From: an uncultured Lachnospiraceae bacterium
GTDB taxonomy: Bacteria > Bacillota > Clostridia > Lachnospirales > Lachnospiraceae
NCBI GenBank assembly: GCA_947628955.1
Contig: CANRBX010000010.1
Coordinates: 1 to 61,397, forward strand
DNA length: 61,397 nt
Direction of reading: 5' to 3'
Shown here: in pieces, positions 1-61,397 of the stretch
Position numbering within the stretch: position 1 is the first letter of the stretch
Layout of the letters: every line of letters begins with the position of its first letter
Made by a program: the position numbers and the translations under genes
Notes under the pieces: model-generated
Told to the model about the DNA's origin: nothing
What the model saw: the letters and a program-made list of their open reading frames with translations, nothing else
The model's database searches: none

Positions 1-83
1 GAATCCGCGTTGAATGCGTGTACCATCTATGGGCACAGAGGGCATGTGGAAACAGAACAGAATCCCACGTTCGCATTCAGTAA

Positions 84-248
84 ACAGGAGCGATAAAGGA
101 CAGCGTTTACATAGATGGTGGCGCTCAACCGGACAGGCTCACAAATGAGGCAGCTGCGGGTGTCGGTATTGTTCGGAAGATCGATCAGCTTGCCTATGTG
201 GTCAATCAGGGCGTGACGCAGGGGATGCTGCCGCCTGTCGCCTGCTGA
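84..248 (+). pseudogene. remnant of a MATE-family efflux transporter
   Basis: Reading the frame that starts at 84 gives a fragment with the sequence GVGIVRKIDQLAYVVNQGV followed by TQGMLPPVA. It lines up with the middle of MATE transporters; the intact MATE gene at 53606 has AAVGIVLKAERLPLNVGIG followed by ICQGMMPIIAYN at the same place. The frame hits a stop at 81 just upstream and another at 246, exactly where the conserved AYNY should follow. No start codon, N-terminal half or C-terminal half is present. It is therefore a short decayed fragment, not a gene. The family call is by eye and rests on about 35 residues. Confidence 0.55.
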
Positions 249-531
249 TATGCTTCGGGCAGGCAGGTAAAAAAGATGATGATCCTTGATGGCCTGGGCT
301 ATGCGCTTCCGGGCGTTTCCCTGGCCCTGGCTCTGGTATTGGGATGTGGTGAACGTCACGCTCCTGCGGGCTGTCGCCGCCGATACGTTCGCGTTTACCA
401 TTCGTTTCACTTTGACGCCCAGCCTGCCGCTCATACCGCCGTTACTGGCTGTATCGGTTCTTGTCCCATGGCTGTGCTGCCGAAAAATGACAGGTATCAC
501 CATCGTGGAGCGGCTGCGATTGACAGAGTAA
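249..531 (+). pseudogene. remnant of an FtsX-type ABC transporter permease, C-terminal end, frameshifted
   Basis: Directly after the MATE remnant, in the same frame, comes RQVKKMMILDGLGYALPG, the usual start of the last segment of FtsX/MacB-type permeases. Near 340 the matching sequence continues in the +1 frame (NVTLLRAVAADTFAFTIRF, then a hydrophobic stretch and CCRKMTGITIVERLRLTE, then a stop at 529-531). Ending in VERLR plus a few residues is typical of these permeases in Firmicutes. One indel in GGGATGTGGTG separates the two frames. Only the last 90 or so residues remain and the MacB domain is missing. It is a pseudogene fused by deletion to the MATE remnant. Confidence 0.6.
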
Positions 532-566
532 GCCGAATAAAGGCGTGCGGAACATATTCGCCGCAT

Positions 567-614
567 AAAAAATTCCCTCTGATCCTTTTGAAGAAGGATC
601 AGAGGGAATTTTTT
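567..614 (-). terminator. Rho-independent terminator of tRNA-Leu, possibly bidirectional
   Basis: Perfect 21-bp inverted repeat (567-587 with 594-614) around a 6-nt loop, with A6 on the left and T6 on the right. It lies 5 bp beyond the tRNA 3' end. Read on the minus strand it is a strong hairpin followed by T's, so it ends the tRNA transcript. Its symmetry would also stop plus-strand transcription. Confidence 0.9.
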
Positions 615-618
615 GACG

Positions 619-702
619 TGCGGAAGATGGGACTTGAACCCACACGGCACGGATGCCACAAGATCCTTAGTCTTGCTCGTCTGCCAATTCCGACACTTCC
701 GC
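619..702 (-). tRNA. tRNA-Leu (anticodon AAG)
   Basis: On the minus strand the sequence folds as a class II tRNA. It has a 7-bp acceptor stem (GCGGAAG with CTTCCGC) and discriminator A. The anticodon stem CAAGA/TCTTG closes the loop CTAAGGA, giving anticodon AAG for CUU codons. There is a long variable arm (TGGCA TCCG TGCC) and a T arm with GTTCAAGTC. The 3' CCA is not encoded (the next bases are CGT). A consensus promoter lies just upstream and a strong terminator just downstream, so it is a single-gene transcript. Confidence 0.95.
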
Positions 703-713
703 GAACAAAAGGG

Positions 714-742
714 ATTATAGCAAAGAATGTCAGAGAAGTCAA
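714..742 (-). promoter_or_regulatory. promoter of tRNA-Leu
   Basis: On the minus strand a TTGACT -35 box (737-742) and a perfect TATAAT -10 box (714-719) are separated by exactly 17 bp. The tRNA 5' end is 12 bp further on. This is a near-consensus sigma-A promoter. Confidence 0.88.
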
Positions 743-786
743 CACTTAATTTTAAAATCCTCATTTTGAAAAATATATGAATTTTC

Positions 787-815
787 TTGTGATATAACTG
801 CAAGTATGATAAACT
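787..815 (+). promoter_or_regulatory. possible promoter of the murE operon
   Basis: TTGTGA (787-792), 17 bp, TAAACT (810-815), inside the AT-rich gap between the divergent tRNA-Leu and murE. It would leave a leader of about 145 nt. Alternative pairings such as TTGAAA at 766 with TGATAT at 790 are nearly as good, so the exact site is uncertain. The rest of the 703-967 gap shows only the murE ribosome binding site. Confidence 0.4.
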
Positions 816-967
816 GTTATGATAGATTTTTGAACTGCAGGAACCGTACGGGTATCGCTGCAATATATAGATATAGAACAGCCCTTCCGCGGGACGGCGT
901 CCGCAAAGAGGGAGCGCGGATGTGCCGCAGAGAGGGAAAACACAAAACGGGCGGAGGATGATCCGGG

Positions 968-2512
968 ATGGAATTGAAAAAGCTTTTGGAGCATGTGAGT
1001 TACAGCTGCCTTCAGGGCCCGCTGGATGTGGAAGTGAAGAATGTGATCAATGATTCCAGAAAGGCGGAAGAGGGGTCGCTGTTCTTCTGCATCCGCGGAG
1101 CGGTCACGGACGGGCATAAATATGTGCCGGACGTCGTGGCGAAGGGGGCGAAGGTCCTGGTGGTCGAGGAGCCGGTGGTGGCGCCGGGGGATGTGACGGT
1201 CATACAGGTGGAGGATACGAGATATGCGATGGCGCTGATCTCGGCGGCGTACTTTGGCTATCCGGCGGATGGGATGAAGATTATCGGCATCACGGGCACG
1301 AAGGGAAAGACGACGACGACCTACATGGTGAAATCGATCCTGGAGTCTGCCGGCTATAAGGTCGGCCTGATCGGGACGATCGAGGTGATCATCGGGGATG
1401 AGTCGATCCCGGCGCACAATACGACGCCGGAATCGTACACGATCCAGGAATATTTCCGGCGCATGGCGGACGCAGGCTGCCAGGTCGTCGTGATGGAGGT
1501 TTCCTCCCAGGGCCTGATGCTGCACCGGACGGCCGGGATCCCGTTTGAGATCGGCATCTTTACCAATATCGAGCCGGATCATATCGGCCCGGCGGAGCAT
1601 GCGAGCTTTGAGGACTATATCGAGTGCAAGAGCAGGCTTTTCCGGCAGTGCAGGCTCGGCATCGTCAATGCGGACGATGCGCATCTGGAGACGATCCTGA
1701 GGGGGCATACATGTGAGACGGAGAGCTTCGGCCTGTCAGAGGGCGCGGATATCCGGGCAGAGAACCTGCAGCTGGTGTCCAGGCCGGGCTATCTTGGCAT
1801 CGCCTACCATGTGGTCTGCGCGGGAAAGCAGGCGGAAGGCACAAAGCCCGCGGCAGGGCCGGACAGCGAAGGGGCGCACGGCGGCAGGGCTGCGGCGGAG
1901 GCACGCGCGGATGAGTTCGACGTGGAAATCGATATCCCGGGCAAATTCAGTGTGTACAATTCGCTGACGGCGATCGCGGTCTGCCGGCATTTCCGGGTGG
2001 CCGTCGATGATATCAGAAAGGCCCTGAAGACCGCGAAGGTCAAGGGGCGTGTCGAGATGGTGAAGGTCTCGGATGAATTTACGCTGATGATCGATTACGC
2101 GCACAATGCGATGGCGCTCGAGAGCCTGCTGACGACGCTGCGGGAGTACCATCCGCACCGGCTGGTCTGCCTGTTCGGCTGCGGGGGCAACCGCTCGAAG
2201 CTGCGCCGCTATGAGATGGGCGAGGTGTCCGGCAGGCTTGCGGACCTGACGATCATCACCTCGGACAATCCGCGCTTTGAAAAGCCGGAGGACATCATTG
2301 CGGATATCGTGACCGGCATGGAGAAGACGGACGGAAAATACATCACGATCACGGACCGGAAAGAGGCGATCGCCTACGCGATCCGCCACGGCGAGCCGGG
2401 AGACATCGTGGTGCTTGCCGGAAAAGGGCATGAGGACTATCAGGAGATCGAGGGCAGACATTACCCGATGGATGAGCGTGTGCTGATCCGGGAGATTCTG
2501 GAGGGAAGATAG
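968..2512 (+). CDS. murE: UDP-N-acetylmuramoyl-tripeptide synthetase, meso-DAP type
   Basis: Cytoplasmic Mur ligase that adds the third amino acid of the peptidoglycan stem peptide to UDP-MurNAc-L-Ala-D-Glu using ATP. The ATP-binding loop GITGTKGKTTTTYM is at about residues 106-119. The motif DNPRFEKPEDI at about 433 contains the DNPR signature of enzymes that load meso-diaminopimelate rather than lysine, so the wall is probably DAP-type. Length 514 aa is a little above the family norm. The excess is an Ala/Gly/Glu-rich insertion at about residues 285-318 in the central domain that looks like low-complexity expansion. The start is set by GGAGG about 8 bp upstream. It is first in a run with priA, def and fmt, away from the dcw cluster 15 kb downstream. 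Confidence 0.96.
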   Translation: MELKKLLEHVSYSCLQGPLDVEVKNVINDSRKAEEGSLFFCIRGAVTDGHKYVPDVVAKGAKVLVVEEPVVAPGDVTVIQVEDTRYAMALISAAYFGYPADGMKIIGITGTKGKTTTTYMVKSILESAGYKVGLIGTIEVIIGDESIPAHNTTPESYTIQEYFRRMADAGCQVVVMEVSSQGLMLHRTAGIPFEIGIFTNIEPDHIGPAEHASFEDYIECKSRLFRQCRLGIVNADDAHLETILRGHTCETESFGLSEGADIRAENLQLVSRPGYLGIAYHVVCAGKQAEGTKPAAGPDSEGAHGGRAAAEARADEFDVEIDIPGKFSVYNSLTAIAVCRHFRVAVDDIRKALKTAKVKGRVEMVKVSDEFTLMIDYAHNAMALESLLTTLREYHPHRLVCLFGCGGNRSKLRRYEMGEVSGRLADLTIITSDNPRFEKPEDIIADIVTGMEKTDGKYITITDRKEAIAYAIRHGEPGDIVVLAGKGHEDYQEIEGRHYPMDERVLIREILEGR

Positions 2513-2520
2513 AGATTTCT

Positions 2521-4812
2521 ATGGAATTATTCGCGGATATCATCATTGATATCTCACACAGCAGGCTGGACCAGACGTTTCAGTACCGTGTGCCTGAGGC
2601 TCTTCAGGGGACGCTGGAGCCGGGCAACGTGGTCGAAGTCCCGTTTGGGCGGGGAGACCGCAGGACGAAGGGGTACGTGCTGAGGATCACGGAATACAGC
2701 TCCTGCCCGCCGGAAAAGCTCAAGGAGATTCTCCGGATCGAGACGGATCTGGCCGGGTCGGAGTCGAAGCTTACGGCGCTGGCGCTCTGGATGCGCGACT
2801 ATTACGGCTCCACGACGCTGCAGGCCCTGCGGACGGTGCTGCCGTTTCGGCAGAGGGCCGCGCAGAAGACGAAGCGGACCGTGGCGCTGAGGCTTTCGGG
2901 CGAGGAGGCGGCGGAGAAACTGGATTTTTTCCGCAGAAAGCACCAGACGGCCCGCGCGCGGCTTCTGGAGGCGCTTCTGGAGGAGTCCGTGCTGCCCTGG
3001 GAGGTCGTGACGGGCAGCCTGAAGATCACGGCTCCGGTGCTGCGCGCGCTCGAGGAGCAGGGGGTGATCCTCTGCGGGGCGGAGCAGGTGTACCGCACGC
3101 CGGCCGTGCTGAGGATGCTGCGCGAAGAGAGCGGGGACGGCCTGCCGGACAAAGCAGTGCAGGAGGCCGGGAATGAAAAGGAGAGCTCCGGCGCTTCGCG
3201 CGGCGTCCGCCTCAATGAAGAGCAGCAGAGCATTGTCGACACGATATCAGGCGAGTGGGACGATCCGTCCTGCTGCCGGTATCTGATCCACGGGGTGACG
3301 GGCAGCGGCAAGACCGCGGTTTATATGGAACTTATTGAGACGGCGCTTGAGAGGGGACAGCAGGCGATCCTGCTGATCCCGGAGATCTCGCTCACGTATC
3401 AGAATGTGATCCGCTTTTACCACAGGTTCGGCGACCGGATATCGATCCTGCACTCCCGCCTGTCGCCTGCGGAGCGCTACGATCAGTTTGAGCGCGCACG
3501 CACGGGGGACATCGACGTTATGATCGGCCCGCGCTCGGCGCTTTTCACCCCGTTTCAGAGACTTGGGATCATTATTATAGATGAAGAGCACGAATCGTCG
3601 TACAGAAGCGAGACGGTGCCGCGCTACGACGCGCGTGTGACGGCGCAGAAGCGCGCCGCGCTCGAGGGCGCGAAGCTTGTGCTCGGCTCCGCAACGCCGT
3701 CGCTCGAAGCATATTTCGAGGCGGAGAGCGGACAGAGCAGGCTGTTTACGATGACGCGCAGGGCGACCGGAGGCGCGCTTCCGTCCGTGACGGTCACGGA
3801 CATGCGCGGGGAGCTGCGGGACGGCAACCGCTCGATCCTGAGCCGGACGCTCTCGGAGAAGATCCGAAGCCGGCTGGACAGCGGCCAGCAGACTATGCTG
3901 TTCCTGAACCGCAGGGGGTATTCCGGTTTTGTATCCTGCCGCCTGTGCGGGCACGTGATCAAATGCCCGCACTGCGACGTGTCGCTCTCGCTGCACAGAA
4001 ACGGCAGGATGATCTGCCATTACTGCGGGTATGAGCAGCCCGCTGCCGCGGTCTGCCCCCAGTGCGGATCCACCTATATCGGGGGTTTCCGGGCCGGGAC
4101 GCAGCAGATCGAGGACCTGGTCAGGCAGAGCTTTCCGCAGGCCAGGGTGCTCCGCATGGATGCGGACACTACGAGGGGAAAGGACGGGCATGCGGAGATA
4201 CTGCGCTCCTTTGGCAGGGGCGAGGCGGACATTCTTGTGGGCACGCAGATGATCGTCAAGGGACACGATTTCCCGCGGGTGACGCTCGTGGGGATCCTGG
4301 CCGCGGATCTGTCGCTGAACGCGGGAGATTACCGGGCCGCGGAGCGGACCTTTGAGCTCCTGACCCAGGCGGCCGGAAGGGCCGGAAGGGGATCGCAGGC
4401 CGGCGAGGTGGTGATCCAGACGTACCTCCCGGAGAATTATGCGGTCACAAGTGCGGCGGCACAGGATTATCCGGCGTTTTACCGGGAAGAGATGCGCTAC
4501 AGGGCGCTCTCCGGTTATCCGCCTGTGGGCGGCATGATGGCACTTCACTGTTCTTCCGGGGACCCGGAGCAGCTTGCCGTGGCCGCGGAGTATCTGGCGC
4601 AGTTTGTGCGGAAGCTTGCCGGGCGCTATCAGGCGGTTGTGATCGGCCCGGCGGATGAGAGCGTGGCAAAGATCAACGATATTTACCGCAAGGCGCTGTA
4701 TGTCAAGCACCCGGACGTGCGGGTGCTCACGTCGATCAAGAACCTGACGGAGCAGTATATCGAGATCAACACCGGATTTCAGACGGTCCGCGTACAGTTT
4801 GAACGGCAATAG
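2521..4812 (+). CDS. priA: primosomal replication restart helicase PriA (N')
   Basis: 3'-to-5' DNA helicase that reloads the replisome at stalled forks. The N-terminal DNA-binding domain (residues 1-110) is followed by the helicase core, with Walker A GVTGSGKTAVY at about 257 and the DEEH box at about 353. The zinc-binding insertion at about 473-516 carries the expected paired cysteines (CRLCG, CPHC, CHYCG, CPQCG). Next come RMDADTTRGK and the VGTQMIVKGHDFP motif. Length 763 aa is usual. It starts 8 bp after murE and is probably co-transcribed. A low-complexity stretch at about 205-235 sits just before the helicase domain. Confidence 0.97.
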   Translation: MELFADIIIDISHSRLDQTFQYRVPEALQGTLEPGNVVEVPFGRGDRRTKGYVLRITEYSSCPPEKLKEILRIETDLAGSESKLTALALWMRDYYGSTTLQALRTVLPFRQRAAQKTKRTVALRLSGEEAAEKLDFFRRKHQTARARLLEALLEESVLPWEVVTGSLKITAPVLRALEEQGVILCGAEQVYRTPAVLRMLREESGDGLPDKAVQEAGNEKESSGASRGVRLNEEQQSIVDTISGEWDDPSCCRYLIHGVTGSGKTAVYMELIETALERGQQAILLIPEISLTYQNVIRFYHRFGDRISILHSRLSPAERYDQFERARTGDIDVMIGPRSALFTPFQRLGIIIIDEEHESSYRSETVPRYDARVTAQKRAALEGAKLVLGSATPSLEAYFEAESGQSRLFTMTRRATGGALPSVTVTDMRGELRDGNRSILSRTLSEKIRSRLDSGQQTMLFLNRRGYSGFVSCRLCGHVIKCPHCDVSLSLHRNGRMICHYCGYEQPAAAVCPQCGSTYIGGFRAGTQQIEDLVRQSFPQARVLRMDADTTRGKDGHAEILRSFGRGEADILVGTQMIVKGHDFPRVTLVGILAADLSLNAGDYRAAERTFELLTQAAGRAGRGSQAGEVVIQTYLPENYAVTSAAAQDYPAFYREEMRYRALSGYPPVGGMMALHCSSGDPEQLAVAAEYLAQFVRKLAGRYQAVVIGPADESVAKINDIYRKALYVKHPDVRVLTSIKNLTEQYIEINTGFQTVRVQFERQ

Positions 4813-4892
4813 CGGTGCCGCCGCCGGACCCCGGGACGGGTATGGTATCGCCCGGGGCAGCGCCTGAAAGAATTAAACCTGAGAGAATTAAA

Positions 4893-4925
4893 ATAGAATA
4901 AAGATAGAATAAGGATAGAATAAAG
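4893..4925 (+). repeat. 11-bp tandem repeat, three copies, upstream of def
   Basis: Three successive copies of ATAGAATAAAG (the second has a G at the last A position) lie in the 147-bp gap between priA and def. They are preceded by looser AGAATTAAA copies. The run ends about 20 bp before the def ribosome binding site. Confidence 0.75.
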
Positions 4926-4959
4926 AAAAAAGAGATACATTACAAATCGGAGGTATAAA

Positions 4960-5454
4960 ATGGCACTGAGACAGATCAGAATCATGGGAGACAGTAAGCT
5001 TGAGAAGGTATGCAGGCCGGTAAAGGAGATGACGCCGCGGCTGAAGGAGCTGATTTACGACATGCTGGATACGATGTACGATGCGAACGGCGTAGGTCTG
5101 GCGGCCCCGCAGGTGGGTATATTAAAGCGGATTGTGGTAATTGATATAGGAGACGGGCCGCTTATTCTGGTCAACCCGGAGCTTCTGGAAGCCTCCGGCG
5201 AGCAGACCGGCCAGGAGGGCTGTCTGAGCCTGCCGGGACAGGCCGGGATCGTGACGCGCCCGAACCACGTGAAGATCCGGGCGTACGACGAGAACATGCA
5301 GGAGTTCGAGCTTGAGGCGGAGGAGCTTCTGGCTCGCGCCATCTGCCATGAGCTGGATCATCTGGAGGGGATCATGTACGTAAGGCATGTGGAGGGCGAG
5401 CTGTTTGAGGTCACTGCCGAGGAGGAAGAGGACGAGTCCGCGGCGGAGGAGTGA
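4960..5454 (+). CDS. def: peptide deformylase
   Basis: Metalloenzyme that removes the formyl group from the N-terminal methionine of new proteins. All three family motifs are present: GVGLAAPQ at about 44-51, EGCLSLPG at about 86-93 (with the metal-ligand Cys) and HELDHLEG at about 130 (two His ligands and the catalytic Glu). Length 164 aa fits; the C-terminus is an acidic tail. The start is supported by CGGAGG 7 bp upstream. It is followed within 26 bp by fmt, the usual def-fmt pairing, so the gene that makes formyl-Met-tRNA and the one that removes the formyl group are co-expressed. Confidence 0.97.
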   Translation: MALRQIRIMGDSKLEKVCRPVKEMTPRLKELIYDMLDTMYDANGVGLAAPQVGILKRIVVIDIGDGPLILVNPELLEASGEQTGQEGCLSLPGQAGIVTRPNHVKIRAYDENMQEFELEAEELLARAICHELDHLEGIMYVRHVEGELFEVTAEEEEDESAAEE

Positions 5455-5480
5455 CAGCAGAAAGAGATCAGGAGGATTCA

Positions 5481-6431
5481 ATGATCGAGAAGGTAGTGTT
5501 TATGGGGACGCCGGATTTTGCGGTGGGGACGCTGCAGGCGCTGGCGGATTCCGGAAAATATCAGGTACAGGCCGTGTTCACCCAGCCGGACAGGGCGAAG
5601 GGGCGCGGAAAGGCGGTTCAGATGACGCCGGTGAAAGAGGCGGCGCTGGCGGCCGGGATCCCGGTTTATCAGCCGGAGCGGATCCGGGAGCCGGAGTGGC
5701 TCGAGGTGCTTAAGGAGCTGCGCCCGGATGCGATCGTGGTGGTCGCGTTCGGACAGCTGATCCCGCAGAGCATCCTGCAGCTTCCGCCGTACGGCTGCAT
5801 TAACGTCCACGCCTCCCTGCTTCCGCGGTACCGCGGGGCAGCGCCGATCCAGTGGGCGGTGATCAACGGAGACAGGGAGTCCGGCGTCACGACGATGCGG
5901 ATGGACGAGGGGCTGGACACCGGGGACATGATCTTAAAGGAGACGGTGCCGCTTGCGCCGGACGAGACGGGCGGCAGCCTGTTTGACAAGCTGAGCCGGA
6001 CGGGGGCCTCCCTCCTGCTGCGGACGCTGGAGGCGGTCGGAAACGGGACGGCACAGTACGAGCGGCAGCCGAAGGAGAGTCCGACGGCGTATGCGTCCAT
6101 GCTGACGAAAAAGGACGGGCGGATCGACTGGACGCGGAGCGCCGCGGAGATCGAACGGCTGATCCGGGGCCTGAATCCGTGGCCGAGCGCGTATACGACG
6201 TACCGCGGCAGGACGCTGAAGCTGTGGGCCGCCGAGGCCCTTCCCGGAGAAGGGAAGGAAGCGAAGGCGCCGCCGGGAACGGTCGCCGGGGTCACAAAGA
6301 AAACGCTCACGGTTCAGACCGGGGACGGCCTGCTCTCCATCCTGGAGCTGCAGCCGGAGGGAAAAAAGCGCATGACGGCGGACGCTTTTCTGCGCGGCAA
6401 TCCGGTCGAAACCGGAGAAGAGTTTCTGTAG
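5481..6431 (+). CDS. fmt: methionyl-tRNA formyltransferase
   Basis: Transfers a formyl group from 10-formyl-tetrahydrofolate to Met-tRNA(fMet). The N-terminal fold begins VVFMGTPDFAV. The folate-binding and catalytic stretch NVHASLLPRYRGAAPIQWA is at about 108-126, with DEGLDTGDM further on. A C-terminal OB-fold domain follows from about residue 205. The start is set at ATG 5481 because AGGAGG lies 7 bp before it. An in-frame GTG at 5451 overlaps the def stop and has no good site. Length 316 aa is normal. Confidence 0.96.
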   Translation: MIEKVVFMGTPDFAVGTLQALADSGKYQVQAVFTQPDRAKGRGKAVQMTPVKEAALAAGIPVYQPERIREPEWLEVLKELRPDAIVVVAFGQLIPQSILQLPPYGCINVHASLLPRYRGAAPIQWAVINGDRESGVTTMRMDEGLDTGDMILKETVPLAPDETGGSLFDKLSRTGASLLLRTLEAVGNGTAQYERQPKESPTAYASMLTKKDGRIDWTRSAAEIERLIRGLNPWPSAYTTYRGRTLKLWAAEALPGEGKEAKAPPGTVAGVTKKTLTVQTGDGLLSILELQPEGKKRMTADAFLRGNPVETGEEFL

Positions 6432-6446
6432 AGGAATTTCTCCAGA

Positions 6447-6530
6447 AGAATATCTACAGAGAAATTTTTGCAGTAGAATATCTACAGAGAAACTTCTGCA
6501 GAAGAATTTCTACAGGGAAATTTCTGTGAT
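6447..6530 (+). repeat. 28-bp tandem repeat, three copies, after fmt
   Basis: Copies begin at 6447, 6475 and 6503 with the form AGAATATCTACAGAGAAA and then TTTCTGCAG. A decayed half copy overlaps the fmt stop codon at about 6425. The three copies differ at a few positions, which suggests duplication followed by drift. The rest of the gap to 6622 holds a GC hairpin (6577-6592) without a T-tract and the next gene's ribosome binding site. Confidence 0.85.
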
Positions 6531-6622
6531 TGCCCGGCGCGGGACGCTCTGTCCGCCAGAATTCATTCCTGGTCAGGCCCCGCCCGCGGGGCATGTAAGT
6601 TTGCGGTAAAGGAGATGGCTTT

Positions 6623-7375
6623 ATGTATTTACTGATGGCAGGTGTCAATAACTATTACGGTTATGGTTACGGCGGCTATGGCGGCTACCGCTACATGTTC
6701 GACTGGACGTACCTTCTGGTTCTGGCCGGGCTTGTGCTTTCGCTGATTGCCTCCGCCAATGTGAAAAGCACGTTCAGCCGCTATTCGCGCGTGCGCGCGA
6801 TGTGCGGGATGACGGGCGCGATGGCGGCCCAGAGGGTGCTGCAGCTCGCGGGGATCAGCGATGTGCGCATTGAGCATATCGGGGGAAGCCTTACGGACCA
6901 CTATGATCCGCGGACAAAGACGCTCCGGCTCTCGGACAGCACATACTCGTCCAATTCGATCGCCGCGGTGTGTGTTGCGGCGCACGAGTGCGGACATGCG
7001 GTGCAGCACCAGACGGGATACGGGCCGCTTGTGCTGCGCAGCACGCTGGTGCCGGCGGCGAACTTCGGCTCCACGCTGGCATGGCCGGTATTTTTCGCAG
7101 GGCTGATCTTTTCCATGCGTCCGCTGCTGACTGTGGGGATCATTCTCTTTTCTCTGGCAGTCCTGTTCCAGCTCGTGACGCTTCCGGTGGAGTTTAACGC
7201 GTCTTCGCGCGCCCTTAAGATCCTGGAGAACGGCCATGTCCTCGGGGATACGGAGCTGGCGGCGGGCCGGAAGGTGCTGGGGGCGGCCGCGCTGACTTAT
7301 GTGGCGAGCCTTGCGGCCTCTGTGCTGCAGCTGCTGCGCCTGATACTTCTGGCGAACAACCGCAGAAGAGACTGA
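6623..7375 (+). CDS. zinc-dependent membrane metallopeptidase, YugP type
   Basis: A 250-aa integral membrane protein of the neutral zinc metallopeptidase family often named YugP. The N-terminus is Gly/Tyr-rich (YYGYGYGGYGGYRY), followed by a first membrane segment at about 28-48. The zinc motif HECGHAVQH is at about 119-127. Two or three hydrophobic segments follow at about 155-200 and 220-245. The conserved VEFNASSRAL motif precedes the last segment. The substrate of this family is not known. The ribosome binding site AAAGGAG lies 8 bp before ATG 6623. Confidence 0.88.
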   Translation: MYLLMAGVNNYYGYGYGGYGGYRYMFDWTYLLVLAGLVLSLIASANVKSTFSRYSRVRAMCGMTGAMAAQRVLQLAGISDVRIEHIGGSLTDHYDPRTKTLRLSDSTYSSNSIAAVCVAAHECGHAVQHQTGYGPLVLRSTLVPAANFGSTLAWPVFFAGLIFSMRPLLTVGIILFSLAVLFQLVTLPVEFNASSRALKILENGHVLGDTELAAGRKVLGAAALTYVASLAASVLQLLRLILLANNRRRD

Positions 7376-7376
7376 A

Positions 7377-7444
7377 CAAGAGGCAGAAGAGAGCAAGAGG
7401 CAGAAGAGAGCAAGAGACAGGAGAGAGCAAGAGACAGAAGAGAG
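7377..7444 (+). repeat. 17-bp tandem repeat, four copies, between the peptidase gene and rsmB
   Basis: Copies of CAAGAGGCAGAAGAGAG begin at 7377, 7394, 7411 and 7428, with GGC changed to GAC in the last two. The array fills almost the whole gap between the stop of the peptidase gene and the rsmB ribosome binding region. It is purine-only on this strand apart from isolated C's. Confidence 0.9.
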
Positions 7445-7481
7445 AGCGGCATCTGCCGATGCATATGCAGGGGGAAAAAGT

Positions 7482-8900
7482 ATGGCGAACCAGGTTAATC
7501 TGCGCGAGATCGCGCTCACGATCCTGATGGAGATCACAGAGGAAGAAGCGTACAGCCATGTCGTCCTCCGGGAGGCGCTGGAGAAATACCAGTATCTGGA
7601 GAAGCGCGACCGCGCCTTCATCTCCAGGGCGGTGGAGGGAACGCTGGAGCACATGATACAGATGGACTACATCATCGAGCAGTTTTCCAATGTTCCGGTG
7701 TACAATATGAAGCCTCTGATCCGCAATCTGCTCCGGCTGTCTATCTATCAGATGAAATATATGGACAGCGTCCCGGACAGCGCTGTGTGCAACGAGGCGG
7801 TAAAGCTGGCGCAGCGCAGGGGGTTCTACAATCTCAAGGGCTTTGTCAACGGAGTGCTGCGCAACACGGCCAGGCGCCTGAACCAGGTCAGATATCCGGA
7901 TCCGAACACGGAGCCCCTGCATTACCTGTCCGTGAAATATTCGTTCCCGATCTGGATGCTGGACAGATGGACATCGCAGTTCGGATACGAGACCACGGAG
8001 AAGATCTGCCGCGATACGCATATGGAAAAGCCGACGGTCGTGCGCTGCAACCTGGCACGCGCGTCGAAGGAGCAGATCGTGGAGGAGCTTGAAAACCAGG
8101 GGATCACGGTCAGGCAGCATCCGTATCTGGACTATGCGCTGGAGATCTCCGATTACAATTACATGAAGGCAGTTTCCGCGTTCAAGAAGGGATGGATCCA
8201 GGTGCAGGACATCAGCTCCATGCTGGTCGCGGAGATCGCCGCCCCGAACTGGGGAGACACGTGCATCGACGTCTGCGCATCCCCGGGCGGGAAGAGCCTG
8301 CATATCGCCGATAAGCTGATGGGTAGCGGTTATGTGGAGGCACGCGACATATCGGAGCGCAAGGTGGCCCTGATGCAGGAGAACATTGAGAGGGCGGGCG
8401 CGATCAACATCCGCGCGGTGCTGAAGGACGCCACGGTGCCGGATCCGGATTCTTATCAGAAGGCGGACATCGTGCTCGCGGATCTTCCCTGCTCCGGCCT
8501 GGGAGTGATCGGCAAGAAGCAGGATATCAAATACAAGATGTCGGAAAAGCAGCAGCAGGACATTATCCGGCTGCAGCGCAGGATCCTGGCGGTCGTGCAG
8601 AATTATGTCAAGCCGGACGGCGTGCTGATCTTCAGCACCTGCACGATCGGGGCGGAGGAAAACCAGTACAACATCAAATGGTTCCTCGAGAATTTTCCGT
8701 TCCGTCTGGAGAGCATCGATCCGTACCTCTGCGAGGAGCTCAGAGGCAGGACGACGGGCGGCGGATACATCCAGCTTCTGCCCGGGATACACCGGTCGGA
8801 CGGATTTTTCATCGCGCGCCTGCGCAGGGTCAGCCAGTCTGCGGATGAAGAGTATTATCTGGATGAAGAGGATGAGGAGGCCGCGCAAGGGGATTTCTGA
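7482..8900 (+). CDS. rsmB: 16S rRNA (cytosine-967-C5) methyltransferase
   Basis: SAM-dependent RNA m5C methyltransferase acting on 16S rRNA. The N-terminal NusB-like RNA-binding domain (residues 1-150) is followed by the Rossmann methyltransferase domain. The SAM motif DVCASPGGKSLHIAD is at about 262-276. The two catalytic-motif cysteines are in ADLPCSGLG at about 335 and FSTCTIGAEEN at about 385. Length 472 aa is normal with a short acidic tail. It precedes rlmN, another rRNA modification enzyme, and rsgA, so this stretch is rich in ribosome maturation genes. Confidence 0.95.
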   Translation: MANQVNLREIALTILMEITEEEAYSHVVLREALEKYQYLEKRDRAFISRAVEGTLEHMIQMDYIIEQFSNVPVYNMKPLIRNLLRLSIYQMKYMDSVPDSAVCNEAVKLAQRRGFYNLKGFVNGVLRNTARRLNQVRYPDPNTEPLHYLSVKYSFPIWMLDRWTSQFGYETTEKICRDTHMEKPTVVRCNLARASKEQIVEELENQGITVRQHPYLDYALEISDYNYMKAVSAFKKGWIQVQDISSMLVAEIAAPNWGDTCIDVCASPGGKSLHIADKLMGSGYVEARDISERKVALMQENIERAGAINIRAVLKDATVPDPDSYQKADIVLADLPCSGLGVIGKKQDIKYKMSEKQQQDIIRLQRRILAVVQNYVKPDGVLIFSTCTIGAEENQYNIKWFLENFPFRLESIDPYLCEELRGRTTGGGYIQLLPGIHRSDGFFIARLRRVSQSADEEYYLDEEDEEAAQGDF

Positions 8901-8927
8901 GCGGAGGGAGTTCCGGCAGGGGAGCAC

Positions 8928-8985
8928 CGGATGTGAAGTGCCGGGCGGAAGGAACAGCGGATGCGAAGCTGCGGGCGGAGAGCAC
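8928..8985 (+). repeat. 30-bp direct repeat, two copies, between rsmB and rlmN
   Basis: The units beginning at 8928 and 8958 both read CGGATGYGAAG and then the GCGGGCGGA type, followed by a purine-rich stretch. They fill the middle of the 133-bp gap. The copies have diverged at several positions. Confidence 0.6.
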
Positions 8986-9033
8986 CTGTGCCGGGAGTTC
9001 TGCGGCCTGACGGCGGAAAACGGCGGAGATTGC

Positions 9034-10119
9034 ATGGAGAAGACAGAGATCAAATCCTTATATTTTGAAGAACTGGCGGAGATGGTTGCCGCGGCGGGGG
9101 AAAAACCGTTCCGGGCGAAGCAGCTGTACCAGTGGATGCACCAGAAGCTGGCGGATGATTTTGACGAGATGACGAACCTGCCGGCATCGCTTCGCGCAGA
9201 GCTTTCCGCGGCGTGCGAGTATGTGTGCCTTGATCTGGCGGACCGGCGGATATCCGCGGCGGACGGGACGGAGAAATATCTGTTCCGGCTCCCGGACGGA
9301 AATGTCATCGAGAGCGTTCTGATGAGATACCATCACGGAAACTCGGTCTGCATCTCTTCCCAGGCCGGCTGCAGGATGGGCTGCAGATTCTGCGCGTCCA
9401 CGATCGGCGGCCTGACGCGGAACCTGCTTCCGTCGGAGATGCTCGACCAGGTCTACCGGATCCAGAAGATAACCGGGGAGCGCGTGTCGAACGTCGTGGT
9501 GATGGGAACCGGGGAGCCGCTCGACAATTATGAGAATCTGCTGCGGTTTCTGAGGCTGCTGACGGATGAGCGCGGGCTGCACATCAGCCAGAGAAACGTC
9601 ACGGTCTCGACGTGCGGCCTGGTCGAAAAGATCCGGGCGCTTGCGGACGAAAAGCTGCAGATCACGCTGGCGCTCTCGCTGCACGCGTCGAGCTAGGAGA
9701 AGAGAAAAAAGCTGATGCCCGTCGCTTACCGGTACGAGCTGCGCGACGTGCTGGACGCGTGCCGCTATTATTTTGAGCAGACCGGCAGGCGGATCACCTT
9801 TGAGTACAGCCTGGTGAAGGGCGTGAACGACACCGGGAGGGATGCGAAGGAGCTGGCCGCCCTGCTTCGGGGGATGAACTGCCACGTCAATCTGATCCCT
9901 GTCAACCCGGTCCGGGAGCGCAGCTACGTCCAGCCAGATCCGGCGGCCGTAAATGCATTTAAAAATAAGCTGGAAAGCGAACAGATAAACGTGACGGTGA
10001 GAAGAGAGATGGGCCGCGACATCGCGGGGGCGTGCGGACAGCTGAGAAAAAGCTACATGGAGAGCCCGGATAAGGCCGAAAAAGACGAAAAGGATGAAAA
10101 AAGCGGAGAAAAGGACTAG
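9034..10119 (+). pseudogene. rlmN: 23S rRNA m2A2503 / tRNA m2A37 methyltransferase gene interrupted by an in-frame TAG
   Basis: Radical SAM enzyme that methylates A2503 of 23S rRNA and A37 of some tRNAs. The reading frame from ATG 9034 (GGAG 8 bp upstream) shows the family order: EKPFRAKQLYQWMH, then CRMGCRFC (iron-sulfur cysteines) at about 113-120, then VVVMGTGEPLDNYENLL. In the motif normally reading SLHA(x)3EKRKxLMP, codon 221 is TAG (9694-9696). The same frame then runs on without a break from EKRKKLMPVAYRYE to 10119. The second catalytic cysteine, in AGACGQL at about 333, lies after the stop, so the 220-aa product would be inactive. A CAG-to-TAG change is the simplest cause; a sequencing error is possible. 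Without the stop the protein would be 361 aa, the normal length. An internal ATG at 9715 would give only a fragment. Confidence 0.9.
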
Positions 10120-10157
10120 AAAAGGACGAGAATGAATAATCTCTTGTCCTTTTTTTC
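10120..10157 (+). terminator. Rho-independent terminator after rlmN
   Basis: AAAGGACGAGA pairs with TCTC-TT-GTCCTTT across an 8-nt A/T loop and is followed by a run of T's at about 10149-10156. It separates the murE-to-rlmN run from the phosphatase-kinase operon. The promoter of the latter overlaps its right arm. Confidence 0.8.
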
Positions 10158-10172
10158 CTGCTGTGCTAAAAT
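10144..10172 (+). promoter_or_regulatory. promoter of the PP2C-prkC operon
   Basis: TTGTCC (10144-10149), 17 bp, TAAAAT (10167-10172) with an extended TG at 10164-10165. The -35 box is part of the terminator stem of the preceding operon. Confidence 0.7.
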
Positions 10173-10235
10173 GTTTAAATAGATGTTTTTTTGCAGGTTA
10201 TAAAGCGATACTGGGATAGAAAAGAGGAAACGGGT

Positions 10236-10955
10236 ATGAAGACGTATAGCATTACGGACATCGGCAGAAGGAGGACGTCCAATCAGGATTTCATTTATGC
10301 TTCAGACCAGCCGGTTGGCAGTCTCTCCAACCTGCTGGTTGTGGCGGACGGCATGGGCGGCCACAATGCAGGAGACTACGCATCGCGCTATACGGTCGAG
10401 ACCATGGTAGATTACATAGAGAAGGCCGGGGAGCACCGCCCGATCCCGCTGCTCAGCTCGGCGATCCATCAGGCAAATGAGTTTGTGATGGAGAAATCCA
10501 GGTCAGACAAGGCGCTGGAGGGGATGGGCACGACGGTCGTGGCCGCGACGGCCAAGGACGGCTATCTGTATGTGGCAAATGTGGGAGACAGCAGGCTGTA
10601 CCTGATCGACCATGAGATTGAGCAGATCACCAGGGACCACTCGCTTGTGGAGGAGATGATCCGGGTCGGGGAGCTTCAGCGGAAGGATGCGAGGAGCCAC
10701 CCGGACAGGAACATCATCACCAGGGCGGTCGGGGTCAGGACGCCGGTTCGGATCGACTTTTTTGACGTGAAGCTGGAAGAGGGGGACAAGGTCCTGCTCT
10801 GCTCCGACGGGCTGACGAATATGGTGGAGGATGACGAGATCCTCCGCATCGTGAGGCACAGCGCTTCCCTGAAGGAAGCGGCGCAGCGCCTTGTAAACGA
10901 AGCCAACAAAAACGGGGGAAAAGACAACATTTCAGTAGTCCTCGCAGAATTCTAA
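10236..10955 (+). CDS. prpC: PP2C-type Ser/Thr protein phosphatase
   Basis: Metal-dependent phosphatase (Stp1/PrpC family) that reverses phosphorylation by the kinase encoded next. The sequence begins YSITDIGRRRTSNQDF. The metal-binding motif ADGMGGHNAGDYAS is at about 38-51. Further motifs are NVGDSRLYL, TRDHSLVEEM and CSDGLTNMV, and KDNISVVLAEF closes the protein. All expected Asp ligands are present. ATG 10236 is preferred over the upstream TTG at 10191 because AAAGAGG lies before it and homologues start with MKTYSITD-like sequence. Length 239 aa is normal. It lies 17 bp before prkC. Confidence 0.93.
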   Translation: MKTYSITDIGRRRTSNQDFIYASDQPVGSLSNLLVVADGMGGHNAGDYASRYTVETMVDYIEKAGEHRPIPLLSSAIHQANEFVMEKSRSDKALEGMGTTVVAATAKDGYLYVANVGDSRLYLIDHEIEQITRDHSLVEEMIRVGELQRKDARSHPDRNIITRAVGVRTPVRIDFFDVKLEEGDKVLLCSDGLTNMVEDDEILRIVRHSASLKEAAQRLVNEANKNGGKDNISVVLAEF

Positions 10956-10972
10956 CGGACAGGGGAAAGCGT

Positions 10973-13270
10973 ATGTTAAAAGTCGGAATGTTTATACAGA
11001 ACAGATATGAGATAATATCGCGAATCGGCTCCGGCGGGATGGCTGACGTGTACAAGGCGAAGGACCACAAGCTGAATCGGTTTGTCGCGGTAAAGGTGCT
11101 GAAGAAGGAATTCCGGGACGACAAGGTGTTTATCTCCAAATTCCGCGCGGAGGCACAGTCGGCCGCAGGCCTGGCGCACGCCAACATCGTGAACGTGTAT
11201 GACGTCGGCGAGGAGGCGGGGATCTCCTATATCGTGATGGAGCTCGTGGAGGGGATCACCCTGAAGGAGTACATCAAGAACAAGGGGCGCCTCTCCGCCA
11301 GGGAGGCCACCAGCATTGCCCTGCAGATCTCTGCGGGCCTGGAGGCCGCGCACAATAACGGGATCATCCACCGCGATGTGAAGCCGCAGAATATCATCAT
11401 CTCGACGGACGGCAAGGTGAAAGTGGCGGATTTCGGCATCGCGAGGGCCGCGACGACCAACACGTTCAATTCCAGCGTGATGGGGTCGGTGCACTACAGC
11501 TCCCCGGAGCAGTCGCGCGGCGGCTACAGCGATGAGAAGAGCGATATCTATTCTCTCGGGATCACGATCTATGAGATGCTGACCGGGCAGGTGCCGTTTG
11601 ACGGGGACACGGCGGTCGCCGTCGCGATCCGCCATCTCCAGGAGGAGGTGCCGGGCCCGAAGGAGCTGGTGCCGGAGATCCCGTACAGCACGAACCAGAT
11701 CGTGCTCAAGTGCACGCAGAAGAGCCCGGACCGCCGCTATGCGAATATGACAGACCTGATCCGCGACCTGCGCGAGTCGCTGATCAATCCGGACGGCGAT
11801 TTTGTGACGAAGCCGTCGGTGGACCCCACGGCCCGGACGCGTGTCATCTCCAGGGACGAGGTAGACCAGATCAACGCGGAGCAGCGGACGATGCCGGCCT
11901 ACGACGAGTCGCTGGACGTCGGGGCGGCCGCAGGCCTGCATGTGCAGGATACGGGGCCGTCGCAGAACCGCGCCTACCAGCCGGGAAGCTATTATCAGAA
12001 GAGCACGCTTCAGGAGGTGCGCCCGGGGCAGAACCGGGACGGCCAGTGGGATTCCCTGGCGGAGAGCGAGGCGTCGGATGAGCAGGAGTACGACCCCTAT
12101 TTTGATGCGTACGACGATCCGGACGATTATGCGATCCACGACGGAAATTACCGCCTGGACGAGACCTTTGTGCCGCAGGAGTCCCAGAGACGGAGATCGC
12201 GCAGAAACCGGGAGGACGACGGGGACGTCGGACTGAACCCGAGGCTTGAGCGCATTGTGACGGTCGGCGGGATCATCGTCGCCGTGATCATCGGCTGCGT
12301 ATTTCTCGTCCTGCTGGCGAATGCGTTCGGAGTGTTCCATTTCCGGAAGAAGCCTGCGGAGACAGAGCTGGTGACAGAAAAAGAGAGCGAGAGCGAGCCT
12401 GTGCAGACCGTTTCCGTTCCGGAGCTTTCCGGGAGGACAGAGGCGGATGCGCTGAAGCTGCTGGAGAGCTATGGCCTGACCGGGCGGAAGACGGGCGAGA
12501 AGGAGTCCGCGGACGCCCAGGCGGGCGAGGTGTGCGACCAGTCTCCGGATGCCGGAGAGCTGGTGCAGCGCGGGACCGCGGTGGACTACCAGGTGGTGAA
12601 GGAGCCTGAGATGTTCGAGCTGGCAGACCTGACCAATGTGGAGCAGAGCCAGGCAAAGGCGTTCCTGCTGACACAGGGCCTGACCTGCGAGGTGGACACC
12701 TCCAGGCACAGCGACACGATCGAAAACGGACATGTGATCACGACAGAGCCGATGGCCGGGACGAGGATGAAGCCCGGGGACACGGTGACGATCTATGTCA
12801 GCCAGGGCGAGGACGTTCCGGTCAGCTATGTGACTCCGTGGGATCTGACCGGCTATACGGTGGAGCGCGCCAACGAAGCGCTGGAGATGCAGGACCTGAT
12901 CGCGGATTACCAGTACGAGGCCAGCGATGTGATCGGCGAGGGGTACATCACGCGGATGGATCCCCCGGCAAATCAGCAGATCGCACGCGGCTCGACCGTG
13001 ACGCTCTATATCAGCACGGGGCCGGATACGGACGGACAGCAGCAGCCGGTGCAGACGCCGCAGTCTGAGACACAGCAGGCGCAGACGCAGCCGCCGCAGT
13101 CCGAGACGCAGCAGGTGCAGACCCAGCCGCAGCAGCAGTCTGAGACGCAGCAGGCGCAGACCCAGCCGCAGTCCGAGACCCAGCCGATACAGATACAGCA
13201 GCCGGAGCAGCAGCCGGCACAGCCGCAGCCCGGGGACGACAACATTACGATCATCGGGAACGGCGGCTGA
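10973..13270 (+). CDS. prkC: PASTA-domain Ser/Thr protein kinase
   Basis: Membrane kinase that senses cell-wall fragments or lipid II through extracellular PASTA domains. It regulates wall synthesis, growth and, in spore formers, germination. The cytoplasmic kinase domain (1-270) has GSGGMADVY, the Lys of VAVKVLK, HRDVKPQN and DFGIARA. A linker with many Tyr, Asp and Gln residues follows. A single membrane segment lies at about 428-452. At least three PASTA repeats follow (about 475-685). The last 65 residues are a Gln/Pro/Thr tail made of repeated QSETQQAQTQ units. Length 765 aa is above the norm because of the linker and tail. It is co-transcribed with its phosphatase and followed by rsgA and rpe, a typical Firmicute order. 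Confidence 0.95.
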   Translation: MLKVGMFIQNRYEIISRIGSGGMADVYKAKDHKLNRFVAVKVLKKEFRDDKVFISKFRAEAQSAAGLAHANIVNVYDVGEEAGISYIVMELVEGITLKEYIKNKGRLSAREATSIALQISAGLEAAHNNGIIHRDVKPQNIIISTDGKVKVADFGIARAATTNTFNSSVMGSVHYSSPEQSRGGYSDEKSDIYSLGITIYEMLTGQVPFDGDTAVAVAIRHLQEEVPGPKELVPEIPYSTNQIVLKCTQKSPDRRYANMTDLIRDLRESLINPDGDFVTKPSVDPTARTRVISRDEVDQINAEQRTMPAYDESLDVGAAAGLHVQDTGPSQNRAYQPGSYYQKSTLQEVRPGQNRDGQWDSLAESEASDEQEYDPYFDAYDDPDDYAIHDGNYRLDETFVPQESQRRRSRRNREDDGDVGLNPRLERIVTVGGIIVAVIIGCVFLVLLANAFGVFHFRKKPAETELVTEKESESEPVQTVSVPELSGRTEADALKLLESYGLTGRKTGEKESADAQAGEVCDQSPDAGELVQRGTAVDYQVVKEPEMFELADLTNVEQSQAKAFLLTQGLTCEVDTSRHSDTIENGHVITTEPMAGTRMKPGDTVTIYVSQGEDVPVSYVTPWDLTGYTVERANEALEMQDLIADYQYEASDVIGEGYITRMDPPANQQIARGSTVTLYISTGPDTDGQQQPVQTPQSETQQAQTQPPQSETQQVQTQPQQQSETQQAQTQPQSETQPIQIQQPEQQPAQPQPGDDNITIIGNGG
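13061..13200 (+). repeat. coding repeat in the prkC tail, about 36-bp units
   Basis: Units starting CAGTCYGAGACRCAGCAG begin at 13061, 13097, 13136 and 13169, so the spacing is 36, 39 and 33 bp. All are multiples of three, which keeps the kinase tail in frame. They encode QSETQQAQTQP-type repeats outside the membrane. Confidence 0.85.
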
Positions 13271-13343
13271 ACAGGGTTTTGTTTACTGCCAATTATAACG
13301 ATAACTGCCCCTGCGGGGGATGGAGGAATATGATGGTGAGTTC

Positions 13344-14222
13344 ATGCAGGGAAAGATAATCAGGGGGATCGGGGGATTCTATTACGTGTACGCGCAGGAC
13401 GGCGTGCTGTATGAGTGCAGGGCCAGGGGGATTTTCCGCAAGGAGAAAATAAAGCCTCTGGTGGGCGACGACGCAGAGATTTCGGTGATCGACGCGAAGG
13501 AGGCTACCGGAAACGTCGACCGGCTTCTCCCGCGCAGGAACGCGCTGATCCGCCCGGCGGCGGCAAATGTGGACCAGGCGCTCGTGGTGTTCGCGCTGGC
13601 GGATCCGAAGCCCAATCTGAACCTTCTGGACCGTTTCCTGATCATGATGCGGCAGCAGGAGATCCCGGTGATCGTCTGCTTCAACAAGACGGATCTGACG
13701 ACGCGCGAAGAGCAGGAGGAGCTCGCGAAGACGTATCAGAACTGCGGCTGCAGGGTATGCTTTCTGTGCGTGGCGCGGCAGGAGGGCATCGAAGAGGTGC
13801 AGGAGCTCCTGGAGGGGAAGACGACGGTGGTGGCCGGTCCCTCCGGAGTCGGAAAGTCCTCGCTGACGAACGCGCTCCAGTCCTCCGTGCAGATGGAGGT
13901 GGGCGAGGTCAGCCGCAGGATCGGGCGCGGCCGGCACACGACAAGGCACACGGAGCTGATCGTCCTGCGCCGGGACACCTACTTTCTCGACACGCCGGGC
14001 TTCAGCTCCCTGTATCTCGAGGGAATAGAGAGGGAAGAGCTGAAGGATTATTTCTGCGAATTCGCCCCCTATGAGGGGCGGTGCCGCTTTCAGGGCTGCA
14101 TGCATATCAGCGAGCCGGACTGCGCTGTAAAGGAAGCGCTTGCGCAGGGAAGGATCGCAGGGACACGCTACGAGAATTACGTTCTGCTGGCACAGGAGCT
14201 GGGCGGCAGAAAGAAGTACTGA
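13344..14222 (+). CDS. rsgA: ribosome small subunit-dependent GTPase A
   Basis: Circularly permuted GTPase that checks 30S subunit maturation and releases assembly factors. An N-terminal OB fold (MQGKIIRGIGGFYYVY) is followed by the permuted GTPase domain: NKTD (G4) at about 118, GPSGVGKSSLTNAL (G1) at about 165-178 and DTPGFSSL (G3) at about 215. The C-terminal zinc motif has its Cys/His ligands in CRFQGCMHISEPDC. ATG 13344 fits homologues (MQGKII); GGAGG is rather far upstream (17 bp). ATG 13320 would add eight residues but has no spaced binding site. Length 292 aa is usual. Confidence 0.94.
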   Translation: MQGKIIRGIGGFYYVYAQDGVLYECRARGIFRKEKIKPLVGDDAEISVIDAKEATGNVDRLLPRRNALIRPAAANVDQALVVFALADPKPNLNLLDRFLIMMRQQEIPVIVCFNKTDLTTREEQEELAKTYQNCGCRVCFLCVARQEGIEEVQELLEGKTTVVAGPSGVGKSSLTNALQSSVQMEVGEVSRRIGRGRHTTRHTELIVLRRDTYFLDTPGFSSLYLEGIEREELKDYFCEFAPYEGRCRFQGCMHISEPDCAVKEALAQGRIAGTRYENYVLLAQELGGRKKY

Positions 14223-14231
14223 GGTGAGGGA

Positions 14232-14906
14232 ATGGAACGGAAGAATATTCTGGCGCCTTCCATACTTGCGGCGGATTTCCGCTGTCTGGGGGATGAGATC
14301 GCGCGAGTGACAGCCGCGGGGGCGGAATATATTCATATTGATGTGATGGACGGTATGTTCGTGCCGAGCATTTCCTTCGGGATGCCGGTGATCACGTCGG
14401 CACGGAAGGGGACGGACTGCTTCTTTGACGTGCACCTGATGGTGGAGCAGCCGGAGCGCTATATCGAGACCTTTGTAAAATGCGGCGCAGACAGCGTCAC
14501 GGTCCACGCGGAGGCGACCAGGCATCTGCACAGGACGCTCGAGCTGATCCGCAGCTGCGGCGCCGGCGTCGGCGTGGCGCTGAACCCGGCGACCCCGCTT
14601 TCGGTCCTCGACTATGTGATCCGGGATGCGGATATGGTGCTGGTCATGACGGTCGATCCCGGATTCGGGGGGCAGGAGTACATCCCGACCATGACGGAAA
14701 AGATCCGCGCGCTGCGCGCGTGGGCGGACCGGATCGGGCATCCGCTTGACATCCAGGTAGACGGGGGGATCAACAGCGAGACCCTGCACACGGTGCTCGA
14801 AGCCGGCGCGAATGTCTGCGTCATGGGATCGGCCGTGTTTTGCGGGAACCGGGAGAGCAATGTGAAGAAATATCTCTCAATCATGCACGAATATGCAACA
14901 TATTGA
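14232..14906 (+). CDS. rpe: ribulose-phosphate 3-epimerase
   Basis: TIM-barrel enzyme interconverting ribulose-5-phosphate and xylulose-5-phosphate in the pentose phosphate pathway. Family motifs are present from start to end: LAPSILAADF, HIDVMDGMFVPSISFG, DVHLMVEQPERYI, MTVDPGFGGQ and QVDGGIN. The metal ligands (His and Asp of HIDVMDG, His of VHLM, Asp of VDGG) are all there. Length 224 aa is standard. It follows rsgA by 9 bp with GAGGTGAGGG upstream. It would serve any L-arabinose or pentose flux from the sugar island. Confidence 0.96.
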   Translation: MERKNILAPSILAADFRCLGDEIARVTAAGAEYIHIDVMDGMFVPSISFGMPVITSARKGTDCFFDVHLMVEQPERYIETFVKCGADSVTVHAEATRHLHRTLELIRSCGAGVGVALNPATPLSVLDYVIRDADMVLVMTVDPGFGGQEYIPTMTEKIRALRAWADRIGHPLDIQVDGGINSETLHTVLEAGANVCVMGSAVFCGNRESNVKKYLSIMHEYATY

Positions 14907-14995
14907 TGAAGACACCAACAGATTTTTTCGACATAAATCGATTGGACGGGAAGGCCGGCGGTTCGGTGCAAACCCCCGGTTTATCGGAAAAATAT

Positions 14996-15030
14996 GCGGC
15001 TGCCGCAGACCTCTGCGGCGGCCTTTTTCG
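14996..15030 (+). terminator. Rho-independent terminator after rpe
   Basis: GGCTGCCGCAGA pairs with CTGCGGCGGCC, with a single-base bulge on one arm, across a 3-nt loop, followed by five T's at about 15024-15028. It closes the PP2C-prkC-rsgA-rpe operon. The rest of the 14907-15196 gap has a GC hairpin-prone stretch at 14950-14990 of unknown role and the ychF promoter. Confidence 0.8.
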
Positions 15031-15083
15031 GGCCGCAAGCGCAGAAATGGGGAATTATGTCGAGCGGTTTCCTCCGGAAAGTA

Positions 15084-15112
15084 TTGTTTCTTGTCGGTTT
15101 ATGTGTTAAACT
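15084..15112 (+). promoter_or_regulatory. promoter of ychF
   Basis: TTGTTT (15084-15089), 17 bp, TAAACT (15107-15112), about 85 nt before the ychF start and after the rpe terminator. Confidence 0.6.
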
Positions 15113-15196
15113 GTGACATACTCAGAAAAAACACAGGAAAAAAGAAAAGATTGTAGAAAGGACTGCAGGGAAAACTGCAGAAATGGAGAGAAGAAA

Positions 15197-16294
15197 ATGA
15201 AGCTTGGAATCGTGGGCCTGCCAAATGTAGGCAAAAGTACGCTGTTCAATTCACTGACAAAGGCAGGGGCGGAGTCGGCCAACTATCCGTTCTGCACGAT
15301 CGACCCGAATGTGGGCGTCGTGGCAGTCCCGGACGAGAGGCTGAAGCTGCTGAGCGACATGTACCACTCTGCGAAGACGACGCCGGCTGTGATAGAATTT
15401 GTGGATATTGCGGGCCTTGTGAAGGGCGCGTCGAAGGGAGAAGGCCTCGGGAACCAGTTCCTCGCCAACATCCGCGAGGTAGACGCCGTCGTGCACGTGG
15501 TGCGCTGTTTTGAGGATTCCAACGTGATCCATGTGGACGGCTCGGTGAATCCGGCGCGCGACATCGAGACGATCAACCTGGAGCTGATCTTCTCCGACCT
15601 GGAGATCCTGGAGCGCCGCATTTCCAGGACCACGCGCGCGGCCAGAAACGACAAGGCGCAGGCAAAGGAGCTGAACCTCCTGGAAAAGCTGAAACGCCAT
15701 CTGGAGGACGGCAGGCTCGCGATCTCCTACGAGCCGGAGGACGAGGACGAGGCGGCCTGGTTTGCAGGGTACAATCTGCTGACCGCGAAGCCCGTGATCT
15801 TTGCGGCGAACGTATCCGAGGACGATCTTGCGGACGACGGCGCGTCCAATCCGCACGTACAGGCGGTGCGCAGGTGCGCGCAGGAGTCCGGCAGCGAGGT
15901 ATTTGTGATCTGCGCCCAGATCGAGCAGGAGATCGCCGAGCTGGACGACGACGAAAAACAGATGTTTCTTGAAGATCTTGGATTGAAAGAGTCCGGACTG
16001 GAAAAACTGATCAGGGCGAGCTATTCCCTGCTCGGCCTGCTGAGCTACCTGACCGCGGGCGAGACCGAGACGCGCGCCTGGACGATCAAAAAGGGCACGA
16101 AGGCCCCGCAGGCGGCCGGCAAGATCCACTCCGATTTCGAGCGCGGCTTCATCCGCGCGGAGGTCGTCAATTACCGGGACCTGCTGGACTGCGGCTCCTA
16201 CGCGGCGGCCAGGGAAAAGGGCCTGGTCGGGCTTGAGGGCAAGGACTACGTCGTAAAAGACGGGGACGTGATCCTGTTCCGATTCAACGTATGA
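15197..16294 (+). CDS. ychF: redox-regulated ATPase YchF
   Basis: Obg-family P-loop protein of universal distribution that binds ATP in preference to GTP. It is linked to ribosome and oxidative stress functions. MKLGIVGLPNVGKSTLFNSL gives the P-loop at residues 6-15; DIAGLVKGASKGEGLGNQFL is the G3/switch region. A coiled-coil insertion follows. The C-terminal TGS-like domain has TAGETETRAWTIKKGTKAP, and the protein ends KDYVVKDGDVILFRFNV. ATG 15197 has GGAGAGAAG upstream; longer in-frame starts add only a basic stretch without homology. Length 365 aa is exact for the family. Confidence 0.96.
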   Translation: MKLGIVGLPNVGKSTLFNSLTKAGAESANYPFCTIDPNVGVVAVPDERLKLLSDMYHSAKTTPAVIEFVDIAGLVKGASKGEGLGNQFLANIREVDAVVHVVRCFEDSNVIHVDGSVNPARDIETINLELIFSDLEILERRISRTTRAARNDKAQAKELNLLEKLKRHLEDGRLAISYEPEDEDEAAWFAGYNLLTAKPVIFAANVSEDDLADDGASNPHVQAVRRCAQESGSEVFVICAQIEQEIAELDDDEKQMFLEDLGLKESGLEKLIRASYSLLGLLSYLTAGETETRAWTIKKGTKAPQAAGKIHSDFERGFIRAEVVNYRDLLDCGSYAAAREKGLVGLEGKDYVVKDGDVILFRFNV

Positions 16295-16408
16295 CACGCA
16301 GACTCCGGCCCTGACGCCGGATCCTGACCGGGGACGCCGGATTCCGGTTCACAGTGCAGGATCCCGCACGGCGCGCCGGCTGAGAACAGGTAGAAGGAGG
16401 CCTTTTTC

Positions 16409-17311
16409 GTGAACGGTTCCATACGCTTTCCGCATCTGGGCATTGTCCTGGAGCATGTGATCCGGTATATCTCTGTCGGCGGTTTTGAGATCGCCTGCTA
16501 CGGGATCGTGATCTCGGCAGCGATGGTCACTGGCCTCCTGCTGGCGATGAAGGTGGCGAAGGCCACCGGCCAGGATCCGGACGACTACTTTGACCTGGGC
16601 TTTGCCGCGATCATCGTCTCCGTCGTCTGCGCAAGGGCCTACTATGTGATCTTTTCATGGGACTATTATCGGGATCACCTCACGGAGATCCTCAACCTGC
16701 GGCAGGGCGGCCTGGCGATCTACGGCGGAGTGATCGGGGGCGTGGCGACGGCCCTTCTCTTCGCAAGACACAGGAAGATGGGCTGCGGCAGGGTGCTTGA
16801 CACCGCCGTGGTCGGCCTCGTGTGGGGGCAGGCGGCGGGCCGCTGGGGAAACTTTTTTAACAGAGAGGCATTCGGAGGCTATACAGACGGACTGCTGGCG
16901 ATGCAGCTTCCCGTGAGCGATGTGCGTGCGCACGAGATCACCGGGACGATGCGGGCCCACATCCAGACGATCGGAGGGACAGACTATATCCAGGTGCACC
17001 CGACATTTCTGTATGAGTCGCTCTGGAATCTGGGTGTGCTGGGAGTGCTTCTGTTTATAACATTCCGTGTCAGGAGGCGGAAGGACGGCACGGTCTTTCT
17101 GGCCTACCTCCTGCTCTACGGGACGGGAAGATTCTGGATCGAGGGGCTGCGCACGGACCAGCTGCTGTGGCCCGGGACACATCTGGCAGTATCACAGATC
17201 CTGTCAGGCATCATCGTTATCGTATCAGTTGTGCTGCTGGCAGCAGAGACAAAAAACAAGAAAGGGACAGAAGAACATGGAACAGAGAGAACTGCTGAAA
17301 AGAAGGATTGA
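16409..17311 (+). CDS. lgt: prolipoprotein diacylglyceryl transferase
   Basis: Integral membrane enzyme that transfers diacylglycerol from phosphatidylglycerol to the lipobox cysteine of prelipoproteins. It has about seven membrane segments. The signature GRWGNFFNREAFGG is at about 148-161, with the ARAYYVIF region before it and HPTFLYESLWN at about 195. The start is GTG 16409 with AGAAGGAGG 8 bp upstream. Length 300 aa is normal. The C-terminal tail is Lys/Glu-rich and overlaps the next small gene. Both sugar-binding proteins in this window lack a lipobox and so would not be its substrates. Confidence 0.95.
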   Translation: MNGSIRFPHLGIVLEHVIRYISVGGFEIACYGIVISAAMVTGLLLAMKVAKATGQDPDDYFDLGFAAIIVSVVCARAYYVIFSWDYYRDHLTEILNLRQGGLAIYGGVIGGVATALLFARHRKMGCGRVLDTAVVGLVWGQAAGRWGNFFNREAFGGYTDGLLAMQLPVSDVRAHEITGTMRAHIQTIGGTDYIQVHPTFLYESLWNLGVLGVLLFITFRVRRRKDGTVFLAYLLLYGTGRFWIEGLRTDQLLWPGTHLAVSQILSGIIVIVSVVLLAAETKNKKGTEEHGTERTAEKKD

Positions 17312-17459
17312 GGAAGAGCGCGAAAAGCTGAACGGACTGCTTGCGCAGGGCAGGCGGACGGAGGCTTACAGACAGAGCCTCGTTGTGGACGCCCTGCTCG
17401 AACAGTATACGCAGAGCGGCCAGAAAGAGGATGAGAGCAGACAGAAGGCGACTGCCTGA
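17277..17459 (+). CDS. Spo0E-like small protein (aspartyl-phosphate phosphatase family)
   Basis: A 60-aa, mostly helical, charged protein starting at ATG 17277 inside the end of lgt. LLKRRIEEEREKLNGLL followed by SLVVDALLEQY matches the two-helix Spo0E family, whose signature is S-x3-D-x-L-x3-Y. Family members remove phosphate from Spo0A~P and so delay sporulation. The Ser, Asp, Leu and Tyr of the signature are all present here. It overlaps lgt by 35 bp and is followed by a terminator, so it is the last gene of that operon. The activity is inferred from the family only. Confidence 0.68.
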   Translation: MEQRELLKRRIEEEREKLNGLLAQGRRTEAYRQSLVVDALLEQYTQSGQKEDESRQKATA

Positions 17460-17472
17460 GGCAGCTGCGGCG

Positions 17473-17512
17473 GAGAAAGGACCGGCACCAGATTTTGTGC
17501 CGGTCTTTTTGC
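17473..17512 (+). terminator. Rho-independent terminator before mraZ
   Basis: GACCGGCAC pairs with GTGCCGGTC across a 7-nt loop and is followed by TTTTT. It separates the lgt operon from the dcw cluster. Confidence 0.9.
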
Positions 17513-17578
17513 GTCTGTACAAGATGTGGTGGATGCGAAAAGTTAAATAAATTGTAAAAGAAAAAATTGAAATTGTGC

Positions 17579-17607
17579 TTGTATTTTGTGCAAATCTACG
17601 GTATGAT
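17579..17607 (+). promoter_or_regulatory. promoter of the dcw cluster (mraZ promoter)
   Basis: TTGTAT (17579-17584), 17 bp, TATGAT (17602-17607). The MraZ boxes begin 9 bp after the -10 box, so bound MraZ would block promoter clearance. Confidence 0.75.
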
Positions 17608-17616
17608 AGGGGGCAA

Positions 17617-17650
17617 GTGGTAGGAAGTGGTGTGCTGTGGAACTTTGTGG
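17617..17650 (+). promoter_or_regulatory. MraZ operator: four GTGG boxes at 10-bp spacing
   Basis: GTGG occurs at 17617, 17627, 17637 and 17647, exactly one helical turn apart. MraZ is known to bind direct repeats with a TGG core at 10-bp period upstream of its own gene. The position directly after the -10 box and before mraZ supports autoregulation of the whole cluster. Confidence 0.85.
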
Positions 17651-17725
17651 TAGGAAAAAAGGGATTCCTTCCCAAAAGAAGCAGCAAAAGGGACACCGGT
17701 ATGCAGCCGGCAGAGGTGCGTCATG

Positions 17726-18157
17726 ATGTTTATGGGACAGTACAATCACACGATTGATCCCAAGGGCAGACTGATCATCCCCTCGAAATTCAGGGACTTG
17801 TTGGGGGACGAGTTCATTGTCACGAAGGGATTGGACGGATGCCTGTTTGTGTTTCCCAAAAACGAATGGCAGATCATCGAAGAAAAGCTGCGCACCCTGC
17901 CACTGAACAACAAGAGCGCCAGAAAATTCATACGTTTTCTGGTAGCCGGAGCAACTACATGCGAGCTGGACAAGCAGGGGAGGATCCTTCTGCCTCAGGT
18001 GCTGAGGGATTTTGCGCAGCTGGAAAAGGATGTAGTGCTTGCCGGAAACCTGAACCGCGTTGAGATCTGGGATGCGGCGAACTGGACGGAAAACAATGCT
18101 TATGACGATATGGACGATATCGCGGACAGCATGACAGATTTTGGCTTAAGCATATAA
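17726..18157 (+). CDS. mraZ: transcriptional regulator and cell division protein MraZ
   Basis: DNA-binding protein with two AbrB/SpoVT-like half domains that assembles into a ring and represses the dcw promoter. MFMGQYNHTIDPKGRLIIPS opens the first repeat; the second is at about 75-130 (CELDKQGRILLPQVLRDFA). The conserved GR and LP pairs are present in both. Length 143 aa is standard. The start could be ATG 17723 or 17726; the latter matches homologues (MFMGEY). GAGG lies 9 bp before it. It precedes rsmH by 15 bp. Confidence 0.95.
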   Translation: MFMGQYNHTIDPKGRLIIPSKFRDLLGDEFIVTKGLDGCLFVFPKNEWQIIEEKLRTLPLNNKSARKFIRFLVAGATTCELDKQGRILLPQVLRDFAQLEKDVVLAGNLNRVEIWDAANWTENNAYDDMDDIADSMTDFGLSI

Positions 18158-18172
18158 CCTGGGGAGGATTGT

Positions 18173-19114
18173 ATGGAATTCAGACATAAATCTGTGTTGT
18201 TGGAGGAAAGCATTGAAGAGTTGCACGTAAGACCAGACGGGGTTTATGTGGACGGCACACTCGGCGGCGGCGGACATGCCTGGGAGATCTGCAGCCGGTT
18301 GTCTGAAAAGGGCAGACTAATCGGCATCGATCAGGATGCTGCGGCGATCGAGGCGGCTGCAAAGCGCTTGGAGGAGTTCAAAGACCGGGTAACGATCGTG
18401 CGCGGGAATTACTGCGACATGAGGAAGATACTCGGTGAACAAAGCATTACATCTGTAGATGGAGTCATTTTGGATCTGGGGGTCTCATCCTATCAGCTCG
18501 ATGAGGCAAGCCGCGGCTTTACGTACAGGGAAGATGCTCCGCTGGACATGCGTATGGATCAGCGTCAGACCCTGACGGCCAGGGATATTGTGAACGGATA
18601 CAGCGAGCCGGAATTGTACCGTATCATAAGGGATTACGGGGAAGAGCGGTTCGCGAAGAATATCGCCAGGCACATCGTAAACGCAAGAAATCAAAAAGCA
18701 TTGGAAACAACTGGGGAGTTAATTCATGTTATAAAAGCGGCGATACCGATGAAAATGCGAGCGACGGGGGGACACCCGGCCAAAAGGACATTCCAGGCGA
18801 TCCGGATCGAACTGAACCGGGAGCTGGAGGTGCTGGAGAATTCCCTGGACGACATGATCGATCTGCTGAATGATCACGGGCGTATCTGCGTGATCACCTT
18901 CCATTCGCTGGAAGACCGGATCGTGAAGGATAAATTTCGATACAATGAAAATCCATGTACCTGCCCGAAGGATTTTCCCGTCTGTGTCTGCGGGAAACGG
19001 CCGAAGGGGAGAGTTGTTACGAGAAAGCCGATCGTTCCGACGGCGCGGGAACTGGAAGAGAATAAGAGGGCAAAAAGTTCAAAACTGAGGGTTTTTGAAA
19101 AGGAAATACATTAA
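18173..19114 (+). CDS. rsmH: 16S rRNA (cytosine-1402-N4) methyltransferase
   Basis: SAM-dependent enzyme methylating N4 of C1402 in the 30S decoding centre. [13 protein letters not shown] opens the protein. The SAM motif [17 protein letters not shown] is at about 28-44. Next are [21 protein letters not shown] and the C-terminal [15 protein letters not shown] and [23 protein letters not shown] motifs. The sequence is complete and 313 aa long, as usual. GGGGAGG lies upstream of ATG 18173. It is second in the dcw cluster, as in most bacteria. Confidence 0.97.
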
Positions 19115-19130
19115 TACAGGGGTGCGGAAA

Positions 19131-19634
19131 ATGGCAGGATCACGGAGAAGGAGCGGAACAGAGCGCGCAGACTATACGCAGGGCAGGAACAGCAGGACGT
19201 ATGTCTACGTGGACGGAACGGCAGTGCGCAAGCTGGAGCCGCAGCGCAGGCCGGAAAAACGGCAGAAGCCGTCTGTCAGCAGTACGACCAGAAAAAACAG
19301 GGAGCGCGCTCTCTCGATGAACCTGGGGTACGTCCTGTTTCTGACGGCCGCGGCGGTGATCACCGTGTTCATGTGTGTGAATTTCCTGCAGCTCCAGGCG
19401 CAGGAGACGAGGCTTCAGAAGGACGTGACTTCTCTGGAGACGCAGCTGAACGCCGCGATCCTCGAGAACAATTCCGACTACAACCGCATTATGGCGAGTG
19501 TGGACATGGAGCATGTAAAAGATGTGGCGATGAATGAACTGGGCATGGTCTATGCGAAAAAATCTCAGATCGTCACGTACGAGGCAGAACAGAACGACTA
19601 CGTGAGACAGTATTCTGAGGTGCCCAAAGAGTAG
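19131..19634 (+). CDS. ftsL: FtsL-like septum formation protein
   Basis: Small bitopic protein of 167 aa in the dcw position of ftsL. A basic cytoplasmic N-terminus of about 60 residues is followed by one membrane segment at about 65-85. A heptad-rich coiled coil (LQAQETRLQKDVTSLETQLN) and a segment ending NELGMVYAKKSQIV are also typical. FtsL bridges DivIB and DivIC in the septal complex and activates FtsW and its PBP. Sequence identity in the family is low, so the call rests on topology and place. ATG 19131 has GGGGTGCGG upstream. The PBP gene begins right after the stop. Confidence 0.82.
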   Translation: MAGSRRRSGTERADYTQGRNSRTYVYVDGTAVRKLEPQRRPEKRQKPSVSSTTRKNRERALSMNLGYVLFLTAAAVITVFMCVNFLQLQAQETRLQKDVTSLETQLNAAILENNSDYNRIMASVDMEHVKDVAMNELGMVYAKKSQIVTYEAEQNDYVRQYSEVPKE

Positions 19635-21968
19635 GTGGGACAGTTGGCAGGGAAAGGCCGGACAAAAAAAGAACGAAGATTTTCCAGAAAAATGCAAATA
19701 AAGCTTCTGGCTGTATTTGCATTCATTTTATTGTTTTTAATTATTATTCTGCTCCGCATTGTGTATATCAATGTGAAGAGCGGAGACCGCTACGCGAAAA
19801 AGGTGCTGTCGCAGGAAAACTATGACAGCCAGGTCCTCTACAGCCGCCGCGGCGAGATCACGGACACGAACGGCCGGACGCTGGCCTACAGCGAGAAGGT
19901 CTACAACCTGGTGCTGGACTGTAAGGCGATCAATGAGAACGAGGATTACCTGGAGCCGACGGTAAAGGCCCTGGAGAGCGTGTTTGCCCTGGACCGCGGC
20001 GAGCTGCGCGAGCGCATCACGGGCGAGAAGACGAAGGACAGCCAGTATCAGGTGGTGCTCGACATGGTGAGCGAGGACCAGAAGGACGAGTTTTCCAGAT
20101 ATCTGATGATCGAGTCCTATCCGGATCTGGACGAAGAGGAAAAGAAAGCGAAGCAGCAGGAACTGAACAATGTGAAGGGAATCTGGTTCGAGGAAGAATT
20201 TATACGGAAGTATCCGATGGGGAGCCTTGCGAGCAATGTCGTCGGCTTCTCGAACGCGATCGGGGACGGGATCGTCGGACTGGAGTCGTACTACGACGCG
20301 CAGCTGAAGGGGACGAACGGCCGCGTGTTCGGCTATCTCAACGAGGACCAGGAGTATCAGAAAAAGACGATCGCGCCGGAGAACGGAAACACGCTGCAGA
20401 CGACGCTGGACGTCAACATCCAGCAGATCGTGGAGAAATATATCGCGGAATTTGACGAGACGTACGGGGAGGACAGGGACGACGGAACGGCGAAGCACGG
20501 CGCAAAAAATATCGGCGTCATCGTCATGAACCCCAACACCGGAGGGATATACGCGATGGCGACAAACTCCGGGTTCGACCTGAACGATCCGTTTGACCTG
20601 AGCGCATGGTATACGGAGTCGGAGATCAATTCCCTGATCAGCAACTCGAGAAAGCTGAATGCAGAGAGGCACGAGGGCGAAGAGATAAAGGATCCCTATG
20701 TGGAGGCCCTGAACGACATGTGGAGCAATTTCTGCGTCTCGGACGGAATCGAGCCGGGTTCTACCTTCAAGCCGATCACCGTGTCGTCCGCGCTGGAGTG
20801 CGGGGCCGTATCGACGGAGGACCATTTCTACTGCGACGGCGGAGAATTTATCACGGACACGGAGATCCACTGCGACGCGTATCCGAATGCGCATCTGGAC
20901 CAGACGCTCGGCGACGTTCTCAAGAATTCCTGTAACGACGGCCTGATGCAGATCGGGATGAAGCTGACGATCCCGCGGTTTATCGAGTACCAGTCTCTGT
21001 TTAATTTCGGAAAACCGACCGGCATCGACCTGCCGAATGAATCGTCCGGCTCCGTGTATACGAGAGAGACGATGAATGAGGTAGAGCTCGCGACCTGCAC
21101 GTTCGGGCAGGGCCTCACCTGCACCATGGTGCAGGAGATCGCCGCGTTCTCAGCCGTCGTCAACGGGGGTTATTATTATCAGCCGCATGTCGTGGACAAG
21201 ATCCTGGATGAAAACGGGATGGTGATCAAGAGCTCCGGCGGCCTCCTTCTGAAACAGACGATCTCGAACGACGTGTCGGAGATCCTGAGAGGATATCTCG
21301 AGGTGGCCGTACAGGAAGGTACCGGCCGGCATGCGCAGGTTCCGGGCTACCGCATCGGCGGAAAGACCGGTACCGCAGAGAAGATCGACCCGGAGACGGG
21401 CACGCGTGCAAAGGGGAAATACCTTGTATCCTTTATCGGCGCGGCGCCGATCAATGACCCGGAGGTTGTGATGTATGTCGTCGTCGATGAGCCGAACGTG
21501 GCAAATCAGGCGAACAGCACCTTTGCGCAGGAGCTGTACCGCAAGATTGCGACGGAGATGTTCCCGTACATGGGCATCTATCCGACGGAAGAGGTGACCG
21601 ATTCCCTGCTGGCCTCGCTCGGACTCGACCGGGAGGATATCGGGGAGGAGGTCGTCCAGCAGTTTGACGCGATCGACTCCTACGGCACGTACCACAGAGA
21701 CGCGCGTGTGGAGGACGGCAGGATCGTCGACGGAAACGGAAACGAGATCGCGGGCGCCTACATCGCGGAGGACGGAACCGTCTATGACGCCGTGATGAAT
21801 CCGGTATTCCACGTGGAGTCTCCGGCCGCGCGGGAGGTCATCGATCCGAAGACGGACAATCCGGGGATCGCGCTTCCGCCGTCGGACGGCGCTGACGGCG
21901 GGGACGATGCCACGGTCTGGGACGGAACCGCAGTGGAGGACGGCGGCGACGCGGCAGAGGAAGAATAA
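19635..21968 (+). CDS. class B penicillin-binding protein (FtsI/PBP2B type)
   Basis: Septal transpeptidase anchored by one N-terminal membrane segment (about 20-45). A PBP dimerisation domain (about 65-240) starts SRRGEITDTNGRTLAYS. The transpeptidase domain has the active-site STFK in EPGSTFKPIT at about 374-377. SCND (SxN) is at about 431 and GGKTGTAE (KTG) at about 575. After about residue 660 there is an unusual tail of Asp, Gly and Glu. The start is uncertain: GTG 19635 directly follows the ftsL stop, TTG 19644 has GGTGGG before it, and ATG 19692 lies at the edge of the membrane segment. Length 777 aa is on the long side because of the tail. Confidence 0.93.
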   Translation: MGQLAGKGRTKKERRFSRKMQIKLLAVFAFILLFLIIILLRIVYINVKSGDRYAKKVLSQENYDSQVLYSRRGEITDTNGRTLAYSEKVYNLVLDCKAINENEDYLEPTVKALESVFALDRGELRERITGEKTKDSQYQVVLDMVSEDQKDEFSRYLMIESYPDLDEEEKKAKQQELNNVKGIWFEEEFIRKYPMGSLASNVVGFSNAIGDGIVGLESYYDAQLKGTNGRVFGYLNEDQEYQKKTIAPENGNTLQTTLDVNIQQIVEKYIAEFDETYGEDRDDGTAKHGAKNIGVIVMNPNTGGIYAMATNSGFDLNDPFDLSAWYTESEINSLISNSRKLNAERHEGEEIKDPYVEALNDMWSNFCVSDGIEPGSTFKPITVSSALECGAVSTEDHFYCDGGEFITDTEIHCDAYPNAHLDQTLGDVLKNSCNDGLMQIGMKLTIPRFIEYQSLFNFGKPTGIDLPNESSGSVYTRETMNEVELATCTFGQGLTCTMVQEIAAFSAVVNGGYYYQPHVVDKILDENGMVIKSSGGLLLKQTISNDVSEILRGYLEVAVQEGTGRHAQVPGYRIGGKTGTAEKIDPETGTRAKGKYLVSFIGAAPINDPEVVMYVVVDEPNVANQANSTFAQELYRKIATEMFPYMGIYPTEEVTDSLLASLGLDREDIGEEVVQQFDAIDSYGTYHRDARVEDGRIVDGNGNEIAGAYIAEDGTVYDAVMNPVFHVESPAAREVIDPKTDNPGIALPPSDGADGGDDATVWDGTAVEDGGDAAEEE

Positions 21969-22018
21969 AAGCAGAAAGTTCTAATATACTATACTAAAAC
22001 CTGTATGAGGGGTTTCCC

Positions 22019-23938
22019 ATGCAGAAGACGAGATCATTTCACCGCAGGAAGATCGTGGCGGTCTTTCTGGGATGCCTGCTGGCGCTCATGCTTCTGGGGG
22101 TGCGCCTGGCGTATCTGATGATCGCCGAGTCGGAGCACTATGCGAAGCTGGCCGAGGACCTGCATGAGCGCGAGCGCTCGATCAAGGCGGCCCGCGGGAG
22201 GATCCTGGACCGCAATGGTCAGGTGCTGGCGGACAACCGGACGGTCTGCACCGTGTCGGTGATCCACAGCCAGATCGAGGATCCGGAACGGGTGACGGAG
22301 GTGCTCGCGAAAGAGCTCGAGCTTCCCGAGGAGACGGTGCGAAAGCGCGTGGAAAAGGTCAGTTCCATTGAGCGCGTCCGCCAGAACGTCGATAAGGAGA
22401 CGGGGGACCGCATCCGGAATTACAATCTGGCCGGAGTGAAGGTGGACGAAGACTACCGCAGGTACTATCCGTACGGAAGCATGGCATCCAAGGTGCTCGG
22501 CTTTACGGGGGGAGACAACCAGGGGATCATCGGCCTGGAGGTTATGTACGAGAGCGAGCTGGCGGGGACGCCGGGCAGGATCCTCACGCTGACGGATGCC
22601 AGGGGCATCGAGCTTCCGGACGCAGGGGAGACCCGCGAAGAGCCGGCAGCCGGAAATGACCTGGTCATCAGCCTGGATTACAATATTCAGAAATACGCGG
22701 AGCAGGCCGCGCGGCAGGTGATGGAGCAGAAGCAGGCCGACAGCGTCTCCATCCTCATCATGAATCCGTCGGACGGGGAGATCTACGCGATGACCAATGT
22801 GCCGGAGTTCGACCTGAACGACCCGTACACGCTGCTGCCATGTTATCTGCCGCAGGCGGAGAGCGGCGCAGTGCAGACATCCGGGGCCACTCTGTCCGGA
22901 ACAGACGGCGCGCAGACGTACGGAGGCACTCTGTCCGGAACAGGCGGCGCGCAGGCGTCCGGGGCCACTCTGTCCGGAACAGGCGCAGTGCAGACATCCG
23001 GGGACACTTTGTCCGGAACAGACGGCGCACTCTCCGGGGAGGCGCTGCAGGATGCCCTGAACCGCATGTGGAGAAACGGCTGCATAAATGATACCTATGA
23101 GCCGGGCTCCACTTTCAAGATCATAACAGCCTCCGCGGGCCTGGAGGCGGGAGCCGTCTCTCTGGACGACACTTTTTCGTGCCCGGGCTTCCGGATCGTG
23201 GAGGATCGTAAGATCCGCTGCCACAAGACGGGCGGCCACGGCGCGGAGACCTTTGTGCAGGGAATCCAGAACTCCTGCAATCCGGTATTCATCGAGGTTG
23301 GGCTGCGGCTGGGCGTCGACCGCTATTTCTCCTACTTTGACCAGTTCGGGCTGAACAGAAAGACGGGGATCGACCTGCCCGGGGAGGCGGCCACGATCAT
23401 GCACAGAAAGGAGAATGTCGGGCAGGTGGAGCTTGCCACGATCTCCTTCGGCCAGTCGTTTCAGATCACACCGGTACAGCTTGCGGCGACCGTCAGTTCC
23501 ATCATCAACGGAGGGACACGTGTGACGCCGCATTTTGGTGTGGGCGTCAGGACGGCGGACGGGACGCTGAGTCCGATCCGCTATGAGAAGGGGGAGAAGA
23601 TCCTCTCCGCCGAGACATCCGCCACCATGCGCTATCTGCTGGAGCAGGTGGTTGACGGCGGCTCCGGCAAAAACGCGTACATCGAGGGCTACCGCATCGG
23701 CGGAAAGACGGCGACGTCGGAGACCCTGCCGAGAAGCGCGAACAAATACATTTCCTCGTTCATAGGCTTTGCGCCGGCGGACGACCCGCAGGTGCTCGGC
23801 CTGTGCATCATCAACAATCCGCAGGGCGTCTATTACGGCGGGACGATCGCGGCGCCGGTGGTGAAGGGGCTGTTTGAGAATATCCTGCCGTACCTGGGCA
23901 TCGAGCGCGCGGCGGAGGGCACAGGGGCCTCATCCTGA
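22019..23938 (+). CDS. second class B penicillin-binding protein (SpoVD/FtsI type)
   Basis: Second transpeptidase in tandem, 639 aa. One membrane segment lies at about 15-35. The dimerisation domain starts RGRILDRNGQVLADN. The active-site STFK is in EPGSTFKIIT at about 362-365 and SCN at about 418. The third motif reads GGKTATSE at about 562, with Ala in place of Gly in KTG. Lachnospiraceae and Bacillus clusters often carry a vegetative and a sporulation PBP side by side, so SpoVD is a plausible role, but no PASTA domain is seen. Between the dimerisation part and the STFK motif there is a repetitive insertion rich in Ser, Gly and Thr (about residues 283-340). The ribosome binding site is GAGGGG. 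Confidence 0.92.
   Translation: MQKTRSFHRRKIVAVFLGCLLALMLLGVRLAYLMIAESEHYAKLAEDLHERERSIKAARGRILDRNGQVLADNRTVCTVSVIHSQIEDPERVTEVLAKELELPEETVRKRVEKVSSIERVRQNVDKETGDRIRNYNLAGVKVDEDYRRYYPYGSMASKVLGFTGGDNQGIIGLEVMYESELAGTPGRILTLTDARGIELPDAGETREEPAAGNDLVISLDYNIQKYAEQAARQVMEQKQADSVSILIMNPSDGEIYAMTNVPEFDLNDPYTLLPCYLPQAESGAVQTSGATLSGTDGAQTYGGTLSGTGGAQASGATLSGTGAVQTSGDTLSGTDGALSGEALQDALNRMWRNGCINDTYEPGSTFKIITASAGLEAGAVSLDDTFSCPGFRIVEDRKIRCHKTGGHGAETFVQGIQNSCNPVFIEVGLRLGVDRYFSYFDQFGLNRKTGIDLPGEAATIMHRKENVGQVELATISFGQSFQITPVQLAATVSSIINGGTRVTPHFGVGVRTADGTLSPIRYEKGEKILSAETSATMRYLLEQVVDGGSGKNAYIEGYRIGGKTATSETLPRSANKYISSFIGFAPADDPQVLGLCIINNPQGVYYGGTIAAPVVKGLFENILPYLGIERAAEGTGASS
22865..23035 (+). repeat. coding minisatellite in the second PBP gene
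   Basis: At least four units of 36-42 bp beginning GGCGCAGTGCAGAC or GGCGCGCAG and ending CTGTCCGGAACAG. They encode about 13-residue repeats of the type AQTSGATLSGTG. Unit lengths stay multiples of three. They sit inside the transpeptidase domain before the STFK motif, in a loop absent from ordinary PBPs. Confidence 0.88.
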
Positions 23939-23942
23939 AAAA

Positions 23943-24055
23943 ATTTTCCGCTCTGCGGCGGATCAGGGCTGTGAGTGCGGAGGGCGCCGGAGTCTCGTTC
24001 TGAGAGGGATTTTCCGAACTGCGGCTGATCACGGCCGCGGGCGCATGGAAAATGA
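23943..24055 (+). repeat. 66-bp direct repeat between the second PBP gene and mraY
   Basis: ATTTTCCG followed by CTGCGGCKGATCA occurs at 23943 and again at 24009. The copies are degenerate further on. The first copy begins 5 bp after the PBP stop codon. The remainder of the gap to mraY shows only an A-rich, purine-rich leader before the ribosome binding site. Confidence 0.6.
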
Positions 24056-24147
24056 GGGCCGCGCCGGGTTTATGAGTTGCGTATTCAGGCATTCTGTGAT
24101 AAAAATAAAACAGAAAAAGACAGAAGACAGAAAAGAAGAGGTGTGTG

Positions 24148-25122
24148 ATGATATTAAATCAGGATGTACTAATTCCGTTGTTTGCGGCATTTGCAGTCAG
24201 TGTATTTTTGAGCCCGTTTGTGATCCCGTTCCTCCAGAAGCTGAAGGTGGGCCAGACGGAGCGGGAAGAGGGCGTGAAGTCCCATCTGAAAAAGGCGGGG
24301 ACGCCGACGATGGGCGGTCTGATCATCCTGATCAGCACGGTGGTGACCTCCCTGTTTTACATCAGGCGTTTCCCGCGCATAGTGCCGGTGCTGTTTCTCG
24401 TGCTCGGCTTCGGGATCATTGGCTTTCTTGACGACTACCTGAAGGTGGTGCTGCGCCGCTCCGACGGTCTGTACCCGAAACAGAAGATGCTGGGGCAGAT
24501 CCTTGTGACGACCGTTTTTGTCGTCTATATCTGGTTCATGGATCCGTCCTGCCTGGAGCTGCTGATCCCGTTCTCGGGCGGGAAGGTGATATCCGGGCAG
24601 GTGATGAGGATCGTGGCGATACCGCTCGCGTATTTTGCGGTGATCGGCACGGTGAACGGCGTGAACTTCACGGATGGCCTTGACGGCCTGGCAACCGGGG
24701 TCACAACGATGGTCGCGGTGTTCTATACGGTCGCATCCATGGTCCTGGGAGGGGGCATCGAGCCTCTGACTGCCGCCGTGACCGGGGCGCTGCTCGGCTT
24801 TCTGCTGTTTAACGTGTACCCGGCGAAGGTTTTCATGGGGGATACCGGCTCCCTGGCGCTCGGCGGTTTTGTGGCGGGCTCCGCCTACATGATGAAAATG
24901 CCGGTCTTTATCCTGATCGTCGGGCTGATCTATCTGGTGGAGGTGCTCTCCGTCATGATCCAGGTGACGTATTTCAGGAAAACCGGGGGCAAACGGATCT
25001 TCAAGATGGCACCGATCCATCACCACTTTGAGCTGTGCGGATGGTCGGAGACGCGCGTCGTCACCGTATTTACCGTGATCACGGCCTTTTTGTGCCTGCT
25101 GGGCCTGGTGGCGATCGGATAA
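24148..25122 (+). CDS. mraY: phospho-N-acetylmuramoyl-pentapeptide transferase
   Basis: Membrane enzyme that moves phospho-MurNAc-pentapeptide onto undecaprenyl phosphate to form lipid I. About ten membrane segments span 324 aa. Signature motifs are GTPTMGGLIIL at about 51-61, FLDDYLKV (catalytic Asp pair) at about 92, NGVNFTDGLDGLATG at about 171-185, MGDTGSLALGG at about 230 and PIHHHFELCGWSE near the C-terminus. AGAGGTG lies before ATG 24148; GTG 24145 is an alternative one codon longer. Confidence 0.97.
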   Translation: MILNQDVLIPLFAAFAVSVFLSPFVIPFLQKLKVGQTEREEGVKSHLKKAGTPTMGGLIILISTVVTSLFYIRRFPRIVPVLFLVLGFGIIGFLDDYLKVVLRRSDGLYPKQKMLGQILVTTVFVVYIWFMDPSCLELLIPFSGGKVISGQVMRIVAIPLAYFAVIGTVNGVNFTDGLDGLATGVTTMVAVFYTVASMVLGGGIEPLTAAVTGALLGFLLFNVYPAKVFMGDTGSLALGGFVAGSAYMMKMPVFILIVGLIYLVEVLSVMIQVTYFRKTGGKRIFKMAPIHHHFELCGWSETRVVTVFTVITAFLCLLGLVAIG

Positions 25123-25176
25123 GAAAAGGAGAATGACCGGCAGGGCGGGCGCGCTGCCGGCAAAGGAGGAACAGAA

Positions 25177-26733
25177 ATGGAATTCGGAGATAAAAAGGTC
25201 CTGGTCTTCGGGGCCGGGATCAGCGGGATTGGCGCGGCCAGCCTGCTGCTTCGCAGGGGGGCCGATGTGGTCTTATATGACGGAAACGCGTCGCTTGACG
25301 AGGCGGAGCTTCGCGGGAAGCTGGCGGCGGAGATCTGCGCCGCAGAAGCGCCGGATCAGGAGCCGCGCGGAGAGCTTCGCGGGAAGTCTGCGGCAGAAAC
25401 AGGCGCCGAAAAAGCACCTGACCAGGAGCCGTGCGGAGAGCTTCGCGGGAAGTCTGCGGCAGAAACAGGCGCCGAAAAAGCGCCTGACCAGGAGCCGCGT
25501 GCCGGAATGTGCGCGGAGCCGGGGGCGGCCGGGAAGCTTCAGATCGTGCTCGGGGCGTTCCCGCCGGACCTGAAGGATGAGCTCTCGCTCGTGATCCTGA
25601 GCCCGGGTGTTCCGACCGACCTTCCGCTCGTCAGTGAGCTGCGCGGCGCGGGCATCCGCATCTGGGGCGAGGTGGAGCTTGCCTGGGCGTGCGGAAAGGG
25701 GGACGTGCTGGCAGTCACCGGCACGAACGGAAAGACGACGACGACGAGCCTTCTGGGCGAGATCATGCGCGCCTGGAAGGACGAGGTGTATGTCGTCGGA
25801 AATATTGGAAATTCCTACACGGGCGCGGTCTCGCAGATGACGGACCAGGCGGTCACGGTGGCCGAGATCAGCAGCTTCCAGCTGGAGACGATTGAGACGT
25901 TTGCGCCGAAGGCCAGCGCGATCCTGAACATCACGCCGGACCATCTGAACCGCCACCATACGATGGAGGAGTACATACGCGTGAAGGAGCTGATCACGGA
26001 AAATCAGGGGCCGGACGACGTGTGCGTGCTCAACTATGAGGACGCGGTCCTGAGAAAATTCGGGGAGACCCTGCACACCCGTGTTCTATACTTCAGCAGC
26101 CTGCATACACTGGAAGAGGGAATCTGGCTTGACGGCGAAGACATCGTGTTTGCGGTGAACGGGGAGAGGCAGACCCTGTGCTCTGTGAAGGAGCTGAACC
26201 TGCCCGGACGGCACAATCACGAGAATGTGATGGCCGCCGCAGCCATGGCGCTCGCATACGGCACGCCGGTGGATGTGGTCCGCCGGGTGGTCTGCGCGTT
26301 CAGGGCGGTTGAGCACCGGATCGAGTTTGTGACGGAGCGGAACGGGGTCGTCTACTACAACGATTCCAAGGGGACGAATCCGGACGCGGCGATCAAGGGC
26401 ATCCAGGCCATGGACCGGCCGACGCTCCTGATCGGAGGCGGCTATGACAAAAATTCCTCCTATGAGGAATGGATCCGGGCATTTGACGGAAAGGTAAAAT
26501 ATCTGGTACTGATAGGACAGACAAGGGAGAAGATCGCGCAGGCAGCCAGGAGCTGCGGCTTTGAGGACATCCTCATGGCCGATTCCCTGGAGGAGGCCGT
26601 ACAGATCTGCGCAGACCGCGCAGAGAGCGGGGACGCTGTCCTGCTCTCGCCGGCGTGTGCGAGCTGGGGCATGTTCCCGAACTATGAGGTGCGGGGAAGG
26701 CGCTTTAAGGAACTGGTATATCAGCTGGCATAG
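25177..26733 (+). CDS. murD: UDP-N-acetylmuramoylalanine-D-glutamate ligase
   Basis: Cytoplasmic Mur ligase adding D-Glu to UDP-MurNAc-L-Ala. The N-terminal Rossmann-like domain has VFGAGISGIG; the ATP loop TGTNGKTTTTSL is at about 180-191, followed by NIGNSYTG, NITPDHLNRH and NDSKGTNPDA. The protein is 518 aa against about 450 for the family. The extra length is a three-fold 22-residue repeat (GELRGKSAAETGAEKAPDQE type) at about residues 44-108, inserted after LYDGNAS in the first domain. The catalytic motifs are untouched. It is preceded by AAAGGAGG and followed 11 bp later by ftsW. Confidence 0.96.
   Translation: MEFGDKKVLVFGAGISGIGAASLLLRRGADVVLYDGNASLDEAELRGKLAAEICAAEAPDQEPRGELRGKSAAETGAEKAPDQEPCGELRGKSAAETGAEKAPDQEPRAGMCAEPGAAGKLQIVLGAFPPDLKDELSLVILSPGVPTDLPLVSELRGAGIRIWGEVELAWACGKGDVLAVTGTNGKTTTTSLLGEIMRAWKDEVYVVGNIGNSYTGAVSQMTDQAVTVAEISSFQLETIETFAPKASAILNITPDHLNRHHTMEEYIRVKELITENQGPDDVCVLNYEDAVLRKFGETLHTRVLYFSSLHTLEEGIWLDGEDIVFAVNGERQTLCSVKELNLPGRHNHENVMAAAAMALAYGTPVDVVRRVVCAFRAVEHRIEFVTERNGVVYYNDSKGTNPDAAIKGIQAMDRPTLLIGGGYDKNSSYEEWIRAFDGKVKYLVLIGQTREKIAQAARSCGFEDILMADSLEEAVQICADRAESGDAVLLSPACASWGMFPNYEVRGRRFKELVYQLA
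25306..25500 (+). repeat. 66-bp coding minisatellite in murD, three copies
   Basis: Units start GAGCTTCGCGGGAAG at 25306, 25372 and 25438, exactly 66 bp (22 codons) apart. Copies two and three are almost identical while the first has diverged, which points to a recent second duplication. The frame is preserved. Confidence 0.95.
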
Positions 26734-26744
26734 GAAGTGGACGC

Positions 26745-27836
26745 ATGTACACAAAGCCGGGAAAGCCGGACGGGATTCTGCTTGTGACCGTACTGTTCCT
26801 GATCGCCTTCGGCATGGTGGTGCTCTACAGCATGAGCGCGTACAACGGCCGGGTGAGGTTCGGAGATTCTGCGTATTATTTCAAGAAACAGCTGTTTGCG
26901 ATGGCGCTCGGACTGGCGGTGATGTACGGGGTGGCCTGCACGGACTATCATGTGCTGCTGCGCCTGTCCGTCCCGGCGTATCTCGTCTCGCTCGCGCTGT
27001 CCGGCGCCGTCCTTTTATTCGGCGACACCTACAATGGCTCGCGGCGCTGGCTGTCGGTCGGCCCGCTGTCGTTTCAGCCGGCGGAGTTCGCCAAGCCGGC
27101 GGTCATTCTGCTGCTGGCCGGTTTTGTGAGCCGCATGGGCCGCAAAAAGAGCGGCAGGACGACGGCGGCGGTGTTTGCGATGATCCTGCCGATCGTGGGA
27201 CTGGTCGGCACGAACAACCTGAGCACGGCGGTGATCATTCTCGGCATTGCCATGCTGATGATCTTCATCTCAAATCCGAGATATCTTCCGTTTCTGTGGA
27301 TCATTCTGGCGGGGACGGGATTTCTCGGCATCTTTCTGAGTCTGGAGCAGTACCGTCTGGAGCGCCTGGCGATCTGGCGCAATCCCGAGCTGTACGAGAA
27401 AGGCTATCAGACCCTGCAGGGGCTCTACGCGATCGGCTCCGGCGGACTTTTCGGCCGGGGGCTCGGCAACAGCCTGCAGAAGCTCGGCTTCGTGCCGGAG
27501 GCGCAGAACGACATGATCTTCGCGGTGATCTGCGAGGAAATAGGCCTGTCCGGCGCGCTGCTTCTGATGCTTCTGTTCCTTCTGCTGCTGTGGCGCTTTA
27601 TGGTGATCGCCACTCATGCGCAGGACCTGGCCGGTTCTCTGATCGCGGCCGGGATCATGGGCCATATCGCGATCCAGGTGATCCTCAACATCGCGGTGGT
27701 CACGAATACGATACCAAATACCGGGATCACCCTCCCGTTTGTAAGCTACGGAGGGACCTCCGTTCTGTTTCTGCTCGCGGAGATGGGGCTGGCGCTTTCG
27801 GTCAGCCGCTGCAGCGTCTGCCCCGGGAAGCGCTAG
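26745..27836 (+). CDS. ftsW: FtsW/SpoVE-type SEDS peptidoglycan glycosyltransferase
   Basis: Polytopic membrane protein of 363 aa that polymerises lipid II into glycan strands with a class B PBP partner. About ten membrane segments. Family motifs: GSRRWLSVGPLSFQPAEFAK with the conserved Arg-Trp and Glu at about 100-120, the loop YQTLQGLYAIGSGGLFGRGLG followed by NSLQKLGFVPEAQNDMIFAVI, and PFVSYGGTS near the C-terminus. Either FtsW or SpoVE fits. In the usual order murG follows here, but the next gene is murA. The ribosome binding site is AGGAAGTGG. Confidence 0.94.
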   Translation: MYTKPGKPDGILLVTVLFLIAFGMVVLYSMSAYNGRVRFGDSAYYFKKQLFAMALGLAVMYGVACTDYHVLLRLSVPAYLVSLALSGAVLLFGDTYNGSRRWLSVGPLSFQPAEFAKPAVILLLAGFVSRMGRKKSGRTTAAVFAMILPIVGLVGTNNLSTAVIILGIAMLMIFISNPRYLPFLWIILAGTGFLGIFLSLEQYRLERLAIWRNPELYEKGYQTLQGLYAIGSGGLFGRGLGNSLQKLGFVPEAQNDMIFAVICEEIGLSGALLLMLLFLLLLWRFMVIATHAQDLAGSLIAAGIMGHIAIQVILNIAVVTNTIPNTGITLPFVSYGGTSVLFLLAEMGLALSVSRCSVCPGKR

Positions 27837-27953
27837 AGGGCCGGGGCGTTCTTTTCCAGTCACCGGGATCCGACTGACTGCATATACTGAGGTATATGGT
27901 GTCCTGCAGGGCGCGCAGGAGTTCTGCGGGAGTGGAAAGTCGGGGGATGGCGT

Positions 27954-29234
27954 TTGAGCAGTCTGGAAATTTCGGGAGGGGCGCCGCTGCACGGTGAGAT
28001 CACAATACAGGGTTCCAAGAATGCGGTGCTTCCGGTGCTGGCGGCATGCATGCTGGGAGAGGGCGTCTGTACGATCGAGAACTGCCCTCAGATCGGCGAT
28101 GTGGCGGATACTCTGGAGATCATGGAGCAGCTCGGATGCCGTGTGGAGCGCCGGGGCGGCACGGTCAGGATCGACGCCTCCGGCGCGGATAAGACGGAGA
28201 TCGACGGGGAGAGCGCGGCCAGGATCCGCTCCTCGGTGCTGTTTCTGGGCGTGCTTCTCGGCAGGATGAAAAAGGCGGTGCTCCCGCTGCCGGGCGGCTG
28301 CGCGATCGGGGAGCGGCCGGTCGATGAGCACATCCGCGCGCTGCGCCAGATGGGCGCGAGATTCCTCCTGGAGGAAAAGATCACCGCGGATGCGGCAGAT
28401 CTGCACGGAGGCACGGTGCGGCTGACGGTGCCGAGCGTGGGCGCCACGGAAAATGCGGTGCTGGCCGCCGTGGAGGCGCGGGGAGAGACCGTGATCGGCA
28501 ACGCCGCCCGGGAGCCGGAGATCGACGAGCTCTGCGGATTTCTGATCCTGCGGGGAGCAGACATCGTGCGCAGGCCGGACGGGAGCATCCGGATCCGCGG
28601 AGGACGGCGGCTGTCCGGGGTGCGCTACCGCATGAAGCCGGACCGGATCGTCGCGGGCACCTATCTGCTGGCGGCCGCCGCGACGAGGGGCCGGATCTAC
28701 ATTTCAGATTTCCCCTGCAGGGAGCTGGATTCGCTTCTGGCGGTGCTGCGCGGCATGGGGATTGTGGCAGAATACAGAGAAAACGGGATTTATCTGAGGG
28801 CCGACGGACCTGCGGGGCCGGTTCCGTATCTGGAGACCGCGCCCTATCCGGGGTTTCCGACCGACCTGCAGTCGCCGCTTCTGGCGGTGTTGTGCCGCGC
28901 GCGCGGGGAGAGCTGTATCTGCGAGACGATATTTGAGAGACGCTTCCGCACGGTGCAGGAGCTGCGCCGGATGGGGGCGCATATCAGGACAGAGGGCAGG
29001 TGCGCGAGGATTGAGGGGATCCCGGCGCTTGTGCCCGCCGACCTTGCGGCTCCGGATCTCCGGGGCGGGGCGGCGCTTGTGATCGCGGCGCTGGAAACGC
29101 ACGGGAGGACCGTGATCCACAGAACGGGATACATTGAACGAGGATATGAGGATATCGCCAGGGACCTGCAGAAGCTTGGGGCAGACATCAGATGGAGAGA
29201 GGCAGACGGGATATCCGAGACACGGGGCAAATGA
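27954..29234 (+). CDS. murA: UDP-N-acetylglucosamine 1-carboxyvinyltransferase
   Basis: First committed enzyme of peptidoglycan synthesis: transfers enolpyruvate from PEP to UDP-GlcNAc. GSKNAVLPVLAACML at about 21-35 holds the conserved Lys-Asn. LPGGCAIGERPVDEH holds the catalytic Cys at residue 116, the residue attacked by fosfomycin. DRIVAGTYLLAAAATRG and the C-terminal RTGYIERGYEDIARDLQKLGA follow. The start is a TTG (27954) with GGGGG 7 bp upstream. Length 426 aa is normal. The 117-bp gap after ftsW has no clear promoter or terminator. Confidence 0.94.
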   Translation: MSSLEISGGAPLHGEITIQGSKNAVLPVLAACMLGEGVCTIENCPQIGDVADTLEIMEQLGCRVERRGGTVRIDASGADKTEIDGESAARIRSSVLFLGVLLGRMKKAVLPLPGGCAIGERPVDEHIRALRQMGARFLLEEKITADAADLHGGTVRLTVPSVGATENAVLAAVEARGETVIGNAAREPEIDELCGFLILRGADIVRRPDGSIRIRGGRRLSGVRYRMKPDRIVAGTYLLAAAATRGRIYISDFPCRELDSLLAVLRGMGIVAEYRENGIYLRADGPAGPVPYLETAPYPGFPTDLQSPLLAVLCRARGESCICETIFERRFRTVQELRRMGAHIRTEGRCARIEGIPALVPADLAAPDLRGGAALVIAALETHGRTVIHRTGYIERGYEDIARDLQKLGADIRWREADGISETRGK

Positions 29235-29285
29235 CATCTGCAGGGGCGGAGAAGCCGGCCGCCTGCGGAGGATACGGGGGAGAAA

Positions 29286-30434
29286 ATGGCGCAGAACAGA
29301 CGAAAAAGACGGAAAAACAGGATTTTTAAACTGGGAGGGGCGGCTGTCATCCTGCTGCTGCTTCTGGCGTTTCTTCTTCTGTTCCGGGTCAGCAAGGTAC
29401 AGATTTATGGAAATGAAAGATACGCGGCCGAGGAGATCACCTCGGGCCTGCTGGACAATGTTTTCCTGAAGAACACGCTTTATGTTCTCTGGAGATACAG
29501 GGACGGGGAGGTTCCGGACAACATGTGCTACCTGAGCTCGCTGCATGTGCAGCTGAAATCCCCGGGTCATATAGATGTCCATGTGACGGAAAAGAAGCCG
29601 GTGGCGTACGTGGACAAAAACGGATACGCCTATATTGACCAGACGGGGATCGTCCTCGAGTACTCCGACCAGGTGTACAGCGGCGTCCCGATCGTCACGG
29701 GCGTTGCGGTGGAGGAACCGGTGCTGTACCAGAAGCTGCCGACACAGAGCAGCGCGCAGCTGCGGACGATACTGAGCCTGACGCAGCTTCTGTCGGAGCA
29801 GGAAGTGAGCGTAGATGAGATCCGTTTCGGCGAGAACATGGATATCACTATTTACGTGGGCTATATAGAAATCCAGCTCGGCCAGGACGAATATCTGGAG
29901 GAGAAGGTGGCGAATCTCGCCAAGATCCTGCTGCGCCTGGAAGGGCAGAGCGGAGTGCTTCATCTGGAGAACTTCACCGGGCGCAACGAGCAGGTGCCGT
30001 TCACCCCGGCGGGTGAGGTCACGGGTCAGGAGGGCGGTTCCGGCGACGGAAGCGGTGACTCCGGCGAAGACGGTTCCGGCGGTTCGGACAGCTCGGGCGA
30101 CGGACAGTCAGACGGCCCGGGCGGCTCGGGCGACGGACAATCCGGTGGCTCAGACGGCTCCGGTGACGGACAGGCGGACGGCTCGGACGGCTCCGGTGAC
30201 GGACAGGCGGACGGCTCGGACGGCTCCGGCGATGAGAACCAGGATACCGGGACCATCTATCCGATGGTATTCAATTCTTCCGGAACCCTTGTCTACAACG
30301 TCCACGTGGAAAACGGGACGGTGGTGGATGAATACGGCAATCCGGTGCCGGGCGTCACGATCAATGAAAACGGAAACGTCGTAGACGCATACATGAACGT
30401 GTTTGATCCGGCCACGGGCGAGCTGATCCAGTAG
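29286..30434 (+). CDS. divIB: cell division protein DivIB/FtsQ
   Basis: Bitopic division protein. A basic N-terminus (QNRRKRRKNRIFK) is followed by one membrane segment at about 17-37. A POTRA domain begins VSKVQIYGNERYAAEEI; a beta domain with HIDVHVTEKKPVAYVDKNGY follows. The last third is abnormal: a Gly/Ser/Asp tract at about residues 245-320, then a short ordered-looking segment ending FDPATGELIQ. Length 382 aa versus about 260-300 for most homologues. DivIB acts with FtsL and DivIC. ftsZ normally follows at once, but here it is 18.7 kb away. Confidence 0.9.
   Translation: MAQNRRKRRKNRIFKLGGAAVILLLLLAFLLLFRVSKVQIYGNERYAAEEITSGLLDNVFLKNTLYVLWRYRDGEVPDNMCYLSSLHVQLKSPGHIDVHVTEKKPVAYVDKNGYAYIDQTGIVLEYSDQVYSGVPIVTGVAVEEPVLYQKLPTQSSAQLRTILSLTQLLSEQEVSVDEIRFGENMDITIYVGYIEIQLGQDEYLEEKVANLAKILLRLEGQSGVLHLENFTGRNEQVPFTPAGEVTGQEGGSGDGSGDSGEDGSGGSDSSGDGQSDGPGGSGDGQSGGSDGSGDGQADGSDGSGDGQADGSDGSGDENQDTGTIYPMVFNSSGTLVYNVHVENGTVVDEYGNPVPGVTINENGNVVDAYMNVFDPATGELIQ
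30099..30231 (+). repeat. 33-bp coding minisatellite in divIB, four copies
   Basis: GACGGACA marks unit starts at 30099, 30132, 30165 and 30198, all 33 bp apart (11 codons, GDGQADGSDGS type). The last two units are nearly identical. Looser Gly/Ser/Asp coding sequence extends back to about 30036. Confidence 0.92.
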
Positions 30435-30623
30435 AAGGTCTGCCCGGGAGGGCGGACGCCAGCAGAGAAAAGCGGCCGGGATATAGAATCGCGGCAGGAC
30501 GGAGAGCAGCAGGAGAGAACCGACCGGTGCTGGAGCACGGCGGACAGCAGCAGGAGAGAATCAGCCGGGGCACAGAATTGTGATCGGCAGTCAGATACAG
30601 AGGATCAGGAGGCGGGAAGGAAT

Positions 30624-32843
30624 ATGGGCATTGCTTATCATGCGGCATCGAAGGAATTTCACCTGTACAATGCACAGGTCAGCTATATTTTCTGTGTGAT
30701 GAAAAACGGGCAGCTGGGGCAGCTCTACTTTGGAAAGCGCCTGCGTGACCGGGAGAGCTTTGCGCATCTGCTGGAGACGGCGGTGAGGGATATGGCGCCG
30801 TATCCGTTCGAGGATGATAGGTCCTTCTCGCTGGAGCATCTCAGACAGGAATACCCGTCCTACGGGACGGGGGATATGCGCTATCCGGCCTTCACGGTCG
30901 CGCAGGAGAACGGCAGCCGGATCTCGGACTTCGTCTATGCCGGACACCGGATCTTCGCGGGCAAGCCGCGGCTGGACGGGCTGCCGGCCACATATGTGGA
31001 GGATGAGGACGAGGCGGAAACGCTGGAGGTCACGCTGGAGGACCGGATAACGGGAACGGAGCTTGTGCTCGCCTACACGATCTTCCGGGACATGCCTGTG
31101 CTCAGCCGCAGCGCGCGCTTCATCCAGAAGGGGCCGCAGACGGTCACGCTGGAGGCGGCGATGAGCCTCTGTGTGGACCTTCCCGACCGGAATTATGATA
31201 TGACGGATCTGACCGGCGCGTGGGCGAGGGAGCGCTATGTGCGCTGCCACAGGCTGCACGAGGGCGTGCAGGAGATCTACAGCATGCGCGGCCACAGCAG
31301 CCACCAGTTCAATCCCTTCCTGGCGCTGAAGCGCCCGGATGCGGGCGAACATACGGGGGAAGTGCTCGGCTTCAGCCTCGTCTACAGCGGAAATTTTCTC
31401 GGACGTGTGAACGTGGACACCTTTGGCGTGACGCGCGTCCTGCTTGGGATACACCCGGAGGGCTTCGCCTGGAAGCTCGGCCCGGGAGAGAGCTTCCAGA
31501 CGCCGGAGGCCCTTGCGGTCTTCTCGGAGCGCGGGCTGAACGGCATGAGCCAGACCTTTCACAGGCTGTTCCGCACACGCCTGGCGAGGGGCCGCTACCG
31601 CGATGCGGTGCGCCCGATCCTGGTCAACAACTGGGAAGCGACGTTCATGAAATTCACAGAGCCGCAGATTCTGGAAATCGCGCGGGAGGCGGCGGATCTG
31701 GGTATCGAGATGATGGTGCTGGACGACGGATGGTTCGGAAAGCGGGACGACGATACGACGTCGCTCGGCGACTGGTATCCGGATCGGCGCAAGCTGCCGG
31801 AGGGCATCCGCGGGCTGGCACAGAAGATCTGCGCCATGGGCCTGAAATTCGGCCTGTGGTTTGAACCAGAGATGGTAAGCCGGGACAGCGACCTGTACCG
31901 GTCGCATCCGGACTGGCTGATCGGCGTTCCGGACCGCAGAAGGAGCCTTGGGCGAAACCAGTTCGTGCTTGATTTTTCAAAGCAGGAGGTGGTGGACTGG
32001 ATCGGGGACCGCATGGCGGATATTCTCGGGAATGCGCCGGTCTCCTACGTGAAATGGGATATGAACCGCAGCATTACGGAGTGCTTCTCCACGGGCAGGG
32101 ATGCGGATTTTCAGGGCGAGGTGTTCCACCGGCAGATCCTCGGGGTCTATGCCCTCTATGAGCGCCTGACCTCGCAGTTCCCGCAGGTTCTGTTCGAATC
32201 CTGCGCGAGCGGGGGCGCGAGATTTGATCCGGGCATGCTCTACTACGCCCCGCAGGCGTGGACATCGGACAACACGGACGCGGTCGAACGGCTCAGGATC
32301 CAGTATGGGACTTCCTACGTGTATCCGCTGAGCTCGATGGGCTGCCACGTGTCTGCCGCGCCGAACCAGCAGACGTTCCGCGACACACCGCTTCAGACGA
32401 GGGCCGACACGGCGTATTTCGGCGTGTTTGGCTACGAGATGGATCTGTGCGCCCTGACGGAGGAAGAGAAGGAGCAGGTCCGCGCGCAGGTGGCCTTTGC
32501 AAAGAAATGGCGGAGGCTTGTCATGGAGGGCACGTTCTACCGGCTGCTGAGCCCCTTTGAGGGCGACGAGACGGCCTGGATGGTCGTGTCTGAGGACGGG
32601 CGGACGGCGCTTGTCGGATACTACCGGACACGCCAGCCATCCAACGCGCCGTTTCTGCGGCTGCGCCTGGCGGGGCTTCGCGGGGATCTCGCCTACCGGA
32701 TCGAGGGGCGTGAGGGCACCTTCTTCGGCGACGAGCTGATGCAGGCCGGACTTTTGCTCTCAGACCGGGCGTCGGGCGTCCGCGGGAGCACGGTCAGGCA
32801 GGGGGACTACCAGTCCCGGCTGTTTGAAGTGTATGCAATATAG
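30624..32843 (+). CDS. alpha-galactosidase, glycoside hydrolase family 36
   Basis: Cytoplasmic retaining enzyme releasing terminal alpha-1,6-galactose from melibiose, raffinose or stachyose. 739 aa with the GH36 layout: N-terminal beta-sandwich (1-320), TIM barrel (about 330-640) and C-terminal sheet. VLDDGWFGKRDDD and WFEPEMVS are typical. The nucleophile Asp is in KWDMN at about 478. CASGGARFDPG follows, and the acid/base Asp is in TSDNTD at 549. No signal peptide. AGGAGG lies before ATG 30624. It is the first gene after divIB. The 189-bp gap contains only degenerate repeats (CAGCAGGAGAGAA near 30508 and 30551) and no clear promoter, so read-through from the dcw cluster is possible. Confidence 0.94.
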   Translation: MGIAYHAASKEFHLYNAQVSYIFCVMKNGQLGQLYFGKRLRDRESFAHLLETAVRDMAPYPFEDDRSFSLEHLRQEYPSYGTGDMRYPAFTVAQENGSRISDFVYAGHRIFAGKPRLDGLPATYVEDEDEAETLEVTLEDRITGTELVLAYTIFRDMPVLSRSARFIQKGPQTVTLEAAMSLCVDLPDRNYDMTDLTGAWARERYVRCHRLHEGVQEIYSMRGHSSHQFNPFLALKRPDAGEHTGEVLGFSLVYSGNFLGRVNVDTFGVTRVLLGIHPEGFAWKLGPGESFQTPEALAVFSERGLNGMSQTFHRLFRTRLARGRYRDAVRPILVNNWEATFMKFTEPQILEIAREAADLGIEMMVLDDGWFGKRDDDTTSLGDWYPDRRKLPEGIRGLAQKICAMGLKFGLWFEPEMVSRDSDLYRSHPDWLIGVPDRRRSLGRNQFVLDFSKQEVVDWIGDRMADILGNAPVSYVKWDMNRSITECFSTGRDADFQGEVFHRQILGVYALYERLTSQFPQVLFESCASGGARFDPGMLYYAPQAWTSDNTDAVERLRIQYGTSYVYPLSSMGCHVSAAPNQQTFRDTPLQTRADTAYFGVFGYEMDLCALTEEEKEQVRAQVAFAKKWRRLVMEGTFYRLLSPFEGDETAWMVVSEDGRTALVGYYRTRQPSNAPFLRLRLAGLRGDLAYRIEGREGTFFGDELMQAGLLLSDRASGVRGSTVRQGDYQSRLFEVYAI

Positions 32844-32892
32844 CAAATATTAATCTGTTTGTTGTAAATATTATGAAGATGCCGGCTGATAA

Positions 32893-32920
32893 TTGACTTT
32901 TCGGGGGATTTTTATAAAAT
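32893..32920 (+). promoter_or_regulatory. promoter of the second GH36 gene
   Basis: TTGACT (32893-32898), 16 bp, TAAAAT (32915-32920), 30 nt before the start codon with GAGGAGG between. Confidence 0.72.
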
Positions 32921-32949
32921 GAAACTAACCAGAAAAGAGGAGGTGCGGC

Positions 32950-34812
32950 ATGAAATACAGACTACATGAGGACGGACACTGGGATATCTGCGGGGAGAAT
33001 TTTTCGCTGCTCCATGCCTATCCGGCGGTTGACGGCCGCGCGGTGGCAGCGGTCAGTGTGACGGTCGGGGACGGCGTCATCACGTACCGGATGGAGCGCG
33101 GAACACTCTCCCTGCATTTTTATGAGGAAAATGATGAGGTAAGGCTGGACACCCTCGTATCCGGCGCGGACGGGATCCATGATGTGGAGCCGTTTCTGGA
33201 CGCCGGGATCTGCGGAGCGGATCACGTATTCATTCAGGGATCCGGGATGGGCGGACCGTCCGGGTGCCGCAGGATCGGGGAGACGGTGCTTGCGTCGGAC
33301 GGGCTTGCGGCGCTGTACTCTGAGGAACCCGCGTTTTTTGTCTGGGCGGAGGATCACCGGCACTATGTGAACCGGTACCAGATCTGCGAGAAGCAGGACG
33401 GGATTTTCGGCGGCAGGCGCAGGTGCATCTCGGGCGGCTTCAGCCTCGAGGGAACCGCGAAGGGAGAGATTCCCCTTCCCTCCCTGTTTTTCCGGGAGCA
33501 GCCGGCCCTGGACGCCGGGCTGAGATTCTGCGCGGAGAGGATCGCGCGCGAGATGGGCGCGCGCAGGACGCAGCCCCCGGCATTCCACTGGTGCAGCTGG
33601 TATTACCTGTACCAGAATTTCAGCCAGGAGCTTCTGGAAGAGTATCTGGAGGGCTTCCGGGCAGAGAAGGATCTGCCGTTCCGCTATGTACAGATCGACG
33701 CGGGATATTTTCCGAGCCAGGGCGACTGGCTGGTTCCGAACCACCGCTTCCCGGAGGGGCTTGAGAAGGCCGCAAGGACGATCCGCGATGCCGGCTACGA
33801 GGCGGGAGTCTGGGTCGGGCCGTTCATGGTGGGGGACTGCTCCGGGCTGTGCCGCGAGCATCCGGACTGGCTTCTGTACAATCTCGAGGGCAGGCCTGTG
33901 ACGATGCTCACCTATTACAACGAGCCGAAGAACTGGGGGCAGATCGACAGCAACTACTATGTGTTGGACACGAGCAACCCGGAGGCGCTTGATTTTGTGG
34001 GGAACGTGTTCCGCACGCTGCGCGGCTGGGGCTTTACGATGTTCAAAACAGACTTTATGAGGTGGAACATGCACGACACGTCGAAGGTGCGGCGGTACGA
34101 CCCGAAGCTCACCTCCGTGGAGATCTTCCGGAATACCCTGCAGGTGATCCGGGAGGCGATCGGGGAAGAGAGCTACTGGCTCGGCTGCATTGCGCCGTTC
34201 CTTCCGTTTATCGGCTACGCGGACGGCATGCGCATCGCCGGGGATGTCGGGGCCCAGTGGGAGGAGAACAACTACGGGCCGGTCAATATGATCCGCGAGA
34301 TCGCTGCGGACAATTATTTCAACCATATCTACTGGCAGAATGACCCTGACTCGGTCATCCTCAGAGACTTTGACGTGCATCTTCTTCCGCACGAGATCCG
34401 AACCGTCGCGCTCCTGCAGGCAGTGTCGGGCGGTGTGATCACGACCTCGGATCCGATCCACCGGCTGCCGGAGGAACGAAAACGGCTGCTGCACTTTATC
34501 AGGCCGCGCGGAGAGCACGTCCCGGAGATCCCGTTTCTGAAGGAAGAACGCAGAGACCTTGTCATGATCCATAAGTCCGGGAAGGGCAATCTTCTGTTTG
34601 CCATGAATCCGACCGCAGAGACGGTCACCGTACTCTACGACCTGCGCGGGCTTTTTGGAGAGAGAAAGTGGCATGTGAGAGAGTATGGCGGTGCGGACCG
34701 CGGGCAGATGGAGCAGTATCTTGCCGTTTTGAAGCCGCACGAGTCGCTGCTTCTGTTTGTGACGCCGGATCCGCTCGATGCAGAGCCGGACAATCTCTGG
34801 GAAGTATTGTAG
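32950..34812 (+). CDS. GH36/melibiase-type alpha-galactosidase, distant subgroup
   Basis: A 620-aa hydrolase with the clan GH-D barrel but different from the preceding GH36 enzyme. WCSWYYLYQNFSQE starts the barrel at about 217. VQIDAGYFPSQGDWLVPNHRFP and GVWVGPFMV follow. The probable nucleophile is the Asp of FKTDFMRW at 368 and the acid/base the Asp of RIAGDVGAQW at 432. The pattern resembles bacterial enzymes annotated as alpha-galactosidase or raffinose-synthase-like. No signal peptide. It has its own promoter and is followed by an ABC transporter, so it probably cleaves the imported alpha-galactoside. The exact substrate cannot be read from sequence. Confidence 0.82.
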   Translation: MKYRLHEDGHWDICGENFSLLHAYPAVDGRAVAAVSVTVGDGVITYRMERGTLSLHFYEENDEVRLDTLVSGADGIHDVEPFLDAGICGADHVFIQGSGMGGPSGCRRIGETVLASDGLAALYSEEPAFFVWAEDHRHYVNRYQICEKQDGIFGGRRRCISGGFSLEGTAKGEIPLPSLFFREQPALDAGLRFCAERIAREMGARRTQPPAFHWCSWYYLYQNFSQELLEEYLEGFRAEKDLPFRYVQIDAGYFPSQGDWLVPNHRFPEGLEKAARTIRDAGYEAGVWVGPFMVGDCSGLCREHPDWLLYNLEGRPVTMLTYYNEPKNWGQIDSNYYVLDTSNPEALDFVGNVFRTLRGWGFTMFKTDFMRWNMHDTSKVRRYDPKLTSVEIFRNTLQVIREAIGEESYWLGCIAPFLPFIGYADGMRIAGDVGAQWEENNYGPVNMIREIAADNYFNHIYWQNDPDSVILRDFDVHLLPHEIRTVALLQAVSGGVITTSDPIHRLPEERKRLLHFIRPRGEHVPEIPFLKEERRDLVMIHKSGKGNLLFAMNPTAETVTVLYDLRGLFGERKWHVREYGGADRGQMEQYLAVLKPHESLLLFVTPDPLDAEPDNLWEVL

Positions 34813-34890
34813 GGCCGGGCTGAAAATAAGACACAAAAGTGAAAATATGACATAAGACCTCCGACAAAATGAAAATTTGATATCTTATTG

Positions 34891-34927
34891 TGAAAATTTT
34901 CAATTTATTTCAGAATATAAATATAAT
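34891..34927 (+). promoter_or_regulatory. promoter and operator-like palindrome of the first sugar ABC operon
   Basis: A perfect TATAAT (34922-34927) is preceded at 17 bp by a weak TTCAAT. A perfect 12-bp palindrome TGAAAATTTTCA (34891-34902) overlaps that -35 position. Looser copies of TGAAAAT with GACA occur from 34820. A weak -35 plus an overlapping palindrome suggests activator or repressor control, possibly by the YesN-type regulator of this operon. Confidence 0.5.
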
Positions 34928-34966
34928 AGAATCAAATTATCAAATTTCAGAAGGAGGTTACTAAAA

Positions 34967-36211
34967 ATGATGAATTTTAAGAAATTGTTGGTGGCAATTT
35001 CCGCGGCGTCGCTTGCTGCTTTAGGCATCGGGAACATGATCTCGTCGGCAGCGGAAGAGAAGACTGTGCTGAATTTCTACTATTGGGATGAAGGACAGAA
35101 GGAAGGGATGGACGCCCTGATCGACGGCTTCGAGGCGACACACGAGAATATCACCGTTGAGTCTACGATCATTCCGTGGAGCGATTACTGGGTAAAGCTG
35201 CAGACCTCGCTCCCGAGCGGAACAGGACCGGATATCATGTGGACGAACTGCTGGGCATCTCCTTACGTAGAGGCCGGCCTTCTCTATGACATGACAGAAA
35301 AGGTGGAGAGCGACGGAGTCGACATGAGCAAGTATCCGGATGCGGTGCTTGCGACCTCCGTGTATGACGGACATGTCTACGGGATCCCGAAGGACTATGA
35401 CGGATACGCGATCTACTACAACAAGGCGATCTTCGATGAGATGGGCGTGGCTTATCCGGAGGATGGCTGGACATGGGACGACTTCCGCGACACGGCGATC
35501 GCCCTGACGAACGATGACCACTACGGATTTGCGGCGCACACGGACAACGTGTCGTACAGAACGCTCATCATCAGCAACGGCGGATCGTTCATCTCTGACG
35601 ACGGCCTGACCGTGCATTACAACGAGCCGGCCAATGTGGAGACGCTTCAGTTCCTGCACGACCTGATCTATGTCGACGGCGCGTCGCCGACCGCAGCTGA
35701 TTTTGTGGAGATCGGCGCATCCGACATGTTTATGAACGGCATGGTCGCAATGATGCCGAACGGTTCGTGGTCGCTCTCCACCTATGCAGAGGCTCTCGGA
35801 GACGATCTCGGAATCATATCCTTCCCGCAGAAGGTTAAGAAGGGCAGCGTGACCTCCGGGCTCTCCTATTCGATGGCAGCGAATGGCAGCCACATCGAGG
35901 AGGCATGGGAATTCTGCAAGTTTGCGGCGTCGAAGGAAGGACAGGATCTGACCGTATCGGCGGCGATCCCGGCGAACGAGGATTCCAAGGAAGCATGGCT
36001 TGAGCACAATGCGGCTTACCCGGATGCGCACTATCTGGTAGACGACGTCGCCACGGCGGTCTCCAACCCGATCTACGGCAACAACAAGACGAACGAGTGT
36101 GAGTCGATCGAGGTGGATGCGATCACCAAGGCATGGATGGATCCGGATGCTGACATTCAGGCGATCATGGATCAATGTGTGGCAGATATGACTGCTGTGC
36201 TCAACGAGTAA
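34967..36211 (+). CDS. sugar ABC transporter substrate-binding protein
   Basis: Family 1 solute-binding protein (CUT1 sugar importers), 414 aa. The N-terminus is a signal peptide (FKKLLVAISAASLAALGIG) with a possible signal peptidase I site at SSAAEE. There is no cysteine, so no lipobox. Typical motifs: TVLNFYYWDEGQKEGMDAL, GTGPDIMWTNCW and VYGIPKDYDGYAIYYNKAIF. AAGGAGG sits 9 bp before ATG 34967; ATG 34970 is nearly equal. The two permease genes follow after a hairpin. Neighbours suggest an alpha-galactoside as ligand. Confidence 0.92.
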   Translation: MMNFKKLLVAISAASLAALGIGNMISSAAEEKTVLNFYYWDEGQKEGMDALIDGFEATHENITVESTIIPWSDYWVKLQTSLPSGTGPDIMWTNCWASPYVEAGLLYDMTEKVESDGVDMSKYPDAVLATSVYDGHVYGIPKDYDGYAIYYNKAIFDEMGVAYPEDGWTWDDFRDTAIALTNDDHYGFAAHTDNVSYRTLIISNGGSFISDDGLTVHYNEPANVETLQFLHDLIYVDGASPTAADFVEIGASDMFMNGMVAMMPNGSWSLSTYAEALGDDLGIISFPQKVKKGSVTSGLSYSMAANGSHIEEAWEFCKFAASKEGQDLTVSAAIPANEDSKEAWLEHNAAYPDAHYLVDDVATAVSNPIYGNNKTNECESIEVDAITKAWMDPDADIQAIMDQCVADMTAVLNE

Positions 36212-36285
36212 CAGACCAGAACACGCACGCAGGTGCACAGCCCGCGCTGACATCTGAACCGGAGAGGCGTGAACAGGACTTTTGA

Positions 36286-36331
36286 CGGAGGGTGTCCCGG
36301 AAGCGATCCTTTTGGGGCGCCCTCCGCTTTT
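36286..36331 (+). terminator. intra-operon hairpin between binding protein and permease genes
   Basis: CGGAGGG-TG-TCCC pairs with GGGG-CG-CCCTCCG around a 15-nt loop and is followed by TTTT. The position directly after the binding-protein gene fits partial termination or mRNA end protection that gives more binding protein than permease. Confidence 0.65.
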
Positions 36332-36359
36332 GAGACAGCAGGGTAATCTGGCACTTCAC

Positions 36360-37265
36360 ATGACGGAGGTGATTAAAATAAAAAAGAGACGTTTTAATAA
36401 AGAATGGTTCTGGTCGTACGTCTTCATTGCGCCTATGGTGATCGGGACGCTTGTGTTCGGCATTTTCCCGCTTTTCTATTCGCTCAATATCTCCCTTCTG
36501 AACTGGGACGGGATCGGGGAGAAGACCTTTGTCGGCCTTCAGAACTTTACGAATCTGCTTCACAACGAGAAGTTTTTCTTCGAGATCAAGAATACGCTCG
36601 TCTACACGCTGACCTATGTGCCGCTGTGTATTTTCTTTTCCGTGATCGTGGCAGTTCTTCTGAACCAGGGGATCCGGGCGACCGGCATTTACCGCGTCAT
36701 CTATTTCCTGCCCAATATTGTCATGCCGGTAGCGGCGGTGATGGTGTGGCGCTTCATGTTAAATTCTAAATTCGGGATCGTGAATATGCTCCTGAGGTTC
36801 CTTCACCTGCCGGCGCCCAACTGGATCTCGGATCCGGGCTTTGTCCTGTCGGCGATCGTGATCGTGAGCGTGTGGAGCGGCGTCGGGTACAACGCGGTCA
36901 TCCTGCTCGCGGGGCTGCAGGGGATCTCGCCGGAGCTCTACGAGTCGGCAAGGCTGGACGGTTCCGGCCCGCTGAACACCTTTTTCCGGATCACGATACC
37001 GCTGGTGTCTCCGACGCTGTTTTTCCTGATCACGATGGGCGTCATGGGAGGAATGAAGGCGTTCGACATTGTGTTCTCCTTCGCGAACTCGTCCGGCCCG
37101 CTGCAGGATGCGACCAGGACGCTTGTGTACGGGATTTATGAGCGGGCCTTTAACTTCCTGAAGATGGGCGAGGCGTCTGCCGAGGCGGTCGTGCTGTTTG
37201 TGCTGATCATGATCGTGACTGCGGTTCAGTTCGCCCTGGAAAAGAAATGGGTACACTATGAGTAG
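36360..37265 (+). CDS. sugar ABC transporter permease (MalF/UgpA type)
   Basis: Membrane subunit of the CUT1 importer with six membrane segments. The EAA loop reads ESARLDGSGPLNTFFRITIPL at about 195-215 and contacts the ATPase. No ATPase gene is present, so a shared MsmX-type ATPase elsewhere must serve it. The start is unclear: ATG 36360 has no good binding site before it. An excellent GGAGG lies just after it (36365-36369), 8 bp before an ATA codon at 36378. Confidence 0.9.
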   Translation: MTEVIKIKKRRFNKEWFWSYVFIAPMVIGTLVFGIFPLFYSLNISLLNWDGIGEKTFVGLQNFTNLLHNEKFFFEIKNTLVYTLTYVPLCIFFSVIVAVLLNQGIRATGIYRVIYFLPNIVMPVAAVMVWRFMLNSKFGIVNMLLRFLHLPAPNWISDPGFVLSAIVIVSVWSGVGYNAVILLAGLQGISPELYESARLDGSGPLNTFFRITIPLVSPTLFFLITMGVMGGMKAFDIVFSFANSSGPLQDATRTLVYGIYERAFNFLKMGEASAEAVVLFVLIMIVTAVQFALEKKWVHYE

Positions 37266-37280
37266 AAGGAGGGATGCAGG

Positions 37281-38111
37281 ATGAAGAATGCAACGACACG
37301 GAGACGCACGGCGCTTCTGTATTTCGTGCTGTCGCTCGGCGCTGTGGTGATGCTGGTACCTTTCCTGTGGATGATACTGACATCGTTTAAGACGTACAAG
37401 GAGACGATCGCGGTACCCCTCGTGTGGATCCCGGAGGTGTGGCAGTGGCAGAATTATCTGGAAGTTCTCGTAAAATTTGACTTTGTGCGGTATTATATAA
37501 ATACGATCATCGTCACGCTGACGACGGTATTTTTCATGATGCTCTTCAGCTCGATGGCCGCGTTCGCGTTCGCGAGGCTGAACTTCCCGTTCAAGAATCT
37601 GATCTTTTCCTGCCTTCTGGTCATTTTCATGGTGCCTGCGCAGCTTACGATGATCCCGAAGTATCTGATCATCAACCAGCTTCACTGGGTGGACACCCTG
37701 AAGGGGATCGTGATCCCGAACATTTTCAGCGTGTATTCGATGTTCATGCTGAGGCAGTTCTTCGCGGGGCTGCCGGGCGAGATCGAGGATGCAGGAAAGA
37801 TTGACGGCTGTTCTTATCCGCGGCTGTTCTGGAATATCTCCCTTCCGCTCTGCAAGAGCGGGATCGTGGCCATGACGGTGCTCAACCTTCTGTGGGCCTG
37901 GAACGAGCTGCTCTGGCCCCTGATCGCGACGAACACGGACAAGCTGAGGGTACTCTCTGTTGGAATGGCCACGCTGCAGGGGCAGCACAGCACGGATTAT
38001 CCGCTTCTGATGGCGGCCGGCGTGATGGCGCTGATCCCGATGCTGATCGTGTACATAATCGGCCAGAAATACTTTATCACGGGCATCGCGTTCACCGGGG
38101 TGAAAGGATAA
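37281..38111 (+). CDS. sugar ABC transporter permease (MalG/UgpE type)
   Basis: Second membrane subunit of the same importer, 276 aa with six membrane segments. The EAA loop is at about 165-185 (IEDAGKIDGCSYPRLFWNISL), and the C-terminus YFITGIAFTGVKG is typical of the family. It begins 15 bp after the first permease with AAGGAGG before ATG 37281. The two-component genes follow at once. Confidence 0.93.
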   Translation: MKNATTRRRTALLYFVLSLGAVVMLVPFLWMILTSFKTYKETIAVPLVWIPEVWQWQNYLEVLVKFDFVRYYINTIIVTLTTVFFMMLFSSMAAFAFARLNFPFKNLIFSCLLVIFMVPAQLTMIPKYLIINQLHWVDTLKGIVIPNIFSVYSMFMLRQFFAGLPGEIEDAGKIDGCSYPRLFWNISLPLCKSGIVAMTVLNLLWAWNELLWPLIATNTDKLRVLSVGMATLQGQHSTDYPLLMAAGVMALIPMLIVYIIGQKYFITGIAFTGVKG

Positions 38112-38128
38112 GAATGAGGTAGCCAGAA

Positions 38129-39877
38129 ATGTTTTTCCGCAGACATTCGTTTATTATAAAGAATATTGCGCTGTTTTTTCTCTTTGCACTGATCCTGACC
38201 GTGATCATCAATGCGATCTGGTACCGTGTCACGACGCGGGACCGCTACAGCCAGAGCATTGCTGAGTCGGAGAACCTGCTGAACCAGGTGGGCATCAGCG
38301 TCGACAATTACTTCTATGCGATCAGCATGTATGTGACTTCGTTTATTGTGAACAGCGAGGCGGGGGAGATCCTGCGCTCTGAGGCGCCGTCGGTTTCCGA
38401 TGAGGACCTGGCCCTTGTCCGGGAGAGGATCGACGCGGCCGCCGGCGAAAGCCTTCTGATCTCATCGGTGTCGGTGCTCATGGACCGCTATGAGTACAGC
38501 TCCGCCGGAGACGACATGGATCTTGAGCTGCTGCGCGAGAAAGCCGGGTGCGGGGATTTCAGGAGGTACGGGAAAAGCTACGACCTGTCCCGGGTTTACT
38601 ACAACAATGAGGTTCAGGACAAGAACGAGGCCACGATCGCGTACATGTACCGCATTAAGGGCGAGAGCCTGAGAGCGACGGTCGGAGTGCTGGTGCTGGA
38701 GCTGCGCTACTCGGATATTCGGAAGATCTTCGACGGGGCGTCGGAGGGGAGCGGAAACCAGTGGCTGGTGTACGACCGGGATGCGCTGGTCTACGCCCCG
38801 GACGGCTTTCAGGATGAGCTTACCGATGAGCAGAGGAAGATCAGGGAGCTTGCCAAGGCATACCGGTCGCCGTCCCCCTGCACGTTTCAGGGGAGAGACT
38901 GCATCGCGATCTGCGCCTATGACGTCCGGTCAGACTGGACGATCGTGGAGCTGATCGACCGGGACACCCTGTTCCGGACCGCAAAGGAGGCTGTCCAGAC
39001 GACGGTCGGCGTGGTCGTGCTCGTCATTTTCCTTCTGACCGCGGCAGTCGTTGCCCTGCTCTACCGGATGCTCCGGCCGCTGGTGCGGATCACGGAGGCC
39101 ATGCAGAAGGTGGAGCACGATCAGTTTGACACGGTGTTCGACCATACGCGGGATGACGAATTTGGACAGATTGAGAACGGATTTAACAAGATGGTTGGGC
39201 ATATTAATGAGCTTCTTTATAATATACGAAAGCAGGAAGAGGAAAAACGAAAGATCACGATCCAGACGCTGCGCGCACAGATCAACCCGCATTTCCTGTA
39301 CAATACGCTGAACATCATCCGCTGGCGCGCGGTTCTTGCGGGGAACGAGACGGTGGCGAATATGATCGTCGCACTCGTGAAAACGGTCGAATTCAACGGA
39401 AAGCGGAAGGAAGAGTTCGTGACGGTGAGAGACGAGGTGGACAATGTGAAAAACTATGTCCGCCTGCTCGGCTACCACTATGAAGACAAATTTCAGGTTC
39501 TCTACGAGCTGGACGAGGATGCGATGGGCTTTTACACGCCGAAGCTTCTGCTGCAGCCGCTCGTGGAGAATGCGATGTTCCACGGCATCGTTCCGAAGGA
39601 CGGGCAGGGGCAGATTTTCCTCTCGGTGTGCAGGGAGGGCGAGAAGATCTGCTTCCTCGTCTCAGACGATGGAGTCGGCGTGGATCTGGACGGGGAGGGC
39701 CGGCTGTCTGACGGCATCGGCTTCTCAAATGTAAACGACCGCATCCGCTATTACTTTGGCGAGGAGCACACGCTTCGCGTGACAAGCTCTCCGGGAGCCG
39801 GGACGGCGGTGCGTTTTTCCATTCCGGTCATCCGCACACTGCCGTATCACAGGGCGGTCATGGAGGAGGTGAAGTGA
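38129..39877 (+). CDS. sensor histidine kinase, YesM family
   Basis: Membrane sensor of 582 aa. The first membrane segment is at about 12-30. An extracellular sensing domain of about 260 residues is followed by a second segment at about 295-318. A HAMP linker is followed by the His_kinase (LytS/YesM) domain with the phospho-acceptor His in INPHFLYNTLNIIRW at about 386. The ATP-binding part has PKLLLQPLVENAMFHG and GDGVG-like SDDGVGVDL. It probably senses an extracellular sugar or binding-protein state and phosphorylates the response regulator encoded next. The genes are 1 bp apart. Confidence 0.93.
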   Translation: MFFRRHSFIIKNIALFFLFALILTVIINAIWYRVTTRDRYSQSIAESENLLNQVGISVDNYFYAISMYVTSFIVNSEAGEILRSEAPSVSDEDLALVRERIDAAAGESLLISSVSVLMDRYEYSSAGDDMDLELLREKAGCGDFRRYGKSYDLSRVYYNNEVQDKNEATIAYMYRIKGESLRATVGVLVLELRYSDIRKIFDGASEGSGNQWLVYDRDALVYAPDGFQDELTDEQRKIRELAKAYRSPSPCTFQGRDCIAICAYDVRSDWTIVELIDRDTLFRTAKEAVQTTVGVVVLVIFLLTAAVVALLYRMLRPLVRITEAMQKVEHDQFDTVFDHTRDDEFGQIENGFNKMVGHINELLYNIRKQEEEKRKITIQTLRAQINPHFLYNTLNIIRWRAVLAGNETVANMIVALVKTVEFNGKRKEEFVTVRDEVDNVKNYVRLLGYHYEDKFQVLYELDEDAMGFYTPKLLLQPLVENAMFHGIVPKDGQGQIFLSVCREGEKICFLVSDDGVGVDLDGEGRLSDGIGFSNVNDRIRYYFGEEHTLRVTSSPGAGTAVRFSIPVIRTLPYHRAVMEEVK

Positions 39878-39878
39878 C

Positions 39879-41486
39879 ATGCTGAAAATACTGATCGTGG
39901 ATGACGAGCCTTTTTTCCGCCTGGGAATACGGGCCGGAGTCCCGTGGGAGGAGATGGACGCCGTTGTCTGCGGCGAGGCCTCAAACGGCAGGGAAGCGCT
40001 CCAGCTGATCTATGAGAAGCACCCGGATATCGTGTTTCTTGACATTAAGATGCCGGTTATGGATGGGATCGAGGTGCTGAAAAAGGCGGCGCCGCTGTGC
40101 CCGAACACATATTTTGTGATCCTGAGCTGCTTCAACGAGTATGAGTACGTGCGTGAGGCGATGAAGCTCGGCGCGTACGACTATCTGTTCAAGCCGGTCA
40201 TGGGAGTGGACGAGCTGGCAAAGACAGTCGGTGAGATACGGAAAAAGAAGTATCAGGACGATTCGCAGGAACAGGCGTCGGACAACACGGCGGACCGGAT
40301 CACGGAGCTGCTGATCCGGGGCACGCAGCCGGACGGCCTGTCCGGGCAGGAGAAGAGCGAGCTGTCCGGCCTGCTCGGAGGGGAGGATGCGCTGCCCTTT
40401 TTTACCGTGCATGTCACCCTCCGCAGGGGGACAGAGATGCCTGTTCCGGGCAGCCAGACGATGCGCCTGTGCCAGGCGATCCTGTTTCAGAATATGGAAT
40501 ACGACCGGATCTACATGGGGCGCCCGGATGGGGCAGGCTGTCTCTGGATGTTCTGTTTTGCGTCGGACCGGCCCTATATGACCTGCCGCGCGCGGGAAGA
40601 GGTGTTCCGGAACAACCTTCCGAAGCTCCGGGAGTATCTGGAGATGGAGGTCATGGTTGGGTTCAGCAGGGATATAGAGAGCCTGGACGGCCTCAGCCAG
40701 GGGGCGGACGAGGCGCTTCGGGCCTGCAGTGAGGGATTCTTCACCGGAGAAAGCGCGGTCTGCTGCAGCCCGGGAGAAGGGGACTCATCGGATCTCGACG
40801 CGATGTTTCACACATACTATGACCGGATCCAGGAGGCGCTCACCGGCCAGGAGATGGATGAGGTCACAAAACTGCTTGGGGAACTCAACGCCTGTATCGT
40901 GAAGGAGCGCTGTTTTGACCGGGAGGGCTACTGCCATTTTCTGGCGATGACGCTTGTGGGCTTCATGCGCAAGTTCCGCAACGGGGAGATCCTGGAGCAG
41001 CTTCTGCTGGAGGATTACAATCTGATCTCGAATTTATACCATCAGATTGATGCCGGGAGCACGGACCGGGAATTCCTGAAGATCCTTGAGCTTGGATTCC
41101 GGAACGCCTGCGAATCGGAGGGAGGGAGCGTACAGGAGACGCTTGTGAACCAGAGCATCCTTTACATGCGCGACCACTACCGTGAGCGGCTGACGCTGAA
41201 CGAGATCGCGGACACGGTCCACCTGAATAAGAACTATTTCTGCAAGATCTTCAAGCAGGTTACCGGGACGAGCCCGATCGGCTATCTGACCGATATCCGC
41301 CTCAGCGCGGCGACGGAACTTCTGAGGACGACGGACCGCAGGGTGTATGAGATCGCGTTCGAGGTCGGCTTTCAGAATTACTCGCATTTCTGCAAAACCT
41401 ACCGGAAATACAGAAATGTAAGCCCCGCGGATGTCCGCAGAGGATTCCAGGCCGCGGCCTCCCCCAAAAACACAGAGAATGCATGA
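39879..41486 (+). CDS. response regulator with AraC-type DNA-binding domain, YesN family
   Basis: 535 aa. The receiver domain (1-125) has the acidic pair DDEP and phospho-acceptor Asp in FLDIKMPVMDGIE at about 54. The conserved Lys is in LFKPV. A middle region of about 250 residues of unknown fold follows. The C-terminal AraC helix-turn-helix pair (about 430-525) has LNEIADTVHLNKNYFCKIF and EIAFEVGFQNYSHFCKTYRK. It probably activates the GH36 and ABC genes upstream. It is followed by a strong terminator. Confidence 0.94.
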   Translation: MLKILIVDDEPFFRLGIRAGVPWEEMDAVVCGEASNGREALQLIYEKHPDIVFLDIKMPVMDGIEVLKKAAPLCPNTYFVILSCFNEYEYVREAMKLGAYDYLFKPVMGVDELAKTVGEIRKKKYQDDSQEQASDNTADRITELLIRGTQPDGLSGQEKSELSGLLGGEDALPFFTVHVTLRRGTEMPVPGSQTMRLCQAILFQNMEYDRIYMGRPDGAGCLWMFCFASDRPYMTCRAREEVFRNNLPKLREYLEMEVMVGFSRDIESLDGLSQGADEALRACSEGFFTGESAVCCSPGEGDSSDLDAMFHTYYDRIQEALTGQEMDEVTKLLGELNACIVKERCFDREGYCHFLAMTLVGFMRKFRNGEILEQLLLEDYNLISNLYHQIDAGSTDREFLKILELGFRNACESEGGSVQETLVNQSILYMRDHYRERLTLNEIADTVHLNKNYFCKIFKQVTGTSPIGYLTDIRLSAATELLRTTDRRVYEIAFEVGFQNYSHFCKTYRKYRNVSPADVRRGFQAAASPKNTENA

Positions 41487-41509
41487 GAATTTCGCCATGA
41501 AAATTTCCG

Positions 41510-41540
41510 GTGCCAGAGGTTTGTATTCTGGCACTTTTTT
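41510..41540 (+). terminator. Rho-independent terminator after the yesN-like gene
   Basis: GTGCCAGA pairs with TCTGGCAC across a 9-nt loop and is followed by T6. It closes the alpha-galactoside part of the island. Confidence 0.9.
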
Positions 41541-41614
41541 GCGCACATTTTTTGAAGAAAATATGATGGGAAACTAAAATCACACAAAATATACACGAAA
41601 AACGAAGAAAATAG

Positions 41615-41643
41615 TTGACAATTTTGTAGAAAATACATATAAT
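41615..41643 (+). promoter_or_regulatory. consensus promoter of the GH127 operon
   Basis: Perfect TTGACA (41615-41620), 17 bp, perfect TATAAT (41638-41643). Such a strong core promoter implies control by repression. An imperfect palindrome at 41642-41660 (ATTATAA ACGT ATATTATA) overlaps the -10 box and start point and is a good candidate operator for the GntR protein encoded next. Confidence 0.88.
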
Positions 41644-41752
41644 TATAAACGTATATTATAGCTTATAGGTTGGAGATTACCAGAGGCACAAAGCACTCTG
41701 CCGAACCTTCATTTACAGAGCCGTCCCACCTGCGGGCGCGGGGAGGTTTACC

Positions 41753-42484
41753 ATGAAATCGCCAATTAAGAAAATATCTTTGCAGTCTGAGATTACGAAA
41801 TACATCCAGGATTATATTAAAGAAGAAAACCTCCAGTGCGGAGATCCGCTGCCTTCCCAGGGAAAGCTGGTGGAGATGACGGGTGTGAGCAGGACTGCCT
41901 TAAGAGAGGCAATCCGGGTGATGGAGGGGCAGGGACTTCTTGATGTCCGCAATGGAAAAGGCGTCTTCGTCGGAGAACATTACCAGCAGGAAGGCGTACA
42001 GATGACGATTTCATTTGCGCAGGAGAAGGAAAAGCTTCTGGAGATCCTTGAGGTACGCTCCGTGATGGAGAAGGAGATTCTCAAGCTGGTGGTTCACCGG
42101 ATCACAGATGAAGAAATCGAACATCTGGGAGAACTGACTCGGATCCTCATGAAGAAGTTCCGGGCGAAAGAACCGAAGGCTGCGGAGGATAAGGCCTTTC
42201 ATGAGTTTATTTACAGCTGCTGCCATAATGAGGTGATGTTCAGCGTCCTGAGATCGGTGTGCGACTGGCTGGATAAGCTCTGGGCGGGACATCCGCTGGG
42301 AATTGAAGAGCCTTTCGAAAAGGGCCTGCCTTATCATGAAAAGCTTTATGAGGCCATCCGGGAGAGGGACTACCGAAAGGCATGGATGGCGGATGAATAC
42401 ATACTGAATAACCTCTGGGAAGAGATCGGAGAGGCAAATCTGAAATGGGACAGCGTGGGAGAGAAAAATGAAAGAGGGACATGA
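41753..42484 (+). CDS. GntR-family transcriptional regulator, FadR subfamily (FCD domain)
   Basis: 243 aa. The N-terminal winged helix (about 15-75) has GDPLPSQGKLVEMTGVSRTAL followed by REAIRVMEGQGLLDVRNGKG, typical of GntR. The C-terminal all-helical FCD ligand domain (about 95-225) has LEVRSVMEKEILKLVVHRI and FHEFIYSCCHNEVM. FadR-type members often bind metal-coordinated sugar acids or similar acids. It lies next to a consensus promoter with an overlapping palindrome. Its end overlaps the start of the PLP enzyme gene by 17 bp, so the two are translationally coupled. Confidence 0.93.
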   Translation: MKSPIKKISLQSEITKYIQDYIKEENLQCGDPLPSQGKLVEMTGVSRTALREAIRVMEGQGLLDVRNGKGVFVGEHYQQEGVQMTISFAQEKEKLLEILEVRSVMEKEILKLVVHRITDEEIEHLGELTRILMKKFRAKEPKAAEDKAFHEFIYSCCHNEVMFSVLRSVCDWLDKLWAGHPLGIEEPFEKGLPYHEKLYEAIRERDYRKAWMADEYILNNLWEEIGEANLKWDSVGEKNERGT

Positions 42485-43652
42485 TTTTTCAAAGGATTCA
42501 CGTTTGATAGAAACTCACTATGCGGAGCACAATGAGCATTATTACAACGCAGTGGTTCCACCGGTTTTTATGAATTCGCTGAATACGTTCCGGACGATCG
42601 ACGACTATTTTGACGCGGACACGGAGGATCCGGATACTTATGTGTACGGGCGCGTGCAGAATCCCACATCCAGGATTCTGGAAGATAAGATCGCGGCGCT
42701 GGAGCATGGAAAGAGAGCGTATGTTTTTGCGTCAGGAATGGCGGCTGCGACGACGGCTGTGGTAACCGCATGCAAAGCGGGCGACCACATTGTCTGTGTG
42801 CGGAATGTTTATGGGCCGCTGAACCGTTTTATCACCGGACACTGCAGAGACTATTATCATATGGAAGTCACTTTTGTCAAAGGAGACAGCATCCAGGAGT
42901 TTGAAGAGGCAGTTACTGACAGGACAGCGCTGGTGATTCTGGAAAGCCCGGCCTCTGTGATGATGTGCCTGCAGGATATCCGGGAAGTGGCCAGGATCGC
43001 GAAGAAGCATCATGCGCTGACCTATATTGACAATACATACTGTACGCCGATCTTTCAAAATCCACTGGATATGGGCGTGGACATGGTTATGCATACTATG
43101 TCCAAATATATCGGCGGACACAGCGATATCATCGGCGGCGTGCTGGTGGCAAAGGATGATGAACTGATCAAAAAGATTTCCCTGCGGCGTGAACTGTACG
43201 GCGGCATCATGGGGCCGATGGAGGCATGGCTGGCGCTGAGGGGCATTCGTACCATTGAAGTGCGCCTGCGGCAGCATGAGAAGACGGCAATGTCGGTGGC
43301 TGGATTTCTGGAGAAGCACCCCAGGGTGAGAAGGGTGAATTATCCCGGGCTTCCGTCATTCCCCCAGTATGAACTGATGAAGCGTCAGCAGAGGGGAAAC
43401 TGCGGTCTGCTGAGTTTCGAGATTGACGGCAGTGTCGACCAGGCAAAAAAGGTGTCGGAGTCATTGGAGGTGTTCCATATCGGCGTTTCATGGGGAGGCT
43501 TTGAGAGCCTGGTGGAGATGCCCTATGCGCGCATGACAGAGGAAGAAACATCCTGGCTTGGAGGAACCGCCAATATTATCCGTATTCACTGTGGGCTGGA
43601 AGGTGAGGATATCCTGATCTCAGATCTGGAAAAAGCACTTTCGCAAATATAA
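42468..43652 (+). CDS. Cys/Met-metabolism PLP-dependent enzyme (cystathionine gamma-lyase/synthase family)
   Basis: 394 aa, fold type I PLP enzyme. The N-terminal YGRVQNPTSRILEDKIAALE and FASGMAAATTAV are family hallmarks. The PLP-binding Lys is in MHTMSKYIGGHSDIIGG at about 210. The C-terminal domain is complete. Family members break or form C-S and C-O bonds at the gamma or beta carbon of amino acids. The exact reaction cannot be read from sequence. Its position between a GntR regulator and an arabinoside importer and hydrolase is unusual, as no sulfur-metabolism gene is near. Confidence 0.88.
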   Translation: MKEGHDFSKDSRLIETHYAEHNEHYYNAVVPPVFMNSLNTFRTIDDYFDADTEDPDTYVYGRVQNPTSRILEDKIAALEHGKRAYVFASGMAAATTAVVTACKAGDHIVCVRNVYGPLNRFITGHCRDYYHMEVTFVKGDSIQEFEEAVTDRTALVILESPASVMMCLQDIREVARIAKKHHALTYIDNTYCTPIFQNPLDMGVDMVMHTMSKYIGGHSDIIGGVLVAKDDELIKKISLRRELYGGIMGPMEAWLALRGIRTIEVRLRQHEKTAMSVAGFLEKHPRVRRVNYPGLPSFPQYELMKRQQRGNCGLLSFEIDGSVDQAKKVSESLEVFHIGVSWGGFESLVEMPYARMTEEETSWLGGTANIIRIHCGLEGEDILISDLEKALSQI

Positions 43653-43669
43653 AAAAGGGAGGAAAAGAA

Positions 43670-44995
43670 ATGAAACGAGCAAAAAGGTTTATTGGGTTAC
43701 TGTTGTCTGCTGCCATGTGTGCCGGGCTGTTTCTGCCAAATGCCATGACTGCTGCGGCGTCTGACGAAGAGATCACCATCACGATGGTAGAATCTCTGAC
43801 CAGTGCGGAGAGGACAGCGCTTATCCGTGAGATCGCGGACAAGTATGAGGAAGAGCATCCGAATATCACGATCGAGATTATCTCCCCGCCGCTTGAGAGC
43901 GCGGATAATAAGATCACTCAGATGCTGATGAGCGGTTCCGGGTGCGATATCGTAGAGTCAAGAGACCTGACGATCACACAGTATGTGAACAACGAATGGA
44001 TTCAGCCGATCGATTCCTATCTGGATGCCTGGGAGGAAAAGGATACGCTGACAGAAGCGGCGCAGCAGGCCATTTACAACAACGGCGGCGCGGCGTACGT
44101 GATTCCTTACGGTTTCCTCTGGAGAGGCCTGTACTGCCATAAAGACTGGCTGGACGAGGCCGGCATCGAGCCGCCTTCCACCTGGCAGGAAATCTATGAC
44201 GCGGGTGTTGCGCTGACTGATGCGGACGCCAACCGTTACGGTTTTGCTTTCCGCGGCGGCACGCTGGGCTATATGTACGCGGACACGGTTATCTGGAGCT
44301 ATATCGGAACCGATATCCTGGCAGGACCGGATGCGGGCTATTTCCTGAAGGATGGCGACGGCGCGACGATCTTTACTCTGCCGGAGACCAAGGAAGCTCT
44401 GGAGTTCTACAAATCTCTGTTTACAGACTGCTCGCCTTCTGACTCTATCGCATGGGGCTTTGCAGAGATGGTGCAGGGCTTTATCGGCGGGACGACGGCT
44501 ATGCTGATTCAGGATCCGGAGGTTATCTCTTCGTGTGAGGCGGACCTGGAAGATGACGACTGGGTACTGGTACCCTTCCCGACAGGCCCGTCCGGACAGG
44601 GCGTATTCCCCAACGGCTACAGCGGCTGGAGTATGACATCCTTCACGGAGCATCCGGACGAAGTGGCTGACTTCATCCTGTTCCTCTCCAATGCAGAAAA
44701 CAATACGTACTTCTGCAAGAATTACGCGACCATTCCGATCCATACGACAGCGGCGGAGACCGACAGCTACTTCAGAGAGAGCCGTTTCTCCATCTATGTT
44801 GATATGGCGAATAACGGCGATGTTTACAGAACCTGCGGCGCGCCAATGAAATACAATGCATTTGCGGCTTACAAGAGTGAAGTTGATACCATGTATCAGA
44901 AGTGGCTGACGGATGAGATTACCACGGACGATCTGCTGACCTGGCTGGATGATTACTGGACACAGGCATATGCGGACGAGGGAGAGAAATTCTGA
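43670..44995 (+). CDS. second sugar ABC transporter substrate-binding protein
   Basis: 441 aa, family 1 solute-binding protein. The signal peptide (KRFIGLLLSAAMCAGLFLP) ends near TAAASDEE with a signal-peptidase-I-like site. The only cysteine in it is preceded by Ala-Ala-Met and does not make a lipobox. Mature motifs: EEEHPNITIEIISPP, SGCDIVESRDLTI and AYVIPYGFLWRGLYCHKDWL. GGGAGGAAAAG precedes ATG 43670. It is followed by a hairpin and then two permeases. The neighbouring GH127 enzyme suggests an arabinofuranoside ligand. Confidence 0.92.
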   Translation: MKRAKRFIGLLLSAAMCAGLFLPNAMTAAASDEEITITMVESLTSAERTALIREIADKYEEEHPNITIEIISPPLESADNKITQMLMSGSGCDIVESRDLTITQYVNNEWIQPIDSYLDAWEEKDTLTEAAQQAIYNNGGAAYVIPYGFLWRGLYCHKDWLDEAGIEPPSTWQEIYDAGVALTDADANRYGFAFRGGTLGYMYADTVIWSYIGTDILAGPDAGYFLKDGDGATIFTLPETKEALEFYKSLFTDCSPSDSIAWGFAEMVQGFIGGTTAMLIQDPEVISSCEADLEDDDWVLVPFPTGPSGQGVFPNGYSGWSMTSFTEHPDEVADFILFLSNAENNTYFCKNYATIPIHTTAAETDSYFRESRFSIYVDMANNGDVYRTCGAPMKYNAFAAYKSEVDTMYQKWLTDEITTDDLLTWLDDYWTQAYADEGEKF

Positions 44996-45014
44996 TCGGA
45001 CAAGTTTATGAACC

Positions 45015-45056
45015 TGAGGGAGGGGGAGCTGTTCCTCCTCCCTTGTTACAGTTTCA
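45015..45056 (+). terminator. intra-operon hairpin after the second binding-protein gene
   Basis: GGGAGGGGGAG pairs with CTCCTCCC, and the outer CCTGA pairs with TCAGG. A second inverted repeat, CCAATGTCAG with CTGACATTGG (45059-45068 and 45115-45124), follows before the permease gene. The arrangement parallels the hairpin at 36286 in the other ABC operon. Confidence 0.6.
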
Positions 45057-45155
45057 GGCCAATGTCAGTAAGCTGACAGCTGCGGGAATTGCATCGTACG
45101 GCAGTCCTGATCTTCTGACATTGGTTTTGGTCGATTGCAGAAAAAGGAGGATGGT

Positions 45156-46058
45156 ATGAAAAAGAATGCATTACTCAGAAAAAGGAGAAGATTCTGCTTC
45201 TTGATGATACTCCCGGCCGTAATCCTGCCTCTTCTGTTTACCTATTATCCGATGATAAGAGGCAGTATGATGGCGTTTCAGAGCTATAATCTGATGGATG
45301 TAGGGAATATCAAATGGAACGGCCTGGGAAATTTTAAAAAATTATTTGAGAAGAGTATCGGCAACTCCTTCTATCTGGTGCTGACGAATACGGTGAAATG
45401 GGTGCTGATCTCCCTGTTTTTCCAGTTTACCATAGGGTTTGGAATGGCGCTTCTCCTGAAAAAGAAGTTTAAGATTTCCGGACTCTATCAGGGCCTGATT
45501 TTCTTCCCGTGGGCGGTGTCGGGGTTTGTGATCGGTATCTCGTGGCGATGGATGTTCAACGGAACTTCTGGTGTGATAAATGATATCCTGATGCGAATCG
45601 GCATCATTCAAAACTCTGTAGGCTGGCTTGCAAGCAAGGATACGGCCCTGCTGTCCTGCATTGTGGCGAATATCTGGTATGGGATCCCGTATTTTACAAT
45701 TATGATTACAGCGGCGCTTCGCGGAGTGCCTGAGGACTTATATGAGGCCGCGGATGTGGATGGGGCCAATGCATTTGATAAGTTCTTTCACGTGACAGTG
45801 CCTTCCATTAAATCTGTACTGCTATTAACGGTGCTGCTTCGCTGCATCTGGATCTTCAACTTCCCGGATCTGATCTATTCGATGACCCAGGGTGGTCCGG
45901 CAGGTTCTTCCCACATCGTGACATCTTATATGATGCAGCTGGTGCAGAGCCTGGATTATGGCCTGGCGTCGGCGGTGGGCGTACTGTCTATCCTGTTCCT
46001 CATGGTATTTGCGGCAATCTATCTGGTCATTTCGGATCGTTTGACAAAGGAGGACTGA
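45156..46058 (+). CDS. sugar ABC transporter permease (MalF/UgpA type), second operon
   Basis: About 300 aa with six membrane segments. The EAA loop reads YEAADVDGANAFDKFFHVTVPS, the usual ATPase contact. AAGGAGG lies 6 bp before ATG 45156. The DNA is clearly AT-richer than the dcw genes. No ATPase gene is found in this operon either. Confidence 0.93.
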   Translation: MKKNALLRKRRRFCFLMILPAVILPLLFTYYPMIRGSMMAFQSYNLMDVGNIKWNGLGNFKKLFEKSIGNSFYLVLTNTVKWVLISLFFQFTIGFGMALLLKKKFKISGLYQGLIFFPWAVSGFVIGISWRWMFNGTSGVINDILMRIGIIQNSVGWLASKDTALLSCIVANIWYGIPYFTIMITAALRGVPEDLYEAADVDGANAFDKFFHVTVPSIKSVLLLTVLLRCIWIFNFPDLIYSMTQGGPAGSSHIVTSYMMQLVQSLDYGLASAVGVLSILFLMVFAAIYLVISDRLTKED

Positions 46059-46062
46059 GCAT

Positions 46063-46905
46063 ATGACTATGAGACAGAAAAGAAGAATTCAAAATGTCGT
46101 CAAATTTTTTGTGCTGGCAGTTTTCCTGGTGATTGTCATGTTTCCATTCTTCTGGATGCTGGTCACTTCGCTGAAAGGAACACAGGGTGAGATCTATGCA
46201 TTTCCTGTAAAGTATCTCCCGGAAAAGATCAGCTGGGTGAACTACATAGAGATCCTGTGGAAGGGCAATTTCATCGTATATATGAGAAACTCCCTGCTGG
46301 TGTCATCGGTGGCGGGCCTTGTCGCCTGTGTCATTGGAATTTGTGCAGGCTACGTGCTCTCCAGATTTAAATTCCGTGCAAAAAACCTGCTGCTCCTGTT
46401 TTTCCTGGTCACGCAGATGATCCCTACTTTCATCATGCTTCCTGCGCTGTATCAGATGCTTTCCAGACATCATATGATCAACAGTATCTGGACGCTGATG
46501 GTGCTTTACATCAATATGATGATTCCATTCTCGGTGGTTACTCTGCGGGGTTTTTTTGACGGAATTCCAAGCGTTCTGGAGGAAGCAGCCTGGGTTGACG
46601 GCTGCGGCTACGGACAGGCCCTGGTGAGGATTATCATTCCCCTGATGAAGCCCGGAATTGCGGCAACCTTCATTTTTGCTTTTATCAATTCGTGGAATGA
46701 GCTTTTCATGGCGATCATGTTTATCGACAAGGACGACCTGAAAACGATCCCGGTAGGACTGAACGGCCTGATCCTGAAATATGATATTAAGTGGGGAGAG
46801 ATGGCCGCAGGGACAATTCTTGCCCTGATCCCCACAATTGTACTGTTTGCCTTTGCGCAGAAATATATGATTGAAGGGCTGACAGCCGGTTCCGTGAAGG
46901 GCTGA
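46063..46905 (+). CDS. sugar ABC transporter permease (MalG/UgpE type), second operon
   Basis: 280 aa, six membrane segments. The EAA loop is LEEAAWVDGCGYGQALVRIII; the C-terminus YMIEGLTAGSVKG is standard. AAAGGAGG lies 12 bp upstream; an ATG at 46069 would also fit. It begins 4 bp after the first permease, so the two are made together as the membrane channel. One sample line here (46081-46140) is about 37% G+C. Confidence 0.94.
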   Translation: MTMRQKRRIQNVVKFFVLAVFLVIVMFPFFWMLVTSLKGTQGEIYAFPVKYLPEKISWVNYIEILWKGNFIVYMRNSLLVSSVAGLVACVIGICAGYVLSRFKFRAKNLLLLFFLVTQMIPTFIMLPALYQMLSRHHMINSIWTLMVLYINMMIPFSVVTLRGFFDGIPSVLEEAAWVDGCGYGQALVRIIIPLMKPGIAATFIFAFINSWNELFMAIMFIDKDDLKTIPVGLNGLILKYDIKWGEMAAGTILALIPTIVLFAFAQKYMIEGLTAGSVKG

Positions 46906-46982
46906 CGGCGAAGCAAGAAATAAACCGTAAAACCATGGAAAACTGCGCCGTGCGCAGAATTTAGAGACAGAGGAGAGAGCAT

Positions 46983-48926
46983 ATGTTTGAGAAAAAAATG
47001 AAAATGGCTGCCCTTGACAAGGTTGATATTAATGGCGGGTTCTGGAAGGAATATATGGAACTGGTGCGCTGCAGGATGCTTCCGTATCAATGGGAAGCCC
47101 TCAATGACAGGGTGAAGGATGCGGAGCCCAGCTATGGGATGGCGAATTTCAAGGCTGCGGCTGCCGGAAAGGGAGAATTTCGGGGCAGGGTATTTCAGGA
47201 CAGCGATGTGTATAAATGGCTGGAGGCGGTTGCATACTGTCTGATGTGGCATCCGGACAAGGAGCTTGAGGCGACTGCAGACGGGGCGATCGATATCATT
47301 GCGGCGGCCCAGCAGCCGGACGGATATCTGGACACCTACTATATTCTGACAGGAATTGAAAAACGGTTTACTAATGTAATGGACAACCATGAGCTTTATA
47401 TTATGGGCCACATGACTGAGGCGGCTGTCGCGTATTACTATTCGACGGGAAAGAGAAAGCTGCTTGATGCGGCGATCCGCTATGTGGATTGTGTAGACCG
47501 GCATTTCGGACGTGAGGAAGGAAAGCTGAGAGGATATCCGGGTCATGAGGTAGCCGAGATGGCTTTGGTTGCGCTCTACGGGGTGACAGGAGATGAGCGC
47601 CATCTGAATCTGGCCAGGTATTTTATTGATGAGAGAGGCCAGGAGCCGCTGTTCTTTAAGGAAGAGCGGGAGAAATACCATAATGAATATAAGTGGAAGG
47701 ACAGCTACTTCCAGGATCAGTATTATCAGGCAGGAAAACCTGTGAGAGATCAGGAGAAGGCAGAGGGGCATGCGGTGCGCGCCGTGTATTTATGTACCGG
47801 TATGGCTGAGGTGGCCAGTAAAACGGAGGACGGAGAGCTGTTTGCTGCCTGCGAGCGCCTCTGGAAGAGCATCGTGGAGAAACAGATGTATATCACGGGC
47901 TCAATCGGTTCCTCTGAGTATGGGGAGGCCTTTACTTTTGACTATGATCTGCCCAATGATACGCTGTATGCAGAAACCTGTGCTGCTATTGGCCTGGTGT
48001 TTTTTGCCAGGAGAATGTTTGAAATCACAAAGGACGGGCGTTACATTGACGTTATGGAGCGCTGCCTCTACAATGGGATCATCAGCGGAGTATCTCTGGA
48101 CGGGCAGAAGTTTTTCTATGTGAATCCTCTGGAAATGCTGCCGGAGGCATCGAAAAAAGACTTCTACAAACGACATGTGGATGTGGAGCGCCAGAAATGG
48201 TTTGCCTGCGCATGCTGTCCGCCCAACGTTTCCAGACTGATCTCATCTCTGGGAGGCTATGCGTTTGAGCAGAGTGACAGCGAGATTTTTGTAAATCTTT
48301 ACGTCAATGGAAATTTCAGGACGGAAATTGCGGGCTGCACGGCTGAGATTCAGACAGAGACCAGTTATCCCTGGGATGAGCGGGTGAGTATCCGCGTAAA
48401 GACAGAGCGTGAGGCAGAATTTACCGTAGCAGTGCGTGTGCCGGACTGGTGCGGAAACTGGACGGTTTCCGTGGATGGAGGGGAATATACCGGGAAGCTG
48501 CAGAAGGGATACCTTTATATAGAAAGAAAATGGAACGGGACGAGTGTCATAGAGCTCACGCTGAAGATGCCGGTGCGTCTGATGGCGGCCCATCCCAGAG
48601 TGCGGGACGATGTGGGCAAGACGGCCGTGATGCGCGGCCCGCTGGTATACTGTCTGGAGGAAGAGGATAACGGCGCGCAGCTGCAGGAGATATACCTGCC
48701 GGAGGACGCCCGGTTTGAACAGACATATGATCCGGAGCTTCTCAATGGCGTGGTGACGCTTAAGGCAGACGGCCTGCGTCTGACTGAGGCGGAATGGGGC
48801 GAAGAAACCCTGTATCAGGAATACCGTGGACAACACTTTGACAGCCAGAAGCTGACATTTATCCCCTATTATGCCTGGGCAAACCGCTCTGTGGGCGAGA
48901 TGACTGTCTGGGTACATATGAAATAG
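46983..48926 (+). CDS. beta-L-arabinofuranosidase, glycoside hydrolase family 127
   Basis: 647 aa without signal peptide. The family (formerly DUF1680; type enzyme HypBA1 of Bifidobacterium longum) removes beta-1,2-linked L-arabinofuranose from arabino-oligosaccharides of plant hydroxyproline-rich glycoproteins. It uses a zinc-bound cysteine nucleophile. The (alpha/alpha)6 barrel part has SDVYKWLEAVAYCLMWH, QQPDGYLDTYY and RYVDCVDRHFG. The zinc and catalytic residues are visible: ETCAA at about 330-334 and CACCPPNVSR at about 408-417. Beta-sandwich domains fill the C-terminal third. It probably acts in the cytoplasm on sugars imported by the preceding ABC proteins. AGGAGAG lies before ATG 46983. 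Confidence 0.93.
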   Translation: MFEKKMKMAALDKVDINGGFWKEYMELVRCRMLPYQWEALNDRVKDAEPSYGMANFKAAAAGKGEFRGRVFQDSDVYKWLEAVAYCLMWHPDKELEATADGAIDIIAAAQQPDGYLDTYYILTGIEKRFTNVMDNHELYIMGHMTEAAVAYYYSTGKRKLLDAAIRYVDCVDRHFGREEGKLRGYPGHEVAEMALVALYGVTGDERHLNLARYFIDERGQEPLFFKEEREKYHNEYKWKDSYFQDQYYQAGKPVRDQEKAEGHAVRAVYLCTGMAEVASKTEDGELFAACERLWKSIVEKQMYITGSIGSSEYGEAFTFDYDLPNDTLYAETCAAIGLVFFARRMFEITKDGRYIDVMERCLYNGIISGVSLDGQKFFYVNPLEMLPEASKKDFYKRHVDVERQKWFACACCPPNVSRLISSLGGYAFEQSDSEIFVNLYVNGNFRTEIAGCTAEIQTETSYPWDERVSIRVKTEREAEFTVAVRVPDWCGNWTVSVDGGEYTGKLQKGYLYIERKWNGTSVIELTLKMPVRLMAAHPRVRDDVGKTAVMRGPLVYCLEEEDNGAQLQEIYLPEDARFEQTYDPELLNGVVTLKADGLRLTEAEWGEETLYQEYRGQHFDSQKLTFIPYYAWANRSVGEMTVWVHMK

Positions 48927-48970
48927 ACCGTTTTATCTGTAAAAATATGTATTTAATTTAAAAATGGGTC

Positions 48971-48999
48971 TTGATAAATTCGGCGAGAACCTATATTAT
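48971..48999 (+). promoter_or_regulatory. promoter of ftsZ
   Basis: TTGATA (48971-48976), 17 bp, TATTAT (48994-48999), at the junction of the sugar island and ftsZ. The leader is about 125 nt. GTAC plus GCGGG near 49009-49017 can pair with CCGCCC plus GTAC near 49103-49112, just before the ribosome binding site at 49117. Confidence 0.75.
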
Positions 49000-49130
49000 A
49001 AAGGTTAGTACGGCGGGCAGTGGGGAGAGTATGTGCAGATGCCGCCGCAGCAGCAGGGAAGTATATCAGGGCGTCCTGTGCGGTACAGGCTTTGGAAGCG
49101 GACCGCCCGGTACAAAAAGGAGGAAACACG

Positions 49131-50300
49131 GTGTTAGAAATTATGTCAAACGAAACGGAATCCGCAGCAAAGATCATAGTAATCGGCGTCGGCGGTGCGG
49201 GTAATAACGCAGTTAATAGAATGGTTGAGGATACGATCGGGGGAGTGGAGTTTATCGGGATCAATACCGATAAGCAGGCATTGCTCATGTGCAAGGCCCC
49301 GACCACGATCCAGATCGGCGAGAAGGTGACGAAGGGCCTTGGCGCGGGAGCGAGACCGGAAGTGGGCCAGCAGGCTGCCGAGGAGAGCGCGGAGGAGATC
49401 CGCCAGGCGGTACAGGGCGCCGACATGGTGTTTGTCACCTGCGGCATGGGCGGAGGCACCGGTACGGGCGCGGCTCCGATCGTTGCCGGCATCGCAAAGG
49501 AAATGGGGATCCTGACTGTAGGCGTTGTGACGAAGCCGTTCCGTTTCGAGGCCAGGACACGTATGAATAACGCTCTTGCAGGCATTGAGCGCCTGAAGGA
49601 GAATGTGGATACGCTGATCGTGATTCCGAATGATAAGCTTCTGGAGATCGTGGACCGCAGAACGACGATGCCGGAGGCGCTCAAAAAAGCGGACGAGGTG
49701 CTTCAGCAGGCGGTGCAGGGGATCACGGACCTGATTAATCTGCCGGCTCTGATCAATCTTGACTTCGCGGACGTCCAGACGGTCATGATCAACAAGGGAA
49801 TCGCGCACATCGGTATCGGACAGGCCAAGGGCGACGACAAGGCTCTCGAGGCGGTCAAGCAGGCGGTTTCCAGCCCGCTGCTGGAGACGACGATCGCGGG
49901 CGCATCCCATGTGATCATCAATATTTCCGGAGATATCTCCCTCATCGACGCGAACGATGCGGCAAGCTACGTGCAGGAGATGGCAGGAGAGGATGCGAAT
50001 ATCATCTTTGGCGCGATGTATGATGATACATACGCAGATGAGGCCAGCATCACGGTGATCGCGACCGGTCTGGAGGATACGAACCTGAAGCCGGAAAAGA
50101 AGGAGAGAAGCTCCATGCGCAGGAGCACGGCTCCGGACTTTGGCTTTGCCAGAAAGGAAAGCAGCCAGCCGGCGTCCTCTTACAAGGCCCCGACGATCCC
50201 GCTTCGCACGCCGACGACACAGACGGGCGGCCTGCGCGCGCCGGAGAGCAAGGTGCCGGAGAGAGACATCCAGATCCCGGATTTCCTCAGGAGGAGCTGA
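49131..50300 (+). CDS. ftsZ: cell division GTPase FtsZ
   Basis: Tubulin-like GTPase that forms the Z ring. [17 protein letters not shown] opens the nucleotide-binding domain. The tubulin signature [13 protein letters not shown] is at about 107-119. The T7 loop [11 protein letters not shown] holds the catalytic Asp pair region at about 207. The linker is followed by a conserved C-terminal peptide ([13 protein letters not shown]) that binds partner proteins. The best start is GTG 49131 with AAGGAGG 7 bp upstream (MLEIMSNE, as in relatives) rather than ATG 49143. Length 389 aa. It is separated from divIB by the sugar island and has its own promoter and terminator. Confidence 0.97.
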
Positions 50301-50337
50301 CCCGGGCATATTCCGGACAATACAGATAAAAATATTA

Positions 50338-50374
50338 CAGGGACTGCCGTGATCCAGCGGCGGTCCCTGCTTTT
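50338..50374 (+). terminator. Rho-independent terminator after ftsZ
   Basis: CAGGGACTGCCG pairs with CGGCGGTCCCTG across an 8-nt loop (one mismatch) and is followed by CTTTT. Confidence 0.85.
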
Positions 50375-50449
50375 CTACAGGGAGCTCTGCAAAAATACAG
50401 CAAATGATTATAACAAATAAATCACAGCAAAAACACGGAGGAGGAAGAC

Positions 50450-51472
50450 ATGGCTACTGTAAGACTTGGCAGGACAGAGATTATAGTAAACAAGAACGGA
50501 TTCGGCGCCCTGCCGATCCAGCGCATCAGCGACGAAGAGGCGGTGAAGATTGTGCGCACCGCTTATGAGCGCGGGATCCGGTTTTTTGACACGGCGCGGT
50601 GGTACACCGACAGCGAGCACAAGCTGGGACTGGCGCTCTCGGATGTGCGGGAACATGTGTACATATCATCGAAGACCGGATCGACGAAGCCGGAGGATTT
50701 CTGGAAGGATCTGGAGACGACCCTCTCCAATCTGAAGACGGACTATCTGGACATCTACCAGTTCCACAATCCGTCGTTCTGCCCGAAGCCGGGGGATGGG
50801 AGCGGCATGTATGAGTGCATGGAGGAGGCGAAGCGCCAGGGGAAGATCCGTCATATCGGGATCACGAACCACCGTCTTGCGGTTGCGGAGGAGGCGGTTG
50901 ACTCCGGGCTGTATGACACGCTGCAGTTCCCGTTCTGCTATCTGGCGACGGATGCGGACATCCGGCTTGTGCGCAGATGCCGGGAGGCGGACATGGGCTT
51001 TATCGCCATGAAGGCACTCTCAGGCGGCCTGATCACAAATTCTGCTGCGGCGTATGCCTTTGAAGCGCAGTTTGACAATGTGCTGCCGATCTGGGGTGTG
51101 CAGCGGATGAGTGAACTGGAGGAATTTTTGTCGTATGTGGACTGCCCGCCGGAAATGACGGATGAGATGCGCACGCTGATCGAGAAGGACCGCGGGGAGC
51201 TGATGGGCGAATTCTGCCGCGGATGCGGCTACTGCATGCCGTGCCCGGCCGGCATCGAGATCAACAACTGCGCGCGGATGTCGCTGATGATCCGGCGCTC
51301 GCCGTCGGCGGGATGGCTCACGCCGGAGGCGCAGGCCAAAATGATGAAGATCGAGGAATGCCTGCACTGTGAGCAGTGCATGTCGAAATGTCCGTATCAC
51401 CTGAACACGCCGGAGCTTCTGCAGAAGAATCTGGCAGATTACAAGGAGATCCTGGCAGGAAAGGCATTCTGA
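50450..51472 (+). CDS. aldo/keto reductase with C-terminal 4Fe-4S ferredoxin domain
   Basis: 340 aa. The TIM-barrel reductase part has FDTARWYTDSEHKLGLAL and KTDYLDIYQFHNP; the usual catalytic Asp, Tyr and Lys region can be seen (DTARWYTDSE, SSKTG). The C-terminal ferredoxin-like domain has two cysteine clusters, CRGCGYCMPCP and CLHCEQCMSKCP, for two 4Fe-4S centres. Such fused reductases are common in anaerobic Clostridia; the substrate is unknown. GGAGGAGG lies before ATG 50450. It is monocistronic, as ftsZ is closed by a terminator and the next gene is on the other strand. The last codons are repeated after the stop. Confidence 0.92.
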   Translation: MATVRLGRTEIIVNKNGFGALPIQRISDEEAVKIVRTAYERGIRFFDTARWYTDSEHKLGLALSDVREHVYISSKTGSTKPEDFWKDLETTLSNLKTDYLDIYQFHNPSFCPKPGDGSGMYECMEEAKRQGKIRHIGITNHRLAVAEEAVDSGLYDTLQFPFCYLATDADIRLVRRCREADMGFIAMKALSGGLITNSAAAYAFEAQFDNVLPIWGVQRMSELEEFLSYVDCPPEMTDEMRTLIEKDRGELMGEFCRGCGYCMPCPAGIEINNCARMSLMIRRSPSAGWLTPEAQAKMMKIEECLHCEQCMSKCPYHLNTPELLQKNLADYKEILAGKAF

Positions 51473-51523
51473 CAAAAAACATTTCAGCAGAACATCCTGG
51501 CAGGAAAGCCATTCTGAAGGGAA
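51449..51523 (+). repeat. direct repeat of the 3' end of the aldo/keto reductase gene
   Basis: The block ATCCTGGCAGGAAAGGCATT plus CTGA at 51450-51473, which includes the stop codon, is repeated at 51497-51520 with one change, about 47 bp later. The gap to 51566 shows nothing else apart from this copy. Confidence 0.85.
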
Positions 51524-51566
51524 CGGGAAAGTCAGCCTGGGCAGGATCTTTCAGGCGCGGCTTCGT

Positions 51567-53399
51567 TCATTCCGTCTGTTCTTTTGACAATGCCTGGCGG
51601 GCGCCCTGCTGCAGCTCTCCGAAATAGTGGTCGTGCGCTTTTTCGTATTCACGGTTGAACTGGGCGTCCCGGCCGGAGTGCAGGATAGAGACGTAGTCGT
51701 GCACCTGGTGCTTGATCTCCGGGTTGGCCCTCGCGATCGTCGCCACTCCGATGTTGGAGCAGATGTCGGAGATGCGCTCCACCTCGGTGAGAAGATTCAG
51801 AAATTCCGTGCCGGCGAAGATCGAACACTTCCCGGCGCGGAGCCGTTCAAGGTGATTGTCCTTCAGGACACTCACGATATCGTCTACCACTTCTTCCAGA
51901 GGTTCGATGTGGCGTGCGGACGCCACGTTCCGGTCGCGGAAAGCCTCTTCGCTGTATCCAAGGATCGTGCTGATCAGCTCTCTCAGGATCGCCAGCTCCG
52001 ACATGGCCGCCTCAGAGAAAGAGCTCTGGTGGGTGTACAGATCCCTGGCGATCTCCATGATGTTCATCGCGTGGTCGCTCAGCCGCTCAAACTCGGTGGC
52101 GGCAGAGTAGTAGTGGTTCATGATCTCCAGATGGTTGGGCGCGGTGATGTGCGCCGAGATCTGGATCAGGTAGTTGTTGATGCGGTCCGCCATGCGGTCG
52201 ACGTAGTCCTCATCCGTCGCGATCTTTGCGGCGGGGGCCTCGTCGTACGTATTGATCAGGTCGAATGCCTGGCGGATGCTTGCGCGCGCCATCCCGTACA
52301 TCACGAGAAGGGCATCGTAGCAGCGGCCGAAGGCAAGCGCCGGCGTGCTGAAGAAGACCGGGCTGAGCGCGTCGAGTAGCTCGTCGTTCTGGCTGTGGTC
52401 GGCCGGAACCGGCTCGTCCTTCACAAGCCTGCGGCTCATCTTTTCATAGGAGCCAAGCAGCGGGAACAGCAGGATGGCACAGGCCAGATTGAAGAGCGTG
52501 TGCGTATTTGCGATTCCTCCGGAGTCGATCACATTGTTCCAGAGAGCGTCCAGCAGTCCGAGCCTGTGGATGACCGTGACGACGGCCAGGATCACGACAG
52601 ACTTGCACAGATTGAACAGGATGTTGACAATGCCGACGCGCTTGGCGTCCGGCTTTGCGCCGATATAACAGACGATCGCGGTCGTCACGCAGTCGCCGAG
52701 GTAGATGCCCACGAGCAGGGCGTAGATCGCGCCGAAGGTCAGCTGCCCGGAGGTGGAGAAAGCCTGCAGGATACCGATGGCCGCCGAGGAGCTCTGCAGC
52801 ACAAAGGCCACGCCCGCGCCGATGAGATAGGCGAGCAGCGGGTTTTTCCCGAAGCCGGTGAACAGATGCTCGATAATGCCGCTCTCCGTCAGCGTGCTCA
52901 CCGCGTCCGTCATGTTCAGAAGACCGGAGAACAGGATGCCGAAGCCGGTGATGATCTGGCCGGTCTTCCCGGAGCTGCCGGATTTCTGGCTCATGATCAG
53001 GATGATGCCGATGATCAGCGCCAGCGGCGCCAGCGTGGAAGGCTTGAAAAACTGCAGGAAAGAGGCTCCCGAGGAATTCAGGTCCAGCAGACGGATGATC
53101 TGGCCCGTGACGGTCGTGCCGACGTTTGCGCCGATCACGATGCCGAGGGACTGGTGCAGGGAGATGATCCCCGCGCCGACGAGGCCGGACGTAATGACAA
53201 TGGTTGCGGTGGAGGACTGGATGACCGCAGTCAGCACAAGCCCGAGAAGAAATGCCTTGACCGGGGTGCGGGTGAGACTCTCGAGCGCGGTTTTCAGCGT
53301 GCCGGAGGAGCTCTCTTTCAGCCCGTCCCCCATAAGGCGCATGCCGTAGAGGAACATGGCAAGACCGCCCAGAAGCGTGATCAGATTAAATATATTCAT
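51567..53399 (-). CDS. Na+/phosphate cotransporter with PhoU-like domain
   Basis: 610 aa membrane protein of the NptA/YjbB type. Two inverted repeats of membrane segments carry the QSST signatures (AVIQSSTATIVITSGLVGAG at about 58 and VLQSSSAAIG at about 200). The C-terminal third is a soluble helical PhoU-like domain (from about 345 to 590), with an RLSDHAMNIMEIARDLY motif. It probably moves phosphate with sodium; the PhoU part may regulate it. AGGAGATAAAACAGAG precedes the ATG on the minus strand. A perfect palindrome lies just upstream. It is divergent to the MATE gene. Confidence 0.92.
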   Translation of the reverse strand: MNIFNLITLLGGLAMFLYGMRLMGDGLKESSSGTLKTALESLTRTPVKAFLLGLVLTAVIQSSTATIVITSGLVGAGIISLHQSLGIVIGANVGTTVTGQIIRLLDLNSSGASFLQFFKPSTLAPLALIIGIILIMSQKSGSSGKTGQIITGFGILFSGLLNMTDAVSTLTESGIIEHLFTGFGKNPLLAYLIGAGVAFVLQSSSAAIGILQAFSTSGQLTFGAIYALLVGIYLGDCVTTAIVCYIGAKPDAKRVGIVNILFNLCKSVVILAVVTVIHRLGLLDALWNNVIDSGGIANTHTLFNLACAILLFPLLGSYEKMSRRLVKDEPVPADHSQNDELLDALSPVFFSTPALAFGRCYDALLVMYGMARASIRQAFDLINTYDEAPAAKIATDEDYVDRMADRINNYLIQISAHITAPNHLEIMNHYYSAATEFERLSDHAMNIMEIARDLYTHQSSFSEAAMSELAILRELISTILGYSEEAFRDRNVASARHIEPLEEVVDDIVSVLKDNHLERLRAGKCSIFAGTEFLNLLTEVERISDICSNIGVATIARANPEIKHQVHDYVSILHSGRDAQFNREYEKAHDHYFGELQQGARQALSKEQTE

Positions 53400-53420
53400 C
53401 TCTGTTTTATCTCCTGTATA

Positions 53421-53437
53421 TGTAAAATGATTTTACA
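53421..53437. promoter_or_regulatory. perfect 17-bp palindrome upstream of the Na/Pi transporter gene
   Basis: TGTAAAAT-G-ATTTTACA, 21 bp before the start codon of the minus-strand gene and next to its ribosome binding site. It looks like an operator or an RNA hairpin in the leader. I do not recognise the regulator. Confidence 0.5.
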
Positions 53438-53506
53438 CAGACTTTACCCGTATTTCTTATTCTACTAGAAATCCATTCATTTTTCCATACTTATTTTAAA
53501 AATCTG

Positions 53507-53535
53507 TTGACACATTTTCGGATGCGGCCTATCAT
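53507..53535 (+). promoter_or_regulatory. promoter of the MATE gene
   Basis: Perfect TTGACA (53507-53512), 17 bp, TATCAT (53530-53535), about 70 nt before the start codon. Confidence 0.82.
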
Positions 53536-53605
53536 CAGAAGAGTGCCGGAGGGCCAGCCCCTCTGACTTTCGGATACAACGGACGGAGAATGGGCGGGAC
53601 GGAAT

Positions 53606-55165
53606 ATGAGTACAGAGAAAATCCATAATAATGAAATTTTTGAGGAAATGCCGGTTGCAAAAGCGGTGAGGACGATGGCGGTCCCGACGGTTATCAGCCA
53701 GCTGATCGTGCTGATCTACAATATGGCGGATACTTTTTTTATCGGGCGCACGGACAATCCGTACATGGTCGCCGGCGCGTCGCTGATCCTGCCGGTCTTT
53801 AATATCACGCTGTCGCTCTCGGGGCTTGCCGGGGTGGGCGGGGGCGCGCTGATCTCGCGGCTGCTCGGGAGAAAACAGGTGGGGGAGGCGCAGAAGGTTT
53901 ACAGCTTTTGTGTATATCTGGGAGCCTGCCTGGCCGCGCTGTTTTCTGTCGGCGTGCTGGTCTTCATGCGCCCGCTGATGCAGATGCTCGGGGCAGGGGC
54001 GGACACGTACCGCTATGCCAGCAGCTACGCATTTTTTGTCATTGTCTGCGGTGCAGTCCCGACGGTCCTGTCGAATGTGCTGTCCACGCTGCTTCGGAGC
54101 GTCGGCGAGTCGCGAAAAGCAGGTTTTGGGATCACGATGGGCGGGCTGATCAATATTGTCCTCGACCCGCTGTTCATGTTTGTCCTGCTCCCTGACGGAA
54201 TGGAGATCACGGGGGCCGGCGCCGCGACCTGCCTTTCAAATTACATCGCCTGCACATATTTTGCGGTCATCCTGTTCCGGATGAACAGGGGCGTCAGGGT
54301 GCAGTCCGCTTCGGAACCGCGCGGGAGCGGCCGGAAAGCCGCCGGGAGAGCGGACGCCGGAAGCGGCCGCAAAGCCGCCGGGAGAGCGGACGCAGGGAGC
54401 GGCCGGAAAGCCGCCGGGAGAGCGGACGCCGGAAGCAGCCGCAAAGCTGCCGGAACCGGCGGCGAGGGCAGCCCGGTGCTGCGGCTGTGCTCCCCGCGCT
54501 GCCTGCCGTCCAGGGAAAGCCTCGCGGGCATCTTTATCGTGGGGATCCCGTCGTCCGTGGCGACCCTGCTGTTTGACCTCGACTATGTGATCATTGACCG
54601 CCTGATGTCCGGCTACAGCGACGTTGCGCTTGCGGCTGTCGGCATTGTCCTGAAGGCGGAGCGCCTGCCCCTGAATGTGGGGATCGGCATCTGCCAGGGA
54701 ATGATGCCGATCATTGCGTACAATTATTCGGCAAAGAACTACCGCCGCATGAACGACACGAAGCGCTATTCGCTCCGGCTCGGCCTGACCTGCGCCCTGA
54801 TCAGCATCACGCTGTATGAGCTGTTTGCCGGGCAGATCATGAGGATCTTTATCTCGGATGCGGAGACGGTGGCGCTCGGGATTGGTTTCCTGCGGGCGCG
54901 CGTCCTGGCCACGCCGCTGATGTTCCTGAGCTTCTTCCACGTGTACCTCTTTAACGGCTTCGGGAAAGGGGAATACGCGCTGTTTCTCGGCGTGATGCGT
55001 TGGCTTGCCTTCAACATTCCGATGCTGTTTCTTCTGAACTGGCTGATCGGCATGAACGGCCTGGTGTGGTCGCAGGCCGCGGCGGATATCCTGACCGTGC
55101 TGCTGTCCCTGTACGTCTACCGCCGGTATGAGCGGAAGAATGCGCTGACCGCGCAGACACAGTGA
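53606..55165 (+). CDS. MATE-family efflux transporter
   Basis: 519 aa with twelve membrane segments in two bundles, coupled to H+ or Na+. VISQLIVLIYNMADTFFIG and GLAGVGGGALISRLLGRKQ are typical N-terminal motifs, and GIVLKAERLPLNVGIGICQG with MMPIIAYNYSAKN marks the second half. The loop between the halves (about residues 230-290) is greatly enlarged by a 12-residue repeat (SGRKAAGRADAG), very basic, while the rest is ordinary. Family length is about 450, so the repeat explains the excess. The drug or metabolite exported is unknown. Confidence 0.93.
   Translation: MSTEKIHNNEIFEEMPVAKAVRTMAVPTVISQLIVLIYNMADTFFIGRTDNPYMVAGASLILPVFNITLSLSGLAGVGGGALISRLLGRKQVGEAQKVYSFCVYLGACLAALFSVGVLVFMRPLMQMLGAGADTYRYASSYAFFVIVCGAVPTVLSNVLSTLLRSVGESRKAGFGITMGGLINIVLDPLFMFVLLPDGMEITGAGAATCLSNYIACTYFAVILFRMNRGVRVQSASEPRGSGRKAAGRADAGSGRKAAGRADAGSGRKAAGRADAGSSRKAAGTGGEGSPVLRLCSPRCLPSRESLAGIFIVGIPSSVATLLFDLDYVIIDRLMSGYSDVALAAVGIVLKAERLPLNVGIGICQGMMPIIAYNYSAKNYRRMNDTKRYSLRLGLTCALISITLYELFAGQIMRIFISDAETVALGIGFLRARVLATPLMFLSFFHVYLFNGFGKGEYALFLGVMRWLAFNIPMLFLLNWLIGMNGLVWSQAAADILTVLLSLYVYRRYERKNALTAQTQ
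54323..54453 (+). repeat. 36-bp coding minisatellite in the MATE gene
   Basis: Copies start at 54323, 54359, 54395 and 54431 (last one partial), exactly 36 bp apart (GGRAGCGGCCGSAAAGCCG core). Copies 1 and 3 and copies 2 and 4 are more alike, as if a 72-bp double unit had been duplicated. The frame is kept. Confidence 0.93.
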
Positions 55166-55360
55166 CATGTGCCTGCGGAACCTGCGCTTTCTGCACCTTT
55201 GCCGGCCCGGCGCGCCCTGAAAAAGAGTACGCTGGTATTTGCTGGCAGGGAAGCATACAGCAAACTGACGCCTGTCTCTAACAGGAGCGGCGTCGGGGCG
55301 CGAAATACCGTGAGATGTCCGGCTGAAAAGTGCGGACAGGACGATAAGGGGTGAAAGAAA

Positions 55361-55504
55361 ATGACGGATGAAAAAGCAATGACGGATGAGAAGAGAATGA
55401 CGGACGAAAAAACAATGACGGATGAGAAGAGAATGACGGACGAAAAATCAATGACGGACGAAAAAACAATAACGGACAAAAAAACTCTGACGAGTGAAGA
55501 GAAA
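55361..55504 (+). repeat. 18-bp coding repeat at the start of the acetyltransferase gene, eight units
   Basis: Units of the form ATGACGGAYGARAAR plus three bases begin every 18 bp from 55361. The first six keep ATG; the seventh has ATA and the eighth CTG. The variant third bases alternate (GAAAAA or GAGAAG), which shows copying of pairs. Confidence 0.95.
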
Positions 55505-56143
55505 AAGATCCTGGAGGGCGTTCTTTTCAGCCCGGGCGATCCGGAGCTGAAGGCGATAAAGCTGAGAGCGCACAATCTCTGCCAGGATTACAACAGATGC
55601 TATGAGGACGAGACGGAAAAGCGCGGGGCGCTGCTGAGGGAGATCCTCGGGGAGATCGGGGAGGGAACCTTCCTGCAGGGGCCGGTCACGTTCCACTATG
55701 GGAAGCATACCAGGATCGGGAAGCGCACATTCATCAATTTTCATTTTACCGTGCAGGACGACGCGCCCGTGACGATCGGGGACGACTGCAATTTCGGCCC
55801 GAATGTCACGATCGTGACGCCGCTGCATCCCATGCTCGCAGATGAGCGCAAAGCCATGCTTGACCGGGACGGGAATGTCAGGCGGTTCTGCTATGCGAAG
55901 CCGGTGGTGATCGGCAGTGACTGCTGGTTCGGGGCGTCGGTCACGGTCTGCCCGGGCGTGACGATCGGCGACCGTGCGGTGATCGGCGCGGGAAGCGTCG
56001 TGACAAAGGACATCCCGGCGGATACGTTTGCGGCGGGCGTTCCGTGCAGAGTGATCCGCAGGCTGGGTGAATCAGACAGTATGAAATATAAGCCGGAAAT
56101 CCTGGCAGATAACCGCGTGATCGAAACAGAACAGGAAAACTGA
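55361..56143 (+). CDS. hexapeptide-repeat sugar O-acetyltransferase (maltose/galactoside type)
   Basis: Left-handed beta-helix acetyltransferase of 260 aa. The normal protein begins at about residue 43 with LTSEEKKILEGVLFSPGDPE, which corresponds to the usual MTEKEKMLAG start. The catalytic His region TPLHPMLADER, CWFGASVTVCPGVTIGDRAVIGAGSVVTKDIPA and AAGVPCRVIRRL follow. Before this lie seven to eight tandem hexamers (MTDEKx) encoded by 18-bp units, six of which start with ATG in frame. Any of these could be the start, so the N-terminal length is uncertain. GGGGTG lies before the first. Confidence 0.9.
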   Translation: MTDEKAMTDEKRMTDEKTMTDEKRMTDEKSMTDEKTITDKKTLTSEEKKILEGVLFSPGDPELKAIKLRAHNLCQDYNRCYEDETEKRGALLREILGEIGEGTFLQGPVTFHYGKHTRIGKRTFINFHFTVQDDAPVTIGDDCNFGPNVTIVTPLHPMLADERKAMLDRDGNVRRFCYAKPVVIGSDCWFGASVTVCPGVTIGDRAVIGAGSVVTKDIPADTFAAGVPCRVIRRLGESDSMKYKPEILADNRVIETEQEN

Positions 56144-56155
56144 GGGGGAGATGCC

Positions 56156-56863
56156 GTGCCAGAGAACGAAAAAGAAACAATCGTGTCAGAAAACGAAAAG
56201 GAAACAACATTGTGGAGCCGCCCGCTCTCTTTTGCAGACGGACAGGTGATCGAGTGGTTTGAGAAGGACTCAAGGGAGTTCATCAGGCTGATGGCGTACT
56301 ACCGGTGCGCGATGATGGAGATCGAGACGAAGTTCCGCGTGCTGAACGAGGAGTACTCTCTCGCATATGACCGGAACCCCATAAGCACGATCAAGACGAG
56401 GCTCAAAAGGCTGATGAGCATCCGGGAGAAGCTGGAGAAGAAGGGCTGTCCGCTGACCGTGAAGGCGATCGAGGAGACGCTGAACGACGTGGCCGGGATC
56501 CGGGTCGTCTGCCCGTTCATCGACGACGTCTACTTGATATCGGAGGCCCTTCTGAAGCAGGACGACCTCACCCTGATCGCCAGAAAGGATTATATCCGCA
56601 ATCCAAAGCCGAACGGATACCGCAGCCTCCATTTTATCGTCGAGATCCCGATCTTTCTGTCGCATGAGAAGCGCATGATGAAAGCGGAGATCCAGTTCCG
56701 GACGATCGCGATGGACTTCTGGGCCAGTGTGGAGCACCAGCTGCGCTATAAAAAGGACATCGTCTTCACCGATGAGATGGCGCAGGAGCTTCTGGAGTGC
56801 GCCGAGATGAGCGCCGGGCTCGATGCGCGCATGGATAAACTGAGGGAGAGGCTGAGAGGCTGA
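56156..56863 (+). CDS. relQ: small alarmone synthetase, RelQ/YjbM type GTP pyrophosphokinase
   Basis: 235 aa. Single synthetase domain without hydrolase, TGS or ACT parts. EIETKFRVLNEEYSLAYDRNP is the usual start, with the substrate-binding helix RLKRLMSIREKLEKKG. The conserved core is VAGIRVVCPFIDDVYLIS and PKPNGYRSLHFIVEIP, and the second half has AEIQFRTIAMDFWASVEHQLRYK. Makes (p)ppGpp from GTP/GDP and ATP as a stress signal. The start is GTG 56156 with GGGGGAG before it. Two copies of a VSENEKET-like heptad open the protein. It lies 12 bp after the acetyltransferase. Confidence 0.92.
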   Translation: MPENEKETIVSENEKETTLWSRPLSFADGQVIEWFEKDSREFIRLMAYYRCAMMEIETKFRVLNEEYSLAYDRNPISTIKTRLKRLMSIREKLEKKGCPLTVKAIEETLNDVAGIRVVCPFIDDVYLISEALLKQDDLTLIARKDYIRNPKPNGYRSLHFIVEIPIFLSHEKRMMKAEIQFRTIAMDFWASVEHQLRYKKDIVFTDEMAQELLECAEMSAGLDARMDKLRERLRG

Positions 56864-56867
56864 TTTG

Positions 56868-56903
56868 TATGGGGCTGCCGCAAAATTCTGCGGCAGCCCC
56901 ATA
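56868..56903 (+). terminator. strong hairpin after relQ
   Basis: ATGGGGCTGCCGCA pairs perfectly with TGCGGCAGCCCCAT around a 6-nt loop, followed only by ATTTG. It is a probable Rho-independent terminator with a weak T-tract. Confidence 0.7.
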
Positions 56904-56915
56904 TTTGTGATGCCA

Positions 56916-57083
56916 GGGTCAAAAGTCATAAACCACGATGCGCTTGCGCAGAAGTGGTTTTATGACTTAATGACCCGCCCAAACATGAGGAAGAAGTGGG
57001 GAAGGGGCCCCATGAATTCCGAATGTTGGGCAGGATTGTGGGAGTGCGGAGCACGGAACAATCCGTATGGCATCATTTGACCC
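56916..57083. mobile_element. 168-bp palindromic MITE-like element
   Basis: Bounded by GGGTCAAA (56916) and TTTGACCC (ends 57083). The left end contains a near-perfect 61-bp hairpin (56916-56976) built from AAGTCATAAA-CCAC with GTGGTTTTATGACTT and a TGCGC/GCGCA top. Further inverted pairs (GCCCAAACAT with ATGTTGGGC) fill the middle. No ORF of interest. The bases GATGCCA before the left end recur in inverted order as ATGGCAT near 57090. It lies between two convergent genes and may be a non-autonomous element or a structured RNA. No transposase is present in the window. Confidence 0.5.
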
Positions 57084-57169
57084 TAACATCATGGCATGTA
57101 TACATGCCAGTGGATGAAGGGCTTTATGACCTGCCCCGACATCGCATTTACGAAGTGTGTGAAAAATTC

Positions 57170-58591
57170 TTATCTGGTCACGATGTCAACCGGCACATTG
57201 AAGATCTTCGCAACCTTGAGGATGGTGTCGATATGTCTGCCAACGGCTGCCGCCATGTGGTGCGTCGGGCCGGCCTCGCTCCATTTGTTGCAGAACTCTC
57301 TGGCGCCGCAGGTGAAGCGTGTCCGCATATTGGTATCGCCGAAGGTGAAGATCGGGCCTTCCTCGTTGACGCCCTCTGCGACGACGAACTTGAAGTGGCC
57401 GTCCTTGTCCTGCGTGATGCCCAGGTAGGTAACAGGGCCTGTCGGCGGATAGAACTGGGTCAGGTAGCCGCCGCCCGTCTTTCCGTGGAAGACCGGAACG
57501 ATCTTCATCGTGGGCTTATGTGCCTGGGAGATGGCGGCATCCCCGGAGCCTGAATGGCCGATGATGCAGATGTCCTCGTTGAAGTCGATGGAGTACATCT
57601 CGGAGAGCTGTCCCGTCCCGGAGATCGTCTTGAGGATGGACATTGCCATGGCGACCTTGATATCGCCCTCAACCGCGCAGGCGGTTCCCTGCTTGATCAG
57701 CATCGAGAACGCAGGGATCAGCATGCTGTCCAGCTTGCCGGCGACGCCCTGCGCAAAGCCGTCGTAATGGGAGGCGACGAAGCCGAGCTTCTCGTCTTTG
57801 ACCCACTGCTCGAAGGCCACCACATATTTTGCCATATCCCATACTTTTTCAACGGTGCCGCCGCCCTCGATCTCAAACGTGTCGAGGATATCCTGCGCCT
57901 TCGCGCGGATCGCATCCTCGTCCGTGATGTTATCGGCGATCGCCCACATTTTCTCCCAGTCAAACTGCTTTGTATACAGCCACATTCTGTGGTACAGGTT
58001 GGTCTCGTCGATGTACAGATCCATCATGCCCGGGTACGGACGGCCGATCTGCGCAAGATTCGTGTCGCGGAACCTTCTGCGCACCTGCGCGGCGCGGCAC
58101 CAGTCCTCGATCTCTGCCTGCACGTACGGATCGCCGCCCTCAACGACGCCGGTGATGACGGCATGGCGCTTGCCGGCTCTCTCCAGATCCGCCACCATCT
58201 CTCCGACCGCGCCGCAGGCGTACAACTCGCCGAGCCATTTCGGTGTGTCTGTGTTTGCGTAGTCAGGGGCCTTCAGCTTCTGCACGTTTACCAGGACGAC
58301 CGGGACGTCCAGATCTCTTACCGCCGGGAGCATGTTGTAGGACGTCGCGTAGGTCAGCAGCTGCATGATGACCAGGTCCACGTCCGCCGCGCGGAACAGA
58401 TCCCCGGCCGCCTGCGACTGCTCCTTCGTCGTCACCATGCCGCCGTCGATGATCTCAACGGTGTCCGGCAGGGTCTTCAGGAACGCGGCATACTGGCTTT
58501 TGAACTCCGGCACCAGCTGCGGAAACTGGGGAAGGTACGCGCCGAGCGCGATGGAAAAGACGCCGATTCTCGCTTTCGTATTTACTAACAT
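57170..58591 (-). CDS. L-arabinose/L-fucose isomerase family protein
   Basis: 473 aa. It begins LVNTKARIGVFSIALGAYLP and has GGMVTTKEQSQAA, IMQLLTYATSY, HYDGFAQGV, AVEGDIKVAMAM with a candidate catalytic Glu at about 300, GHSGSGD and GPTHHMAAAVGRH near the C-terminus. The layout matches bacterial AraA-like sugar isomerases rather than the classical FucI. L-arabinose to L-ribulose is a reasonable guess given the GH127 operon 9 kb away. The start ATG at 58591 has AGGAGG 8 bp upstream; longer forms lack support. It has its own promoter. Confidence 0.8.
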   Translation of the reverse strand: MLVNTKARIGVFSIALGAYLPQFPQLVPEFKSQYAAFLKTLPDTVEIIDGGMVTTKEQSQAAGDLFRAADVDLVIMQLLTYATSYNMLPAVRDLDVPVVLVNVQKLKAPDYANTDTPKWLGELYACGAVGEMVADLERAGKRHAVITGVVEGGDPYVQAEIEDWCRAAQVRRRFRDTNLAQIGRPYPGMMDLYIDETNLYHRMWLYTKQFDWEKMWAIADNITDEDAIRAKAQDILDTFEIEGGGTVEKVWDMAKYVVAFEQWVKDEKLGFVASHYDGFAQGVAGKLDSMLIPAFSMLIKQGTACAVEGDIKVAMAMSILKTISGTGQLSEMYSIDFNEDICIIGHSGSGDAAISQAHKPTMKIVPVFHGKTGGGYLTQFYPPTGPVTYLGITQDKDGHFKFVVAEGVNEEGPIFTFGDTNMRTRFTCGAREFCNKWSEAGPTHHMAAAVGRHIDTILKVAKIFNVPVDIVTR

Positions 58592-58621
58592 AAAAATACC
58601 TCCTGAAAATTTGTTACCTTT

Positions 58622-58649
58622 ATTATAATACAATTTATCAAAATGGCAA
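58622..58649 (-). promoter_or_regulatory. promoter of the isomerase gene
   Basis: On the minus strand TTGCCA (58644-58649), 16 bp, TATAAT (58622-58627), about 30 nt before the start codon. Confidence 0.78.
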
Positions 58650-58680
58650 TTATTGTTTTCTGAAAAACAGGGAAAAATAG

Positions 58681-59541
58681 TCACATCTGATAGTCTTTTA
58701 CCATCCGGAAAGGCCCCTCGGAGGTCGGCTCAAAAGAGATTCCGCGGCTGCGCAGGAGAGAGCCGTCCATCGCGAGACTTCTCTGCTCACCTTCCGCCGG
58801 GAGGATCAGCTTCTCTGCGCGCTCCCCGAGGCCGAGTGCGCGGGAAAATTCCAGCGCGGTCCGGTACATGTCCAGATCATTTTCGCTGCCGAAATTGTAG
58901 ACGCCGCCCGGGAGCTCCAGCGCTTTTTCGATGTTTTCTGCCACGGAGCGCACATAGGTGAGCCCGCGAAAGTCTGAGACCGAGAAGCGCAGGGGCCTGT
59001 CCTGCACGGCAGCACGGAGCAGCTGAAGCGGGAAGCCGTCGTTGGTGTGGAGGCGGTAGGCGGGCAGGTCATACATCCAGGTAAGGCGCAGGGAGACGGT
59101 CTCTGGGTATGCCTGCGCGGCGCGCTGCTCCCCCTCCAGCTTGTGGCGGCCGTACACGCTGACCGGCGCGCAGGGCTCGTCCTCGCGGTGGGAGAGGATG
59201 TAGGGCGATCCGTTGTAGACCTGGTCCGAGCTGCACGAGACCAGCCGGCACCCGAATCGGGCCGAGAGCCGTGCCATGGCCTCCGGCAGGAGCGCGTTTG
59301 CCAGATGGGATTCCTCCGGATTGCGCTCGGCAAATCCCGTGTCGGAGATCGCCGCCGTGTGGATGACCGCATCGGGGCGGGCCTGCTCAAATCGGCGGGC
59401 GAGCGCGTCAAAACGATCGCCGGTCAGAGAACCCCGGAGATCCTCCGATCCGATGCAGGTCACACGGTGCCCGGCGGCCTGCATGTGCGCAAGTACTCTG
59501 GCGCCGACAAAGCCGCGGGCGCCTGTTAAAAGAATGTTCAT
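58681..59541 (-). CDS. RmlD-like NAD(P)-dependent sugar nucleotide reductase/epimerase
   Basis: 286 aa short-chain reductase. MNILLTGARGFVGARVLAHM is the nucleotide-binding start. The active-site Tyr-Lys pair is in VYGRHKLEGE at about 132. SDQVYNG precedes it and the C-terminal substrate domain has FRGLTYVRSVAENIEKAL. The family includes dTDP-4-dehydrorhamnose reductase, but no other rml gene is near, so its substrate is open. ATG 59541 has AGGAAAGGAAAAC upstream. Its stop lies about 30 bp beyond the promoter of the isomerase gene. Confidence 0.83.
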   Translation of the reverse strand: MNILLTGARGFVGARVLAHMQAAGHRVTCIGSEDLRGSLTGDRFDALARRFEQARPDAVIHTAAISDTGFAERNPEESHLANALLPEAMARLSARFGCRLVSCSSDQVYNGSPYILSHREDEPCAPVSVYGRHKLEGEQRAAQAYPETVSLRLTWMYDLPAYRLHTNDGFPLQLLRAAVQDRPLRFSVSDFRGLTYVRSVAENIEKALELPGGVYNFGSENDLDMYRTALEFSRALGLGERAEKLILPAEGEQRSLAMDGSLLRSRGISFEPTSEGPFRMVKDYQM

Positions 59542-59613
59542 AATGTTTTCCTTTCCTGCCTGCGGACAGGCATTCTGATGCCGGCTTCTCAGGAGCGGGA
59601 GGCCATCAATACC

Positions 59614-59642
59614 ATCGTATGATGCCGCCGTGAAAAAATCAA
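59614..59642 (-). promoter_or_regulatory. promoter of the RmlD-like gene
   Basis: On the minus strand TTGATT (59637-59642), 17 bp, TACGAT (59614-59619), about 73 nt before the start codon. Confidence 0.55.
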
Positions 59643-59667
59643 GACAAAAGTGTGCCCCGCGCACACA

Positions 59668-59800
59668 AAAAACTCCGCAGATACGCATTCCTGCGCACCC
59701 GCGGAGTCAAAGGGGAGGATAAGTATTTATTTATCTTTTGTGTGTTACCATCGGAGGGGGATCCAATGATAAGAGCATACGCTGATCCCATTTGAAATTT
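59668..59800 (-). ncRNA. candidate C-rich small RNA ending in a Rho-independent terminator
   Basis: On the minus strand a hairpin (ACTCCGC with GCGGAGT, inner GTGCGCA with TGCGTAT) followed by TTTTTTG ends at 59668. Before it are unpaired A/U-rich segments and two C-rich blocks, GATCCCCCTCCGATGG and ATCCTCCCC, that could pair with Shine-Dalgarno sites. No convincing ORF. A weak promoter (TATAAC near 59838) lies upstream. With the terminator and promoters this accounts for most of the 59542-60021 gap; 59801-59880 holds a small GC hairpin with TTTT (59808-59826) on the plus strand. Confidence 0.4.
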
Positions 59801-59917
59801 CCGGTCGCCCCGTCGGGGGCTTTTCTCCTGAGATCGGTTATAGTATGGCCGCTTTTGGGCGGAATATACAGGGCCGGAGAAATTTTTTTGAACAGTATTC
59901 TGAAAAATCTGTTTTGC

Positions 59918-59946
59918 TTGTCACGGCACGGAAAATGGTATATACT
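59918..59946 (+). promoter_or_regulatory. promoter of the SEC-C gene
   Basis: TTGTCA (59918-59923), 17 bp, TATACT (59941-59946), about 75 nt before the start codon. Confidence 0.78.
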
Positions 59947-60021
59947 GAGCGATGGACAGGGCGCGGCCGCGCTGCGGCGCCGCCCGGAATATACAGAATC
60001 TTATGAAGGATGGTATTGGTT

Positions 60022-60522
60022 ATGGGACTATTGCAGACATGGAGAGAGACGGCATATTCTCAGGAGACAGATAAGAAGCAGCTTGAGAAATTCTGGGCCG
60101 ACTATTTTCAGCAGGAGAAGGGCGTCTATGAGAAGCTCCTGGAAAATCCGGAGGAAGCGGTATCCGGCACGGTGAAGGAGCTGGCGGAGAAGTATGAGCT
60201 CTCCCTTATGACAATGACCGGCTTCCTGGACGGGATCAACGACAGCCTGAAGACGCCGAACCCGATCGATGAGATGGAAGAGGACACGGTGGTCAGCCTC
60301 GATTTTGACAACGAGCGTTTGTATAAGAACATGGTCGATGCGAAGGCGGACTGGCTCTACAACCTTCCGGCATGGGAGAAGATCTTTGACGAGGCGAAGC
60401 GGAAGGAGCTGTACCTGGAGGCAAAGAAGATGAACACGATCGTCAAGGGGCCCAAGATCGGCAGGAACGATCCGTGCCCATGTGGGAGCGGAAAGAAATA
60501 TAAATTTTGCTGCGGCAGATAG
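60022..60522 (+). CDS. SEC-C metal-binding motif protein
   Basis: 166 aa, soluble and highly charged. It starts [15 protein letters not shown] and ends with a zinc-binding SEC-C motif, [20 protein letters not shown], as found at the C-terminus of SecA. The middle is a helical domain of unknown function with [13 protein letters not shown] and [14 protein letters not shown] 60022 is favoured because AAGGATGG lies about 10 bp before; ATG 60010 is too close to that site. Many Clostridia carry this small protein; its role is unknown. It lies 9 bp before the next gene. Confidence 0.85.
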
Positions 60523-60531
60523 AGGCGGCAG

Positions 60532-61296
60532 ATGAAGAGCTGTCTGCAGACGGGATGCCTGGTTCTGGGCATCCTGTGCCTTCTCTATTTTATTGTCATC
60601 ACGGCGTACGCCGGCCTGCACACAAGCCTTTCCTGGCTCTGGATATTTGGCGGGGCCTGGTTTCTGCTGCTGTGGAGGCTGCTGCTCTGCCTGGACCGGC
60701 GGCCGTCCGCGCCGCTGCGGGCAGGAGCCGGCCTGATGCTTTTCCTGGCCTGCGCGGGCCTGCTGGTGATCGCGCTGATCGGCCGGGGCGTTGCGGCGGG
60801 GATGCATGCGCAGCCGCAGGCGGGGCTGGATTACGTGATCGTTCTGGGCGCCCAGGTGCGGGGGACCGTGCCGTCCCGCGCGCTTCGCATACGCCTGGAC
60901 CGGGCGGCCAAGTACGCGCAGGAAAATCCGGGGACGCTTCTGATCCTCTCGGGAGGGCAGGGGCCGGACGAGGAGATCAGCGAGGCGGAGTGCATGTACC
61001 GCTATCTGGCGCGGCAGGGGATCCCGGAGGAGCGGCTTCTCCTGGAGGACCGCTCTGAGAGCACGGAGCAAAATCTGCGCTTCTCGGCAGAATACTTTGA
61101 CAGGACGAAGGCGCGCACCGGCGTGCTCACGAACAGCTTTCACATCTGCCGGGCGCTGATGCTGGCGAGACACCTGGGGTACGCGGATGTCTGCGGGATA
61201 CCGGCCCCGTCCGATCCGCTGATGCAGCCGCACAATGTGCTGCGGGAGATCTGCGCCCTGCTTGCCGAGGGGCTGAAGGGAAGGGGCTTCCGGTGA
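60532..61296 (+). CDS. YdcF/SanA-like membrane protein (DUF218)
   Basis: 254 aa. Three N-terminal membrane segments lie at about 5-25, 30-52 and 62-88. They are followed by an extracytoplasmic DUF218 domain: LDYVIVLGAQVRGTVPSRALRIRLD, LSGGQGPDEEISEAECMYRYL and LLEDRSESTEQNLRF. SanA/YdcF-type proteins are linked to envelope integrity and bind nucleotides or lipid-linked sugars, but the reaction is not established. It starts after GAGGCGGCAG. Confidence 0.88.
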   Translation: MKSCLQTGCLVLGILCLLYFIVITAYAGLHTSLSWLWIFGGAWFLLLWRLLLCLDRRPSAPLRAGAGLMLFLACAGLLVIALIGRGVAAGMHAQPQAGLDYVIVLGAQVRGTVPSRALRIRLDRAAKYAQENPGTLLILSGGQGPDEEISEAECMYRYLARQGIPEERLLLEDRSESTEQNLRFSAEYFDRTKARTGVLTNSFHICRALMLARHLGYADVCGIPAPSDPLMQPHNVLREICALLAEGLKGRGFR

Positions 61297-61352
61297 AAAA
61301 GATCTGTGTTTGCCGAAATTTGTTACTGTTCACACGTCCCATCAAGGCTCTA

Positions 61353-61388
61353 AATTTTATTGTGCAAGATGCTGAAAATAAAATTTAT
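61353..61388. repeat. AT-rich inverted repeat at the window end
   Basis: AAATTTTATT (61353-61362) and AATAAAATTT (about 61377-61386) form a 10-bp stem around a 14-nt loop. It could be a terminator for the upstream gene. TTATCCAC, eight of nine bases of a DnaA box, follows at the very edge. Confidence 0.45.
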
Positions 61389-61397
61389 GTTATCCAC

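Follow-up and report, generated by a model that had tools for sequence, protein, structure and literature searches.

Minisatellite excess in a Lachnospiraceae genome and some of its congeners suggests a raised rate of local tandem duplication

The genome of an uncultured gut Lachnospiraceae bacterium (G000) carries an excess of minisatellite arrays that is genome-wide yet restricted to its lineage. We consider the most probable explanation, at a probability of about 0.62, to be a raised rate of local tandem duplication, with selection then filtering the arrays. Arrays lie both in and between genes, the coding ones being in frame and mostly in loops and tails, which points to a genome with a propensity for small duplications made locally. 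The original prediction, made on the window (the whole stretch of 61,397 nt analysed here), proposed a slippage- or recombination-prone genome; what the data support is a proneness to duplication throughout the genome, beyond that of most relatives sampled.

The window contains 10 arrays with a TRF score of at least 80. Those inside reading frames are all on the plus strand. A 30-bp unit (×2.0, 8921–8979, score 81) lies upstream in the rlmN frame, ahead of the RlmN_N match in Pfam, and a 36/39-bp unit (×3, 13052–13171, score 174–175) lies in the Q/T/P-rich C-terminal tail of prkC, whose product has a kinase domain and three PASTA stretches (Pfam). The second PBP gene holds a 39-bp unit of 13 aa (×4.0, 22873–23028, score 221) in a loop of the PBP2 transpeptidase domain (Pfam). 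A 66-bp unit of 22 aa (×2.9, 25306–25499, score 295) falls within the N-terminal domain of MurD, where disorder is predicted at residues 63–110. DivIB carries an 11-aa, G/S/D-rich unit of 33 bp (×4.6, 30080–30232, score 194) in its C-terminal tail (Pfam), and a MATE transporter a 36-bp unit (×3.7, 54322–54453, score 215) ahead of its best MatE stretch (Pfam). In the hexapeptide acetyltransferase gene, an 18/36-bp array (55355–55503, score 161–193) encodes an N-terminal MTDEKx repeat with an in-frame ATG in six copies; the nearest homologue, from another family (73%), has an open frame of 222 aa, lacks the repeat and aligns only from residue 45. Also on the plus strand, a 27-bp unit (×2.0, 56155–56207, score 85) spans the start codon of a RelA/SpoT-domain gene (Pfam).

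The remaining arrays, given without strand, touch the gaps. A 28-bp unit (×4.0, 6416–6526, score 145), which contains a 14-bp sub-repeat, had been placed after fmt; the repeat is there, though its first copy covers the last fmt codons and the stop, and only the rest lies in the gap. A 17-bp unit (×4.0, 7377–7444, score 115) is intergenic, 3′ of the zinc peptidase gene (Zn_peptidase_2, Pfam), and a weak 11-bp unit (×3.9, 4884–4926) in the priA–def gap reaches a score of 65. Eight of the nine arrays originally named thus score at least 80, the 11-bp one before def being the ninth, and the list had missed the arrays in rlmN and at the RelA/SpoT-domain gene. The low-complexity inserts proposed for murE (968–2512) and priA (2521–4812) are borne out as low-complexity stretches, with no TRF array of at least 80 in either gene.

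Beyond the window, arrays were counted at the same threshold, after removal of overlapping TRF rows and of units shorter than 9 bp. By TRF they consist of head-to-tail units of ~10–100 bp in at least two copies, as minisatellites do, with a few longer units of up to 357 bp. G000 has 84 arrays in 461 kb, or 1.82 per 10 kb, and 34 of its 333 called genes carry one. Three congeners are similarly rich, at 1.36–1.80 per 10 kb (G034, 60 in 440 kb; G011, 39 in 240 kb; G023, 15 in 83.5 kb). G032 has 10 in 122 kb (0.82 per 10 kb), G015 15 in 440 kb (0.34 per 10 kb), and other families of the order 5 in 398.5 kb (0.13 per 10 kb). Compared by stretch, G000 differs from G015 (p = 5e-6) and from the order (p = 5e-7). 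The 461 kb of G000, when dinucleotide-shuffled, yields no array, and codon-shuffled G000 genes yield no coding array against 43 observed. Intergenic DNA shows a sharper contrast, roughly 30-fold: G000 has 27 arrays in 78.8 kb of it, G015 has 1 in 91.1 kb. Per 10 kb of intergenic DNA the values are 3.43 in G000, 1.93 in G034, 5.31 in G011 and 0.11 in G015. Within the murD region alone G000 is not extreme, with 3 arrays in ~21.5 kb, compared with 5 in 21 kb at the named locus L096 and 3 in 7.4 kb at L108. In Diplocloster modestus ASD4241, a cultured relative, the count around murD is 5 in 21 kb. Gain and loss along the tree can be placed only loosely, because most congeners were sampled at 8–40 kb each and no support values accompany the tree. 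Searches of open-licence PMC articles listed none whose title or abstract opening dealt with minisatellite excess in Lachnospiraceae.

The source assembly is a draft metagenome bin of 136 contigs with 6.19% contamination, as an artefact of assembly or binning would have it. We find such an origin hardly credible: the pattern recurs in the separate assemblies of G034, G011 and G023, arrays occur on 19 of 21 G000 stretches, each from a separate contig, and the changes that separate copies are scattered and mainly synonymous, a pattern that neither chimeras nor duplicated reads would produce.

Reading frame separates the arrays within genes from those between them. In G000, unit length is divisible by three in 43/43 coding and 11/27 intergenic arrays; the 14 of 84 arrays that straddle a gene boundary, 4 of them with divisible units, were excluded from this contrast. 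Across the four repeat-rich genomes the counts are 99/99 and 26/68 (Fisher p = 8e-22), and in the remaining congeners one of seven coding arrays has a unit not divisible by three. When phase-blind insertion without selection was simulated, 210 of 398 arrays called coding (53%) had divisible units. Frame filtering within genes therefore exceeds the effect of the gene caller, and duplication between genes is blind to phase.

Coding arrays lie mainly in linkers, tails and loops, mostly outside domains. This holds for the Pfam scan of G000, which covered 38 of its 43 coding arrays and one more, with overlap judged on the best stretch per family; of the four outside the scan, a 5119-aa protein holds two, a protein truncated by the end of its stretch holds one, and an 85-aa protein the last. 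One array, with a 357-bp unit, resembles by appearance, outside the Pfam scan, a domain repeat of surface proteins. Hydrophobic residues make up 14% of array sequence and 30% of the remainder of the same proteins. Between copies, differences fall mainly at synonymous positions, and dN/dS is 0.345 (0.27–0.45), against 0.68 (0.62–0.75) for a null of intergenic pseudo-frames and 1.0–1.24 for the wrong frames; these values come from those arrays of the four rich genomes that are free of indels, 72/99 coding and 35/68 intergenic. Judged from these substitutions, the repeat peptides are under moderate constraint. Sister copies had been described as often nearly identical and the process as recent. 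Only some pairs are nearly identical; in six genomes of this genus, TRF matches have a median of 83% in coding arrays and 86.5% in intergenic ones. Recency was overstated: since neighbouring copies diverge by ~0.28 at synonymous sites, not all arrays are recent.

The PBP2 loop carries arrays in G000 and in 3 of 19 congeners (G011, G023 and G032), and the arrays differ in all four species. The G011 unit is a copy of a resident stretch conserved in the neighbours of G011, and the units of G011 and G023 are alike by source because both include the flanking ALQDA motif. Between species the loops differ in length and sequence, and across the genus the same loops hold low-complexity inserts of varying length, even where TRF calls no array.

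Constraint on the repeat peptides could be taken to mean that the coding arrays are adaptive, with disordered loops and tails of variable length tuning cell-wall and division proteins, like the variable repeats of some surface proteins. The dN/dS value, about half the intergenic null, is in keeping with this, as are the several arrays in cell-wall, division and surface proteins and the 357-bp unit mentioned above. We regard adaptation as quite improbable, however. Intergenic arrays are equally characteristic of these genomes and are left unexplained by it, the functions hit are mixed (Rho, an ABC transporter, an amidase, MerR and VanW besides the cell-wall, division and surface proteins), and mere tolerance already predicts the filters on frame and composition.

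Drift offers a somewhat better, though still unlikely, account, in which duplication proceeds at an ordinary rate and weak selection against slightly harmful insertions, in a small effective population, lets arrays build up. Their siting at low-cost places would fit, as would the finding that the same loops hold low-complexity inserts, variable in length, throughout the genus. The coding fraction, by the same gene caller, is nevertheless 0.829 in G000, not below the 0.793 of repeat-poor G015; the repeat peptides are still constrained; and the intergenic gap to G015, a close congener, is of the order of 30-fold. We infer that the excess reflects a higher duplication rate and not weaker removal.

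The units themselves are for the most part unrelated to one another, which argues that duplication is local. Similarity at E < 1e-4 was found for 9 of the 3,486 possible pairs among the 84 G000 arrays, and for 1 pair each among the 60 arrays of G034 and the 39 of G011; outside the trio named below, several of the G000 pairs are low-complexity coding arrays or neighbours. A dispersed satellite family with one common, transposed unit is thereby ruled out in general, and insertion of a mobile repeat into many genes is about as improbable as an assembly artefact. Such a family could hold for three intergenic G000 arrays (L117:13693, L121:10520 and L122:18684) that are mutually related at ~70–76%; because of this trio, a minority of arrays may not be purely local.

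High G+C by itself might also render genomes repeat-prone. It correlates with array density over 100 congener stretches from outside G000 (rho 0.39, p = 7e-5), with similar trends across genomes (n = 24, rho 0.38, p = 0.067) and named loci (n = 80, rho 0.21, p = 0.063), and coding arrays exceed their flanks in G+C (0.602 vs 0.560, p = 4e-6). Intergenic arrays, in contrast, fall below theirs (0.495 vs 0.558, p = 0.001), and over the full set of 223, arrays and flanks are level (0.558 vs 0.562). Moreover, G004 (G+C 0.536; no array in 40 kb) and G015 (0.525) are repeat-poor, G001, at 0.528, is rich in the 29 kb sampled, and the two stretches from the order at 0.52–0.56 have no array. High G+C alone as the cause is thus very unlikely.

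A purine/pyrimidine asymmetry between strands is a feature of eukaryotic minisatellites. In the present arrays, unit purine asymmetry is 0.147, against 0.094 in flanks of unit length (p = 4e-13; 207 of 223 arrays, namely those with enough controls and a unit of no more than 100 bp). The test was redone with unit-length controls because repeats shrink the effective sample in array-length windows. Hairpin-driven instability was rejected, the minimum free energy per nt being −0.121 in arrays and −0.128 in flanks (p = 0.16, 223 arrays). The overhang lengths of partial last copies are evenly spread with no preferred value, and there is thus no positive sign of a microhomology mechanism.

Loss of repair or recombination genes had been suggested as a check. 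MutS and MutL of G000 both match over cut-off and are free of internal stops, and a mismatch-repair mutator through mutS or mutL loss is ruled out. RecJ, PolA and exonuclease VII (XseA) are over cut-off in 11/11 genomes, which excludes their loss as well. MutS2 finds no match over cut-off in G000, alone among the 11 genomes searched, an absence to be read against an assembly that is 93.8% complete; it is full-length in repeat-rich G034, G011 and G023, and its loss is ruled out as a shared cause. Strong SbcC-like matches (E ≤ 1.5e-35), none over the family cut-off, occur in 9/11 genomes. They are missing in repeat-poor G015 and G004, the opposite of what SbcC loss as a cause would predict, and present in repeat-poor G016, G017, G025 and G012, so that SbcC is not explanatory. 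No responsible gene was found among the 7 repair families searched.

Under the raised-rate reading, resident stretches, mostly of 15 to 120 bp, would be duplicated in tandem in situ by a process blind to genes and reading frame, at a standing rate far higher in G000 and some congeners than in near relatives. From two copies on, slippage or unequal exchange would add or remove copies, slippage being the probable molecular step. Selection would purge arrays that break the frame or the fold, so that genes retain triplet units, placed in linkers, tails and surface loops. Moderately constrained, these surviving arrays would drift and become disordered inserts of low complexity. More tentatively, it is possible that one gut Lachnospiraceae genus harbours a genome-wide tandem-duplication mutator state, without loss of mismatch repair, that is toggled between sister species and seeds disordered inserts in conserved enzymes. 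Such a state would favour a purine-rich sense strand (intergenic arrays entering the strand test were the 46 of 68 between co-directional genes), which would suggest slippage linked to transcription or to the leading strand.

Congeners that stand about five-fold apart overall (1.82 vs 0.34 per 10 kb) and ~30-fold between genes (3.43 vs 0.11) provide a natural comparison for what sets the rate of small tandem duplication in bacteria. They also offer a stepwise picture, in a bacterium, of conserved enzymes acquiring disordered inserts through local duplication, a frame filter and drift. Repeats at this density would probably hinder short-read assembly and could serve as strain markers.

Conserved enzymes with tolerated, disordered repeat inserts are familiar from Plasmodium and Dictyostelium, eukaryotes in which the inserts are mostly short codon runs. 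The tolerance is shared, whereas the units here are of 15–120 bp and the host is a bacterium. Among prokaryotes, a satellite survey describes units of 10–200 nt, many of them genic with lengths divisible by three, and a few species far above the rest, the archaeal Methanosarcina being very rich (1908 satellites in nine species) (PMC6749651). Our arrays resemble these in being tandem, divisible by three within genes and uneven across species. In the portion of the survey's bacterial rows considered, density peaks at 23.0 per Mb; its rule, roughly re-implemented and not run in the original program, gives 26.0 for G000 (12 arrays), 38.6 for G034 (17) and 29.2 for G011 (7), against 2.3 for G015 (1) and 5.0 for the order (2) (PMC6749651). 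Unlike in the survey, sister species here are several-fold apart, and the genes hit include conserved ones for the cell wall and division. Legionella pneumophila has 26 significant intragenic repeats in 23 genes, all with units divisible by three, which was read as selection on frame, and strains differ in copy number at seven of the genes (PMC2639597). Every coding unit of our repeat-rich genomes is likewise divisible by three; the Legionella repeats are fewer per genome, as counted with a different program and cut-off in a screen restricted to genes, and the part of the table compared lists repeat-domain proteins alongside Hsp60 and RecG (PMC2639597). Small variable segments within bacterial species, present in 3–6% of genes in alignments and attributed to proposed slippage between short repeats, are in-frame and intragenic, like the coding arrays described here; minisatellites make up 2–4% of variable E. 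coli loci (PMC2884548), while in G000 arrays occur in 34 of the 333 called genes.

Minisatellites are present in excess in the source genome of the window (G000), and this excess is real, genome-wide and lineage-restricted. The draft assembly comprises 3.5 Mb in 136 contigs (completeness 93.8%, contamination 6.2%), of which the window is contig 10. In a 461-kb sample, consisting of the window and twenty 20-kb stretches from separate contigs, TRF detected 84 arrays with scores ≥ 80 (1.82 per 10 kb), distributed over 19 of the 21 stretches; extrapolation gives roughly 640 arrays for the whole genome. Dinucleotide shuffles produced no arrays, and codon-shuffled genes no coding arrays. One sampled stretch contains a 5119-aa open frame (L123:610–15969) with a 357-bp repeat (×10.8) and a 123-bp array, perhaps a giant surface protein.

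The nine arrays listed in the original prediction for the window were recovered, eight of them scoring ≥ 80 and the 11-bp one ahead of def scoring 65, together with two further arrays (8921–8979 and 56155–56207). Low-complexity inserts in murE and priA are likewise present as degenerate stretches, with no strong TRF array in either gene. The 28-bp array placed after fmt exists but starts within the last fmt codons, stop included; its unit is therefore resident sequence. Adjacent genes for an acetyltransferase and a RelA/SpoT-domain protein (55361–56207) each have an array over the start codon, and six copies of the acetyltransferase repeat carry an in-frame ATG, making several starts possible. 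The rlmN frame (8845–10119) has an in-frame TAG at 9694–9696, within its radical-SAM part, which may be a true nonsense change or an assembly error. Also encoded, within 32950–58591, are FtsZ, melibiase-like and GH127 glycosidases, a histidine kinase, a Na/Pi cotransporter and a sugar-isomerase-like gene.

Array units in G000 were divisible by three in 43/43 coding, 11/27 intergenic and 4/14 boundary cases. Across the four repeat-rich genomes (G000 and its congeners G034, G011 and G023) the counts are 99/99 coding vs 26/68 intergenic (Fisher p = 8e-22), and with two more congeners, G015 and G032, 116/116 and 28/74, the intergenic share showing no significant departure from one third (p = 0.46). 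The seven coding arrays of the remaining congeners include one whose unit is not divisible by three. To control for gene-caller bias, 600 phase-blind arrays were inserted into genes in silico and the genes re-called; 210 of the 398 still-coding arrays were divisible by three, far below the complete set observed. The reading frame is therefore under selection, and the underlying duplication process is blind to it.

A Pfam scan covered 38 coding arrays in 30 G000 proteins, with position judged by the best stretch per family. Proteins with some match at E ≤ 0.001 hold 36 of these arrays, two such proteins having sub-cut-off matches only. Two arrays lie within an over-cut-off match (PBP2 transpeptidase, DUF6465), a further two overlap matches below the cut-off (coiled coil, extensin-like), and the MurD array splits the MurD N-terminal domain. 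The others fall outside the best stretches, as in Rho, between the N-terminal and RNA-binding domains, and in an ABC transporter, between the membrane and ATPase parts. Array peptides are hydrophilic (14% hydrophobic residues vs 30%; four rich genomes). In the predicted MurD model, built from a 39-sequence alignment (mean pLDDT 85.6), the core is well predicted and the fold is matched best by solved MurD structures; the sole segment of at least three residues with pLDDT < 50, residues 63–110, lies inside the repeat region. Against 3LK7, residues 42–105 lack an aligned counterpart, the gap being flanked by 3LK7 residues 44 and 46.

Neighbouring copies of coding arrays gave pS 0.28, pN 0.11 and dN/dS 0.345 (0.27–0.45; 72 arrays), vs 0.68 (0.62–0.75; 35 arrays) for intergenic arrays in pseudo-frames and 1.0–1.24 for coding arrays in wrong frames; the repeat peptide is therefore under moderate purifying selection. 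Many copies are old enough to differ at about a quarter of their synonymous sites, and the recent origin proposed originally is too strong a claim.

Open frames of MurD, PBP2, MurA and DivIB, counted from the first start codon in up to 20 congeners, vary in length, and for MurD, PBP2 and DivIB the variation falls in the same loops or tails. PBP2 loop arrays, found in G000 (39 bp) and 3/19 congeners, have differing units (G011, 36 bp; G023, 72 bp; G032, 42 bp). The G011 unit copies L(S/T)GEALQDA at the loop edge, kept as a single copy in several neighbours, and ALQDA is common to the G023 and G011 units. Another MurD insert, near residue 200, occurs in G001, G007, G012, G013, G014 and G032, and in G001, G009, G012, G013 and G014 the MutS_V match is split in two within one MutS2-sized open frame, which suggests an insert inside the ATPase domain. 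The nearest homologue of the acetyltransferase (55361–56143) belongs to another family (G042; 73% over residues 45–256; 222-aa open frame) and lacks the N-terminal repeat, and matches within the genus reach 49% at most. This comparison is consistent with an origin of the array after transfer of the gene or in this lineage.

Scored with the same TRF criteria, G034 held 60 arrays in 440 kb, G011 39 in 240 kb, G023 15 in 83.5 kb, G032 10 in 122 kb and G015 15 in 440 kb. Remaining congeners (31 stretches) had 15 in 517 kb, five of these in 29.5 kb of G001; other families of the Lachnospirales (20 stretches) had five in 398.5 kb, and 80 named loci around murD had 41 in 1,416 kb. Per-stretch density in G000 exceeds that in G015 (p = 5e-6) and in the order (p = 5e-7), with no excess over G034 (p = 0.13) or G011 (p = 0.40). 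Array-bearing genes numbered 34/333 called genes in G000, 29/315 in G034, 10/212 in G011 and 11/297 in G015. Around murD (~21.5 kb), the three arrays of the window are equalled or exceeded by two named loci, L096 (5 in 21 kb) and L108 (3 in 7.4 kb), and the case therefore depends on the genome-wide sample. L096 is the named strain Diplocloster modestus, whose arrays include 16-bp and 62-bp intergenic ones, and which is a possible laboratory relative for tests.

In a seven-protein tree, read without support values, the sister of G000 is a group made up of G034, G004, G028 and G015; G011 is next, and G023 and G001/G032 are placed elsewhere. ‘Ca. Choladousia intestinipullorum’ (L037) lies inside the group, whose closest named records are Lachnospiraceae. 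Thin samples of G004 (40 kb) and G028 (8 kb) held no arrays. If this tree is correct, the repeat-rich state arose or was lost on several occasions.

Intergenic arrays per 10 kb of intergenic DNA numbered 3.43 in G000, 1.93 in G034, 5.31 in G011 and 0.11 in G015 (one array in 91 kb). Coding arrays make up 13/15 in G015, and the intergenic share is 27/84 in G000 and 19/39 in G011. It is mainly because of this contrast in intergenic DNA, where selection is weakest, that we place the difference in the mutational process. Similar array pairs numbered nine among the 84 G000 arrays, three of them from one intergenic trio, and one each in G034 and G011; with units mostly unrelated, most arrays were therefore made locally. 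The trio (L117:13693–13924, L121:10520–10728 and L122:18684–18884; units 109, 75 and 107 bp, ~70–76% similar) is perhaps a small dispersed element family.

No hairpin tendency above that of the flanks was found in the arrays. Purine asymmetry per unit was 0.147 vs 0.094 in controls, and 94/99 coding arrays of the rich genomes are purine-rich on the coding strand. In gaps between co-directional genes the sense strand is purine-rich anyway (372/421), and arrays there exceed matched controls in asymmetry (0.132 vs 0.073; 46 arrays; p = 0.003). This bias is a lead, transcription and leading-strand direction being inseparable in these data.

Loss of mutS or mutL, raised originally as a point to check, is contradicted by the presence in G000 of MutS and MutL, with stop-free open frames of 992 and 732 aa. 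All 11 genomes searched have RecJ, PolA and XseA matches above the cut-off. MutS2 was not found in the 93.8% complete G000 assembly and is full-length in the rich G034, G011 and G023; strong SbcC-like matches occur in 9/11 genomes, G000 included, and in neither of the repeat-poor G015 and G004. The search of these seven repair genes identified no cause of the excess. Most likely, the excess reflects local tandem duplication at a raised rate, with selection on frame and fold then filtering its products.

This kind of repeat is already known, and the frame rule for intragenic repeats is described for Legionella (PMC2639597). A 2019 survey reports that most prokaryotes are satellite-poor and that the archaeal Methanosarcina is likewise very rich; the highest bacterial replicon among the rows considered here has 23.0 per Mb (PMC6749651). 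With the survey rule approximated in place of the survey's own program, densities per Mb were 26.0 in G000 (12 arrays), 38.6 in G034 (17) and 29.2 in G011 (7), with 2.3 in G015 (1), 5.0 in the order (2) and 4.2 in the named murD loci (6). Thus, under this approximation, G000, G034 and G011 would stand level with or above the richest bacteria in those rows. What we take to be new is the density, its on–off distribution across the congeners and the burden of arrays carried by conserved genes of the cell wall and of division.
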